A stretch of DNA of 64,000 nucleotides, taken from the NCBI GenBank assembly GCA_002118135.1, contig BDIU01000292.1, positions 1 to 64,000 of the forward strand. The letters are read 5' to 3'. The DNA comes from Trebouxia sp. TZW2008 (lineage: Eukaryota > Chlorophyta > Trebouxiophyceae > Trebouxiales > Trebouxiaceae). The translations under genes were made by a program, and so were the position numbers. Under the pieces are notes generated by a model, which saw nothing but the letters and a program-made list of their open reading frames with translations, made no database searches and was not told the origin of the DNA. Below are positions 1-64,000 of this stretch, one piece after another. How positions within the stretch are numbered: position 1 is the stretch's first letter; the number at the start of each line of letters is the position of its first letter.

Positions 1-563
1 ATAAATACGTGTATATAGTACATATCAGTAAAATTACACCCAAAAACGGCTTCACGTAATGTCCACGTGGCATGATAGGGTGACTCAAGCCCTAAGATTG
101 GCGTTAGATTTTACGTAATTGAAACCTGATGCCAACATTTTGCCGTTCAGATTGTCTGTGTGATGTGCAGAGGCTTGACAAGCTTGTGACAACAGATTTG
201 AAGTGAAATAAACGCTGCCACGTGCACGAAAGGCTGAAAACAAGCTGTAAAGTCAGGTCGGCGCTGAGCGTCTACGGAATTTGTATATCAGCGTTCTGAG
301 CGTAGATACAAGGGGTTTGGGCCTTCTACAGGTGATAACGTATCCGTAGCTACGTAGAGACCACGCAAAGCGTAGACAACAGCACTAGTGTGCAGCAATT
401 GTGACAACGCCATGACTAAGTGTGACTACGCAAGACAGGAGCAGCGAACTTTGGTAGTCTCGCTGAATATTTCTTGATCGCTCTTGCTACAGCCAATCCG
501 CAATAAGGTAAATTCCCGGATTTCCTGCAATTGAGTTGAGGCAGCCACACCACACAAACTTGC
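1..563. promoter_or_regulatory. 5' flank of the PepD-type dipeptidase gene
   Basis: No coding exon is recognisable here; the antisense open frames overlapping 416-781 are shadows of the first dipeptidase exon. Two CACGTG (G-box type) hexamers occur at 64-69 and 219-224, the first inside the 8-bp palindrome CCACGTGG. A patch near 290-390 repeats short CGTAG words. The stretch probably holds the promoter and 5' UTR of the gene starting at 564, but no TATA box or transcription start can be placed from sequence alone. Confidence 0.4.
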
Positions 564-3500
564 ATGCTGCACCTTGCCAAACGTCTTGCAGCGCGTGTGT
601 CTCCTTCTACCTCTCCGTGCGGTCGCCTTAGCGTCAGCGACAGCCGGTGTCGCCTGTGCCATCGGCCCTTCGATTTCATCCCGGCCCGAAAACTGCAACA
701 CAACTTTCCAGCGTCTGCACACTTGCAGAACCCTGTTTCAGCCACTTCAACCGCACCTGTGGTCATGCCAGAGAGCGCCATTCAAGATTTGCAGCCTCAA
801 GCCCTGTGGGAGTACTTTTACGCACTAACTCAGCTCCCACGACCGTCAAAATGTGAAGACAAGTAAGCGATGCATAAGTGATCACAGCTCCATCAATATG
901 CGCATGGCTCAATTATAGCTTGCCTGAATCTCCTGCAAACTCGCTTACACATGAGCATGGTATTTCAGGGTGATAGCATACCTCATAGATTTTGCAACGA
1001 AGCGTCAGCTGCCATACAAGCAAGACAGCACAGGAAACATGGTCATCAAACGCCCAGGCAGCGGTGGTGGTGAGGATGCACCTGTAGTGGTCATACAGGT
1101 GACTGCAGTCGACATAATGCATCTCACGATGCATCATGTCCTAGCCACTCAGGCCTACATGCCGGTTATTGCTTTCAATTGCAACAAACCATTGCCCTCA
1201 GCTGCTTTATGTCAAATGCATGCGTCGGCCATCATTACTTGTTCAGCAAGCGTTGCATGGATTTTGGCAGCATGCATGGTCAAGCATGCACTTTTGAGCA
1301 TGCATGGTTCAGCATGCATTGTCCTCAATGCGTCGTCCAGACTGCATTGCTCAGCATGCAGCCTTCAGCATGCGTTGTTTGGACGCGTTGTTCAGCATGC
1401 ATTTCCGTGCATGCACAAATCAGACTGCGTTGTTCAGACTGCGTTGTTCAGCAGGCTATTGTTCAGCATGCATTGTTCAGATTGCACTTTGAAGCACGCA
1501 TACATCAGACTGCATTGTTCAGCATGCGTTGTTCAGCAAGCATTATTCCGCATGCATTGTTCAGCGCAAATGGTTCCACATGCATTGTTTAGGGTGCATT
1601 GTTCAGCAATCAATGTGCAGCATGCGTTGCCCAGCATGCATCATTCAGCATGCACTGTTCAGCACGCATGACTTTTGGAGCAGCCTTGCTACGCTCTGCA
1701 TGTGTGCAGGGTCACATTGATATGGTGTGCGAGAAGAACAATGATGTTCAGCATGACTTCAACAAGGATGCATTGAAGCTGATCAGGAAGGGAGAGTGGT
1801 TGAAAGTAAGCCCGCAGTGCTCCTTTAATTGCTGCAAAACACCAAGTCTGCAGTCGATGTGAGAATGCATGTCCAGAAGACATGAGGGCGCATGCATAAG
1901 TGATGTGCATGCAACAGAAGCACTCAAGCCTGCAAAGTTTGAAACAACCAAATTGCACAAGACATGAGAGCACTTGCATCATTGTTGTGAAGTGTCCAAC
2001 TGAGCACTGTGTGATGTTTTACTAGTTGATTGGTACCTGTGCCCGCACAAACGCGAGGTAGGTGTGTGCCTGACGCAGACAGCAGCATCTCAGTACAATT
2101 TAGCATGGGTGCTGCTGCTGCTTATGGTGCTGCTGCCCATCAATATAACATGCGCAATCAGTAGATGAATGTTTGGTGCATGATCCAGTAAGCTCTCTTT
2201 GTAAGGACACTTGATGTAAGGACAATTTTGATGTAAGGACAACGCCATTGGTAACCAATCACTGCATTCTGACTGCAGTGGTCCCTCTGAGTAAGGACAA
2301 TTTGATGTAAGGACAAATTGCTTGGTGACCAAAGCAGTTGTTACAAAGAGAGTTTACTGTACAGGCTGATGGCACAACCCTGGGTGCTGACAATGGCATT
2401 GGGGTCGCAGCGGCGCTGGCTTTGCTGGACATGCCCCAGTCAGCCAAGCTACCTCCCTTGGAGTGCCTCTTCACCATTGATGAGGAGACTGGCCTCACAG
2501 GCACGTCGACGAATAGCTCACAATAATAAAGATAGTCATAGTAATGCAAACGTCACGAACAACAATTAAGTTGACAGCTACAGCTATTGCGCTTGGAATG
2601 CCTGTTCACCACCAATGAGGAACCTGGGCTCGCAGGCATGCAAAAGCAATCCATTTCAACAGGTACATGGACTTCCCTTGGAGTGTCTGTTTGCTGTAGC
2701 TGAGTAGACTGACCTTACAGGTACATTAGCAAATGCATGAATTGGTAAATGAATGAATGAAAGAACATACATAAAGTTTTAGTCAAATGTGTAAAACCTC
2801 AGCGGAGAAATAACTGAACACGTCAATGTATGTCAAATTCACCACAATTCCAGGCTTGCTGCTGTTATAGTCAGGACACAAACGAGGTCTGCGCCTGTAT
2901 CTGTTGTTGACGACATGGTCAACAGAAGGCTGATTACAACCCTGTTTGGCAACCTGTCCCTCATGCCAGATTCTTGCCAGTACCTTTTAGACACCTGGCC
3001 TTTGGGTGCAGTTGCTACCTGCCACCTCACCATGCTTTCACAAGTAACTGTGCTGAAAAGCCATTCCAACTAAGCAGCACCATTGAGAACAGCTCCACTG
3101 CTGGTCCTGCAAGTACGCACTGCATTGCAAGAGCGTGCACGTCACACAGCAACGCCGTCAGTAAGCACAGGAAGCCTAGCATCTGTGTGGGTCAGTGCGG
3201 GTGCCGATGCACTGGACAAAAGCCTACTGACAGTCTGGGCGCTGCTGAAGCTTGATACAACGTGGGACTGCGGGTGCATTTGCGCTTGATGATAGTCTGC
3301 TGACTGGCAGGACACTGTTGAACCTTGGCACAGTGACAGTGATTCATTAGCAGCAGCAAGCACAGCAATGTTGTGCGTGACTGCAGGTGCCTTTGGACTA
3401 GACGTAGCCTGTTGACAGGGCGGACGCTGCTGAACCTTGACACAATGTGGGATTGCAGGTGCATTGGGCTTGATGGAAGTCTGCTGACCGGCAGGACACT

Positions 3501-6500
3501 GTTGAACCTTGACGCAGTAACAGTGTTTATTAGCAGCAGCAAGCACAGCATCTTTGTGCGTGACTGCAGGTGCCTTTGGACTAGATGGTAGCCTGTTGAC
3601 AGGGCGGACGCTATTGAACCTTGACACAGAGGACTGGGGAGAGATCTTCATTGGATGCGCAGGTCAGCACCAGTTTGCCTTGTTGGAGGGTGGTCACTGG
3701 TCTTCCTGATGCAGAGTTGCTGCCATTGCTCTACAATTTGCACTATATGGCTTGTTTGGCTTGTGTCATGTCATGCATTATGCATTGTACTGTTCCTATA
3801 CAAAAAGCTTACGCTAAGAGCAAATGCCACTGCCAATTGTAAACAAACCCCCGTGAGTGCTTGAAAGACTCAATGACATGGATGTGCAAGAGGATTGTGC
3901 ATATTCTTGATTCTCATGGGCGTTGAAATAGCTATGCAAGATCTGGCACATGCAGTTTGTGAGTGACAAGGATCTGCACTGACTCTACAGATTTGCAGCC
4001 GCTGAGCTGTAAAGAGCTTTGCAGGAGGGGGCACTCCATAATTTGAGCTGCCTGTACAGCTAGAGGCCCCCAAAACACCCGCTCCTGCCCCAACAGCTCA
4101 AAAGTCAGCAGCCTGAGTATAATTGGATAGGGGACAGCACTCATTTATTGAGCTTTGCAGGAGGAGAAGATTCAAGCATTCAGCTGCCTGTACAGCTGGA
4201 TGACCCCCCAGACACCCCCTCCTACCCCCCGCAGCTCGGTGTCTCGTTCAGCATTGATGTGGCAGAGCACTCTACCATTGAGCTTTGCAGGAGGAGAGGA
4301 CTTGAGCTTTGCAGCTGGAAAACCCTTCCACTCCTCCCCCCACCCCCCACCCCCCACCCCCCACCCCCCCTCTCCTACCCCCAACAGTTCAAAGTCAGCG
4401 GCCTCATTGAGCTTTAATGGGGGAGAGCATTCAACTTTTGAGCTTTGCAGCAGGAAGGGGCTCAAACGTTGAGCTGCCTGTACAGCTAGAGCGCGGTCCC
4501 CCTTTCCCCCTTTTCCCCCCCCTTCCCAAACATGCCCTCCTAGCCCAAAGTCAGCAGCCTCATTAAGCTTTAAAGGAGAGCACTCACTCATTGAGCTTTG
4601 CAGGAGGAGGGGACTCAATCATTGAGCTGCCTGTACAGCTAGAGGGCCCCCCCAACACGCCCTCCTACCCCCAACAGCTCAAAGTCAGCGGCCTCATGGG
4701 CGGTCACTCAGGCTTGAACATCAGTGAAGACAGGGGCAATGCTGTTTCCCTGGCGACTCAAGTGCTGCTGGCAATTGTCAAGGCCCACCCAGACGTGCAT
4801 ATCATTAGCTTGACAGCTGGTGACAAGCGCAATGCCATTGCACGTGAGGCGTCAGTCATCCTTGAGGTTAGTCAATGCAATCTTTCACAACAGAAAGCAT
4901 GCATTACATCAAAATAGACCCATGCTTGTTGTGCAACCAGCTTCTGCGTCTGAGGCTGCTCACCTGCTGCTGGCTATTTCAGAGGCCTGCCCGCATGTAC
5001 GCGTTATCAGTTTGACAGCTGGCGACAAGCGTAACGCTATTGCAGCTCAGGCGTCAGTCGTCCTTGGGGCAAGCCGCCATGTTTCATGCGTTCTTGGGCA
5101 GATGAGTCATCATCACACTGTGTCAAAGTGCTTCTGGCTGTTGTCAAAGCCCTTGCAGATGTGCGCATCATCATTTTGACAGCTTGGTGGTAAGTGCAAT
5201 GCCATTGCATGGGAGGCATCAATCATCCTTCAGGTGAGAACACCATGTTATGAAGCCAGATTCAAGCAACTGCAGTGCATGTACCATGGACCTAATCTTC
5301 CTTTGCAGGTTCCTTCTGGGGAGACACGGAACCTGGTGCAGCAGCTGGTGAGTCAGCAAGCGCTTTCATTGAAGGAGGAGTATGGTCATCTGGAGAAGGA
5401 CCTGAACATCCATGTATATGACCATCCTGAGCGCTCTTCGTCCGTGCTTACGCAAGACAGCCAAACCAAGCTGCTCACACTGCTGACAACTTTGCCGCAT
5501 GGGGTTATCAAGTGGTCGCATGCTGTTCCTGGTAAGTATGACGTCCTTCCATCTCACCCTCTAAGCCTGAATGTTGTTGTTTTGACCGAGAATGTACAAC
5601 TGCTGTTGAGAAGACTGAGACATCCACATTTGAGTGCTCTGCCTCAGTGTTTACTCAAGACACTAACACCACGCTGCTCACCTTACTCACAACTCTGCCT
5701 CATGGGGTCATCAAATGATTGCATGCTGTTCTTGGTGAGTGTAATCTGCACACAAGTGCTCTGCTCCATTGCTGACGCAAGACAGCCCAAGCAAGCTGCT
5801 CACCTTGCTGACCACTTTGCCAGACTGAGTCATCAAGTGGTCACATGCTGTTCCTGGTGAGTGTCATGTCCAACCGTTCTTAAGCTGCTCACCGTGCTGT
5901 CAAGTCTGCCACGTTGAATGTGATGGTGGTCACAGGCCTAGTGGAAACTTCCAACAACCTGGCAGCAGTCAAGCCTAGCACGACTAGCAGCTCCGAAACC
6001 AAATACACCATCACCTGCTCCACTCGCAGCAGCCTAGCACATGCCATGGAGGTGCAACGCACACGCATTGCTGCCATAGCCAAGCTGTGTGGCGCTACTG
6101 TTGCTCAAGACAAGGCCTACCCTGGTTGGGCCCCTAACCCTGCCTCCCCCGTCCTTCAGGTGGGTTCGTGACAACGTTACTTTGATGCTTCAGGGTGTGC
6201 CTGTATAATAATATATATATATATAATAAGTATAATAAGCATATAATAAGTGTCGTGTTGTCTTACCACTATGGGAATCTTGTTATGTTCACGGTGAACC
6301 CTCCTGAAGGTTCACCTTTGAGTCGTGGGTTTGCTGAATCATTCCATTGGTGTAGCTTGCCTGCTTGCTTTTCCAATCATGCCATCATGACGAGGTGGGG
6401 TGACTTTAACTGTTTTGCTGGTGAGTGCAGCATTGAACTGTTCAAGTTCTGTGTTTCAGCTTGCCTGCTTGCTGTTACTGCGATAGCCCAATGTGTAGGG

Positions 6501-8016
6501 CAAGCATTTCTCTGCAAGGCATCCTGCCTGGTAGCAGGCAACCAACCACATAGCAACAGAGTGATAAAGCAACAGTCTGACTCAAGACCTGATCTAGAGA
6601 CCTGTTCTCTAGGTCAGAGGTCAGTTGCTGAGTCACTCTGTTGCTAAACGGTGGACTGCCTGCTTCCTCACGCTGCTATAGCTCAGCTGTGTGGGGCTGT
6701 TGTTTTGGCACCTACCCCGCCCTCCCCCGTTCTTCAGGCAGGTGTGGCGCTAACCCCGCTGTATTGTGACTGATTGCTAGCCTGCTTGCATCCCCTTCAT
6801 GCTGACAAAGGGCTGTCTGGGGCACCCTGGTCCACCAGTCAGTCACTGTGTTGCTCGACCCCCTGTATCCCTGGTGGGTTCATCATTCAGCTTCTGAGCT
6901 TCTAAGACCCACCAGTATTCTGCTTGTCTTTAATGCATACATTGCATTTGACAAAGCAGATGACAGTAGATGACAAAGCAAGCGTTTCAGCAGCTTTTAG
7001 GCAAAGAGGCAAAAGTGGCAGCCATACCTGCTGGCCTGGAATGCGGTACCAATGCTGATACATTCCAAAAATGGTTGCCAAACCTCAAAGCAGCATTCTC
7101 CTTGTGAGCTACAATCAACATGCTGCATGCTGCAGATGACAAACCAAGCGTTTTGGCAGCCTCTGGGCTAGCGGCAGCTAATGATGCTGATCTGCAGCAT
7201 CCACTGGAGACAAGGTTTCAAGAATGGTTGGCCAGTCTCAACGCAGCACTCTGCTCGTTGCTGAGCTACAATCAACATGCTGCATGCTGCAGATTACTAA
7301 GCAAGCGTTCCAGCAACTCCTGGGCAAAGAGCCCAAAGTAGCAGCCATTCATGCCGGACTGGAATGTGGGATCATTGGTGAAAAGGTTCCCGGCATGGAC
7401 GCCGTCTCATATGGCCCTACCATCACAGGAGCACACTCACCTGACGAGCAGGTCTGCATTTTGACTGCAATTGGCATCTTGTGTTGCTCTGTAACTTCTA
7501 GCAACATGCATCAGGAATGGACGCCGTCTCATATAGCCCTAGCATCACAGGGAGCACACTCACCTGATGAGCAGGTCTGCATCTTTACTGCAATTGGCAT
7601 CTTCTGTTGCTCTATACCTACTAGCAAAATGCATCAGGAATGGACGCCGTCTCATACTGCCCTACCACGACAGGCGCACACTCACCTGATGAGCAGGTCT
7701 GCATCTTCACTGTAAAAGGCATCTTATGTTATCTTGCATCGTAAAACTTTTTGGTAAAATGAGCAGTCATGTCTCTGCTGCTGTAGAGCTGTGGGTGCCG
7801 TGTTGACTTCTGCTGAGCAATGGCCCTTTAATTCAATGTACACAGTGGTTGGAATCACAATTCATTGAAAACAACATGTAAAGTTGCTGCACCAGTGCAA
7901 GACAGGCAGGACTAATCACCACATTGTTGGCCTTGCAGGTCAAAATCAGCACAGTGCAGCCTTTTTGGGAGGTCACTCTGAACATTTTGGAGACTTTGGC
8001 TGCCAAAAGGCAGTGA
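564..8016 (+). CDS. PepD-type cytosolic non-specific dipeptidase / Xaa-His dipeptidase (M20 family), 10 exons
   Basis: Predicted exons: 564-862, 969-1098, 1710-1805, 2365-2500, 3570-3662, 4604-4866, 5309-5531, 5936-6159, 7293-7451, 7939-8016. All phases join into 566 aa. The family hydrolyses dipeptides with a co-catalytic zinc pair. Landmarks: GHIDM near residue 144 (metal His and nearby Asp), LGADNG with the bridging Asp near 184, DEETG near 214 (general-base/metal Glu pair), GGHSG in the lid domain, HAGLECG near 508 and GAHSPDE with the last metal His near 536. The order and spacing fit PepD. The roughly 65 residues before MPESAIQDL are Arg/Ser-rich and could be an organellar transit peptide; a start at 765 would remove them. 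The intron after 2500 needs a GC-AG donor. Nearly every intron contains degenerate copies of adjacent exon edges. The product is confident; its location is not. Confidence 0.93.
1255..1680. repeat. Minisatellite in dipeptidase intron 2, unit about TTCAGCATGCATTG
   Basis: About 30 degenerate head-to-tail copies of a 14-15-base unit built around GCATGC and TTCAG fill most of the intron between 1098 and 1710. The array contains few stop codons, so long open frames run through it in several registers, including one continuous with the preceding exon. The coded Cys/His/Met-rich sequence matches nothing I recognise. I treat it as intronic because the flanking exons join in frame directly (VVIQ to GHIDM). 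Confidence 0.85.
2186..2359. mobile_element. MITE-like element with roughly 19-bp terminal inverted repeats, abutting a splice acceptor
   Basis: The ends begin CAGTAAGCTCTCTTTGTAA on the left and, read from the other strand, CAGTAAACTCTCTTTGTAA on the right: one mismatch in 19. The interior repeats 'gatgtaaggacaa' and carries no ORF. The CAGT ends resemble Tc1/mariner-type elements, but a clean TA target duplication is seen only on the right (TA follows; TC precedes). The right end stops 5 bases before the start of dipeptidase exon 4 (2365). A related copy lies at 32679-32878. Confidence 0.7.
2585..2735 (+). repeat. Two donor-side echoes of dipeptidase exon 4
   Basis: Segments at about 2589-2645 and 2675-2715 resemble the last 50 or so bases of the real exon 4 (CTTGGAGTGCCTCTTCACC onward) and continue through its donor, but carry substitutions and, in the second, an in-frame stop. 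The real donor reads ACAG|GCACGT and the second echo ACAG|GTACAT, so the copies differ at the splice dinucleotide. Confidence 0.75.
3215..3560 (+). repeat. Acceptor-side echoes of dipeptidase exon 5
   Basis: At least three degenerate copies of the start of exon 5 lie upstream of the functional copy at 3570. They repeat 'tgactgcag' acceptor, 'gtgcctttggactaga' and 'ctgttgacagggcggacgct'. None has the GGATGCGCAG|GT donor end of the real exon. The echo around 3388-3440 is nearly identical to the real exon for its first half. Confidence 0.8.
4010..4600 (+). repeat. Four acceptor-side echoes of dipeptidase exon 6
   Basis: Copies beginning near 4010, 4148, 4273 and 4430 repeat 'attgagctttgcagga', 'gctgcctgtacagctaga', a C-rich stretch and 'caacagctcaaagtcagcggcctcat', matching the first 90-100 bases of exon 6 (4604 onward). 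A pure-C stretch at 4330-4376 has expanded in one copy. Only the copy at 4604 continues into GGTCACTCAGGC, the GGHSG lid motif. Confidence 0.85.
4955..5240 (+). repeat. Two donor-side echoes of dipeptidase exon 6
   Basis: Copies at about 4960-5075 and 5130-5235 resemble the end of exon 6 (GACAGCTGGTGACAAGCGCAA and onward) up to the ATCCTT...GGT donor region. The first still encodes a close variant of the peptide; the second contains indels. The exon body upstream is absent from both. Confidence 0.8.
5585..5910 (+). repeat. Donor-side echoes of dipeptidase exon 7
   Basis: Two clear copies (about 5625-5735 and 5755-5862) and a remnant near 5875-5905 repeat the last roughly 90 bases of exon 7, from the CTTACGCAAGACAGCC region to CATGCTGTTCCTG|GT. 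The first two carry in-frame stops within the repeated segment. Confidence 0.8.
6551..6646. repeat. Imperfect hairpin in dipeptidase intron 8
   Basis: Outer arms TAGCAACAGAGTGA and TCACTCTGTTGCTA are perfect complements over 14 bases. Further in, ACCTGATCTAGAGA faces TCTCTAGGTCAGAG with partial pairing. The roughly 96-base foldback has no ORF and may be a snap-back duplication or a tiny inverted-repeat element. The same intron (6160-7292) also has a degraded echo of exon 8's end near 6666-6742 and echoes of exon 9 at 6945-7260. Confidence 0.6.
6945..7260 (+). repeat. Two acceptor-side echoes of dipeptidase exon 9
   Basis: Copies at about 6955-7100 and 7120-7255 repeat 'atgctgcagatgacaaa..caagcgtt' and stretches matching GCAGCC...GGACTGGAATG of exon 9, which really begins at 7293. 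Both lack the functional 3' half with the conserved HAGLECG to GAHSPDE segment and donor. Confidence 0.7.
7500..7705 (+). repeat. Two donor-side echoes of dipeptidase exon 9
   Basis: Copies at about 7508-7590 and 7632-7702 closely repeat the last 65-70 bases of exon 9, from GGCATGGACGCCGTCTCATA to CACTCACCTGACGAGCAG|GTCTGCAT. Both keep the donor sequence and carry a one-base difference that breaks the frame before GAHSPDE. The true exon ends at 7451 and splices to 7939. Confidence 0.85.
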
Positions 8017-8793
8017 CTTGACAGCAAATGCAAAGCTGGGCGCTTTCAGCTGTCTGTAGCAAGAAAAACAAAGGTTTACGCCATTGGGTGTCATGACAGG
8101 AGCTTCTGTGAGCAGAAGCAGCGAGCTCATAAATATGCAGCTCATGGCAGCTGGCGGCTCATGCACACAAGCACTTCACCTTTCTGTGAAATCATTCATG
8201 ACCTGCACATGCATGCTCATCATACTTTCATCAATAATTGTTTCTTAATTAATTGTTTTTAGTTGTTACCAAGACTTGCACCCATCTTTGATCATGTCTC
8301 AAGTGGTCAAGATGCGGCTGCTATGCTGCAGCATGTACAGGGTAGCGGGTCTGTTGCAACAGCAGCAACTTTGCATATGCAGACCTGATGACAAGTTGAA
8401 CACGCTCACATTGAATGTCATTGCTTCACGTGCGCATCTCATTTCGACAGTGGCTACTTGTGTTGTCCGCTTTGTGATTGCCTCATCAGCGTGTCTGAAT
8501 GCTGCTGCTTGCATGACAGCAGGCCCTGTCGTGTATGACAAGAACTGCATGCAAAACATGTAAAATTTTTCTCTCCCTAGGGCTCGGTAATTTGTCCAAT
8601 TCGGTTTCGCCCCTCGGAACAATTTGCCGTTCAAACACAACCGAGTGCAATGTCACGAGCTGAACTGCCGTGACTCAGCTCGTTCATCAGCACAATTTGC
8701 GCCAGCGCGCATCGGCGTAGTGCGCTGCAGCCCATGCTACAGTGGTCACACTGCTGAGATGACATAGTTGGCCGCAGCGACTGACAACTTCCA
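8017..8793. other. Intergenic region between the dipeptidase and LpxC genes
   Basis: No exon of either neighbour and no separate gene is recognisable. Weak open frames on both strands (8276-8563 plus, 8299-8640 minus) have no recognisable protein character. The segment should hold the dipeptidase 3' UTR and the LpxC promoter. A TGTAA word, the usual green-algal polyadenylation signal, occurs at about 8559. Confidence 0.5.
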
Positions 8794-11700
8794 ATGCAGT
8801 CGCCATTCGCGTCTGCAAAGCTGACTGCTCAAGCAGTGACTGTTGCGATCTGCCCTCCATCGGCCTTCTTTGCTCGGAGCAAGTTGCGTCACCGCGCTCA
8901 ACCGCAACATCGGATAGGGAACAGACAGAACAAAAGGCTTGTAGTAACTGGGACTTATTCGACTACTAAGCCGGCCGAGAGACCGGCCTCTTTCAAACCG
9001 CCTCAGCTTCCTGACACGGCGGAAGTCGACGAGGATACCGATCCGCGGGATCTACCCACTTACCTCGTGCTGCCACAGGTTAGTCAGACAGCCTTGATAG
9101 CAAGCGCTGTCAAAACATAGATGGCACAAATGCTTGCTCACCTGTCTCTCATGGCCTTTTGCAGCCTGCTACTTATCAGCAAACACTGAGACAGTCTTTC
9201 ACTGTTGGTGGTCTTGGCTATCACAGCGGAGAATACGGTAAGACGCCTTGCCAAAGTTTTGACTTGCGCACTTGTTGTAGCCCAGACAGTAAGCCTTGCT
9301 TGCTGTGGTTGCAGCCCATGTCAGAGTGCGGCCAGCGCATGCTGGGGAAGGAAGATACTTTGTGCGCAAGCCTTTGGGTAAAACTGCCTGCATCTTGTTG
9401 AGTGTATCTAAATTAAACACAGCTTAAGCTGTTTGCACGTTCTTGACATCATGTCAAACATGTCTTTGGACTTATTGTCTTCCTGAAGCTCACCACGCCA
9501 AAGGCATTCACATCAGACTGCACATGCACAGGCATCGAAACTCATATGGTCTGTACAATTGGGCGCCTTTCTGAACCCCCAAGCTGACTGCGCATAAGAC
9601 ACCCACAACAAATTGTGGGTGTCTTATGCGCAGTCACCTGTTCCCAAGTAAAATGCACTCGCAGCAGATTGCACATGCACAGATAGTGACACTCGCCCGT
9701 TCCCAAATTATAGACGCTCATAACAGATTGGATGTGCACCGGCATTTACAATCGCATGTTCCCATGTGAAATGTACTCACAACAGGCTGCATATGCACAG
9801 GCAGGCATAGTTGCATGTTCTCATGTGAAACGCACTCACAACCAATTGCATGTGCACAGGCACTCACAGTCACGTCTTCTTGAATGAGGGACACTTACAA
9901 TGGATTGCACATGTACAGGTACTAACAGTCACCTATTCCGTGTACAACTAGAGGAGGAGGTTGAGACTTACTCACATATGGAAGAAGACCCAGAACCAGG
10001 TGAGCATCTACTGCTGTGATGCATTTAACCTGTATACATGACGTTTGCCCACACATGATCTAGACAGCATGCGTGACCTATATGCTGCATAAGCAAGATC
10101 TGCTTGCATGTGAGTGGCATAGTGTGCATGCTTTGTACGCTGCATACCTGAGATCTGCCTGCATGTAGTCGACACAGCATGCATGGTGCAGCATGAACTG
10201 TCTGCATTCATACAATATAACATGATCTGCCCACACACACAATGAACGAAGCCTGTGCACCTTGTGCATATTGTGGCTGCTCAGATTGATGGCTTTGACA
10301 GAGAGACATCGTGGAGTGCTCAAAGCAAACATCACATCTTCTGTTTGCAGAACTCAGCAAAACAGACCAACATCTGGAGCTAGAGCTGTACTTGAAACTG
10401 TCTGCAAGCCCAGGCAAATGGCTTTTACACAACCGTCATGTTCAATGATTGTGGCAAACATCAAACCTTCTGTTTGCAGAGCCTAGTGAAACAGACCAAG
10501 ATTTGGAGCTAGAGCTGTCCTTCAAGTGGCTGCAAGCCCAGGCAAATGGCTTTTACAAATTCATCATGTTCACTGATTGCAACAAACATCAAACCTTCTG
10601 TTTGTAGAGCCTAGTGAAACAGACCAAGATTTGGAGCTAGAGCTGTACTTCAAGTATCTGCAAGCTCAGGCAAATGGCTTTGACGGAACCTGGGAATCAT
10701 TTGTTGACGAAGAATTCACTGACCCCCATAGGGAGGCTGCCATACTCGAAAATCTGATTGTCGAGGGAGATGAAATGGTGGGCACCACAGGACATTTTGT
10801 TGATGCTGTCCTCGTGCAGTTGCCTGCTGCAAGCATGAACTTCTGTTATTGTTCTGTGGTTTGTTTTTTGGTGGCAAATGCGACAAAACCCGCTAGGGAG
10901 GCTGTTGTGCTTAGACAACTCGTTCTTGGGCGAGATGAAATGTTGAGCATTCCAGCATGTATTGATGCTGTCCTCGTGCAGTTGCCTGCTGCAAGCATGA
11001 ACTTCTGCTATTGTTTTGTGGTTTGTGTCTTGGTGGGAAAAGTGACAACACCCGCTGAGCAGGCTGCTGTGCTTGGACAATTGATTCTCAAGGGTGATGA
11101 AACGGTGAGCATTCCAGCATTTATTGATGCTATCCTCGTGCAGTTGCCTGCTGCAAGCATGCAATTTTGTTCTTGTTTTGTGGTATGCCTTCTGGTATGA
11201 AATGTGAATAGCCTTATGCATCAAGATGTCTTGCTATGGAGGCTGCTGTGGTCAACACAATAAATGTCAAAGGAGATGAATCGGTAGGCACCTCAGCATA
11301 TATTGCTGCTGTACTCAGGCGACTGCCTACTTCAAGCATGGCATTGTATCAATGTGTTGTGTTTTGTTATTGGTAGGAAACATGACCTGCCGTACACAGC
11401 AGAATGTCTTGTCATCAAGGCTGCTGTGGTCAACACAATTGTTGTTAAGGGAGATGAATGGGTGGCCACCTCAGCATGTATTGCTGCTGTCCTGAGTAGA
11501 AAACATGACCTGCCGTACACAGCAAAACGTCTTGCCATGAAGGCTGCTGTGCTTGAGAAATTGATTTGCCAGGGAGACAGAATGGTGGGCACCTCAACTC
11601 TCATTGATGCTGTCCTGCAGCAGTTGCCTGCTGCAAGCATGGAGTTCTGGTTTTGTTTTGTGTTTTGTTTCTTGGTAGGTAAAATGACCAGCATTACACA

Positions 11701-14700
11701 GCAAAATGTCTTGCCATGAAGGCTGCTGTGGTCAACAGATCGTTTCTTGAGGGAGTTGAATCAGTGGGCACCTCAGCATTTGCCTGGCAAGTTCAGGGTT
11801 GTGTCACTTGCTTTTGACACCTTTGCTTCACAATCTACTGTTGTTACTGGTATCAATGATTTCTACCTTGCTTCTTTTGCTTCCTAGGTGGTCTCCCGCT
11901 CTGATGAGGATGACTTCTTGCTGGCTTCTTTGGACAAAGTGCCTTTGCCAGAATCCAGATTGGACAAGGAGCGTGCCAAATTCTTCACAACCCTAGCCCA
12001 AGACAAGTACCCTCCGCCTCCCATACTTCCTCAGATTTCTCAGTTCTTCAATGAGTACCAAGAAATGCCAAATAGACCCCCATTAGAGCAAACTCCTGAA
12101 GAGCTCATGCGAGAGTTGAGGTACAGTGCTTGTCAGGCCTCTGCAATGAAACAGTATGCATTGCCATCCTGTCGGGCACAATTCAAGCTTGCTGCTATGA
12201 ATGTGGCATTGCAAAGGCTGAGTAAACGTTTGTGTCTTGCAGACATTGAGCTTGCTGCTATGAATATGGCATTGCAAAGGCTGAGTAATGTTTGTGTCTT
12301 GCAGACATTAAGATTGCTGCTATGAATGTGGCATTGCACAGGCGGGGTAATGCTTGTGTCTCTGATGAGCCAAATTGAGGATTCATTTGTTGGCACAACA
12401 CGACTTTGAACAAAATTGTTTGGAGACAATTCATTGTGTGTTTATGTACCTAGCTGGATCATAGAATTTCACTGGCATGCATGCAACTCATGATGATGAT
12501 GTATTATGCTGACAATGTAAACAAAAGGACAGAGAAGCTAGATGCTTGAAGAGCTGCTGGGATATCCTAAATCACCACGATTGGAAGTTTTCAGCAAGGC
12601 ATCGTGAGCTCAATGACAGTCTTGCATGCAGGCGTGAGACAGCGGCATCCAGCGAGGCCCTAGGAGCTGGGGTACGCTGATTGTCAAAGATGGACATTTA
12701 CACTACAGCTCTCAAGCTCAATGGAGTTCTGCATGCAGGCACGAGATAAGGACATTCAACAAAGTCTTAAAAGCTGTCATATCCTAAGTCATCACAATCA
12801 GAGAGGTGCAGCAAGGCAGCGCAAGCTCAATGACAGTTTTGCGCACGGCAGCCGAAACAGAAAAGCGGACAACTGCTTGGATAGTCTTTGTTTCCACAAT
12901 TGATACTGTACAAAATGGCGCTACAATGCAAAACTTTGTGCAGGCGCGAGGCGGCGGATTTCAATGAAGTTATGGAGTCTAAAAATCCTGGATCCTATTT
13001 TGATGAAACTCCTGAAGAGCCGGAGTTCTTTCAAGGCCAACCAAACCCCAACCCAACAGAGCAGGAAATACGAGCGGAGCAAGAAGCAGCTGGACCTTGG
13101 TAAGTCTTCCAAGGCTACATTTGGCATAATTCCAACTGCAGACAATATCATACTCACTCCCGGGCTGCCTCTTTAGACAGAGGCTCCCGTCACGACGCCT
13201 AGCGGCGTAGACTTTTCTTTTTCTTTTTCATATTCATTCAATCAGACAATGTCGACAATGTTTGACATGACGATCTACGACTTCTTCAAAGGGCAAATCT
13301 GTCAGAGCGTTTGGATCGGTTATGGGGATTCCATAGAATTCATCAGCTGAGGCACGCGTACACTTGCAATTTATGTCACATGACATAATAAACGCGCTTT
13401 TGGCATCATGACTTCTTGAGCGATGCAGCAAATCCACAGCGTGCTTCTTATCAGGCTGCAAGGGCGCTCCAGTTTGTTGTCGAGACACTCGTGTCAAATG
13501 CATAATGTACTTCCAGTGATCACAATGTCGAGTTATATCTGTGGCAAGTTATTGCCACTTCTGCTTGATGCTAACGATTCAGTTTGTATGTATAGTACAG
13601 TGTCTTCTTGGTGTAATGACTGCATCTGTCTGCATGGCTAGACACGCTTGTTTGTCGGTGAGTATCACCAGCCTTTGACTCAACTGTGACATCTTTGTGG
13701 TAGGGTACAAAGTTGACATCAGTTGAAATCGTCAGGTTTTACCTTGACCACTTTGCACAGGGCGCAAGGAGCACAGCATTTGCTGGCAGCATTAGCGGGC
13801 ATGTTCAGGTTGGGTGCAACCATAATCTCCGCTCTCATCTCATTGCTCATGCGACTAAGCAAACTTTGTGTCAGCAAACATCCACAGCTTTTGACACAAA
13901 CATGACATTTTTGCGGCAGGGTGCAAGGAGCAGAGCATTTGCTGGCAGCATTAGAGGGCATGGGTGTGGACAATGCGCGTATAGAGATTGAGGGCGGCTT
14001 TGAAGTCCCCATCATAGATGGCTCCAGTCTTGGCTGGGTCATAGAGATCCAAAAGGTATGACATTCATGGGTGTGAGGCTCATTGGGGCACACTTGCTGA
14101 CTTGACCAATACCATGGGCTTCCCAGACAGCTCTAGTCTTGACTGGGTCGTAGAGATCCAAAAGCTGCGTCAGCAGTGCAAGAGAATTTCTTGGTGTCAG
14201 GTTGCACTCGTCCATGTTAACTTGACCACAAAAACCTAGGCTTCATATGTTGCCTGTGTTCTTGGCTGGGTCATATAGATCCAAAAGGTATGCTCTTGCT
14301 TACCTTGTGCTGACATATACATGCGACCTGTTTGTGACACAGCATGACTTTCTGAAAGAGCAAGTTGCAATTATGCATATAGCAGGCTGCATCAACTGTT
14401 GACATTCGTTTGAGACTCATTCAGGCATACTGCTTGTGTTGGCAATGCTTTCAAGACATGCCAGGGGTGCTGACCACTGTTTGTGCACAGTTGCTGGCGC
14501 AAAATTGCTGTATGGTTTCTGCAGTCACAGACCAGACCAGCGATAACTAAAGAAGCTTATGCCACTTTCGAAAAGGCTTACCTAGCTGCCCAAGCTGCTT
14601 CGGAAGAAGATCCTGAAGACTACGAAACAGAAGAGGCCCACCCATTTGGGCCAGAGAACCATGTTGCCAAGCAGATGCTGGAGCCCAAACAGGCCATCTC

Positions 14701-16487
14701 GCTTCGACGGGGAGAATCGTGGATGATGTTCTTCCCGCAAAACAAGCGGGTGCTGACGTACGGGCTAGATTACACGAACGTAGCGAGCGTCATCGGCAAG
14801 CAGTGGTATTCATGGGCGCCTTTCGAGGACGATCACTTCCGATGGGGCATCGCTCCTGCCAGAACCTTCAATTCCTCTCCAGTGGTCAGCGCTCTTGCCT
14901 CCTGCTAATCTATCGTTCCTGAGCTGAGGTTTGTTTGACGCTGGCGACAAGACGTTTGGACGTGTTTACAGCCAGTGCTGGGTTGTTCAGCATAATTGTT
15001 TCACATTCAAAGATTGCTAGCATGACATGCGTCTTGCTGAATCGAAATGCAATTTGTGCAGTGCCACTTGTTGCTCACCTATCCTCTGCCAAATCACCCT
15101 GGGGCTGCCAACTTTCACAGCCGTACTGGGGCATCTGTGATCATCATTGGTGCCTAATGGTGCAGAAAGTGTCAGCTTTCATGTGATTGACAAAGGACAA
15201 AAGTTGTTGCTGGTTGATTGACACAGTCAACCTCATTTTGACTTAGGATGGGTGAAAATCGGCTCATCTCTTTGCTTACAGTCGACACAGGGGCTGCTGC
15301 ATGCAGGAAATAGTCAAGCTGAAGTTTGGCTCGGGCTTGATGCATGCCAGCAATTGTTCATCAATATGATTGACAAAGGGGCTGCTGCATGCAGGAAATG
15401 GTCAAGCTAAAATTTGACTTGGGACTGATGAAAGGCGGCTCTCAAGGCTGTGCAAATAATGCGCACGGACATCTTTGGACTGACATGGAATCAATCCGTT
15501 TCCCTGATGATGAGCCAGTCAGACATAAGATACTGGATTTGCTGGTAAGCCTCTGGCACATCACTCAGTCAGTCACTCAGTTAGTCAGTCAGTCAGACAG
15601 TAGTCGGTCAGTCGGTCAGTCAACCGGTGAATCAATTGAAGCAACTTGTAGCCTTGAGCGCAAGCCAATCCAAGTATGCAAGCGTTAAGTACAAGCAGCT
15701 GAAGTCACCTCGGCAGACAAGCGTACGCTCGTGTCATGAATCCGACTTGCACTACACGCATGGCAGTTACTAAATCAGAGACTGACAATTAGGGTCAAGG
15801 CATGGGCTGCAGCATGTGTGTAAACATTAGCAAATGCCAAAGTGGTGCAATGCACCATCATTGAAGCGGACGTTTACATGGCCAAACAGCCAGATTGACA
15901 GTTGGGGCACATGCATGGCAGACAATGACAATGTTGTGCAGGGTGACATATCACTGATGGCAGACGATGGACACACAGGGTTTCCTTTGGGTCACATCAT
16001 CGCGTACAATGCAGACCACTCCATGCACATTGAGTTCCTGAAAGCGCTGAAAGCTAGTTGCAGTCCCAATGACTGGATTCCATCAGCAGAAGAAGAGATA
16101 CGGCTCACGCCGCCCCCCGAAAGAGATCCTGTTCAGGCTCGTGCTGATGAGGCTCTTGACAAGGCTATCGATGATGACATCGACTACGATTCTGAGAGCG
16201 ATGAAGACACAGATGCACTTCATAGGGACTTTGGACGACGTAAAGAGCAAACATTCTATGATGATGATGATGAAGAAGAGGAGGAGGAAGAAGACAAAGA
16301 TGTTGAGGCTGGTGACAGTACTGATGAAGATGAACGCGAAAATGATGATGACGGTGACATCGTCGATGTTGAGGGTGATGCTGCTGATGATGACGAGGAC
16401 CAAGATGATCTGGAGGGATTCGACAGTGATGACGATGATGGTCCTAGCAAAAGAGGCAGAGGTCGCCCCAGAACCAGAGGTCGATGA
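8794..16487 (+). CDS. LpxC-family UDP-3-O-acyl-GlcNAc deacetylase with acidic insert and acidic AT-hook tail, 11 exons
   Basis: Predicted exons: 8794-9078, 9165-9237, 9315-9377, 9919-9999, 10608-10777, 11888-12120, 12944-13099, 13920-14055, 14525-14884, 15395-15544, 15942-16487; 750 aa, all phases consistent. LpxC deacetylates UDP-3-O-acyl-glucosamine, the committed step of lipid A synthesis; plants keep an organellar version. Seen: QQTLRQSF...GYHSGEY and [14 protein letters not shown] (domain I start), [10 protein letters not shown] (E359, zinc H360), [25 protein letters not shown] (T513), RHKILD (zinc H563, K564, zinc D567) and PLGHIIAY (catalytic H587). Residues 1-95 look like a transit peptide plus linker. 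Odd points: about 210 acidic, Pro-rich residues replace the usual strands between FVRKPLG and the EHLL helix, and residues about 650-750 are a Asp/Glu-rich tail ending [12 protein letters not shown]. The tail shares one uninterrupted exon with H587, so it belongs to the gene. Confidence 0.92.
9490..9915 (+). repeat. Array of acceptor-side echoes of LpxC exon 4
   Basis: About six copies with a period near 63 bases repeat 'gattgcacatgcacaggcactcacagtcac..ttccca', matching the acceptor and first bases of exon 4 (GCACATGTACAG|GTACTAACAGTCACC at 9919). Only the last copy leads into the acidic coding stretch. One copy has been inverted on itself, giving the palindrome at 9585-9636. Confidence 0.8.
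9585..9636. repeat. Perfect 24-bp inverted repeat with 4-base loop
   Basis: The left arm 9585-9608 (TGACTGCGCATAAGACACCC then ACAA) and the right arm 9613-9636 are exact reverse complements, with CAAA between them. It sits inside the echo array of LpxC intron 3. The absence of any mismatch over 24 bases, beside strongly diverged echoes, suggests a recent snap-back event. It would fold into a strong hairpin in RNA or single-stranded DNA. Confidence 0.95.
10330..10575 (+). repeat. Two acceptor-side echoes of LpxC exon 5
   Basis: Copies at about 10330-10440 and 10460-10570 repeat 'aaacatcaaaccttctgtttgcag' then 'agcctagtgaaacagaccaa', 'gagctagagctgt' and 'caagcccaggcaaatggctttta'. The third copy, at 10608, has TTTGTAG as acceptor and alone continues into GGAACCTGGGAATC, so I take it as the used exon. 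Confidence 0.85.
10778..11800 (+). repeat. Six donor-side echoes of LpxC exon 5, period about 160 bases
   Basis: Units near 10895, 11055, 11230, 11395, 11535 and 11705 repeat 'agggaggctgctgtg..aca', 'gggagatgaaatggtgggcacctcagca' and the intron-derived 'attgatgctgtcctcgtgcagttgcctgctgcaagcatg' and 'ttttgtggtttgt'. They copy the last 60 or so bases of exon 5 plus about 100 bases of intron. Through the first copies the frame stays open, so exon 5 and its echoes form one reading frame from 10577 to 11200. Confidence 0.85.
12150..12365 (+). repeat. Three-copy tandem repeat in LpxC intron 6 without a clear parent exon
   Basis: Units of about 65 bases repeat 'gcttgctgctatgaatgtggcattgcaaaggctgagtaa..tttgtgtcttgcagac'. 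They contain an acceptor-like CTTGCAG and a donor-like GAGTAA, yet splicing them in at phase 2 meets a stop at once. They may descend from the end of exon 6 or from an exon no longer used. Confidence 0.6.
12570..12860 (+). repeat. Acceptor-side echoes of LpxC exon 7
   Basis: Degenerate copies around 12600-12665, 12705-12745 and 12795-12860 repeat 'gcaagctcaatgacagttttgc' and 'catgcaggcgcgaga', matching the acceptor TTTGTGCAG|GCGCGAGGCGGCG at 12944. Only the last copy runs into the [11 protein letters not shown] coding stretch. Confidence 0.65.
13234..13503 (-). other. Antisense 89-codon open frame within LpxC intron 7
   Basis: This minus-strand frame ends [13 protein letters not shown]. The HCxxC near the C-terminus is vaguely like the tail of plant Rieske oxygenases of the PAO/TIC55 type, but no Rieske centre or other domain is visible and the match is too short to name a gene. 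It may be a gene fragment or chance. The surrounding intron (13100-13919) also has a T-rich patch at 13208-13240 and an echo of exon 8's acceptor near 13690-13800. Confidence 0.2.
14095..14300 (+). repeat. Two donor-side echoes of LpxC exon 8
   Basis: Copies near 14117-14168 and 14255-14300 repeat 'gctccagtcttggctgggtcatagagatccaaaag' plus, in the second, the GTATG donor. They are diverged forms of the end of exon 8 (14055). Confidence 0.75.
15285..15352 (+). repeat. Acceptor-side echo of LpxC exon 10
   Basis: One copy repeats 'gggctgctgcatgcag' then 'gaaatagtcaagctgaagtttggctcgggcttgatg', a diverged version of exon 10 (15395 on) in which the second codons read GAA ATA and an in-frame TAG appears in one register. 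The same intron neighbourhood holds a (TCAG)n-like tract downstream of exon 10 at about 15565-15625. Confidence 0.75.
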
Positions 16488-17211
16488 TGGCAGAAACTGA
16501 CTCTTTGGCAAATGCAACTCTAACAGCTGCAGCAGATTGGTCTGCTTGCCTGTCTACTTTTGAAGCAACTCTGACTCCGTGCACATGCTGACATTGACAG
16601 ATCAGTGTGGTCACATCACATGGCCTCTAGATGCAGATCTGCATCTAGCTCTGATCACAGCTTTCTTATAATCTGACTGCATGACATAAAGCTCTTTGCC
16701 TTGATGAAATGTTCACGTACAAGGCCCGAACTTTTGTCTCAAGCAGGAGGAACTAATTGTATTCCACTTCCTCTTTGCGCTTGGAAAATGGTGGCCAGGC
16801 ATTTGCTATGTGCCCGACTGAATTGCGCCCATCGCTATGAACGCTTGCGACATTGCAGCTTTTTGGCTGGTGTGGTACAATCATGAAAGATGCAGACCAC
16901 TCAAATGAGAGCGGTTACAAGAATCATAACGGCTGTGATGAACACAAAAGTCTTGCACAGCTGCAGAAAGGGGTAAGTGTGACAGGGATTTCGACAATAA
17001 CACTGCCGCAGTAGCGCAGGGAGAAGAAAGCCAAACACACCTGAAAATATGTAATAACATGCAAAATCCTGAGCTTTCCTGAACTTGCAATACCTAACAA
17101 GCAACCTCCTCAGCTATTCTCAGTTTGCAACTTGATGCAGCGTCCTGAGCTACTCTATCCAGCTACAGCTAGCACTCGCAGCAGATCATGTTGTATGACA
17201 GAAGTCGGACT
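16488..17211. other. Convergent intergenic region, LpxC and NAT10 3' ends
   Basis: No gene is recognised. A perfect 22-base palindrome CTAGATGCAGATCTGCATCTAG lies at 16627-16648. The rest has only shadow open frames. Both flanking genes end into this stretch, so it should contain their 3' UTRs. Confidence 0.55.
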
Positions 17212-20200
17212 TCAAGTTCTTTGTTTTTTGCTATTCTGGTCGTTGCGCCCCCCAGGCCTCTTTGAGCCACCGTGCTGTGACTTGCCACTCTTCTTGTACA
17301 GCTTGCTCTCTTTTTGGGTGTTGCCTGTCTCAGGAGCCTTTTGACTGTTGCCGCTTTTGACATTCACAATGCCACTTGTAGGAACAGCTCCATCTTGTAG
17401 TGCATCATCAAAGTCGGCATCCCTGCCCATAATCGCATACTGCTGCAAGTCCTCTGGCTTCAGAGCCTCCCTCATGGCATCATTTGCTGCCTGCAGTCAA
17501 CAGGCATGCTTTGAATCAGTCATAGCTGAAACCAACCGGCTCTGAAGCAACACAAACACATGACACAGCCGTTCAGGCATATCACAAAAGCCATGTTGAA
17601 TAGGTGCACATTCAATGCATTTCACAGCGCTCAATTTGAGGGCTGGAGCTGAGCCAGAGGTGTCCAAAGTGGATGAGTCTGTTTGTGAAGCAAAAAAATG
17701 CAACTTTTGACACATGTCAACATCCTTGTTGATGTCATATGTTGGGTTCGGCATGGTGCTGGCAAGCACTGATGCGCTGCTGCAGGGGCGTCTCTATTCA
17801 GCATGCACTGGCCTATTGTGATCGTCAAGTGCAGTCTGTTCACAAGGGGACCGGAGGCAAGGCAGACCTGAGCGGTTTGATCAACCGTCCTCATCCAGGG
17901 TCTAATTAGAATACGAATGGCAATTTGCTAAAACAAATCTTCCAGGGTCAGATTATGCAGCATAAAATGCAAAGCACACCTGAGCAGCTTCATTGAGGTC
18001 CTCATCCAGGGTCTGCTCATGAGGTGTGAGGTTGATAGGCTTGGCTTGAGGTAAACTGCAGTCTACTGCAGCTTCCCTGACTGACTTCAGATGCCCATGC
18101 AACTTACGCACTGCCTGCATGAGGGACAGTCAGTTGATGTTTGGTCACATGCAAATCTGTCATTCTCTCTTTTCACTGTTAGGCTCTCGCTGAATGCAGG
18201 TGCCCATGCAACTTGCGCACGGCCTGCATTGCACATCAAAGCCCTGATCTGTTGTTAGGTTTTGACCAATACTAGCTTTGAGATTATAAAACGTCCATGC
18301 ATGCTTCTCATTGTACTTAATGTCTTTGTCCTGCTGGCCAGACAGAGAGCGTCCTACAAACACAGCAAGTGTGACATGTTGACAACAGATTGCCATGTTG
18401 TAGGAAGCAGGTGTCTGATTCACTGGCAGCAGGAAGGTGCGCTGCAGGGCAGAAATGTACACGCTCAGGCAGCCAGTGTCTCGTGTCCAGGGGAGCTATC
18501 GCAGATTAACAGCAGGATATCTTGTTGAACAGAGCCGTTTCCTGAACGTTGTCAGTTGAAGGGCGAGTTGAAGAGCTAAGATGTCAACATGTAGATGGCA
18601 AAGTGTTTGACGTGGACAAGCAGTGCAGAAACAGCATGTAGCAGCAGCTGTGTGTGCCTTGTTGAATAGAGCCAGTGGCTGATTTGCTGGCAGCTGTAAA
18701 GCAGGTTGCAGAGCCAACATGTCATTCTGTTGAAGGGCCAAGCTGAGCAGAATGGAAGCTCTGTCTTTTGGAACAGATGCGTACCTGATCAACTGGCAGC
18801 ATACCTTAATTGAAAAAGCCAGTGGCTGATTGGCTGGCAGCTGTAAAGCAGGTTGCAGAGCCGAGACGTCGTTCTGCTGCAGACCAACGCTGAGCAGGAT
18901 GGCGGCTTGCAGATAGACATGACATACACATACATAGAGTGTCCGAGGAACACAGAAGTTTGCATGCTGACACAAAGCGTCACACATTGACAAGAAAATG
19001 AACTTGTTGAAAAGAGCCAGTGCCTGGCTGACGGGCAGCTAAAAAGCGGGTTGCAAAGCTGAGATGTCATCCTGCTGCCAAGATGTTTTTCTGCTTCAGG
19101 CAGCAAGTGATCCACATATACAAACAGTGTCTACATGGGACAGGCAGCATGCCTTGTTGAACAGAGCCAGTGCTTGATTTGCTGGCAGCTTAAAAGCAGG
19201 TTGCAAAGCTGAGATGTCATCCTGCTGCAGGCCCAAGCTATGCAGGATGGCGGCTGGCAGATATAGAATGACATGCACAGACATAGTGTGATAGGAAAAT
19301 GCACAAAGCATCACACATTTACAAGACCAGTACCTTGTTGAAGAGAGCCAGTGCCTGGTTGGCCGGCAGTTGAAAAGCAGGTTGTAACGCTGAGATGTCG
19401 TTCTGCTGCAGGCCCAAGCTCAACAGGATGGCAGCTTGCAGGTAGGACAGGTTCACCGGGATGTGGCCGCTGAAGTAGGACTGCGCCAGGGTGGGTAGCA
19501 GGTCCAGGATGATGTGATGGTCAACCAGGTTGTTGGAGTAAGCCTGTAGGCACAGCAGGTCTTCAGCATTCCTCAGAACCTCAAAATCCTAGCAGCCTGA
19601 GCATTTCTCGTCATGTGTTGATCAAGCAAACCTTGTTTTTGATCCTTGCTTAGTATAGGTCAGATCATACAGATTCGCTTGGGGTTTGACTGTCAAAACC
19701 TCAACATTAGACAACACTAGACAGTAATGCAGAACAGCAAGGAAAACAATACCTGCAGCCGTTTGAGATCATACGGTGACAATACAGAGCTATCAGCCTT
19801 TCTGACAGGCACCCCCTCTTGGGCCCCCTCCTTCTCCCCCCAAGTCAGCTGGGGATCCAGGATGGACAGGGCCAGGGCGGGGGCAAAACTGCGAAAGGCC
19901 GCTGCTAGCAGAGTCAGGAATCGGGTCTTGAAGTCTTGTACGAAGGGCTGAACCCAGGAAGTGTCCTCCACCAGTTGTGACTGCAGTGCTTGTAGCATCA
20001 CCACTGTATGCTCACCTGCATAGCGTACATAAATATGAAAACATGAACACAATGATACAGTGGTTGAATGAATTTCCCATTGGAAGCAGGAGCAATCGCG
20101 CAGAAGCACAGCTGCCCCAGAACGCTGCATATGACTGCAACAGCAACATCAAGTCCGAGGTGCAACAAGAACAAGAAGAGCAGACAATGGTTTGACACAC

Positions 20201-23200
20201 ACAGTCAGATGGGGATAAAGCAAAAAACAAGAAAGGGGAAAACAAAGCAGAAGAGATGTGCAGGAGCCACATTTGCTTGCATGTGATGTCGCCTTTAACA
20301 TCATGATCAGGAAAGAAGACAACAAACAATGGGAGGAGGAAGAAGAAACGAGTGAAAGAAGAGAAGAGGAAGAGAAGGGAAAAGAAGGGGTCCATATGCA
20401 CTTGCCTGTGATGTCGCTGGCAGTCTGCCGCACAATAAGAGGACAAAGAAGAGGAAGAAGGGGGAAGACCAGGAAGAAGACAAGGACTGCATTCGCTTGC
20501 CTGTGATGTCCCTTGCAGTTTGCCGCACAAACAGAGGACAAAGACGAGGAAGAAGGGGGGAAGAGGAGGAAGAAGACAATGACCATGTTCACTTGCCTGT
20601 GATGTCGCTGGCTGTCTGGCGCACATACACTGGTTTGTACCCGCTGCGGTGCCAGAAGTTGAAAAGTTGCTGAGTCAGCCCAAACGATGTCCCCAGATAC
20701 TGCAAAGCTTCTGGCGGCCGCTCTTCAAGGCGAAGAAGAAGAGGGTTCAGGGCAGATCTGGGCGCCAGGGTTTCACTGTGCAGTGGGGCAGGGTTGCCGT
20801 CGGCGTCTGGTAGGGTTCTGGGGCCTCTGCCGCTGGTGCTGGCATGGCTATGGGAGTCTGTCCGTGCGTCTGTGCTGGCTCTAGGGTTGCCATTTGCTAT
20901 TAGGGCTTCTAGGGCTTCATCGTCCAATGACACGTCTGCCAGCTGGCCCTCATAGTAGCGCTTGAGCAGGTCAATGCTTCTTGATCCATACCTGCATCAG
21001 AGCATCAAACCCTGACGTTGACAAAACATTCAAGCTTGATCACATGAAGGTATTTCAAGCTTGATTGTGCCCAATACGTACAGTCGCGACTTTGCACATG
21101 TCCTGAATCAAGTGAGCTCAAGAGCCTGCAGTGCTCAATTTGACCTTTGACAGTCACAGCATGTTGTGGTTAACTCGACTGCATGTGATCAGCTTGACCA
21201 TTGGCAGACGCCTTGCTGATGCATGCTGCACAGCATGAATTTTGCTGATGCCTTACATATCTCGGTCGAGCTGATGGTGAACAGGATGCATTGCAAAATC
21301 CAGGCTTGACATGTCAACATGAGGAGGTGAGGGAGGAATGAAGGAGGAAGCCGCTTCAGGGCTGGGGCTTAGACAGGTAGGGGTGCTATGTGGACTAGTG
21401 GGGCTGGTGGGAGAGAGGGGGGGGGTTGGATTGGGTCAAGGGGACGGATCAGAGGGGGAGGGTGCTATGTGGACCAGTGGGGCTGGTGGGGAAGAGGGGG
21501 GGGTTTGATTGGGTCAAGGGGACAGATCAGGAGGGGGGGGGGTTGCTTACCCTGCACGATTGAGGCCTGGGTGCACAGCAATTCGCACAATGCGGGCTCC
21601 TGAGAGGGACGGGAAGTCTGGGTCCTGGAACTGCTGTCCTATTGTCCAAGGTATCAAGTCTCCCTGCAGAAAGCGCCTTCATCACAAATGTGAACTTGTA
21701 ACAAATCTGAACTTGTGTCAGAACAAAGACGCGCAGCTTGAAATTGACAGAGGACTCTGCGTATCTTGTCAAGGGTACCAAACCACCGTGCTGGCATCTA
21801 AAAAAAGCTGCATAAAGAAGACAAGCAGCTTGAGAGTACTGAACCAAGGCCAAGTAATCAGATCAGCCTGCCCAGGTTGCACACATGACCCATGTGAAAG
21901 TAAGCAAGCCCCGGTCATGCTAGACAGAGAAGAGCACACGCTTTACTGCTATGACACAAAGCAGCTTTTACAATGGCATGACAGTGTTACAAGCAGCCTA
22001 CGATTGTTGCTAGTGATCATGCTGAAAACAGCAGCGCCTATGATTACATAAGAAGTGGTTGTGACACGACAGGACTACAGGCTGAATTGGCACAGACACT
22101 TACAGCATGCACAAACTTTCAAAAGCAACACCATTGCTTGTCATTTGCAGTAGCGGTTGGGGTGAAAGCCGAGTGCATACCTGAGGCAAGTTGCCCTGAG
22201 CAAGGCTGTTTAGGGCGGCCTTCTTGGAGATAGCCCCTTCCAGGGCCACTTGGACCACACACAGCACATCTGGCATTGCATTCTGCACAATCAAGATATC
22301 TGTCAGATCAAGAGGCAAGCACATAGACGATGCACAAAGCTTTGTTGTTTTATACGCTTTGGATGCAGAGCTATCCAAGGATTTGAGAATGCTCTATACA
22401 TGATCTGACTCAGACTTTGGCTGGCATTTGTGTCCACGTCATCAGAGGACTCAAAACAGAGTGTTTAAGCCACGTACAGGCAATCTTGCAGCTGATGGGC
22501 AGGTGGGCAGGCACAGAAAGTTGTGGGCGCTATTGCATATGGCAATGCTGTGTCGCATTGTATGTCTTGCATGTCTCTGATCAACTGAACAGTAGAGCAA
22601 ACAGTTTGTGTGCGTCAGCCAAGCAAAACACTGCATAGCAGGGTCGACACAATAAACTAGTACACAAGTAGAATCCTGTGTTTGTCAGGTCCTTCTTGGA
22701 ATTCAAAACACAGATACCCTGCACATGTGTAGTGTAATGGGTCGAGATGGGGGATGTTTTGTGGCTTGCCTGTGTCTCATCTACTGGTCCCAGCAGAGCA
22801 ATGGGTGGTGAGCAGGGGCATCACTCATTACAATCAGCATGACAGAAACCTGGTCTGCAAACAGGAGTTGGATGGCAAGCAAGCTGAGTGAAGCAAAGCT
22901 AGGCAAGGGCAAGTAAGGGGGAGCGGGCTTTTTGTCCTGCCTGTGTTTCATCAACAGGTCCCAGCAGAGCAAACAGGTGGTGAGCAGGGGCGTCACTCAT
23001 CAGGATCAAATCGTTGGGGGTGTTCTTGTAGTGGCTAGAGGCGTACAACGCCACCATGCGTTGCAGGAATGCTTCTGACGCCTGCACCAGCCCCCGTTTA
23101 GAGTTGAGTCCATTTCAAGACAATATCACTTCTTGAATTGAGCTGGCGACGCAGCCATTGGGTGCAGGAGTACCTTTATTCACATTCTCAGGGTCAGACA

Positions 23201-26200
23201 AACATGCCCCATGTTGCAAGGCCCTTGATGGCACTCATACATATTGATTAGTAAACCACACATGCCATGCATCAAAGTACATGTGAGTCCATGCACTCAT
23301 ACACACATACGCTCATGCACACATGTACAGATGTGTATTTACATGCATGCACCCATGTGCCTATGCTCATATGTACCCACCAGTCAGGGTTTTAGCTTGT
23401 ATTTGGGGTTTTAGCTTGTACTTGGGAAAAAGGGCGTCTTCAACTGTGTCGTATTTAATGGGCTCATGTGCTCATGCTGACATGAGACATGCATTGTTGC
23501 CTGAAATTGCATATTGCAAACAGGCAAGCCTTGCCACACCTTGTGGTATGAGAAGAACGTGTCTCTGTCAATGTAGAACGGATTGCATTGACTAGAATGT
23601 GGCAGGCGGCATGGATCCTAAAGCAAAGTAATACATGCACGTGTCAGACGGGGTCACACCTTGTGGTATGAGAAGAGGGTGTCTCTGTCAATGTAGAACA
23701 GGTCACACTCAGAGGGGTGCGGTAGGCGGGCCGGCAGCTTGGGCAAATGCTCAGCAGCGTTCAAGCACAGCAGCTCTAACAGCCATGACTCCACTTTGTC
23801 TCCTGATGCATACCTGCATTTGTTGATTGATCACACTTGAGCAAAACCAAGTCATGATTACTATCTGCTGCTGTACTCAAGTTCACCACTAGATGTTTTG
23901 ATGTTTGGCGGCATTCAAGCATAGCAGCTCCAGCAGCCATGACTCCACCTTGTCCCCAGATGCATACCTGCACTTGACCGCCTTGTTATTGAATCCGATC
24001 AGTTATTGTAATGCGATTGAGTGAACGGGTGACCTGTCAGGGAAGAGCTAGCGTGAACTTAGATTGCAGCCATGCACAGTGTCACACCTTCTGATGACTG
24101 TGCGGTGCTTCAAGGCTATGGCAACTAAGGCTTTGTAGCAAATGAACAGCCCAGTGGCGCCAGATACCACTGACTGAAATTGAGCAGCAACAGAGACCAC
24201 AGCGGCTTGGAAAGACACGGTACTATTATGTGCAGCTCCTGTACCTGATAGGTTCTTGGAGTTGAACCTCTCTGAACCTTCTGCCTCCGCTGCTTGCTGA
24301 ATTGCCGTCCCCTGCCTCTTCTTCCTTGCCCTGCCCACTGCTGAGCTTCACACCCTGAATGGCAGTAAAGACTGTAAACAGACTGTAAACAGGCTGTGAC
24401 ACATAGCAAGACAACCTTTCAAGCTCCTATAATATATGGGTTAGATAGTGAGCTCTCTGAACCATATGCTGCATTGCCAGCGCCTGCCTCTTCTTCCTTG
24501 CCCTCAGCTTCACGCCCTGCACACCTTGCACTTACAAATTATGCTGTGACAGATGGCATGCCAGCTCTGACTATGCAGTTTGCCTATCTGTTTGCTGACA
24601 AGTGTGCCTAGAATGTGCCAACATGTCCCTAGAAGAATGGTCAAGGTTGTCAATCAGCTTTGTTTAGACTGTGACTATGCACTGTATCATTTGTAAATCA
24701 ATGGTAGCTGCATAGGTACGTTTGGTGCTGTTTCTGCTGCAAATTGGGATTGCTTGCTTACAAGCATAAACAATGATTCTTGGTATTAACTGCTTAGAGC
24801 GTCCTTGCACAAGTGAGCTTGTGGATGAAGTTGCCAGCAAAGGCACCTGGCTGTGACAGTTAGCTGATAGCTTTGTGTTTGTGAAAACTCTCGCTGACCT
24901 CACTGCGCAGCTGCTCAATGAGCTTGAGTGACAGGCTGCGGCCGGTGCCCTCGTACCCGTTCACTGTGGAGCACAGGAACACCAAGTATGGGCCCAGTAG
25001 GGTTTTGACCACCGGCAAGGGTATGGCGGCGGCTTCATCAATGACTAACAGCTCTGCTTGGGTGAGTTGGGCCGCATGCTGTGGCTGAATGTATTGCACC
25101 GTCTGCAGCACAGCACAGCACAGCATGGCATCAGCTAAAGAAGAGGGGAAACAGCGACAGCAATGAGAAGAAGAAGAAGAAGCAGCAGCTTCTCCAGTGA
25201 TGACTACCAATTCTGCCTGGCTGACTTGGGCAGCGTGTTGTGGCTGAATGTACTGCACCGTGCACAGCACAGCACAGCACAGCACAGCACAGCACAGCAC
25301 AGCACAGCACAGCACAGCACAGCACAGCACAGCACAGCTTCAGTCAAAGAAGAACATTAAGCTTGAATCAGGTCCAAGGAAAATCGCACTGACAACAACA
25401 AAGCAGGACAAGACAAAGGAGGTGCATGATGTCTGGTCAGAACTGAAGCTGAATGCACAGCACAGCACGGCACAACATAGTGTAGCGTACAGATCACCTG
25501 TCTGTGGTTCTTGAACACGTTGACCCTGACAATGGCTTTGGCAAACGCTGGGTTGGTGCTTTCGACCAGGTCGTAGTCCAGGTGCTCCTTGTAGTCTAGC
25601 TGATCCAGCCCCTTGAAGATGAACTCAAACAAGGTGCGCAGGTTCTCAGGAGAGGGCGCTGTGACAAAGATGTTGCTGTAGCCCAAACCCAACGCTCCAG
25701 CAATAGCCAGCCCTAGCGCTGCTGACTGCAGACATTCACCCAAATGAGTCTTTGATCGATTTGCTCATTCCAGCTTATCGTGCGAGGATAAGCTGATCCA
25801 GCCCCTTGAAGATGAACTCAAACGGGGTGCGCAGGTTTTCAGGAGAGGGTGCTGTGACGAAGACGTTGCTGTAGCCCAAACCCAATGTGCCAGCAATAGC
25901 CAAACCCAGCGCTGCTGACTGCAGACATAGATCCAAAACATTGCTCCAACCCATGCTCCCATTATGCTGCAAACATAGCGCTGCCACAAACGGCACAAGG
26001 AAGAATGCGACAAGAAGCTGATTTGAGTCATGTCGTACCTTGCCTCGGCCTCGTGATGCAGTCAGGGCTACAGTGCTGCGCAGGGTTTTCTCAGAGGCAG
26101 CATCCAGGAAGGTCATCACAGCTCTGGCTTGATCCAGGGTCTTGCACTTGGCTACAAGGGGACCAGCAGGCTGCATACACACACACAAATGACGTTACAA

Positions 26201-29200
26201 CAGCAGCAGCATACAACTAGAGCACACTACAGACAAGCGTCATGTTAGTTGGAGCGCTGCTGTGCTGAGCGACGTCTTCTCAGAAACAGCGTCCAGGAAT
26301 GTCATCACAGCTCTGGCTTGGTCCATGGTCTTGCACTTGGCCACAAGGGGACCAGCAGGCTGCACATGCCACAAACAGTATCATATCATCAGCAGCAGCA
26401 GCATGCAGCCTTTGCCAGTCTGTTCATTGTGTGTTCTGCTGATATTGTGCATACTCTGCATGCTAGGTACATGAACTGCTAGCCACAGCACAATAGTGAA
26501 CAGATGTACAAAATGTTCACAGACTGTTGATCCAATGTTGCAGTCTGTTATCTGCCATAGCATGTGCAACAGGCCGTCAAGTGCTTGATGAGTCTGCAGT
26601 GTGATGGAAAGCTTTGTCACACCAGGGTGTCAGCTAGAGACTCTGTCAGGGCCTTCAACTCAGTGTCTTTGACCGCTTCAGCCACGCTAGCAGCATCTGC
26701 CTTGTGCTGTGTCACATTATGATGGCAAGCTTGCTGACCTGACCAGTGTCTCAGCCAGAAAACTCAGCAAGCCTTGCATCCCTCACTCAGATGCTATGTG
26801 ACAATATCTTGACAGATGTGGCCAACTTACCAGTGTGTCAGCAAGAGACTCTGACAGGCCCTTCAGCTCACTGTCTTTGGCCGCTTCTGCCACACTAGCA
26901 GCATCTGCTGGCAAGGGCTCAATGTTCCTGACATGGCTGGAGGTTGGCAGGATGTTCAGCTCATCATCAATCAGCAGACAGGAAGGGTTGCTCGCCAGTG
27001 ACAGCACCATTCTCTCATTGAAACGGCCTGCATCGCAGCGTAGCAGTGAAACGCCTGTGCCTTTTGGAGCAACTTTTTGCATACCAATGCATCACAACGC
27101 AACTGCTGGCAGAGGCTCAACTCCATATGGCTGGAGGTTGAAAGGAGGTTCAGTTCATCATCTACATAGACAGGAAGGGTTGTTGGCTAGCGACAACACC
27201 ATCCTCTCATTGAAACGGCCTGCATTGCAGTCATCTATGAGTCATGTATTGCAGTCAAGGCAGGGGCTCAATGTTCCTGACATGGCTGGAGGTTGGCAGG
27301 GTGTTCATCTCATCATCAACCAGCTGACAGGAAGGGTTGCTCGCCAGTGACAGCACCATTCTCTCATTGAAATGGCCTGTGTTGCATTGGAGCACTGTGC
27401 TGTCAGAGCAATGTTGAACAAGTTCTTGCATATTACTGCATCACAGTGCATCTGCATGCAACATTCCCTCATCGAAATGACCTGCATCAGGTGACACATA
27501 CTTTGAATGTACTTTCAAACCAAGGCATGCACACAAAAGCATGACAAGGCATTATGGCTGGAGATTGGCAGGATGTTGAGCTCATCATCCACCAACAGAC
27601 AGGCAAGGTTGCTGGCCAGCAACAGCACAGTCTTCTCACTCAAGCGGTGTGCCTTATAGTCAGGCTCTGGGCAGTTGGGCTTGTTGTGATGGCACCAACA
27701 AGCCAGCCTGGCAAGACAAGACCTATGCTACTCACGCGTAGCAAATTTGCTAGCAACGGTGACAGTCGTGATTATGGATCCAGATACCTGTCACATCTTG
27801 GTGAGACTCAGTCCACAGGCGGGAGTGCATGTCCATGCATTGGCTGTACTTCTGACGATGCACACAATCCGTTATGGAAGACTGCAAGGCCCGCTTGTGA
27901 GTGAGAAAACACTGAGGCAAGTACCTGTTACATCTTGATGGGACTCAGTCCGCAGGCGGGAGTGCACGTCCATGGTAAGGCTGAACAGCTGTGTCAGGGA
28001 GGTCAGTGAGCTGAGCAATAAGACCACGATGCCTCCCCCCTCCACGGTCTCAATAGTTCGCGCCAACAGGTTTGGTGTCAGTGCCTCAAAGTCCTGCATA
28101 TTCAGTCTTTCGTTTGCTTGTGTCGTTAAAATCTAAGGATCCTGCATATTGACTCATTTGCTAATTCTGCTTGTTCCTGCATGGCTTCAGAAGTTGCTGG
28201 AATCAGTATGTGGCATGTGCCAACATATTGCCACTCTGATGCAAAGGGTAGACTCAGAGACACTTGGCAGTCAACCGTGTACAACAGTCTCTCCACCCTC
28301 CACTGTCAGTTTAAATGGTTCAGATTAGCACAAGACAGAACTGGTTGGAGACAGTTGATTGCACCTGTATGTACCTAGTTGGGCCTGCTGAGCCTGCCTA
28401 GAATGCGTGTGAAATGAATGAATGAATGAAAATGATGCAGTCATTGATGATACTGTTGTGTCAAAGCAAGGGCACAAAGACAACGACAGCCGGGACAGCC
28501 GGAACGTAACAGCTTCTGGACGACATTCAAGTCAATTTTCAGATCATTCACTGTATGAATCACACACTGTGTTCCTTTTGGTGATGAAGCCAAAGTGCTT
28601 GACATGCCAAGGAGCTTTCTTCAATGACAGCACACAGCTTGTTGTAATGGTGCAAGGACACTTGAAATGGCAAAACACTTACTGTAACCACAGCACCCAG
28701 CTTGTTGTGATGGTGCAAGGGTACTTGATATACCAAAAAGCTTGCTGTAATGACAGCAGCACTGCAAACAAGGCACTATGCATTCAGGCTGCAAAATGCA
28801 AGCTGTCGTTGCCTTCAACTAACAGCTCAACTACCACCACAGAGATCTCTGGGGCAATCTCTCGCTACATTGCATTACATTGCCTTACATTGTTACGGTC
28901 TTAGGGACCCAGCAGGGGGTCACATGGATAATTTCCAAAACAGGCACAATTGAGCCAAAACGCCTCTGAACCAAAGTCTGCCGATCTCCCCCTTGAGCTG
29001 CAAGGATAGGTGCATGTGACACGCAGAGATTTTGCAACATGATTGATGCAGAAGACAGCAGCTCACCTGAAGAACACACATGCCAAAGGTGTTTCCCAGA
29101 ATCTTGTGTGTGTCATGATAGTAGCAATATCTGATGTCAGTGGAGGCCACAAATAATGAGAAAGGGTCTTCTTGCTCAGGATCAAGGAGTCCACGCTGTG

Positions 29201-29530
29201 CCATTTTCTTGATCTGGCGCATACGCTTCTTCTTGTGACTGCATACACAACAACTCTGTGTTCAAAACTCAAGTTTGCCCATGTCAGGGCTTGAGGCGCG
29301 AGCTATTCAGCACGTGTACGAAGCACTGCTGACCTGCTGAGGTACAGCTCCTTCTTGTAGCACCATAGCACTGAGGGTCGGGCCTTGACAACCGTCTTGG
29401 ACAACATGTAGTGCAAGTTAACAACCTGGTCGCGGCCCTTGTCGCCGACAATGACGAACAGAGAACGTTGCGACTGCTTGACGCAGTTCTCCACCAGTGT
29501 TCGGATGCGACTATCGACCTTCTTCCTCAT
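17212..29530 (-). CDS. NAT10: RNA cytidine acetyltransferase, NAT10/Kre33 (TmcA-like) family, 17 exons
   Basis: Exons in transcript order: 29334-29530, 29067-29238, 27925-28093, 26831-27027, 26039-26170, 25498-25725, 24899-25102, 24245-24354, 23660-23813, 22941-23081, 22181-22282, 21551-21663, 20597-20991, 19753-20015, 19334-19543, 17980-18114, 17212-17490. They join to 1066 aa, close to human NAT10. The nucleolar enzyme makes N4-acetylcytidine in 18S rRNA and tRNA using ATP. Seen: MRKKVDSRIRTL start; TmcA/DUF1726-type N-terminus with VKARPSVLWCYKKEL; Walker A ASRGRGKSAALG near 283-294; Walker B VIDEAAAIPLP near 386; GNAT segment VRIAVHPG...AGYGSRSIDLL near 626-648; VYVRQTASDITGEH; C-terminal EDLQQYAIMGRD and a Lys/Arg/Gly/Ser-rich tail fitting nucleolar location. 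Exons 10 and 13 need GC donors. Exon 13 has a poorly conserved Ser/Thr/Asp-rich insert. No reading-frame damage was seen. Confidence 0.96.
17850..17912 (-). repeat. Donor-side echo of NAT10 exon 16
   Basis: A degenerate copy of the exon's end, with the + strand words 'gacctgag', 'ttga', 'gtcctcatccagggtct', lies just downstream in the transcript of exon 16 (17980-18114). A matching acceptor-side echo ('gcccatgcaacttgcgcacggcctgcat') is at about 18195-18235. Confidence 0.7.
18515..19266 (-). repeat. Five donor-side echoes of NAT10 exon 15
   Basis: Copies at about 19152-19266, 18998-19090, 18808-18925, 18652-18760 and 18525-18585 repeat the last 110 or so bases of exon 15 (19334-19543), with the donor edge at 'ccttgttgaa' on the plus strand. 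All keep words of the exon such as 'gagccagtg', 'ggcagctgtaaagcaggttgcagagc' and 'gctgctgcagac'. They are diverged from each other and lack the exon's 5' half and acceptor. Confidence 0.9.
20220..20575 (-). repeat. Donor-side echoes of NAT10 exon 13 separated by purine-rich spacers
   Basis: Copies near 20400-20436 and 20497-20535, and a remnant near 20278-20292, repeat the plus-strand words 'cacttgcctgtgatgtcgctggcagtctgccgcaca' from the exon 13 end at 20597. Between them are AG-rich tracts (AGGAAGAAG words) that create long shadow frames on both strands. The GC-type donor is preserved in the echoes ('acttgc'). Confidence 0.8.
21300..21550. repeat. G-rich minisatellite in NAT10 intron 12
   Basis: Two long copies of 'gtgctatgtggac..gtggggctggtgggagagagggggggg..ttgggtcaaggggac.gatcag' (about 21387-21459 and 21460-21535) plus a G8 run directly beside the exon 12 donor at 21551. 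It is non-coding. The G-rich plus strand is C-rich in the transcript. Confidence 0.8.
22755..22860 (-). repeat. Donor-side echo of NAT10 exon 10
   Basis: One copy repeats 'ggcttgcctgtgtctcatctactggtcccagcagagcaa' and 'ggtggtgagcaggggcatcactcat' of the exon 10 end (22941). It keeps the unusual GC donor of the real exon, so the GC dinucleotide predates the duplication. Confidence 0.8.
23530..23585 (-). repeat. Donor-side echo of NAT10 exon 9
   Basis: 'ccacaccttgtggtatgagaagaacgtgtctctgtcaatgtagaac' is a near-exact copy of the last 40 or so bases and donor of exon 9 (23660-23813). An acceptor-side echo of the same exon (about 23908-23972) repeats its first 60 bases including the CTGCA acceptor. 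Confidence 0.85.
24430..24535 (-). repeat. Acceptor-side echo of NAT10 exon 8
   Basis: 'ctctctgaacc..tgctgcattgcc', 'cctgcctcttcttccttgccct' and 'agcttcacgccctgcacac' restate the plus-strand sequence of exon 8 and its acceptor (24245-24354) with an internal deletion. Confidence 0.7.
25185..25345 (-). repeat. Acceptor-side echo of NAT10 exon 7 with a long (CAGCA)n microsatellite
   Basis: At about 25195-25260 a copy of the exon 7 start ('gactaccaattctgcctgg', 'gttgtggctgaatgtactgcaccgt') ends in CAGCACAGCA repeats that run to about 25338. The real exon 7 (24899-25102) has a short CAGCACAGCACAG stretch at the same place, so the microsatellite grew from the acceptor-flanking sequence of the echo. 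Confidence 0.85.
25780..25935 (-). repeat. Large acceptor-side echo of NAT10 exon 6
   Basis: About 145 bases are nearly identical to the first two thirds of exon 6 (25498-25725), including the acceptor CTGACTGCAGACA. It codes for the Walker A-following segment without stops, but diverges and stops before the DYKEHLDYDL part and has no donor. It is the least decayed echo in this gene, so probably recent. Confidence 0.9.
26240..26370 (-). repeat. Acceptor-side echo of NAT10 exon 5
   Basis: A copy of roughly the first 105 of 132 bases of exon 5 (26039-26170), with acceptor, differs at few positions ('cttctcagaaacagcgtccaggaatgtcatcacagctctggcttgg'). The end of the exon, with the RGRGK Walker A codons and donor, is missing. 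Confidence 0.9.
26620..26780 (-). repeat. Donor-side echoes of NAT10 exon 4
   Basis: One copy at about 26622-26702 ('caccagggtgtcagctagagactctgtcagggccttcaactcagtgtctttgaccgcttcagccac') and a remnant near 26740-26762 restate the end of exon 4 (26831 side). Acceptor-side echoes of the same exon are listed separately. Confidence 0.8.
27090..27650 (-). repeat. Three or more acceptor-side echoes of NAT10 exon 4
   Basis: Copies around 27105-27230, 27255-27380 and 27460-27645 repeat 'atggctggaggttggcaggatgttcagctcatcatc', 'caggaagggttgctcgccag' and 'ctctcattgaaacggcctgcat'. The functional exon is 26831-27027. An echo of exon 3's donor end lies next to them at about 27775-27835. Confidence 0.85.
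28341..28440 (+). mobile_element. SINE-like dispersed repeat, copy A
   Basis: The core GGAGACAGTTGATTGC...GTACCTAGTTGGGC...GCTGAGCCTGCCTAG is followed by an (AATG)n tail. Related copies are at 40710-40825 (+) and 62221-62341 (-). No ORF. A conserved core plus a simple 3' tail suggests a non-autonomous retroelement, but no convincing A/B box was identified. Confidence 0.65.
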
Positions 29531-30517
29531 GGTGCTGCTTGTGTATGCTGTCGGCTTGACTGAACAACTGCAGAGATCACGTCTACTGACTCGTTACCGT
29601 TTCGGCGGATTGCGATCGGTCGTTAATTGTCGCGCCTCCCTGTTGCGCGTTTGACGCAACAGCAGGCTGCCAAAGCGATTTGCAGGCGCTGTTCCGAAAG
29701 CAACTTGTGTGTTTTGAAACGGCTGCAGTCCGTTTGACCTAACAGGCGATTAGTAGACAGAATTGGTAGACATCCTGCATCATTGGTTGTGGGTCAAGGG
29801 CTAATGTCAATGCGTATGGCTTAGTGTGCAGCATAGTGCGCGCACATTGCTGCACCTCGAGCCCTAGTTCAAGCGCTCAGAAAGCAATCATTATGATGAC
29901 GTCCTCAAAATTTTGAGGGTCATGATGATCGACAAGCTTCAAGCTTATGTTAATTCATCGCAAGTTGCTCTGTTACGAAGCTTGGGATCCAGCCGTCTCT
30001 GTCACACTGCTTATCAAGGCAGTTGCAACGAGCTTCATGCACTTTTGCTCCCGCTCATCAGCCTGTTGCGCTCAGCTTGTCTCTGGTCACAGACTGACAG
30101 CCATCAGGAGCTTGTCTATCACCTGTTCCAAGCATGTGTAATCGTGACACAATTACGGCTGTAAGCCGGGTGTAAAGGCCAGTTGCTATAGCTGAGCTGT
30201 AGCCCAAAAAGCCAAGATCATCGTTGCGGGATCACCTGCCTTGTGATCCTTACTTGCGCAAACGAATAAGCTTTGTGCGCTGCATTTGGCCGCTGGTACC
30301 TGCTGCTTGTAAGCGTAACGACGTCACTTGGTTGTGCCGCATCTCGTAGATACTTAAAAGGCGATATCTTGCAAGTCTGACTGCTGAAAGAAGTCTAAAC
30401 ACACCCTTGGCTGCGCATGGCTGGGATCGGCCGCGAAGTCATTGGCCAGCAGCCAGTGCTAGCTTGCGTCAGAGCGCTCCCGGAGTGTTTGATAGTCTGA
30501 TTTAGGTCGTTTGTAGT
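29531..30517. promoter_or_regulatory. Divergent intergenic region, NAT10 and carrier gene 5' ends
   Basis: Head-to-head spacing of 987 bases without a recognisable gene. Open frames at 29913-30164 show no protein character. A short inverted repeat GGATCAC/GTGATCC sits at about 30218-30238. The region should contain two promoters. Confidence 0.5.
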
Positions 30518-33500
30518 ATGAGTCAGAAGCCTGACAACGTACGCAAACCCACCGAGCTTCCCGGTCAAATTTCGAACGCAAAGTCCTTGACATGGACCTC
30601 GATCGGCAAGTCACTCATAGCAGGCGGCGTCGCAGGAGGATTGTAAGTTCCTCTCGCAAATCTGCACTGATTGCATGACCAAACTAATGCCATGGTGGCG
30701 GAACTGCCTCCAAATGCTTGGTCGAATAGCAGTCTCTTTTCGCAGATCACGAACAGCCGTGGCTCCTTTGGAAAGATTGAAGATATTGATGCAAGTGCAA
30801 GGCAGCTCCAAGATGTACACAGGAGTCTGGCAGGTAGCATTGTAGGGGGCATTCATAGCTCAGCATCAATACTAGCATGTAATCCGCATTCATCAGCATA
30901 CGCTTGCAAGATTGCTGCATGTACTTAAACAAAGCTCTTTGTTGCTAACAAGCATACGTTCAGTGAACTTGGTCAATACTTGCAGGGATGCAAATACATG
31001 TACAACAAAGAGGGCATCAGAGGAATGTTTCAAGGCAATGGCACCAACTGTGTTAGGATTGTGCCCAATTCTGCTGTCAAGTTCCTTGCATATGAGCAGA
31101 TCAGCAGGTAGGCAGACATGCCAAAACCATTTCTCCCAGCATTTGCCCATTTCCTCCATCCTAGGCAAAGCATGTAGCACTGCTGCATGCTGAAAACTCC
31201 AATCAATGTGCATGCCACGACTCAATGTCTGCGGTGTGTTGGCTCCCGCGTGACACAGATTGCTGTACATTGATCAATGAAAATAAATCAGTGGTGATCA
31301 AGCACAGATTGGACAAGACCTCATGTTGTCACACTGGTGCTCCATTATCTGCTCGAGACAGGCCACGGCAATCAGATGACCTCTCTACTAAGGCTGGGCT
31401 CAGTGTCTCATTGATTGCCGTCACAGCCAACACTCAGTTGGCACCATGTCACTTGGTACTTGCACTCTTGTGATTTAAGTGACTTTTTACAGGCGGGTGT
31501 CCCATTACCTGCTTGAGAATGGCGGTGACGGTCAGATGACCCCTCTACTGAGATTAGGCTCCGGAGCATGTGCCGGCATCATTGGCATGAGCGCCACATA
31601 CCCTCTGGACATGGTCAGAGGCCGCCTCACAGTTCAGGCCAACTTGCCCGGCAAGGAGTACACTGGCATCCTGCATGCCACCCGCATGATTGTCAAGCAG
31701 GTAAAGCGTTTCTCACAATGTGTCAGTACCTCATGCAATGCTCTGGCATCACTGATACAAGTGCCATCTACCCTCCGGATATGGTCAGAGGCTGGCTCAC
31801 AAAGCAGGCCAACTTGCCCGGCAAGGAGTACACTGGCATCCTGCATGCCACCTGCATGATTGTCAAGCAGGTAAAGCGTTTTTCACAATGTGTCAGTATC
31901 TCGTGCAATGCTCTGGCATCACTGGTTCGAGTGCCATCTACCCCCTGGACATGGTCAGAGGCCGCCTCACAAAGCAGGCCAACTTGCCCGGCAAGGAGTA
32001 CACTGGCATCCTGCATGCCACCCGCATGATTGTCAAGCAGTTGAACCTATGCCCAACCTCCATTGTACAATTACACAAGGCGTACACAGCTAAACGCAGT
32101 AATGTCCTCAATGCCATGTGCCTTGTGTACATGGTCAGGGGCCCTCTTACATTTCAGGCGAATTTGCCTGGCAAGAAGTACACTGGCATTTTGCATGCCA
32201 CCCGCATTATTGTCGAGCAGGTGCATTCTTTCGCACAGTCTGCCTCTATACAGTGAAGGCCTCTCATCTCTGGTTGTTACACTGTGCATTTGAGAATGTG
32301 GGCTTGTATGCTTTGCTGTGTGCAACAATGCTGTATGCAGTAGGTTTACACCGACTGCGTCAGTTGCAGATAGCATGGACGAAGGTACACTTTGAACATG
32401 ATGTTCTGACCACTTGTCATGCTTGAGAAATGATGAACTGATCTGTCATCATGTGCTAGCAGTGTGTGACACAGGCTCTTTGCAGGAGACTCAAGATTTG
32501 CAGCCTCACTGTATGTTGCTACGCTGCAACCTGTGAGATTCTGATGCTGAGTCAGCTGCAAAGAGCATTCATGAATTCAGACTTGAGCATGGTGGCTGAT
32601 GCAGCTAAAGAGTCCAAGTAGTCTACAACAGCAGTTGCAGGCAAAAGACTTGATCACCAAGCGAGGCCAAATCCTGTACAATGACGTCCCTTTGTAGAGG
32701 CACTTGATGTCAGGGGATTCTCAATGTAAGGACAATGCAACTGGTAGCAATCACTGCATGCTGACTGCAATGGCACCTCTGAATACGGATATTTTGATGT
32801 AAGGACAACTTTCTTGGTTACCAAAGCAGTCGCACAATTTTCTTGGTAACCAAAGCAGTTGTCACCAAGGAAAGACTGTATGTCTGGGCTGTTTGGATGC
32901 TGAATGCCATTGCTGCCACATCTCTGCGTGTGGACTGCATATGTTGACTGCAACAAGTTGTATGAAATTGACAGATGTGCAGTCCTGTTGCTTTTTGAGT
33001 CAAAGCGTCGTGTTGTACAAACAGCATGTTGCACTGAGTGCTGGGAAGACATGAGGTGATCAGGGTTTTGCTGATCTCCAGCAAATCTCCTGCTTGACTC
33101 AGTGGCTGCCTAGCACTCAGCTTTATCATTCTGTGTCTTGAACTGTGATCCTGCTTTCAGCTCATGTCCTCAGCTGTCTCTGCGCTGAGTACAACTGCTG
33201 ACACAAGTCTGCCGTTGCACTCTACGCTATCTGCAACGAGCTACATCAACAGTACAGATGATGAGCCCTGTTGCTTCACTGAACGCAGCTTGCAGAAACA
33301 GCCTGCCGTGTCAAAAGCTGGGAAGGCACATTTTTGATTGACCACATCTCCTGATTGACCCAGTGCCTGCCTGGCACTTAGCTGTGGCATGTTGAGTTGT
33401 CAACCCTGATCCTGTTTTGGTTCGGGTCTGCTCCTCTGCTGGGCGTGCACCAACAGGTCATTCACCACACAGCACATCATCTTTGCAGGCAGCATGCTTG

Positions 33501-36500
33501 CTCCTTGCCAAGGCAACTTCAACATGTTGGTGCCGGGGTCATGCTTCATGGTTACTTTTGCTATCTACATGTGCAGAATCTGTGAATCTGGATCTAGAGT
33601 TTGAAGTGTGAATGCATTGTGTGACATGCAGGAAGGGATGATTGCTCTTTGGCGAGGCTGGCTGCCCAGTGTGATTGGCGTAATCCCATATGTGGGCCTC
33701 AATTTCAGCGTTTATGAAACTCTGAAGGACATGACCCTGAAGGCCTATGGTAATCCTTCACTCTTTTCTGCACCAATAGTGATGTCGCGATCATGCTTTG
33801 CCAGTCTTGCAATCTGTCTCATTTCACTTGTCGGCCCAGCTTTAGCGTGCATGAACTTCAAAGGACACAATCCCAAAGGTCTACTGCAATCAAGTCATCA
33901 CTTGCTCCTGTATGAGCTGCATTTGCCAAAATGTCACAACTCCATCATCTTTGATGTCGTGGATTGCTGCAGCACAGCTTGACAGCTCAAGGTCTTTGAC
34001 CTGTCTTGCTGTAAATTCAACATTACATCCAGCAGATGATTGGGCTACAGTGATGTCGTCTTGCTCCTAGCATATTTGCTGCACAAAAGAGGTGTGCCAG
34101 GAGGATTCATACATCTTGCCTGACGCATGTCGTTCATGTCGTTGCTGTTCCAGGGCTAATGATGGTTTGTTGGGGTGTAGGTTTGGACGATGAGCGTCAG
34201 TTGAGTGTGTTCACTCGGCTGGCATGTGGAGCAGTTGCAGGCACCACAGGACAGACAGTCGCATACCCCCTTGATGTTGTCAGAAGGCGACTACAGGTTA
34301 GTCATCCCTTGCTGTTGTGATGCTGCCGCGTTACAGAATGACGGATAAATGCCTGCCTCCTTGGTGTTGTCAGAAGGCGACTACAGGTCAGTCAGAGTGC
34401 CAGTGCTGCACAATTGACCAGCAAATGCTTCCTATTCCAGTCATCTGAATTTTGAAGTTGGTGCCACTGAAAAGGTGGTCACCTAACTCCCTGAACGTTG
34501 TCAGAAGGTGACTGCAGATGAGACAGACTTTCTTTGCTGCATATCTGATTAGCAAATGCTTGCTATACCATTCTCCTGGGAGTTGAAGTTGATGCCACTG
34601 GACAGATGGTCACCTTAACCCCTGTATGATGTCAGAAGGTGACTCCAGATGAAGCAGACTTTCTGTGCTGCACATCCGGCCAGCAAAAGCTTCAATTGCG
34701 GCTGTGTGAGACTCACAGTCCTCAGCAGTGTGCTGGCTACAGCTGTCAAAAGCAGTCAGTTTTTCACTGCGGTAGTCAGAACATTGCTGGGGGCAGCTGT
34801 CACATGCACTTCACCAAGGAGGTGCTGTGTCAAGGTCACAAGCTAGCTACAATGCTGCAAGCCTTGCACAGTCTCCTCGGTGGCCACCTGATGTCTCCAG
34901 TTGTCTTGCTGAGCGGGAATGCACACCCCGTCATGCTGGACCGGGGGCCTTGTCAACACTGCCCATCATGGCTCATGCTACTGTACTGGCTGATTCCATG
35001 AAGCGCATGACACCTGTCCACCTCCTGTGCAGATGTCATGCTGAGCTGGTGCTCAGAATCTTGACATGGGTGCTTTCTGGCACTGTTTACAGCAGCGATG
35101 TGGAATTAAGATCATTGGTGTATGTCAAGGCACATGCAGCTAGCGCAGCTGGCTAGATATGGCGTGAAGATAATGTAAGACATAGTGTGAACCACCTGTT
35201 GATCTCCTGTGCAGATGTCAGGACGGGCTGGTGCAGAGAACCCACATGCTGAAATCTAATGGCATTGACCACATCACACTGAAACCAAATGAAGTCATTG
35301 GCAACAATACACGTCAAGGCACATGGAACTGCACTATCTGGCCATATATAGTATGAAATGCCTCGCCAATGATTGTGCAGATGTCAGGCTGGGCTGGGGC
35401 GCAGGCTGCGGGTCACATGCGGAAGCTTTAGGGCTTGTTGTGGCTCATTCAGCTGCTCTGACTGGCTTGATGTAGTGCACTAAACCTCTTTATTTGGTTG
35501 CCACACCTCAGGCTGAGCTGTGGCGCAGAAATTGCATGCAAGTTCAAGACTTGCGGAACTGTGCTGGCTGGCTGAACCACGTATGTCACACCTTCCAATT
35601 GTCTGTACAGATGTCTGGCTGGGCTGGCGCGCAGAACCTACATGCAGAGTCAGGCAAAGCAGTCATCTACAGCGGCATGATGGATTGTTTCCGCCGCACC
35701 ATCAAAGAGGAGGGCGTCAGAGCCTTGTTCAAGGTGTGCAAGTCTTCATTGTGTTCTTTCTCATGATGCTTTTCCAACCAAGATAATGTCAGGGGCTTAT
35801 GAATGTGCGTCGCAATTCACAATGCCTTTTCTGCAAGACAACAGCAGTTGTCTGGTAGCGCATTTTCAAAGCAGAAGCAGTCAAAGACTTGTCCAAGGTG
35901 AAATCCCATTGCCACTGTAACTCTTGTGTGACATGGCTAGCTCACTTACCAGCGTACCAAACACAGGAGGGCGTCTACAAGTTGCATGTTCATCTCCACT
36001 GCAAATCTTGCATGGCATCATGCAGCAATGGCAAAAACATCAGCAACGGTATCATCACAGCAACAGCGGCAGTAGCAGTAGCAAATGCAGCAGCCGCATG
36101 CGAAATCAAACGCAGGTGCTTGACTGGCAGCCTTCGCTTGTCTGAGACTCAAGGACCACTTCAGCACGAGAGTATTTGCAGTACTACCCACACCCAAGCT
36201 TGGCTTGTTTGACACAAGTGAAGCAACCATGTACATTTTGCAGCCTCTCAAGCTGCTGTCAAGCAAAAGCTGGACTGACAAGAACGAATGTTGCGTCACC
36301 TCTTATCCGCAGTCATTTGGGTGAAGCAGCCCGTGAGCCATCACCTTTATCAACGCTGACGTCGCATGCTGCACTACATGTAGTGCATATGATTGGTTAT
36401 CAAAGTTGCCTTGCATGCATCTGTCCTGGTGTTGCAAGCATTCTCGATTGCATTTTACAACTCCCTGAGCTTATGTCATATCCCATTGATGCTCAGAAAT

Positions 36501-37317
36501 CATGGCACTGATGTCAGCCAACACTTTTGAACCTTGAGTTCAAGCTGTCAAGCTGAGAGGGCTGAGTTTTGAAAATCACCTCCTGTCATTGCTGTCAAGA
36601 AAGTTCAGGCATGGTTTCAGGGCAACAGCACTGCAATTGCAAATGCTGTCACCTGAAGGCATGCCTGGCCCTTCTTTACAGCAGGGATAGAAAGTACTAT
36701 CAAGATCACAGGGAGACTGCCATCAGAAGGACTTGAACCCAGCACATCAAAATGCATTTTGTTCAAGCTAGTATCACATCTTCACCGCAGCTAGATCCTG
36801 AGATTACAATGCAAAGTCTGATGCTTTTCGCTCAAAATAATCATCAGATTGTTATTACAGCTGATTGTCTGGGTTTGCAATGCAGGGATTGATGCCTAAC
36901 TATGTGAAGGTGGTCCCATCCATTGCCATCGCTTTTGTCTCCTATGAGCAGGTAGGCCATCCCTGGCAGCCCATGTCTTTGATGTGCTCATTCTCGTGTT
37001 TGCAGTGACAGGCCCTTGTTCAAGTGTTACTAATCTCTCTGCAAGCAGTGGACAATAAGCTGACATATCATGTCTCTGGCTTCTCTCAAGCATGCAGATG
37101 TGTCAAGGAGTTTGCTGCACTGCGCTTGGAAATTTCCTTTCATAAGTGCTTGCATGTAATGTGCAAGCTGTACAACAATGCAGAAGCATTGTTGGAACCA
37201 GCACGCATTGTTGGCATTGTTGACCACAGATGGCTCATGACCTACAATTGCAGAAAAACACCTGATTGCACACAGGTCAAAGAGCTTCTGGGCGTGGAAC
37301 TCAGAATCTCAAGCTGA
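30518..37317 (+). CDS. ADNT1-like mitochondrial adenine nucleotide carrier, 9 exons
   Basis: Exons: 30518-30642, 30746-30833, 30986-31107, 31493-31700, 33632-33749, 34181-34296, 35611-35733, 36886-36951, 37276-37317; 335 aa, all phases consistent. The mitochondrial carrier family has three repeats of two helices, each with Px[D/E]xx[K/R]. Seen: LIAGGVAGG and APLERLK (repeat 1), YPLDMVRGRLT (repeat 2), YPLDVVRRRLQ (repeat 3), plus GNGTNCVRIVPNSAVKF, RGWLPSVIGVIPYVGLNFSVYE and the C-terminus GVELRIS. These points fit the plant ADNT1 subfamily (inner-membrane AMP/ADP/ATP exchange) better than CoA or phosphate carriers; exact substrate is inference. The start at 30518 gives a 30-residue leader before helix 1. 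Introns after exons 4, 6 and before exon 7 hold multi-copy echoes of the repeat-signature exons. Confidence 0.92.
31305..31400 (+). repeat. Acceptor-side echo of carrier exon 4
   Basis: 'ggtgctccattatctgctcgagacaggccacggcaatcagatgacctctctactaaggctgggctc' is a diverged copy of the first 70 bases of exon 4 (31493 on). It lacks the part encoding the YPLDMVR signature. Confidence 0.8.
31735..32225 (+). repeat. Three donor-side echoes of carrier exon 4
   Basis: Copies at about 31740-31870, 31911-32040 and 32110-32222 repeat the second half of exon 4: the PLDMVRGRLT signature, then the 20-codon stretch starting QANLPGKEYTG to the CAG|GT donor. The second copy keeps the signature intact. All three stay open across the repeated part and retain CAG|GT or CAG|TT edges, but none has an acceptor in the right phase. 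The functional donor is at 31700, which joins exon 5 as VKQ|EGMIALW. Confidence 0.9.
32679..32878. mobile_element. Second copy of the MITE-like family
   Basis: It shares with 2186-2359 the interior words 'gatgtaaggacaa', 'aatcactgcatgctgactgcaatgg.acctctga' and 'cttggtaaccaaagcagttg', in the same order. Ends are more decayed (TACAATGACGTCCCTTTGTA against TACAGTCTTTCCTTGGTGAC on the other strand). It lies in intron 4 of the carrier gene. Confidence 0.65.
33830..33890 (+). repeat. Donor-side echo of carrier exon 5
   Basis: 'tttagcgtgcatgaacttcaaaggacacaatcccaaaggtctactg' is a degraded copy of the last 45 bases of exon 5 (33632-33749). Confidence 0.6.
34335..34655 (+). repeat. Three donor-side echoes of carrier exon 6
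   Basis: Copies ending near 34388, 34520 and 34645 repeat 'cccttgatgttgtcagaaggcgactacag' with the following GT region and about 90 bases of intron. The motif is the third carrier signature, PLDVVRRRLQ. Real exon 6 ends at 34296. Confidence 0.85.
35015..35545 (+). repeat. Four acceptor-side echoes of carrier exon 7
   Basis: Copies at about 35025-35060, 35210-35250, 35378-35410 and 35510-35545 repeat 'ctgtgcagatgtcaggctgggctggtgcgcagaacc'. The functional acceptor is at 35610, followed by 41 codons. Only 35-40 bases of the exon start are included in each echo. Confidence 0.85.
36713..36790 (-). other. tRNA-like remnant in carrier intron 7
   Basis: On the minus strand GGTTCAAGTCC matches a RNA polymerase III B box / T-arm, preceded by ACTAGCTTGAACAAAATGC, which resembles part of a tRNA body. 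The T stem pairs poorly and an acceptor stem cannot be closed, so this is not a functional tRNA; a decayed tRNA or tRNA-derived SINE is possible. Confidence 0.3.
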
Positions 37318-38715
37318 CGCCGGTTCTCCATTTGCCTTCTTCCTCAGCTGTGGAACCATTTGCCATCAATAAATAGCCCAAAAGGGCCCCTAGCCACATA
37401 AACCAAAGCTCCACCAGGCTGCCATCCTGCTCGATCAAATCATCTTGTGTCAAAGTCTACTTATGTGATTTTGACTGCAAACAGCTCGTGACAGCTAGGC
37501 TGAGGATGTGTGCAGTTTTGACATGCCATCATACTGTGATCGGGGTATCTGGCTAAGCAGGGAATTCGTCCACATGGAACAGCATAGCGGCTGAAACTCA
37601 ACAGTAATTATGCACCGTTCATTGCGTGGTCTAAGCCTAGTAAATCTCACATGCGCTGCTGTATGTGTTGAGCGAGTGCATTGCGAAGTTTGGCATCTCC
37701 AAAAAAGTACAAGACAGGTTTGGAGTGAATTCAGAAGATGAGGCAACTGAGCAGTGACTGTTGTGACCTAGATCCATATTAACAAGCTGATTGACATGGC
37801 CGTGAGTGCGCACTCAAGACCAGGCCAGCAATACGCCAAGTGCAGATACCGCAGTACAGCTCAAGCCCACCACCTGAAGTGAGCTTGTTTGCATGCCGTG
37901 ATGCCATGGTGGCACAGCAAAGCAACAATACATAGACGACAAGTTTAGCTATGCAGACATGATATGGCCATGTCATCCAGACTACACCCCCCTCCATTTC
38001 CTGTTCTCCAGTCGCTTTTACATTTTTGCGTTTGAAGTCCAGCAAGGTGTGGTATTACGAGAGGTCCCCGTGCGGATTCTGCAAACTTCAACCTTATCTG
38101 TGCTAGCAATATAGCGAAACATGATGTAACATTGCTGAGAGCAACTTCAGGCAAGAAACCCATGGCAACTTGACTAGAGCCAGTAGCAACACATTGCAGA
38201 TATGCAAAGACCAAGCAACAGCAGTACACAGAAGTGCTAGCTCAACTTTGCAGTTCAGCTGAACAGGAAGGAACCAGATATGTGACATTAGTGTGGCTCA
38301 TATGCACCCTTCCATCAGTGTCGTCTTGTGAAAGCAAACCACCACGATGCAAACATTCAGCACTAGCGTTTCCAAATAAGCATGCAAACGCTGGGAGAAT
38401 GACATGACTTAGCTGAATGTATACACATATTAACGGATTGCAATGCTATCACCCAAGTTTGACCAGAGCCAGCTAGCTAGTGCCAATACAATATGTACTG
38501 TAGTACAGCCTGGATGCACACAGTACAAAGGGCATTGTCTGCTAGACTTGTGTACTGGCACCACCCAGCTGTTAAGCTTTCTCAATCTTGCTCTGATTGC
38601 ACAAAGGACCCAAGAGCAGACCCTGGGCACAGTCCTGCACAACTTTCGAGCGGAAATATGCTGTATCAGTGCTCTTTGTGTTTGGTGTTTGTCTTTTGCT
38701 TGTCTCTTTTTTGTC
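37318..38715. other. Convergent intergenic region, carrier and DUR3 3' ends
   Basis: About 1.4 kb between two stop codons. I see no gene, echo array or structured RNA. Short frames at 37495-37746 (-) and 38443-38784 (+) have no recognisable protein character. Confidence 0.55.
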
Positions 38716-41700
38716 CTATTTCTTTTCTTGCTTGCTCCCAGCACTGTCAGTCACCCTCAAATCATTTGTCTGAACATGCCCTGATGTCACAAACTGCTCA
38801 ACTTTAGGGTCCGGCCCGACATTGTCATAGCTGTCAAGATTCCCTGGGATCTTGGCTAATCCATGCTCATCCCTGTTAGCCCATTTCTTGAGGAAGGGAA
38901 GGAACGGTAGTACGCTGGCAAGAACTGAGTAAATGATGAAGCGTGATTCAATGATGGGCAGCGTCGTTGCGACTGCTGCTGCTATCAGGCCCCACACAAA
39001 GCTGAGAATGACCCAGAAGTAGAAGTATCCCTGCAGCATCAGCATACACCATGACACTAGAGTCATATCCCCATTCAACAGGCACAATCAAAGTTGGGTC
39101 TGACTAGTTGATGCAACAAGATTCAATGGTGTACAGCGTTGTTTTGACTGCTGCCGCTAGGAAGCGCCACGCAAAGCTCAAAATGACCCAGGAGTAGAAG
39201 TTCCTGCAGGATCAGCATGGAGCCTCAAGTGCTGACAAGTTCACAAGTCATCTGAAGATTGAGGATGTGTACTTGGCGTGTTGCAGACTCCAGCTGCCAG
39301 AAAGCAAGACTTGCCACATTTGGCGATCTAAAGGAGAAGCAGAATTGCCAAGGGGCAGGAGAAGCGTCCAATGCAGGTTGGAAAATGAGTGTACAGCATT
39401 GACAACATGGTGGGAGGCACAGAGTCTGCTGGAATGCAGGCGAACCTTAGGAAAAATGTGTCCAAGAAGGCACTTGCAGGAAAGCGTTGGGTAACAGCAG
39501 CAATACATCAGGAGACACAGAGTCCTGAGGCAACAATGCAGGTATTTGTTGACACACATTTGCTATATGTGTGTCAACAAAGGATCGGTAAAGGCTGACC
39601 TTTGAGAAAACGCCAGCTGGCAGCGCTAGCAAGGGCCAGCCAAAGATGAAGATGAATGTGAGGATGATGCACCAGATCCAAATGATGCGCTCTGCCTTAT
39701 TCAGTGCCTCATTTGTTTCCTCTTCTGCAATTGCAGCTTTCTGCATAGCAGACAGAGTCACTGAGCGGCACAGCACACCTTGTGATTCAATGGACACACT
39801 GCATGTCAGGCAACCTGTCATGTTTGCAACTGCGCGGTTCCGCATAGCACATCAACACATTCAGTACATGCCACAACCATCTTTGGACCTCATTGTGACG
39901 CACAGCAAACACTGCTCTGCAAAGCAGTCAATGCATGCCAGAGCAGGCACTGCATGGCAAAGCTCATTTTTTGCAATGCTTGGCAGCGTCACTGCTGCTT
40001 GAAACAAACTATGTTGAGGGTTTAACATGAGAGCTAATGCAGCAACCAAGCTGTAGTGACCCCGACAAATGAACATGGCTCGACTTGTGCTGTCAGGACA
40101 TTGTGCATGAAAGCGTAATGCATGCCACTGTGACTGCAGCGAAGAGGACTCACGTCCTTGGACACATCATTGTAGATCTTGATGTGCTTCATCTGACTCC
40201 AGTCGTAGTTCTGGGGGAAGAGTAGGGAAAGCACAACGGTGAGGATCAGGGAGATGAACAGACTGAAGCAGCCGCCAGTCAGGGCTGGGCCAATTTGCTG
40301 TAGGGTTGTGGTTGACAACTCCCCAAATTCGATGTGGGCTTCGACTAGCCATGCTGCTACCCCCATCCCCTGCCCCACAAATGCAGCTGCAGCAACAGGT
40401 GCTTAATCAATGATTATGTTGTCATGGCTGTAAATTATTCAGCTGAACCAGCCAGTCCACTCCATGAACGCAGTGGCAACTGCAGAAGTGCAGCTGGGTT
40501 TTCACTGCTGAAACTTATTCAGCTGGGCCAGCCAGCCAATCAGTCTCCACTCTGAGGAGTGAGAGCTTTCTGTCAAGTAGTACATATTGCTGTCAAGTTA
40601 AGCGGAGTGTGACAATAGTCTTATCTGCCAAGACAAATGCAACATTTTCATCATGCACATGTAGTATGCAACACATGCAAGACATATATAGCAAGCACAA
40701 CATAATTGGTCGAACCGGTTGGAGACAGTTGATTGCTTCTGTTCGTACCTAGTTGGGCTTGCTGAGCCTGCCTAGCTCACTTTTATAATGAAATGAACAA
40801 ACGAATGCATGAATGAAATTATCAGTCTTGGCCTGTGTGATGCTGATGAAAAGCAAGCAGCATGCATGCAGGCCAAGCAAAACATCTGCAAAGATCGCCA
40901 TCCATGTGGATGACCCACAAAAGACAGCTGCAAAACTCGCCAGTCTTGGTGCATGTGATGACACAGCACATACACATCAGTATGCACGTGAAGTATAAAG
41001 CGGACAAGCAGAATATGGAAGGCAGTCAACTTTGTGTTGTTTGTTTAAAGGGGAAGGGGAAAAAGGGGATGCAGATTTGCCGGTCTTGGCCCATGTGATT
41101 GCATATGCTAGAGGTTGCATAGCACACGCGCATGAACAGCAGTCAGCATGTGTGAAGGACATGCAAAGTATGTAAAATTGACAGTCACAGAGGTGACCTA
41201 CAGAAGATAGCTGCAAATTTGCCGGTCTTGGCCCATGTGATTGCACATGCTAGGGGTGGCACAGCTCCACAGATTGCTGTCGCCATCAGGAAGTACAAGA
41301 AGTTGAGGTTGATGTTGGCCTGCACATGGGCAAAGAGTTCTTACAGCATGCTATCAGGCGCCTGGCATTGCTTGCGAATGAGTGTCTGAAAATGTGGCAA
41401 AATGCTAGTGGTAGCACCAGCAGTGATGCCAGGGCTGTGGCAGGGGCAGCGAGAACCAGAGCAGGATAGACATCTTGTCAAAGATGACAATGATGCAGGC
41501 CATGACCAGAACAATAGTAGCAGAAGGGCAGGGCATACAGAGGGCAGGGCAGGGCAGGGCAGGGCAGGGCAGGGCAGGCAGAGGGCACGGCAGGGTAGGG
41601 CATACAGAGGGCAAGGCAGGGCAGGGCAGCAGACAACAGGGCAGGGCACCTTGTAGAAGATCACGCTGACACAAGCCATGACCAAGCCAAAAAAGGCAAC

Positions 41701-44700
41701 TGCCAGCCTGGACACCAATAGCAGCTCCCGGCCTGAGGCATTCTTCCTGAAGTAGGGCTTGTACAGGTCGTATGTGATCTGCACATCGTTCATGCATCAG
41801 CAGTGTTTCAAGCATGCACTTCATTCTGTGTACAGAGACGCACAATGAGGCAGCAGCAGTACAACAAAGAACAGCAATAGTGTTGCAAGCAGCAGCAAAG
41901 ACAGCAGTACAAGCAGCAGCAGCAGCAGCAGCAGCTGCAGCATCAGCAGCAACAACAATCAAGTCAGCAACACAAATATCAGCAAAGGCAGCATCAACAA
42001 AAGCAAAAGAAATGATAGCAGCAAAAGCAGCAGCAGCAAAGGAAGCTTACCAGAGAGCTGACAGACACCATTTCTGCTGATCCAGATGACCTGCAATCAT
42101 TCACCTTTTTTTTTATATGTGGGTCAGCCTCAGCATTTAGACATGCCTGACACTTAATGTGCTACGCATGACACATTCATAGGTTTTGCACAAACCCACT
42201 GAAATTCCCAGTGAACCGCTTTGCTGATAAGATTCACTGAATGTGCCTAAGCTTGCTGCAGCAGGGCAGATATCAATGCATGCCATGAAGGCAAACAACA
42301 CAATCAGAACCACCCTGGTTGTGTTAGACTGATTGCATTAAGCATGATGCCATGATGAAAAGCGCCACACATGATCACAAAACGCATCTGGACAAGCAGC
42401 TGTTGCCACCGTGTTAGGGCTGAAATACTGAATTTGCTGTAAAAGTACTCAGCAGCAAGTGTCCGCAGATGCATGTGCAAATGTCTGCAAATGCATATGC
42501 AAGTGTGTGCAAATGCAAATGCATATGCTTGCAACTAGCGTGAAAGTTGATACTCACGTGATGGCCATTAGGACGATGATGACAATCAGGATGGCACCAA
42601 ATTTGCCCAAGATTGCAACAGCAGCAGCTGGAGGAACCAATCCTGCAAGCCATTTGGACGCGCTGTCAGCTTTGTTCTTTGCTTTTTACAGCATTTACAG
42701 CATTTGATTATGAAAGGACAAATGCCAACACACATGCACATGCAGGCAGGTGGCAGTCAGCATGGGCAAGCAGAGTCATGTGACAAACCATTTTGCCACA
42801 TACAGTTGCTGCGGCGGCAAGCACTACCTGTGCAAATGTATGCATCAGCATAAATGCAATTATGCATTCAGACATGCATGCATGGCCAGTGGCATGCACA
42901 CTGCAAAGTGTGACGGGTAGCTCTCACCGTCACCAGCTTCTGTGATTGTGAGAGGTAAATCTAAGGCTCTCACAGCCAGTCCCAGAGATGTAGCCAACCC
43001 AAAGGGGATACCAAACCTGCAGTACAGAAGCGTCAGATTATGTCACATGCAGCACAGCGGGGTCAAAGGTGTCTTGCATGCCTCATTACATCAGACCCAA
43101 AGGCCAGCATGCACATGTACTGTGTTTGCCCTGTCAAGGACAAGAGCAGCAAGCGTAGCTCAGAATCAGGACAGGGCGGAAGGCAGGGCGGGGAGCAGGG
43201 CAGGGCGGGGAGCAGGGCAGGGCGGGGCAGGGCAGGGCAGGACAGGGCAGTCACCACAGCAGGCCTCCAAGGATGTAGCCTTTGTAGGCGGCGCTAGGGC
43301 GGGCGGCAATGGCGCTCTGCCAGTATGCCTGGTCCACAATTGTGATGCCTACATTTACAGCGACCCTGTTCAAGGTGAGTTGAATGTGTTGCATGACAAA
43401 CACATGAGTAGCGTTGAAGCATGCAAACTTGAGGCCAACAATGAAACAAGATTAGGTAGACATAGAATTTTGATTGTCACTAGGTGATTTTGTTGTACTC
43501 CAGTACGAAATGGTCAGAACAACATGTGTGAGGCCAGCAATGGACCAGGAAGCCAAATACAATATACATTATAATGGGTGTCAGTTTTGCAAAATTGCAG
43601 CGGACATTGAGTGAATGCAAGCACCTTACCCCAGCATGAAACTGTTTGTAAGATGCCAAATTTGAGGCCAGCAATGGACCAAAACGTGAGATAAGAGCCT
43701 CCTCTGTTGCCGTCCACAGGTCCTAGCCTTGCTACTCTTGCCAAGTTGTCATACATCACCCCAATGTTGCCAATCTTGCTGCTGGTGGTGTAGGTCACAA
43801 ACATGAAGATCAGCAGCACAATGAAAATGATGACTGCATCACACAAACACTGCTGTCAAGGCACTATGTATCAAAAACACTATGACTGCAATACATCACT
43901 CCAATGTTGCCAATCTTGCTGCTGGTGGTGTAGGTCAAAAACTTGAAGATCAGCAGCACAACAAAAATGATGACTGCACCACACATGACTGCTGTCAGAA
44001 AAATTGTGTGATAGCAAACGTAATGACTGCATCACAATAGAAAAGTTATGAGCCACAATTTGTACTGATGCTATGTGACACAAGCAATCAGAGTGCAGAT
44101 TGCTGTCAGAACAATGCTGCTGGTGGTATAGGTCACAAACATGAAGATCAGCAGCACAATGAAGATGAAAACTGCACCACACATCGCTGCTGTCAGGACC
44201 ACAACTGTGCTTAGTGTTCTGTGGCATAAACAGGATCATGAGGGAATGTTGATCTTGCCGCGGGTGGCGTAGGTCACAAACATGAAGATCAACAGCACGA
44301 TGAAGGCAGTGCACAGTTCCGCACCAGTCAACACTTATACAAATCAGAATTATGTGCACACCAAGAAGGCCTCAAAAGTAGCAGAACCCCTCACCTGTAT
44401 GGATATATGAAGATGTGAAAGTTGCCTGCACACCACACCAGTTGTTGACTTCAATGCAACTTGACATTGCTTGCACTGTCACAATCTGGGGTATGGTAAT
44501 GCAATACAAGACAAGCCCTGAATTCAACCCTGACAAGCCTACAAGGTACCTCAAGCAGACGCAAAAGATTGCAATCAAGCACACCACTAGTGAACGCCCA
44601 TGACATATTGGCTATTAGGACCAGAATTGTAATCAAAAAACTGTCCTTCGCATCAACCCAAGACCCCAAGGTTGTGCGGTGAGACTTGTTCAGGCAGTAA

Positions 44701-47253
44701 TGCTTGAAGCTCATCACGCAATGACTCACCTTGAGGCCTCCTGTGGAAGTGTACAGCACCACGGTGAAGGGGATGATGAAGATAGCTGCATAGATGTTCA
44801 TGCCTGCACACATCCACACACACACGTTTTGATGCCAACTCAACAGTCAATGCTACTGCCAGTGACTGTCAATGAAATTCACTTTCTGTGAGCCCTACCT
44901 GACATGTTTCATGTAAGCATACTTTGCACACAGCAAACATGGGAGGAAGCACAGCTTGACATCAACAGGACGTACACCATAAGCTGTGCATTTAATTGCG
45001 TTGCATTTTGTGCAGAGAATCACCCATGCAGAGATGAAGAGTGACGGACCGGTCAAGGCGGTGATGACGGCTGATCCACCCAGAATCAGCTGACCCGCCA
45101 CAATGACAGCAGTAACCATCAAGAAGTAGAAGAACACCTGCAGCCACGACAGGGCTTGTGGAACTTTGGGCAAGCTATCCATGTCACTTTTGTTGCAGAC
45201 GAACCTGAATTGCAGAGTCTTTGTCAAAACATGCTGTTGCCATTTTCTGCAACTGATCAACACTGCAACTGCCTGGACCCACGTGCTAGAAGGGAAGATC
45301 AACACTGTGTTGATTGATGTTGACATTAGTTGCTCGCGATATTAGTTGATACGATGCAGATCATGCTAATGAGCTGAGACTCAGCATTACCAGTCTTGCT
45401 CCAGTTCCCCATCTCGCTTGCACAATCTCCAGCACCGTGTGGGCAGTTGGAGCTCGTTTCTGCAGCCACTCAAAACCATCATCACACTAGCAGAAGCAAC
45501 ATGTGTATTTAGGGTTTAGGGTTAAACCCTAAATATAGGTAAAGCAGAGGCTTGCAAGTTGATACTGTCAAAGCACTCTGTCTCGTCTTTGAGACATTGC
45601 ACAAGCACATTGAACTATAGGAAAGCGATCATCCACAGTGACTGCAATGATGGGCACGATGCAGCAACACAAAACAGCTGTGTTGCCATTCCCTTCCGGC
45701 TTTGAGCCAATACTGCAATTGCAAGCAACACTGCCATTGCAAGCAACACTGCATTTGCAAGCAACACTGCAACAGTGGCATCTACAGCGAAACCTGCAAA
45801 ATTTGAGCTTGGTGCAGCACCTTGATATACACAGCAAGGATTCCAAAGCAAAGAATTTGGACCACAGCTGCTCCAGCATACCAGTAGGGCCCTGCAATGC
45901 CCTGCAAAATGTATGCAAGACCTGAACCTAAGTTGAAAATCTGAGCGCAAATTAGCTCATGCTGCAAGGATTTCATTGTCCAGGACGGCACAGGCACTCG
46001 TGCATTGGCATACACTTGAAGTTGTATGCATCAAAGTCTTCTTCTTCCTCAGGCGCTGCAGGGATGAGCTGAGTGTGGCAGTCTGACAAACTGTGGCATG
46101 AAGCGTTGCGTGCGCTACAAGTGCAGTGTGATGGATCATCAGGTTGATTGACACAGCTGCAGGGTATCTGTATAATTTCTGATGCAGTCTTGTTTGCAGC
46201 ATGTGCAGAACATGTCGTGATGTCAAGCTGACACTAGAAACAAAGCTTGAACTGTCAGAGAGTTGATGACATAAGGACAAAGCAGGTGCAGAGCTCACGT
46301 ATTGATAAGCTTGGTTGGCTGACTGCAGGAGAGTGCTACTCCAAGTCCAGTGAGACTGAATGTCCACAGAGATCAAACCTGTAGCAGATGACTTGGGACA
46401 CTCGTGAAACTAATATTGGCAGCATGCGGATGAGAATCCAATGACGAGCCAATCGCAGTGCTTAGCAAGCTGGTGTGCATGAACATACAAGATCAAAGAC
46501 GATGTTGGATGTTTCAGGCGACAATTTGCAGATTCATAAGTTGCAGAGCAAGGTGGCAGTGTCCAACCTGTCTTGACGCTTCTTCCAGCTGTGTTGAAGT
46601 GCTCACTATTATACCTGCGCAGCACAGTCAATTGCTGATTCAGTGCTGTTGCAGAATCATTACTATCTGCTGCGTATGCATTTTGGTGGCAGTGCAGGCG
46701 AGGCTACAGATTGCCAGACAGCCTGATGACCGGCACAAGAAGCAAAGCTGTTGCGCATGGCAGATGCATCTTTAAACGTTGATGCGCAGCATTTTCGGGA
46801 ACGTGGCCGATGCTGTGCAGCTGCGCAGTGACTGTTTGCAGGCGTTAAATGTAGACGGTTACAGTCGCTACGTACTTTGTGGCGCCCCATCGCCGATCGA
46901 TTTGCACAAGGGTGACGGTCAAAATGGTGAAGAATGCCGCGATGCCGATCACCAGCGGGTATCCGACCTTGTAGCTCAACGGGGGTTGGCCTCCGAAGAA
47001 GGAAGACTTGTAGTCGTACTGGTGTAGCCTGCGCAGCGCACAAACACCAACATTGACGTAGACCCACTGCAAAGCCGATGAGCAACCCAGTGCAAATGCT
47101 GTGATTCTTGAGTGGAGCTAGCCGCAACGTCAGCACGCAGGCATCGTAGCGATCAGCTGCACATGCCGCGCCTCTCGGTCACGCATTTGAGGCCAAGACA
47201 GCAGCTTCAAAGAGTGACACATACCCAAACAAGTTGGGCTCGTTGATCGGCAT
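38716..47253 (-). CDS. DUR3: DUR3-type urea/proton symporter (SSS family), 19 exons
   Basis: Exons in transcript order: 47225-47253, 46876-47028, 46568-46614, 46299-46378, 45821-45901, 45391-45459, 45050-45137, 44730-44803, 44395-44425, 43630-43833, 43255-43348, 42928-43016, 42558-42642, 42051-42090, 41650-41778, 41202-41319, 40154-40386, 39600-39740, 38716-39030; 699 aa, in frame throughout, TAG stop. The family is a plasma-membrane high-affinity urea/H+ symporter of about 15 helices. DUR3 landmarks: [132 protein letters not shown] and GYFYFWVI. Exon 9 is only 31 bases. The first exon codes for [10 protein letters not shown]; its frame stays open upstream without another ATG, so a longer N-terminus from an unseen exon cannot be excluded. 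Confidence 0.93.
39110..39225 (-). repeat. Acceptor-side echo of DUR3 exon 19
   Basis: 'gattcaatggtgtacagcgttgttttgactgctgccgctagg..gccacgcaaagctcaaaatgacccaggagtagaagttc' is a diverged copy of the first 90 bases of exon 19 (39030 downwards) with its CTGCAG acceptor. Confidence 0.8.
39545..39581. repeat. Perfect 15-bp inverted repeat with 7-base loop in DUR3 intron 18
   Basis: TTTGTTGACACACAT at 39545-39559 and ATGTGTGTCAACAAA at 39567-39581 are exact complements around TTGCTAT. It lies 19 bases beyond the exon 18 donor. No terminator function is implied in a eukaryotic intron; a snap-back origin is plausible. Confidence 0.95.
40710..40825 (+). mobile_element. SINE-like dispersed repeat, copy B
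   Basis: Same core as copy A (GGAGACAGTTGATTGC, GTACCTAGTTGGGC, GCTGAGCCTGCCTAG) with a degenerate AATGAAATGAAC/AATGCATGAATG tail. It lies in DUR3 intron 16, antisense to the gene. Confidence 0.65.
40820..41112 (-). repeat. Three donor-side echoes of DUR3 exon 16
   Basis: Copies at about 41060-41112, 40912-40962 and 40828-40850 repeat plus-strand 'gatagctgcaaatttgccggtcttggcccatgtgattgc', the end of exon 16 (41202-41319). The real donor, minus-strand T|GTAGGT at 41202/41201, is supported by phase: it gives FAAIFSAFVGQG across the junction to exon 17. Confidence 0.8.
41465..41660 (-). repeat. Echo of DUR3 exon 15 with (GGGCA)n microsatellite
   Basis: 'catcttgtcaaagatgacaatgatgcaggccatgaccagaacaata' (41470-41515) is a diverged copy of the exon 15 end (41650 on). 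Between the two, GGGCA repeats (41526-41576, 41611-41648) have expanded from the GGGCAGGGCAC donor flank. Another GGGC(A/G) tract is in intron 11 at about 43176-43247, beside exon 11's donor. Confidence 0.8.
41830..42050. repeat. CAG/CAA-rich low-complexity tract in DUR3 intron 14
   Basis: Mixed AGC/AAC/AAG triplets give an open plus-strand frame coding mostly Ala and Lys (41814-42080). It is antisense to DUR3 and purely low complexity, so no gene is called. Confidence 0.75.
43885..44325 (-). repeat. Three acceptor-side echoes of DUR3 exon 10
   Basis: Copies at about 43893-43985, 44112-44182 and 44250-44318 repeat plus-strand 'ccaatcttgctgctggtggtgtaggtcacaaacatgaagatcagcagcacaatgaaaatgatgactgca', the first 70 bases of exon 10 (43833 downwards) with its acceptor. 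The copies remain open and code for the [14 protein letters not shown] helix segment. Confidence 0.9.
45506..45535. repeat. Interstitial telomere-like palindrome (TTTAGGG)2/(CCCTAAA)
   Basis: The 30-base stretch contains two direct TTTAGGG units running head-on into CCCTAAA, forming 13-bp arms TATTTAGGGTTTA / TAAACCCTAAATA around GGGT. TTTAGGG is the plant-type telomere unit also found in many green algae. It sits in DUR3 intron 5. Confidence 0.9.
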
Positions 47254-48805
47254 GACTACACTGGCCGCGAGACCTACAAACGCCCGGTTGCGAGCAAGCA
47301 CTGCACCCGTGAGCGAGGAACAATATTGATTTTAGCGCGTCCCGTGGTCCAAATTGGTGACATCCGCACGTGCAAACTCGTGGGCACATGGCACGTGAAT
47401 GATCAGTCTTAAGGTCGCTGTTGTTGCGTTAAGGCTATTTGAGCAAAGGTCGCTGGGATTGCGTTAAGGGTGGTTCATCAGAGAGAGCCACAAACGCAGC
47501 ACGCACTTGCGGTGATATGCTGAAGCTTGCTGCTGATTATAGCTATCGTGACACGTATGTCAGAACGTCTAAGGTAGGTCTGTCGTCCAGACTGGACCAG
47601 ACAGAAGTGCTGCAACAGCTCGTTCATCATTTTACTTATCAGTGATGCATGCGTGCAAATCAGCCAGAACAGCGCCAGTTTTCATGATTGTCTGCTCTGA
47701 GAGGCAGCTAAGTTGTCATGCGGTAATGAGGAAGCTGCAGATTGAGGTTACATTATGCGCAGCTTGTCTTTCCAGCACAAGCCTCAGGCATGCATGGTGC
47801 CCACAACCTGTGCATGTAAGAACTTGCAATACAACACTGCATCACATAGTGCACATATGAATGAATGTGAGATCTGCACATTGTAAATTTACAGTTTCAG
47901 AACACAAGTCAAGTCTGTGCAGAGGAGGACACCAGCACTGCCAGTGTATAAGGTGTCACATATGGCAAATAGCTTTTGCAAAAGCTCATTGCAAGGATCT
48001 AACTGTCCAGCTTTGCGCTGAGCCATCTTTACATCAAGCTGTACACTGCTAACAAACTTTTTGGGTGTTTTGCAACATCTGTGTCATCTGAGGTGGTGTA
48101 CGCAGAACAATTTTTGGCAAAACAGACTAAACGTAACTGCTGAGCAGTACTGCATCTGGAGCCCAGGAAGCTCAAGCTAACAAGTTTTGTGCTGCCTGAC
48201 AGTGGGCTGCTGTCAAGCAGTCACAAAACAAACCCCACAATTTCCAATGCAATTCAAGAAAACATTGCATGTAGCCCAATGGCTGATCAAGGTTTAAGCT
48301 CATGTGCAAACAGGTACAATCTTGCAGTAAAAGCAGCTTGTTGAGATGCCTCCAGGCTGCAGCACCTGCAGCCATGCCACGCTTGTCACTGAACTTTGCT
48401 TTTGCCAGCACGCTTCAACAAAAGCGCTGCGCTGATTGCTGTGTGCTGCACAGAGAAGCAATCATCACAATACTGTAGTCGTATCATAGTCTCGTGCTTC
48501 TCTGCTATGATGAGAATGTGCAGCGCACATGCATGCAATGCAGGACTTGGTATTGCAATTTTTGCTTGCCATGACTGCGTGATGCTGGAGGACAAAATGC
48601 AAAGTCACAAACAAGTTCTGCCATTGATTGCAACAACAGCGACAATCCTTGTCACGTTACCTGCCTGCTGAATTTGCTGGAAGGTAGGAACTAATTGGCA
48701 GCAACAGCAATGTCTCTGCCTTGAGAACCATCCACAGCAGCGTACTGGTCATTCTGATGAGCATTCCCATAAGCTTGTTGCCTCCATTTGCCTTCAGGAT
48801 CATGT
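47254..48805. promoter_or_regulatory. DUR3 5' flank and dioxygenase 3' flank
   Basis: No gene is recognised in 1.55 kb. Two CACGTG hexamers (47367-47372 and 47392-47397) lie about 115-145 bases upstream of the DUR3 ATG. A short direct repeat 'gttaagg..gtcgctg..ttgcgttaagg' is at 47409-47470. The rest shows only shadow frames. Confidence 0.45.
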
Positions 48806-51045
48806 TCACATCATGTTCGTGTAGTTCACAAAGTATGGGACAGACATCCTGGACCCCTGCAAGATGCGCACACACAACTCAAGGACGGCTGTAAGGCACG
48901 TACACATGAGTCACTGGGGCTGCTGAGGCTGCATAAGCAGGATCTGCTGTGTTTCAAAACATGCACTGGCCATTGTGCACCAACATGAATGGGTTAATGC
49001 AACAGCGTTGCAATTTTCACTTTAACGACACTAAAACAGTCATGCTGTGCCTAGACGCTAGAACTGCAAACATGCCCAAGGCAACAGGCAACTGCCACAT
49101 GACTTGCAATCCTCATCCCAGTTTTGGGCAAAAGAGATGCCACATGGACCTCATTATTGTGTGCTTACGCACCCTGTTGTCATTGCCAACTGGCGCTCTG
49201 ACGCGATGGTAAGTAGACTTGAAAAGCCCATCTGTCCACCACTGAAGACCGTCTCCAATGTTGACTGTAATGCACCCCTCAATGGGATCCAGGGGGGTCC
49301 ACTTCTTGGCTGTGGGCACAGCATTCCAGATGTTGCCAATCTCTTTCAGGCCTGGGTTCTCGTCCACATCTTTGCCAGGGGCAATTTCTAGTCCCACATC
49401 GCCTGCAACACAAAGGGTAGGAATGGGGTTTTGCTATTTTTTGGCTATGGGCACAGCATTGCAGATGTTGCCAATGTCATTTCAGGCCTGGATTATCATC
49501 AACATTTTTGCCATGGGCAATTTCTATTACCACATCACGTGCAATGCATTGAAACATGTAAGCATGGCTGCACTGCTGTCTTCTTCAACTTGAAGCATTT
49601 CATCTTGTTATGCCACAAACACAGTTTCGGCAAATGCATCGCTGCTTGCTGCACCACTGGAAAGGCTTGTCATTCTGACTATCAGGCCAAGCCAATGTTA
49701 GTTATCACAGGTCAATGTCGACACATGCAGCTCAAAATGCATGGCAGAAGCTCTGCTGTCAATTGTATGTGCTGGCAATCGTCTGTGCTGGCTTGGTCAT
49801 GGGAGCATGCAAGTGGATGAGTACTTGCAGTGACAGGTATGTGCCTTATTTGGCAAGGCCTAGGTACCTGTTCTCTGGTACAATAGTGTGATGACATCCA
49901 TGTCTGCATGACCGTGCAATCTGGGGGGCAGCTTGCTGGAGTCTTCAGGAACAGGGGGGTACCAATTCCATGCCATGAAGCTGTAAGCGCATCAACACAG
50001 TCAATCGCTTGATAATCAGAATGTTCTGTGTTACCAGTCATGTTGTGTCAGCATAGCACAAAAAGGATTGCAACAGTTGCAAATGCATGTGATGCGTCAT
50101 CATGTCAGCAAGAAAATTGTGACTACGTTCAAGGTGACTGTACCTGGGGTTTTCCTCTGACTCAATGTCAAATGGCTGCAAGCAAGCAAATCAAAGTCAG
50201 ATTGATTGCATCTTTGCAGGTCGTGTCAGATCTGGATAAACAGTCAGCACTTGCATGCTTAGTGTGAACTGCAAATACTGTGGCCGCCTGATGTTTGGCC
50301 GATGATTGTAAAACTGATACCTCAATGAACTCGTACTCATCCCGGCCAAGAGAAATGGCGATTGCCCTCAACAGCTTCAAAGCAACTTCATGTGTTTTGG
50401 CTTGAAAGTCCAAGGACTGTTGCTTCCAAAGTTCTCCAAGCTCTGCTGGCCAGCGAGAACCAAGAAACTCCTGCATTAGTCATGATGCATGCATATTGTT
50501 GAGTCAACATTATGCATCGCAGGCAAGGGTTGAAAGTGGTTGACAGCCAGTGCTTTAGGCTGAATGCTGTCCATATGTGCAGACTGTACAGAGCTGTGCC
50601 TCACTTGCTTGCGAACATCGTATCCGCCAGTTCCATATCTGCCAAAGCTGACCCATTCCCAAAGTTTGTTGCCTGCGTGCAGAGGTACGCAAATCAGATG
50701 GCGTCAGAATTCGGCACGCCCAGCATGCTGCAATCAACGCGTTCTTGGCGCCGTCTTACCGGTGACTGATTCCAGATCGCTTTGGCTCCTCCAGCCAAGG
50801 TATCTGTCCGGAATCCAGACAAACTTCTGCTTAACCTCAGTCGGCAAATCTAGGAATTCCTCGCCAGCTTTAAGAATTCTGTTGATCTCGTCATCTGGCA
50901 CACCGTGACCTTTGATGTAGAAAAAGCCGACGTTCTTTGCTGCATGATGCAGCTGCTGTCCGATCTCATGTTTCCTGTTTTCGAAGTCAGAAATATCGAT
51001 GATCAGCACATCTTTCGTGACGGGGCTTTGCCCAGCGGAAGTCAT
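48806..51045 (-). CDS. 2-oxoglutarate/Fe(II)-dependent dioxygenase (isopenicillin N synthase-like), 7 exons
   Basis: Exons in transcript order: 50760-51045, 50605-50672, 50321-50470, 50144-50175, 49868-49980, 49173-49402, 48806-48856; 309 aa, in frame. The N-terminal region VLIIDISDF...GFFYIKGHGVPD matches the DIOX_N domain; the catalytic part has the HxD iron ligands H203-A-D205 (HGHADMDVITLLYQ), the distal His H282 (KSTYHRVRAP) and an RxS motif (R296-M-S) that binds 2-oxoglutarate. GDGLQWWTDG is the usual strand before the distal His. All catalytic residues are present, so it should be active; substrate is unknown (plant relatives include hormone and flavonoid oxidases). The last exon is 17 codons ending YFVNYTNMM. 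The gene is head-to-head with the selenium-binding protein gene, 282 bases apart. Confidence 0.9.
49415..49560 (-). repeat. Acceptor-side echo of dioxygenase exon 6
   Basis: 'ttggctatgggcacagcattgcagatgttgccaatgtcatttcaggcctggattatcatcaacatttttgcc' restates the plus-strand start of exon 6 (49173-49402) through 'gggcaatttct..t.ccacatc.cg', including the acceptor position. It is the clearest echo in this gene. Confidence 0.85.
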
Positions 51046-51327
51046 TTCTGCTCTTGATGTGCAGCACTACCTTAAAATCAGATGCGCACTTTCATCACAA
51101 TCGCAATGGCTCGCGCTGTTCACTACTTGTAGTCATTCTGGTCGAGGCCTTCCGTGATCACTGAGCTTGAACGATATTTCGCTCACGCGCTGGCACGTGC
51201 AGGGGCCCATTTAATTGCCAAAAAACGGCTAATTTTTGCCATGGTTTCTGCGATGATCCTGTGTTAGGTCACTGCGACAGCGTGCGCGACGTTGAACGAC
51301 CTGAGATTGCATCAAGTCCATTGCAGC
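51046..51327. promoter_or_regulatory. Compact divergent promoter between dioxygenase and selenium-binding protein genes
   Basis: The two start codons are 282 bases apart on opposite strands. A CACGTG hexamer lies near the middle (51194-51199). No gene is inside. Shared regulation of two redox enzymes is possible but not shown by sequence. Confidence 0.5.
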
Positions 51328-54300
51328 ATGGGCAAAGGAGCAGCCAGTACGTGTTGCCAAGGTCCCGGCTATGCAAGTCCGCTGGTGAGAGCGCGAACAT
51401 ATCAAACCGAGCTGCAGACCACGACAGTTGCGCGCTTGCAATTCGTGTCGCAGCTGGGATAAATCGAGCTGTAGATGTCCTAGTCGTACAAAACTGCTGC
51501 AGCGCAACCACGGCCGAGTCAAACAAGGCTGAGGCTTGTCGTGCACGCTTGCGCAGGACGCCTTCCAGCATGGCCCTCGCGAGACGCTTGCATACGTTCC
51601 TGCGGTGCAGCCGAGAGAGGACAAGCCTGATTACTTGATGACGATTGATCTGGACCCAGCTAGCGCAACGTATTCACAGGTACGGCCATGGTTTTGAGCA
51701 GACCCCTGCTATAGATAACGATCAGCCTGCAGGCAGCTATTTGCAGATCTAGTGCCGCCTATGATGCAACGGGCTGAACATTTTAAACTTAATGCAAGAA
51801 ACGACTGTTTCTCAAATCAAAAACATCTCTTTTGTTGCTCAGGTCATACATCGCCTGCCAATGCCCTACAAGAACGATGAGCTACATCATTCAGGCTGGA
51901 ATGCGTAAGTGCCTTCTTGCTGCTGTCACTCTGGCTTGCAAACTACTGATGTGACCCTCTGGCCTGCAAAAGACTGATGCAGTCCTGTTGTCCTTGATGG
52001 ATCTTTAGATGCTGTGCTGTTGTCACTGCTCTCTGTTATGGGCTTCATGATCCCACAGATGGGCAATGCCAGCCTGTGTCATGAAATGCATCATATCACA
52101 GATGGTTGACTTCTGTCCGCAAGCCTGGATGATTGCTGCAGATGCAGCAGCTGCCATGATGACAGCAGTCGGGCCAGAAGCCTTCTCATCTTGCCAGCAG
52201 TTGGCTCAGGCCGCATATACGGTGAGCACTAGTGCTAGTCTTGGAGAACAGTGACCTTGCCAGCATGCCAGCAGCACCAGTACTCGCACAGTGCAGCGCC
52301 CTCTCAGGACAACCAAAACTGCTCTGCTAGCTGCACTCCTTCTGTCATCGTAAAAGCTGCTTATCTGGCAATCAGTTGGCTCTCACAACGCAGCAACTTG
52401 ACCAGCGTGCTAGCAGCAGCCTCAAAATGTGGCGTCCTTGCAGAACATTTTGACTCACTTTGCTAGCTGTTCTCCTGCTGGCAGACCTGCACATATTGTT
52501 CGACGACTCAATTGCATGACCCTTGATTACAAGTCACAAGTGCAGCCTCAGCATTGCCTCATTGCACTTACTGCAGCTCATCTTTGGCGCAGCCAACAGA
52601 CAAAGTTGTTGTGACTCCTAGCAAAGTGCGCTCCTTTCTCAAATAACTGAGTGCATCTTGATTCAGATCACCCTGTTTAGATTTTGTACATAAGCAACAA
52701 AAGATTTTATGTGTAGTGCTTCCCCTTTCTAAGAGATGGCCTACACTCATGATCTTCAATTTTGCTTGCAGCTGTGGACACAGCAACAGACCCAAAGGCA
52801 CCTAGAATTGCCAAGATTGCTGAGCCAGAGGAGATACAGAAAGCGACAGGCTTGGCGTACTTACACTCCTCGCATTGCCTGGGTTCCGGTGACATCATGG
52901 TCAGCGCTATGGGGGATCCAAATGGCAAGGGATCAGGCAACTTCATCCTGCTCGACCAAGATCTCAAGGTCAGTGATTGATGCTTTTTGGCGCTGTGTAT
53001 GCCTGTCTGTGCTTCTGTGAGTTTGCCTGCCTGACTGTGTCCTGGTGGCATCATGGTCAGTGCTATGGGAGACCCAGATGGCAAGGGATCAGGCAAGTTC
53101 ATCCTGCATGGAACAAAGATTTCAAGGTCAGTAGCTTATGCATGCTGTTCAGAAGTTCATGTATCTGTGCGGCTCTGAGTGTGTCTGTGCATCTACGTGT
53201 CTAAATTCTGTGGGTCTGTGTGTCCGTGACATCATGGTCAGTGCTATGGGAGACCCAAATGGCAAGGGATCAGGCAAGATCATCCTGCTTGATCAAGACC
53301 TCAAGGTCAGTAGCTCATTCATGCTGTTCATTGACCTATGCGTCTGTGCGACTGTGCATGTGTGCATCTGTGTCTGTCTGTGTGTACGTCTGGGACTACA
53401 TGGTCAGTGCTATGGGGGATCCAAATGGCAAGGGGTCAGGCAACTTCATCCTTTTCAACCAAGATCTGCAGGTTGGTGGTGATAGACGGACTCTGCTTGA
53501 GTGTTCACGCTTCTGTATGTATGTCTGTGATTTTCTGTATGGCCAGGCTATGTGTCTGTACATCTGTCTGAAGCCAGCTACTGAAAGGGGCAGGCAACCT
53601 CATGCTGCTTGATCAGGAACTCAAGGTCACTCAATGTAAATTGTGTTGCTGCTGCATTTGTGCATGTGTGCGGTTGTCACGTTATGGTGAGTGCCATTGG
53701 GGATGCTGCCAACAAGGGGCAAGACACGCCATCTTGCTTTGACCAAGATGTCAAGGTCAGCACTTTATGCACACTGTTCATTTGTTGGCCCTTGTTGATT
53801 GCATGACTGTATGTATGTCTGTGTCTCTAGGTGTCTGTTTGACGCCAGCCAGTGAAGGCAGAGTTAAGCGGCTGATAAATTCCGCAAACTTGACAGACAG
53901 CAACAGTATTCTGCATCAGTGACATTGTTGACGAAGTGCAGTGTTGCTTCAGGTGAAGGACAAGTGGGCAGACACAGCAACACATTTTGACTGCCTGTGC
54001 AAAGGATAGACTGAAACCAACAGCACACCATGCATGCCTTGCATGAGAGCCTCAGCGAGCTCAGCTTAAGAAAGATTCCTGTGTTGTCACTTGTAGACAT
54101 ATCCATATATCAACAGTGTCATGGTGTTCCAGGTGAAGGGCACCTGGGCAGACAAAGCAACACAGTATGGGTATGACTTCTGGTACCAGCCCCGCCACAA
54201 TGTCATGGTCAGCTCGCAGTGGGGAGACCCACTGGAGTTCACAAAGGTGAGCCTTGTATCATGTGCAGATGGAACTTGCTTGTGTACGTGTGCACAGATC

Positions 54301-56945
54301 TTATCTGCATATTGAAGCACCAAGCCTTCTGCAATCACCAACATCAGTTGAATGTATCCCCTCCGCAATTCCCAAAACATGAGATTTGTGAAGGCAATGA
54401 AACAAATTGTCTTGTATGTCCGCACTTGGTTGAAACAAAGCCTTTGGGCACAATTGCAATACAGATGTTTGGCACAGCACTGCCAGTCAACCCAATTTGC
54501 TTTCACACCATTCTGACTGCAGAAGTTCAACCCAGCTCTTGTGCCGATGTCATATGGCAACACCCTCACCTTTTGGGATTGGCAGAGTCACACCATCCAT
54601 AGCTTTCACATCCTGACTTGAGGAACTCTAGCGTTGTCCTTGGAGAATCCAAGTAGGCCAGATTATGGGATGCCGTTTTTGTATGACAGTGTTGAGCTGT
54701 CGTGATTCCTGCATTTGCTTGCAGGGTTTTGACCCAGCCCTTGTACCAACATCACTTTCTGGGACTCGCACCATACATAAGATTCACGACACACGTTCGT
54801 GAAACTAGCACCGCCCTTGCAAGATCCAGCTCAGATGCCGTCTGCTGATACTTACACCTGACTACCTTGAATGCTGCTTTTGCTTTCAGGGTTTCAACCC
54901 AGCTCTTGTGCCAACGTCATATGGTGACACTCTCACCTTCTGGAACTGGCAGAAACACACCATTACTCAGCAGATCAAGCTAGGTGCAGATGGCTTGATT
55001 CCCCTGGAGACCAGATTCCTGCATGAGCCCAGCCAGCCCCAGGGCTATGTGGGAGCAGCCTTGTCCTCCAATGTCATCAGGTTTAGTAAGGTCAGCCATT
55101 TTGCCATGGTGATGTTACTAAACCAGACTCCTGCATGAGTCCAGCTAGCCTCAGGAGTTTGTTGGAGCAGCCCTGTCCTCTAGTGTCATCCAATTTGGTA
55201 ACATGAATCATATTGCAACCTGCTTGACGGGCAGTCCTGTTCTCAAAAACCATCAAGTTTTGTAAGGTCAGATCTGTCCTCCGATGTCATCTAGTTCAGC
55301 AACTTATAGCAAAGGTAGTCACATTATGATCTATGTTTGAAGAGGTGCTGCTGTGCAGGGTGCAAGCGACAAGTGGGAAACTAATGTAGTCATTCGACAA
55401 CCCTGGACTAGGGTGGAGGGTTGGATTCTGCCAGAAGTGCCCCCCCTCATCACTGACATCCTTATCTCCCTTGATGACAAGTTCCTCTACTTCTCCAACT
55501 GGCTCAGAGGCGACTTGGTGCAGTATGACATCAGTGACCCCGCCAAACCCCGATTTGTGTCCCGCATCTGGTTGGGGGGCGTTGTTGGGGCTGGGGGGCC
55601 CATCAAGGTGAAACCCTGCATTGACCCTACATGTTCTCTTTGTACATCATCTTTAATTTGAAGGGAGAGATGCAAAGGGCAGGGGTGATGTATTGTGACC
55701 CCGCCAAACCCTGCTTTGTATCCTGCACTGGCCCCGGGGGGTGGCAAGGGCCAGGGGGACCCATCAAGGTATGACCCTGAGCTTGGAGCTTTTACAAATG
55801 ACCATACGCACTCATGCCGTGGCTCTAGATGAGCTGCTATTGTCATGACGCCTTCCAGTTTGACCTATTGATTCGCCTCTCACTGTTGTTCCCATTATTC
55901 CAATAGTGACAATCAGGGTAGCCAAGGACTGATGACACAGCTGACGTGACTGTCTTGCATTGACCTGAGCACAGCTGTGAGTCAAGACATCTATCGATCA
56001 ATCATAGATACCAAGCAAGGCAGTCAGCAAGCGATCAAGCAAGCAAGCCAGCACGTTCTTGCTGCAGGTGCTAGGAGGACTGCCTGACGACACTCCGGAG
56101 CTGCCAGCAGTGCAGCACGTGAAGGGACACACATTGGAGGGCGGACCCCAGATGATTCAGCTCAGGTCAGTTGCCTGTGTCTTATGAGCATTCCCTGTTA
56201 TTGCTGCTGCCTGTTACTATCAGTGATGGTGGTGGTCTTATTCATCTGGTTGGTACATCTTGATACTGTGTTCCAAAACCTCTACTCTGATTTGCCAAAG
56301 CGTGGCTCCTATCTGCTGCACATAGATATGAATTCTGGAAAAAGTTGTGGCAAGCATTTTCACCTGATAATGACTTTGTGCATGCTCCTGCAGCTTGGAT
56401 GGCAACAGATTGTACATCACCAATTCCTTGTTTTCCTCTTGGGACAAGCAGTTCTATCCTGAATTGCCCAGGCACAATTCCTACCTGCTGTGTGCTTCAA
56501 CCAGTCTTTGAGCAGATTCAATGCCAAAGGTCTCTGCTGCATGCTTCAACCGCTGTGGCAAGCAGTCATGCCTGACTCTTGTGATCGCTGCTGCAGCTTG
56601 TTCTCACAGCAGGATCAGAAATGGCGGCCTGTTTTGATTTCAAAAGCTGAGAAAGCTGTTGCAACCATTTCTACCCGATAAAATCTTTGTGATTGCTGCT
56701 GCAGCTTGGATGGCAAGAGGTTGTATGTCACCAATTCCTTGTTCTCCTCTTGGGACAAGCAGTTCTACCCTGACCTGCCCAAGCATGGCTCCTACTTGCT
56801 GCAAATAGATGTGGATACAGACAAGGGGGGATTGACTCTGAACCCAGATTTCTATGTTGACTTCGGCGCTGAGCCAGATGGTCCTGTTTTGGCTCATGAG
56901 GTTCGGTATCCTGGTGGAGACTGCTCAAGTGATATCTGGCTGTAA
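51328..56945 (+). CDS. Selenium-binding protein 1 / methanethiol oxidase family, 10 exons
   Basis: Exons: 51328-51384, 51557-51679, 51843-51904, 52142-52221, 52772-52968, 54133-54246, 54890-55090, 55359-55607, 56068-56165, 56705-56945; 473 aa, almost exactly the length of human and plant SBP56, TAA stop. Human SELENBP1 oxidises methanethiol to H2O2, formaldehyde and H2S. Landmarks: [50 protein letters not shown] (the conserved CSSC cysteines, residues 82-85), [72 protein letters not shown] and [12 protein letters not shown] at the C-terminus. The start was chosen because ATG at 51328 gives [19 protein letters not shown] and splices in phase; the longer overlapping frame from 51261 is out of frame with exon 2. 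Echo arrays flank exons 5, 6, 7, 8 and 10. Confidence 0.95.
53035..53765 (+). repeat. Five donor-side echoes of selenium-binding protein exon 5
   Basis: Copies at about 53047-53128, 53228-53308, 53397-53472, 53583-53628 (partial) and 53680-53757 repeat 'gacatcatggtcagtgctatgggggatccaaatggcaagggatcaggcaacttcatcctgc', 'gaccaagatctcaag' and the GTCAG donor. Functional exon 5 ends at 52968. The third copy keeps the frame fully open. Intervening sequence is a decayed TGTGTCTGT-rich stretch. Confidence 0.92.
53930..54000 (+). repeat. Acceptor-side echo of selenium-binding protein exon 6
   Basis: 'gttgcttcaggtgaaggacaagtgggcagacacagcaacaca' copies the acceptor and first 40 bases of exon 6 (54133 on). 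Confidence 0.8.
54515..54810 (+). repeat. Two acceptor-side echoes of selenium-binding protein exon 7
   Basis: Copies at about 54520-54600 and 54715-54790 repeat 'gcagggtttcaacccagctcttgtgccaacgtcatatgg..acac.ctcaccttctgggactggcag'. Real exon 7 starts at 54890. Donor-side echoes of the same exon follow it at about 55128-55270 ('ctcctgcatgagtccagctagcctcagg' and remnants). Confidence 0.85.
55685..55775 (+). repeat. Donor-side echo of selenium-binding protein exon 8
   Basis: 'tgtgaccccgccaaaccctgctttgtatcctgcactgg' then 'gggccagggggacccatcaag|gta' copies the last 70 bases and donor of exon 8 (55607) with substitutions. Confidence 0.85.
56270..56640 (+). repeat. Acceptor-side echoes of selenium-binding protein exon 10
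   Basis: A clear copy at about 56388-56500 repeats 'cctgcagcttggatggcaacagattgtacatcaccaattccttgttttcctcttgggacaagcagttcta'. An older one at 56274-56345 repeats 'tactctgatttgccaaagcgtggctcctatctgctgcacatagat', and a trace near 56590-56700 is further decayed. The functional exon starts at 56705. Confidence 0.85.
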
Positions 56946-56969
56946 TTCTTCTGAGGGCAAGGTGCAATT

Positions 56970-57115
56970 TTGGGCACAAGATATTTGGTATTCAAGAGGA
57001 AGTTGTTCCAGCGATACTTGGCTGTAATGCTCTTGAGATTACTGTTTGGCTCATGAGGCTTAGTATCCTGTTGGGAACTTCTCAAGTGACATCTGGCTGT
57101 AATGCTGTTGAAAGA
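56970..57115 (+). repeat. Two echoes of the selenium-binding protein C-terminal end beyond the stop codon
   Basis: Segments at 56981-57030 and 57050-57108 restate 'gctcatgaggttcggtatcctggtggagactgctcaagtgatatctggctgtaa', the end of exon 10 including its TAA. Since no donor exists here, these copies lie in the 3' UTR or beyond. They show that the duplication process is not limited to splice junctions. Confidence 0.85.
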
Positions 57116-58006
57116 GCCACATGCATGGACGTGTTGCTTTTTGCCAAACGATGTACTTCAGCAGACACTGTACAGGGCCGTAGCAGGGTGCTCTATGCTT
57201 TGCCCTGGCTGTGAGCAGGACATCACATGTCTGATCTTGGCTTGCTTCTGATTTCTGTTGATTTGTGGCTGTCCAAAGCCAATGCATTCAAGCTTACCAT
57301 CGACACATTTGCTTTGTACGCTTGGGCCCAGGTGCCTTTCAGCACCAAGCCACTACCATGAATCTCACGCTGTTACAAGAGACTGCTGGCAATGATGAGT
57401 TGTGACTGCATGTCACGATGTTGACACTGCCAGGAGGTCTTATGCTGTTTATGTTCGAGAAGCTGTGTTTTCTATCTTGCTTGGCTCACAGAAAACTTGC
57501 TACTGCACCCAGAGTCCTGAGTCAGGAGGAGCCGTTTGACTTTCCAGACACTGTAGAATATATGCGCCCTGGCGACCTTGGTCTGTCATAGAGCTGTCAA
57601 TCTGTTGCATGGGGTTGCAACCGCCTAGGGCAGTATTTCTGCATAATGCATGATATACGATCTTGTAGGGTTCATGCTGTTGATGTGAGAGCAGCATGCT
57701 GAACACAGGTTTGCCTTGAAGTGACAAAGGTTGTTGGCATTGTGGCATTGTAAGGTTTCAACTCTGTAAATTCAAAGTCAATGTGTTTGTTACAGTATGA
57801 ACAAATTTGATAGAACCAGCAATGTAGAAGTGACCGTCTGTCCTCAAGTGAAGGGCCAAATGTTGTGTACATACAGTGCAACACATGCATAACCAAAGTT
57901 CAAACACAACCCTGACAAGTCGCTGTACAGATCGCTTCAGTGCCATGATACCAACACGCAACTTAGTCATCCTGCACATTGACAGTGCAAGCAGTTTGCA
58001 GCAACA
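57116..58006. other. Convergent intergenic region, selenium-binding protein and kinase 3' ends
   Basis: No gene or clear repeat is seen. Minus-strand frames at 57500-57748 and 57672-57896 are short and without recognisable protein character. Confidence 0.5.
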
Positions 58007-61000
58007 TCACTCATCAAACACTTCTTGCTTCAATGGTGCACTTTTGAGCTCTGTAACAGACTTCTGTAGCCTTGGGTCATATTGATCCAGGGAGTCTGGC
58101 AAGTGCGTTTCAGTCAACAGTGTTGTGAACTCTTCTCTGGAAACTAGACCGTCCCCGTTGGAATCTGCCTCTCTGAGCATACGGCGTGCCTGGATCACAC
58201 ACAAGACGGTGTTTACTTTTACAAAATTTTCAAGCAAGCAAGCAAAAGCAAGCAAGCAAGTCAAACAGCTGCCAGCCGCCCAACCATCCAAACAAACAAA
58301 CAATCAATCAGTTGTCCACCCAATCAAACAAACATGTATGCGGTTGGCAATCACATAAACAACCAGTGACCCTATGGTGCAAGCAGAAAGGGTGCATCTT
58401 CATAAGCTGCTCTACCATTGTATGACTCAGCAGCCTCAAACGGACTCTGAGCAAGCAGCTTTTCAACATCAAAACAGCCATCACAGTTGCCATCCAGCAA
58501 CCAATTAAACATTGATTAATTCAATCACTCATTTTGTGATCAATGCGCCTGTCTTTCATCCAATGCCCCAATCATTCAAGCCAAAAAAGAGAGCTCACCT
58601 CCATGAGTCGCTCTCCATTATAACACTCAGTGGCTTCAAAGGGAAGCTGAGCAAGCGGCTTGTCAAGATCAATGAAGCCATCACCATTGCCATCTATTGA
58701 TGAGTCAATCAAACAAACCAACAACTGATGTGATCAATCATCTGCCCATCTCACCGAGGACTCAACTGCTCTAGCAAATTAAGCTCACCTCCATGAGTCG
58801 CTCTCCATCATATGACTCAGCAGCCTCAAAGGGAAGCTGGGCAAGCAACTCCTCAAGATCAATGAAGCCGTCGCCATTGCCGTCCAGCTTAGCAAATGCA
58901 GTGCTGACCCTGGCTTCCCAGTCTCCATCCTTCTGCAGCTGCAAGGGCACAGAACTGCCATCAGTGCTGCTTAGCATATCAAGATTGTTCAACCAGCTCC
59001 TCCAAACTAATGAAACCGTCGCCGCTGTCAAAGCTGTGGTCAAAGCTGGTCAGCAGCAAGCTACTTCTAGAAATCCTCTCAACCTTGTCAGACACAGCAC
59101 AAAGCAAATAGCATGGGCCTCACTGTATGACGCACATTGCCATGCTTCTTCCAGCAAGCTTGCGCTCACATGCACATCATTCTGCTTGCAAGGTCCAACC
59201 CTGCCAGCAGAAGCAGGGCAAACATGAGATACAGGGCTCTGCCCTGTTTGCTTTACGGTGCACCTGTTTGCGCCCCTTTTGTGTTCAGCTCAATGTCAGC
59301 ATGGTATGTGTCACTGTGCAGGGTCTGAATCATTGCTGACAAAACACAAAGCTTTGTGCCGTATTGTGGCTGCTAAAGCTGCACTACTCCTAGGAATCCA
59401 GTAGAGCTGCCAGACACAGCACAAAGCAAACAGCATGGGCCTCACTGTATAACTTATGTTGCCATGCTTCCTCCGGCAAGCTTAGTCTTGCATGCACATC
59501 ATTCTGCTTGCGGGTCAAACCCCGCCGGCAAAAGCATGGCAAACATGAGATGCATGGGTATGCGCTGTTTGCTTTGCGCTGCACCTGTTTGCACCCCTTT
59601 GTTCTTCAGTTCAATGCCAGCATGAGGTGTGTCAGTATTTGGCTTCTGGATCATTGCTCACAAAACTTAAATCGCTGCACTGTGCTGTGGCTGCTGCTTC
59701 CATGTTGAGCGTCTGCCCTGTGACTTCAGAACTGCACTGCTATACTATATAGTGCTTGGGTTTTCGCACTGCAGATTTTGAAAATCTGCGCCTGTCAGTG
59801 AGTAGCAAGAGGTTTTGAGTGGACATGCACGGACTGTATGATGCAGTCCGGTGAATGAGCTGTCCCATGTCCAACGTCACATCAATGGTGTTGCATGCAT
59901 CATGCAATGTGCATACCTCAGTCCAGTCAATGAGGCCAGAGATGAACTCTTTCATAAGCAGAGTGCCATTTCTGTGAAAGTCAACCCTGCCCATGAGCTG
60001 CGCCAGCTCCTGTTGCCGATATGACTGTGTAAAGGGCACATGCACGTTACATCATTCACAACTCCTTCCCAGTCAGTAAGGCCAAAGATCAGTTCCCTGG
60101 ATGTCACAGCAGAACTGGACTTTCTTGTTTGTCCCTAAAGACATGTTGCCTCATCATGCGTTTTGTGAAGACCATACCTCAGTCCAGTCAATGAGGCCAG
60201 AAATGAACTCTTCCATGTCCAGGGTGCCATTTCTATCAAAGTCAACCCTGCCCATGAGCTGCGCCAACTCCTGTTGGGAGATGTTGTAGCCCTGCGCCTT
60301 CAGCCCGTCTGCCAGCTCTGAGGCCTCAATGGTGTTGCTTTTGTCTGTGTCCAGTGACTTGAACAAGTCCCTGTGTTCATGCAGGATACAGCATCATCAT
60401 CACTTTCTGAGCATGCATAGCGCATGAAGCTGTGCATCTGCAAAGGTGGCAGAAGCCATGTCAGCCAGCTCTGAAGCCTCAACGGTGTTGCTCTGTGTTC
60501 GGCAACTTGTACATGTCCCACATCACACCCCATGCTGTGTTCCATGTCAAATACATATATGAGCAATTCTCACTTTGATTCTCTACATGCATCACTTTGG
60601 AACAGACGCTGACTGAAGATGCAGTCTCAGAAAGCCGCATTGCAATCTGTGATTGCATGTGGCCAGGACTGCAGCAGATTTGGCCAGTCTCCTGAGGTCT
60701 GCACAACATCATCTGTGTGTGCTTTCGACGCTGACAAAGGACTCACCTGAGAGCTGTGACCATGTCCAGCGCTTCTGACTGTTCATCTCCCAAGGAGCCC
60801 TTGCCATCAGCCAAATCTGCCGCAATCATCTTGAGGACAATCTGCTTCAGGTAGCCATATGTCGCAAAGCGCTGCAGCCTTTGCACCTGCAATTGGGAGT
60901 CGCAAAGTTGGGGGTTGACTCATGTAGCTGTAAGTCACTGTTGTAATGAGTCAATGTTGTCATGATATCAAAAATGATATCAAAACCCATTGCATCGCTC

Positions 61001-64000
61001 TATTCATGGCGGATATAGCCATAGCTGCATCGATCGACATGTTGATTGACTAACGGGTGGATCGTGTATTTGATTGATGGCTCCATTGATTGATTGGCGG
61101 GTTTCTGACTGATTGATGAATAACGCATTTGGGGAAACTGATATCAGACTGAGCATTGTTACCACGGATGATGCATGTATAGTAAGCACAACAGGCAGGA
61201 GCAGCTCACCACACTGTTGTCAAGGCTGCTAGTAGGGGCTCGGGTTTGGTCTTTGATCCAGGGGTGCTCCAGCGCCTGATTGGCTGTCAAGCGGGTTCCG
61301 GGCTCACGCACTAGCAAACCCTGCAGAAACAGTAATTCTCTTGATACTGCGTGGCTTTTACTGTTCATGTGGGTGATGGTTCTGCAGTCTTGGGCTCCTG
61401 CACCAGCAACACCTTCAGACAGCAATCTCTGATACTGCACGGCTTGGTTGTCCTAATCATGATTGCATTTGTATAATGCAAAAGGTGAGGAGTATGTTTG
61501 TTTGATCCAGGGGTGCTCCAGCGCCTGATTGGCTGTCAAGCGGGTTCCAGGCTCACGCACTAGCAAACCCCGCATGCACAGTAAGCTCTGAACTTGTCTT
61601 TGCAGCTAAGTGGGGTTTGATGAGCTGGGTGAACACACATGCGCTTGCCATGCATGGTTTTGGGTTGATATCGGTCCAAAGCGGCCTGCAAGATGTGTTG
61701 CATGACCACTTTATGCGCTGTGGCAATCATGTGTGAGCATGAACAGCTTGACAGTGCAGATGCCAGAGACAGCAGGTTGCCTCAGCATGCCATTGCTTTA
61801 ACGCTGAGATATCACAACCATGTGTACAGTGCAGCCAATGTGCATGCTGTGGTCAACAAAGGGCACAGAGAAAAGCACATGGTCACAGTAGCTAGGCGTG
61901 GGCCTTGGCTTCCTGTCCATCATGTATGACTGACAGCAGCTGGCCGGTGAAGATGCCATGGGGAGTGGCCGATGTGTGATGCCAGCACAATTGGCGTGTA
62001 AGTGTTCAGCTTCACCTTCCACATGAGCTTTTAGAGGACACATTACTCTGATTTATGAGACTTCCTTGAGCTTTTGGTCTGTGGACTAAGCTTCCAAAGT
62101 CAATGCTCTCTTTTCATGCATGAGTCATTGAATGTGGATACGCCTTGAGAGGGTCGCAAGAGCCCTCAGATATGGCAGCTCACTGGCAAGCAGGCAGAGA
62201 TGATGGTAATGCTGACACTCATTCATCCATCCATCCATCCATCCATCCATTTCTTCATTCATTTCATTCTAGACATATGCTAGGCAGGCTCAGCAGGCCT
62301 AGCTAGGTACATACTGGAGCAATCAACTGTCTCCGTTGTAATGCTAATCATCATGATTATGCCAAACATGATAACAGTGGGACCAACAACAGTGATCAGG
62401 CTAAAATTGATGATGACAGTACCTTGAGGAGGTTGCGGGCTCCCTCAGACATTGAGGACTTGACCCAGCTGCTGTCCAGATCCAGCTTCTTCACCAGGAT
62501 GGCCTGCCACACCTCCAACACAGACCACGTCATGCCCTCAGTCAATCAACTAGCTCAGCAAGGGGGCCAAGCACAAAGATCAAGAAGGAACCACGAAGAG
62601 CAAGGATCACACAATAATCTTCACACAGCTTGACAAGATAAGAGAGAGAAGCACATATTTTGAGAAGCCACATCAAGAGCATGACATTCTAGAGGTGTAA
62701 AGCTTACGGCCGCCTTGAGACTCACACGCAATGAGAGGGGAGCATGTTGCTGTGAGCGACACAAGGCACAAAGTCCTCCCTGATGCGTAAACAGCAGTCA
62801 GATGAAGCACAAAACATTGGCACTGTTCAAAGCTCATGTCAAGGGCAGAGCCATGCTGCAAAGCTATCATCATGTTCCACAACATGCACAAGAGACATGG
62901 TGCATGCATTGACCATTCAGGTGAAGCAGGTGATGGCCAGAGTTGAAGAGGTGGACAAGCAGGAGAGGGAGGGGTGAAAAGCGAGGGGTCAAAAGGAATT
63001 AGCAAGGAAACAAAGAAAAAAGATTTGCCAAGAGGGAATCATCCCTATTGGGTTCCTTGTAAGCTGAAAACACGACAATGGGCATTAGGTCTCAGTAATT
63101 TCCCTCAGGAAGGACACTCAACATAGCTTGGGTTTCAGTGCAAGGACAATGCAACTGGCAATGGACTGCTTTCTGACTGCAGTGGCACCTGTTAGTACAG
63201 ACAACTCAAAATGAGAAAACTTTGCTTGTGTACTTGAGCCACAGTAGATGTAAGCAAAATGTGGGCGGTTGCCTGTGGGTTGAGCTTGGCCCACCTGTTG
63301 CAAGGAGACATTGGCAACAGAGTCCCAGAAGGGGAAAGTGCCAGTGAGCAGCTGATACATGAGCATGCCCACGCTCCACATGTCCGCCTGGGCGTCATAG
63401 CCTTGCAGGATGACCTCGGGCGCCATGTACACAGGGGTGCCTGACCTGCTCTTCAGCTGCCCCTCATCGGGCCAATGCCTGCACAGTGCTCCAGGTCTTG
63501 CAGCTTGTGTCTTGTCATTGATTTTGTCACGACACGACGAGCAACAGTTGAGAGTTTCAACATTGCGGGATGACCTTGCGCGCCATCATGACCACTATAT
63601 CTATGCCCGGACATGTCAAAGTCAGCGCTTTGACTGCAAATACCAGTGCCTGCAGAAGACCTGTGCTGCAGCGGACATGCTGTACGCTCTCAAACTTGCT
63701 TTGGTACACGAGCTGCATTGACGTCTGCTGCAAGTTCACTTGAGACCTGTGCAGTGAACATCATGCTTGTAAAGAACTGTACTGCTGAATGCATGATGAC
63801 ATTGCGATGGTCGAGCCCCATGCATGCTTGCAACAGCTTGAGAAGAGCGCTCAAAGAGTGCTTGTCTTGTAATCAGTACTTCATGTATGCTTAGGACAGG
63901 CAACAGGGCCTCAACTGAGAGACAGACCAAAGTCATCAGCCCTGGGGGGGAGTTCTCATCCTTGTTCAGAAACAGGAGTGTCAGATGCAATGCCTCAACA
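58007..64000 (-). CDS. Calcium-dependent protein kinase (CDPK), partial at 5' end
   Basis: Exons in transcript order: from beyond the edge to 63916, 63295-63478, 62423-62512, 61210-61320, 60747-60886, 60178-60370, 58789-58932, 58007-58189. Seen kinase parts: [16 protein letters not shown] (DFG), [21 protein letters not shown] (APE), [21 protein letters not shown], and EHPWIKD at the domain end; then an autoinhibitory/CLD linker and four EF-hands with canonical loops: [48 protein letters not shown]. This is the plant/algal CDPK layout, in which calcium binding relieves autoinhibition. The ATP-binding lobe and HRD loop lie outside the window. Joining the DFG exon (ends phase 1) to 63478 (needs phase 2) fails, so a small exon or another donor between 63479 and 63915 is missed. 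Exon 58789-58932 has an alternative acceptor 6 bases upstream (58938). Confidence 0.92.
58385..58710 (-). repeat. Two donor-side echoes of the third EF-hand exon
   Basis: Copies at about 58600-58698 and 58400-58498 restate plus-strand 'agctcacctccatgagtcgctctccatcatatgactcagcagcctcaaagggaagctgagcaag' and the loop codons 'gccatcaccattgccatc'. The real exon is 58789-58932. Each would encode a degenerate EF-hand loop but has no acceptor. Confidence 0.9.
59085..59665. repeat. Tandemly duplicated foldback element in kinase intron
   Basis: Two copies (about 59088-59330 and 59405-59665, offset near 318 bases) share 'cagacacagcacaaagcaaa.agcatgggcctcactgta', 'catgcacatcattctgcttgc' and 'tgtttgctttgcgctgcacctgtttgc'. 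Within each copy the two ends and the inner parts are imperfect inverted repeats, so each unit can fold on itself. No ORF or exon resemblance; unlike other repeats here it is not an echo. Confidence 0.75.
59905..60115 (-). repeat. Donor-side echoes of the EF-hand 1/2 exon
   Basis: A copy at 59912-60025 restates about 105 bases of the exon end (60178 side), 'acctcagtccagtcaatgaggccagagatgaactc' to 'catgagctgcgccagctcctgttg'; a shorter one at 60065-60105 is more decayed. An acceptor-side echo ('gccagctctgaagcctcaacggtgttgct') lies at about 60462-60495. Confidence 0.9.
61380..61585 (-). repeat. Acceptor-side echoes of the kinase exon at 61210-61320
   Basis: A nearly exact copy at 61503-61575 repeats 'gatccaggggtgctccagcgcctgattggctgtcaagcgggttccaggctcacgcactagcaaacccc' with its acceptor. 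A decayed one is at 61388-61440 ('gggctcctgcaccagcaac..ct'). The strong identity of the first copy suggests a recent event. Confidence 0.9.
62135..62180 (-). repeat. Donor-side echo of the kinase exon at 62423-62512
   Basis: 'cgccttgagagggtcgcaagagccctcagatatgg' is a short diverged copy of the exon end 'accttgaggaggttgcgggctccctcagacattg'. Confidence 0.7.
62221..62341 (-). mobile_element. SINE-like dispersed repeat, copy C (reverse orientation), with (ATGG)n tail
   Basis: Read on the minus strand it gives GGAGACAGTTGATTGC, GTACCTAGCTAGGC, GCTGAGCCTGCCTAG, then AATGAAATGAATGAAG and a run of seven ATGG units (plus-strand ATCC at 62224-62250). Same family and tail position as copies A and B. 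Confidence 0.7.
63105..63230. mobile_element. Decayed fragment of the MITE-like family
   Basis: 'gtgcaaggacaatgcaactggcaatggactgctttctgactgcagtggcacctgttagtacagacaac' matches the interior of the copies at 2186-2359 and 32679-32878. The terminal repeats are not recognisable. It lies in a kinase intron. Confidence 0.5.

Follow-up and report, generated by a model that had tools for sequence, protein, structure and literature searches.

The stretch of DNA analysed here (64,000 nucleotides of one contig of Trebouxia sp. TZW2008, hereafter the window) belongs to an assembly of 68.5 Mb in 527 contigs. Four of its genes were modelled: a PepD-type dipeptidase gene (564..8016, plus strand, 10 exons), the gene of the RNA cytidine acetyltransferase NAT10 (17215..29530, minus strand, 17 exons), a DUR3-like sodium/solute symporter gene (38791..47253, minus strand, 19 exons kept) and the gene of the methanethiol oxidase SBP56 (51328..56945, plus strand, 10 exons). 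Together with SBP56b, a paralog of the last with 12 exons on another contig (locus L042, C351:73000-82900), they make up the modelled set of 68 exons and 136 exon sides. The models of SBP56, SBP56b, NAT10 and DUR3 were obtained by splice-aware protein-to-DNA alignment with Trebouxia proteins (P0001 for SBP56, P0121 and P0125 for NAT10, P0241 for DUR3), and in all four the frame is unbroken and the introns are GT-AG or GC-AG. DUR3 is represented by 19 of 21 exons, two doubtful terminal exons having been dropped ahead of counting. The PepD model was built by hand; its frame is continuous to the stop, and the spliced protein covers positions 1-477 of the 478 of TIGR01893. The SBP56 protein gave PF05694 hits and is 89% identical to the homolog of Trebouxia sp. 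C0009 (P0001), and the NAT10 draft is 95-96% identical to proteins named Trebouxia over about 62% of the query.

A whole NAT10 protein is also encoded by the contigs of P0125 and P0126, which, at 5,153 and 4,279 bases, are too short for a gene of about 12 kb and are therefore probably transcripts. The segment FREVQLQEPI, encoded at the end of NAT10 exon 8 of the window (24245-24354, minus strand), is present in P0125, P0126 and Myrmecia (P0128) and missing from the annotated NAT10 of Trebouxia C0009 (P0121); judged by these sequences, the C0009 annotation is probably incomplete at this segment. The limits of exon 8 follow the second relative, and the end of the last exon was also revised. Copy and side counts are identical under the revised model, while the evolutionary and length analyses use the earlier exon 8, which is 33 bp shorter (summed intron length of 31,172 bp with the earlier and 31,139 bp with the revised exon 8). 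Introns starting with GC follow NAT10 exons 10 and 13 and PepD exon 4. Between PepD and NAT10 lies an open frame with an LpxC (lipid A deacetylase) domain (14474-14905, plus strand). Pfam domains are present in some open frames of the remaining four genes of the window, and direct-repeat pairs occur in the stretches of these genes, outside the five models. Rfam and tRNA scans of the 64-kb window gave zero hits, and a scan of viral contigs for other algal DNA gave zero relatives.

Anatomy of the exon-edge copies

The initial annotation had described degenerate tandem copies of the exons' own 5' or 3' edges in the adjacent introns. With an edge copy called at a score of at least 18, we found 74 copies in the adjacent intron or flank, at 37 of the 136 sides and 29 of the 68 exons. 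At the same score, the controls yielded 0/136 in the reverse complement, 2/816 in shuffled introns and 4/1600 in non-adjacent introns of the same gene; at the stricter score of at least 22, copies were still found at 33 of 136 sides and none of the three controls gave any. Chance or low complexity was rejected as a source on the reverse-complement and shuffle counts. The copies are thus real, although their attribution to most exons was overstated, the proportion at a score of at least 18 being 43%. Where one to six copies per exon had been noted, we counted one to five per side: 16, 12, 5, 1 and 3 sides carry one, two, three, four and five copies, respectively. When the window was compared with itself in 3-kb pieces, 105 local direct-repeat pairs and 0 inverted pairs were obtained (self-palindromes lying outside the filter), against a noise level of 20 raw hits with the reversed sequence, and direct repeats took up 20,841 of the 64,000 bases. 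With other settings, there were 196 direct and 6 inverted hits within 1 kb.

The copies are direct, hardly ever inverted, and always match the edge that faces them. Without exception, the 32 upstream copies correspond to the 5' part of their exon (29 of them within 8 bp of the edge) and the 42 downstream copies to its 3' part (36 within 8 bp), so that 65 of the 74 reach within 8 bp of an exon edge. None of the 74 copies holds both exon edges, that is, a whole exon. The rules that an echo carries one edge and never both, and that acceptor copies lie upstream and donor copies downstream, had been read by eye and were right, and so was the third, that the copy fused to the exon body keeps phase: with it, the frame stays open in each of the five models. 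The observation behind them is true. Median identity between copy and exon is 0.825 over the 74 copies. Among the 64 copies that reach within 4 bp of the edge, the exon part measures 33-116 bp (5-95%) and successive copies are spaced by a median of 152 bp (quartiles 113 and 179). The splice dinucleotide is retained in 20 of 28 acceptor copies and 22 of 34 donor copies, and where the true donor is GC, five of six donor copies also have GC.

In PepD, with all features on the plus strand, 6 of 10 exons have edge copies, 23 copies altogether. Exon 5 (3570-3662) is preceded by four acceptor-edge copies (3201..3517), in several of which the intron side is homologous as well, and exon 6 (4604-4866) by five copies of its 5' part (4023..4597), four of which reach the acceptor edge; two donor-edge copies of exon 6 follow at 4954..5233. 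Three donor-side copies of exon 7 (5309-5531) occupy 5631..5934. Exon 9 (7293-7451) has two acceptor-edge copies at 6970..7240 and two donor-edge copies at 7514..7696, the latter in a tandem array with a period of 123; the nearer of these is 93% identical in its exon part and 91% in its intron part, and by its sequence is best taken as a young tandem duplication. PepD intron 2 also contains a 14/28-bp minisatellite (1268-1669), which is unrelated to exon edges. NAT10 (minus strand) has 22 copies at 11 of its 17 exons. Exon 15 (19334-19543) is followed by five donor-edge copies (18521..19263), and exon 4 (26831-27027) has three acceptor-edge copies, 82-95% identical, at 27099..27647 and one donor-edge copy at 26623..26700, the intron side of which is without detectable homology. 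Single acceptor-edge copies reproduce 149 of the 228 bases of exon 6 at 86% identity (25769..25918) and 107 of the 132 bases of exon 5 (26253..26359). A perfect GCACA array of 15.4 units (25262-25338) adjoins the acceptor copy of NAT10 exon 7 at 25182-25261.

DUR3 (minus strand) is poorer, with 8 copies at 4 of 19 exons, among them three 5'-edge copies of exon 10 (43630-43833), 92-96% identical, at 43891..44304. For SBP56 (plus strand), 16 copies were counted at 5 of 10 exons. Exon 5 (52772-52968) has five donor-side copies (53032..53755), and exon 7 (54890-55090) has two acceptor-edge copies (54526..54772) and three donor-edge copies (55122..55302). Upstream of exon 10 (56705-56945), the stretch 56281..56490 holds an acceptor-edge copy (56394-56490) and an interior copy (56281-56333), and the stop-codon end of the same exon, a coding edge without splice site, is copied twice in the 3' flank (56961..57102). 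In the paralog SBP56b, edge copies are present at 3 of 12 exons. It has its own, mostly different set of copies compared with SBP56; a 201-bp exon common to both genes has donor copies in both.

Decay of the copies, intron length and a proposed selection filter

Changes private to a copy, scored at sites with at least two copies, numbered 104, 95 and 144 at codon positions 1, 2 and 3, where composition alone predicts 117, 112 and 114; changes private to the exon numbered 12, 3 and 32. Since positions 1 and 2 of the copies change almost as often as composition predicts, the copies are not coding and evolve nearly neutrally, while the exons are constrained; coding constraint on the copies was rejected by these codon-position changes. 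Over all copies, the codon-position skew is somewhat stronger than full neutrality would give, and the excess at position 3 can be due in part to exon-lineage change shared with younger copies. Pairwise differences between copy and exon amount to 0.151, 0.100 and 0.269 per site at positions 1, 2 and 3, figures in which an exon-lineage change is scored more than once if the exon has several copies. The copies carry 10 stops in 1638 codons and 70 indels, some of them frame-breaking, and by our own estimate their splice dinucleotides are retained about as decay predicts.

Introns with edge copies have a median length of 569 bp (n=27) versus 267.5 bp for those without (n=36; p=4e-5). Without the span that reaches to the farthest copy, the median falls to 263 bp, which is no longer different from that of the copy-free introns (p=0.16). 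In the five genes, these spans add up to 9,881 of 31,172 intron bases (32%), and they account for the difference in length between introns with and without copies. Of the proposal that local tandem duplication across splice junctions lengthens introns without changing the protein, because a copy with one splice site is not defined as an exon, the lengthening is thus borne out. Its reason has to be amended: the twice copied stop-codon end of the last SBP56 exon means that a splice site is unneeded, and a filter against change of the mRNA is the better formulation.

This filter was assessed with a model in which duplicated units fall uniformly on these gene structures with these spacings. Under this model, 55% of the units would lie entirely within introns, 26% would cross an edge and take in 25 exon bases or more, 6% would span a complete exon and 5% would be internal to one, so that about 8.5 whole-exon and about 7.7 inside-exon events are expected per 37 edge families. 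Against this, whole-exon copies are absent among the 74 (Poisson 2e-4), and none of the 61 exons of at least 60 bp has an internal direct repeat (Poisson 5e-4), which supports the removal of mRNA-altering events. Neighbouring exons resembled each other in 0 of 63 pairs. Internal repeats were absent from the five window and paralog proteins, and internal repeats of the type that a retained copy would leave were absent from all 17 related proteins (14 of them named Trebouxia).

The same model expects 2.1 pure-intron duplications per edge duplication. Repeats confined to the intron were found in 8 of 31 copy-free introns of at least 120 bp (above the null 99% score of 26.5), some of them simple tandem arrays, and that of DUR3 intron 16 touches an exon edge. 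With a detection difference of 1.3-1.4 taken into account, we would estimate about 24 pure-intron families, in roughly 14 of the 31 introns. Pure-intron duplications therefore look scarce, about twofold short with wide uncertainty; a near-absence of such duplications was rejected on the detection simulation and the direct count.

Homology beyond the junction and the rest of the genome

For a duplicated unit that straddles an edge, the match has to continue into the intron. Homology on the intron side was found in 20 of 64 copies in a first pass and in 20 of 62 edge copies when spans of less than 20 bp were left out, the control limit in both counts being raised by a few control scores in which an intron was compared with itself. 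By identity of the exon part, the proportions were 6/8 (at least 0.90), 4/14 (0.85-0.90), 5/19 (0.80-0.85) and 5/21 (below 0.80). When just the nearest copy per side was taken, they were 2/3, 1/8, 2/10 and 3/12 in the same classes, 8/33 overall. Across the four classes, simulated single straddling events gave 0.98, 0.80, 0.58 and 0.30 when indels were few and 0.83, 0.46, 0.24 and 0.12 when they were numerous. Summing the simulated class rates ourselves, we obtained expectations of about 36, 26 or 20 of the 62 copies at 0.16, 0.4 or 0.8 indels per substitution, where 20 were observed, and of about 19, 13 or 10 of the 33 nearest copies at the same three rates, where 8 were observed. The copies themselves suggest about 0.16 indels per substitution (0.08 per difference, doubled on the estimate that about half of the differences lie on the branch of the copy). 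The straddling anatomy is seen in most young copies; in older ones, the intron side has faded more quickly than expected from the simplest model. An intron side wholly without homology was rejected as a description, as most young copies have such homology and the higher-indel simulation approaches the data; the nearest copies alone (8/33) fall below even that simulation.

Some copies are mosaics. One copy of NAT10 exon 4 is 95% identical in its exon part and 66% in its intron part, and an upstream copy of PepD exon 9 is 72% identical in its exon part and 88% in its intron part. Values of 100% for intron parts that came from overlapping windows (e.g. SBP56 exon 7 copies 2 and 3, PepD exon 6 copy 1) are artefacts and were not used.

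To sample the rest of the genome, exon cores of chaperonins and kinesins served as anchors for 60 loci on 30 contigs, several loci belonging to the same gene. A copy lay within 1.5 kb of 14 of the 60 cores, corresponding to 16 of 120 sides at a score of at least 22, versus 0/120 in both the reverse complement and the shuffled sequence, and the direction rule held in 16 of 16 cases; two of these cases have a copy that begins no more than 5 bp from the core and may represent a coding repeat. Flanks of randomly chosen other loci gave 8/120 at a score of at least 22, with same-gene loci and paralogs among them, which probably explain these matches. The limit of 22 was used here because a score of 18 was too noisy (17 real, 4 reverse-complement, 4 shuffled and 15 matches to flanks of other loci per 120). 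The pattern with its direction rule was present on 12 other contigs. Profile searches, which involve no comparison of DNA, reveal it as well. Two examples picked by eye are an HSP70 gene on contig C150, in which profile positions 131-205 are preceded immediately upstream by 131-168 and 132-167, and an RNA polymerase subunit on C309, in which 180-251 is followed just downstream by 211-251, the latter with stops. At equal settings, local direct repeats occupied 28.7% of bases in the window, 9.4% in six other regions and 10.0% in the 60 loci (with some overlap). Direct pairs and inverted hits numbered 98 and 6, 24 and 4, and 113 and 24, respectively, the inverted hits being counted from both arms with palindromes included. 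The window is thus unusually rich, with about three times the local direct-repeat density of the other places sampled. The suggestion that a whole genome is built in this way keeps the part that edge copies occur elsewhere under the same rule, and has to be tempered by the threefold richness of the window.

Origin and meaning of the copies

We consider it probable that the copies arose by local tandem duplication crossing the coding edge, the copy that falls outside the mRNA being tolerated and decaying almost neutrally. This reading builds on the observed direction, spacing and decay of the copies and on the observed lengthening of introns. A background of short local tandem duplication, in direct orientation and with a spacing of about 110-180 bp, would act on nuclear DNA. 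When a unit straddles an acceptor, a donor or the stop codon, the copy beside the exon body would stay in the mRNA and the other would end up in the intron or flank; the protein would be unchanged and the event may survive. Selection would remove units that contain a complete exon or fall within one, since these alter the mRNA. The survivors would then decay almost neutrally in the intron, many still with a splice dinucleotide, and repeated rounds at one edge would build the arrays. Correct splicing would then depend on the choice of the first donor and the last acceptor, a choice that would be compatible with exon definition. Candidate molecular routes are slippage, microhomology repair and unequal exchange. 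The rules of the initial annotation follow from the geometry of tandem duplication and purifying selection against change of the mRNA, and the direction rule is no evidence for a splice-aware mechanism.

Several features of the copies also bear on a process anchored at the exon, with exon edges as preferred places for duplication or for subsequent exchange of copy and exon, e.g. by gene conversion or unequal exchange with the conserved exon as partner or by breakage linked to transcription or splicing; the exon part would then be renewed while the intron part drifts. Exon parts outlasting intron parts, the mosaic copies, the apparent scarcity of pure-intron duplications and the clustering of copies (three to five at 9 of 136 sides) would all be accommodated. 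We nevertheless judge such a process rather improbable, given that an end without splice site is copied too, that the scarcity is about twofold and comes from 31 introns, that much of the fading on the intron side would be accounted for if indels were more frequent in introns, and that nested tandem events alone may make mosaics and arrays. A wider proposal, that exon edges are the preferred sites of duplication and renewal, with conserved ends anchoring repeated unequal exchange so that introns grow outward in a self-feeding cycle of duplications, each about 150 bp long, that supplies a large share of the intron length of the lineage, seems to us unlikely.

We think it highly improbable that the copies are functional, be it as edges of alternative or mutually exclusive exons or as decoy splice sites that regulate splicing. 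The preserved AG or GT/GC (20/28 and 22/34 copies) and the slightly raised number of copy-private changes at codon position 3 could be cited for it, but positions 1 and 2 change nearly as freely as position 3, the copies contain stops and frame-breaking indels and never a whole exon, related proteins are without copy-derived repeats, and the retention of dinucleotides is about what we estimate for plain decay. It is scarcely credible that the copies are haplotypes or misassembled tandem copies, even in an assembly of 527 contigs, given that they differ from their exons by about 4-30% and show near-neutral decay with a median identity of 0.825, that the same directional pattern recurs on 12 other contigs, and that their inner end points vary and yet never yield whole exons. 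Copying of spliced RNA back into the gene was rejected as well: intron sequence flanks the copies, in most cases with AG or GT, and the placement predicted by the intron-gain model discussed below was seen for none of them.

Widespread small duplications within genes have reportedly been described before: the internal gene duplications of Gao and Lynch (2009), as cited in later work, concern duplicated coding segments and new introns. A tandem genomic duplication that crosses an intron-exon boundary is reported for the RdRp gene of potato (PMC4974935). The potato event is likewise junction-crossing, with the acceptor and the exon start duplicated. In the potato gene, a single event created a new intron and changed the exon, whereas the alga has dozens of events in five genes, gains no intron and keeps its protein unchanged, the copies becoming intron filler. 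In the Rogers model, introns are gained by tandem duplication of an exonic AGGT segment, with cases in Drosophila (PMC2891723). It shares with our case a short local tandem duplication with its protein effect hidden by splicing, and it predicts that the start of the intron equals the start of the next exon and its end the end of the previous exon. No edge copy lay within 20 bp of the far end of its intron in the 63 introns, a count that misses older cases below threshold. Tandem or mutually exclusive exons (PMC9013439) also give extra exon-like copies beside an exon; these are whole and spliced, in contrast to the alga, where none of the 74 copies has both edges. Among the matches listed in the PMC literature, searched by titles and the starts of abstracts, there was none to a genome described with pervasive exon-edge copies in introns. 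What is unusual here is the amount, single cases being already in print.

Gain in intron length is often ascribed to transposons or to unseen small insertions. In relatives of Chlamydomonas, long introns have no known driver, which PMC8226300 states as an open point. In Trebouxia sp. TZW2008, the source of intron length can be read directly. If the exon is taken as the slowly changing reference and its copies as near-neutral clocks, the rate, the size and the selection of small duplications become measurable, and the question is posed of how splicing chooses the right acceptor among up to five near copies.
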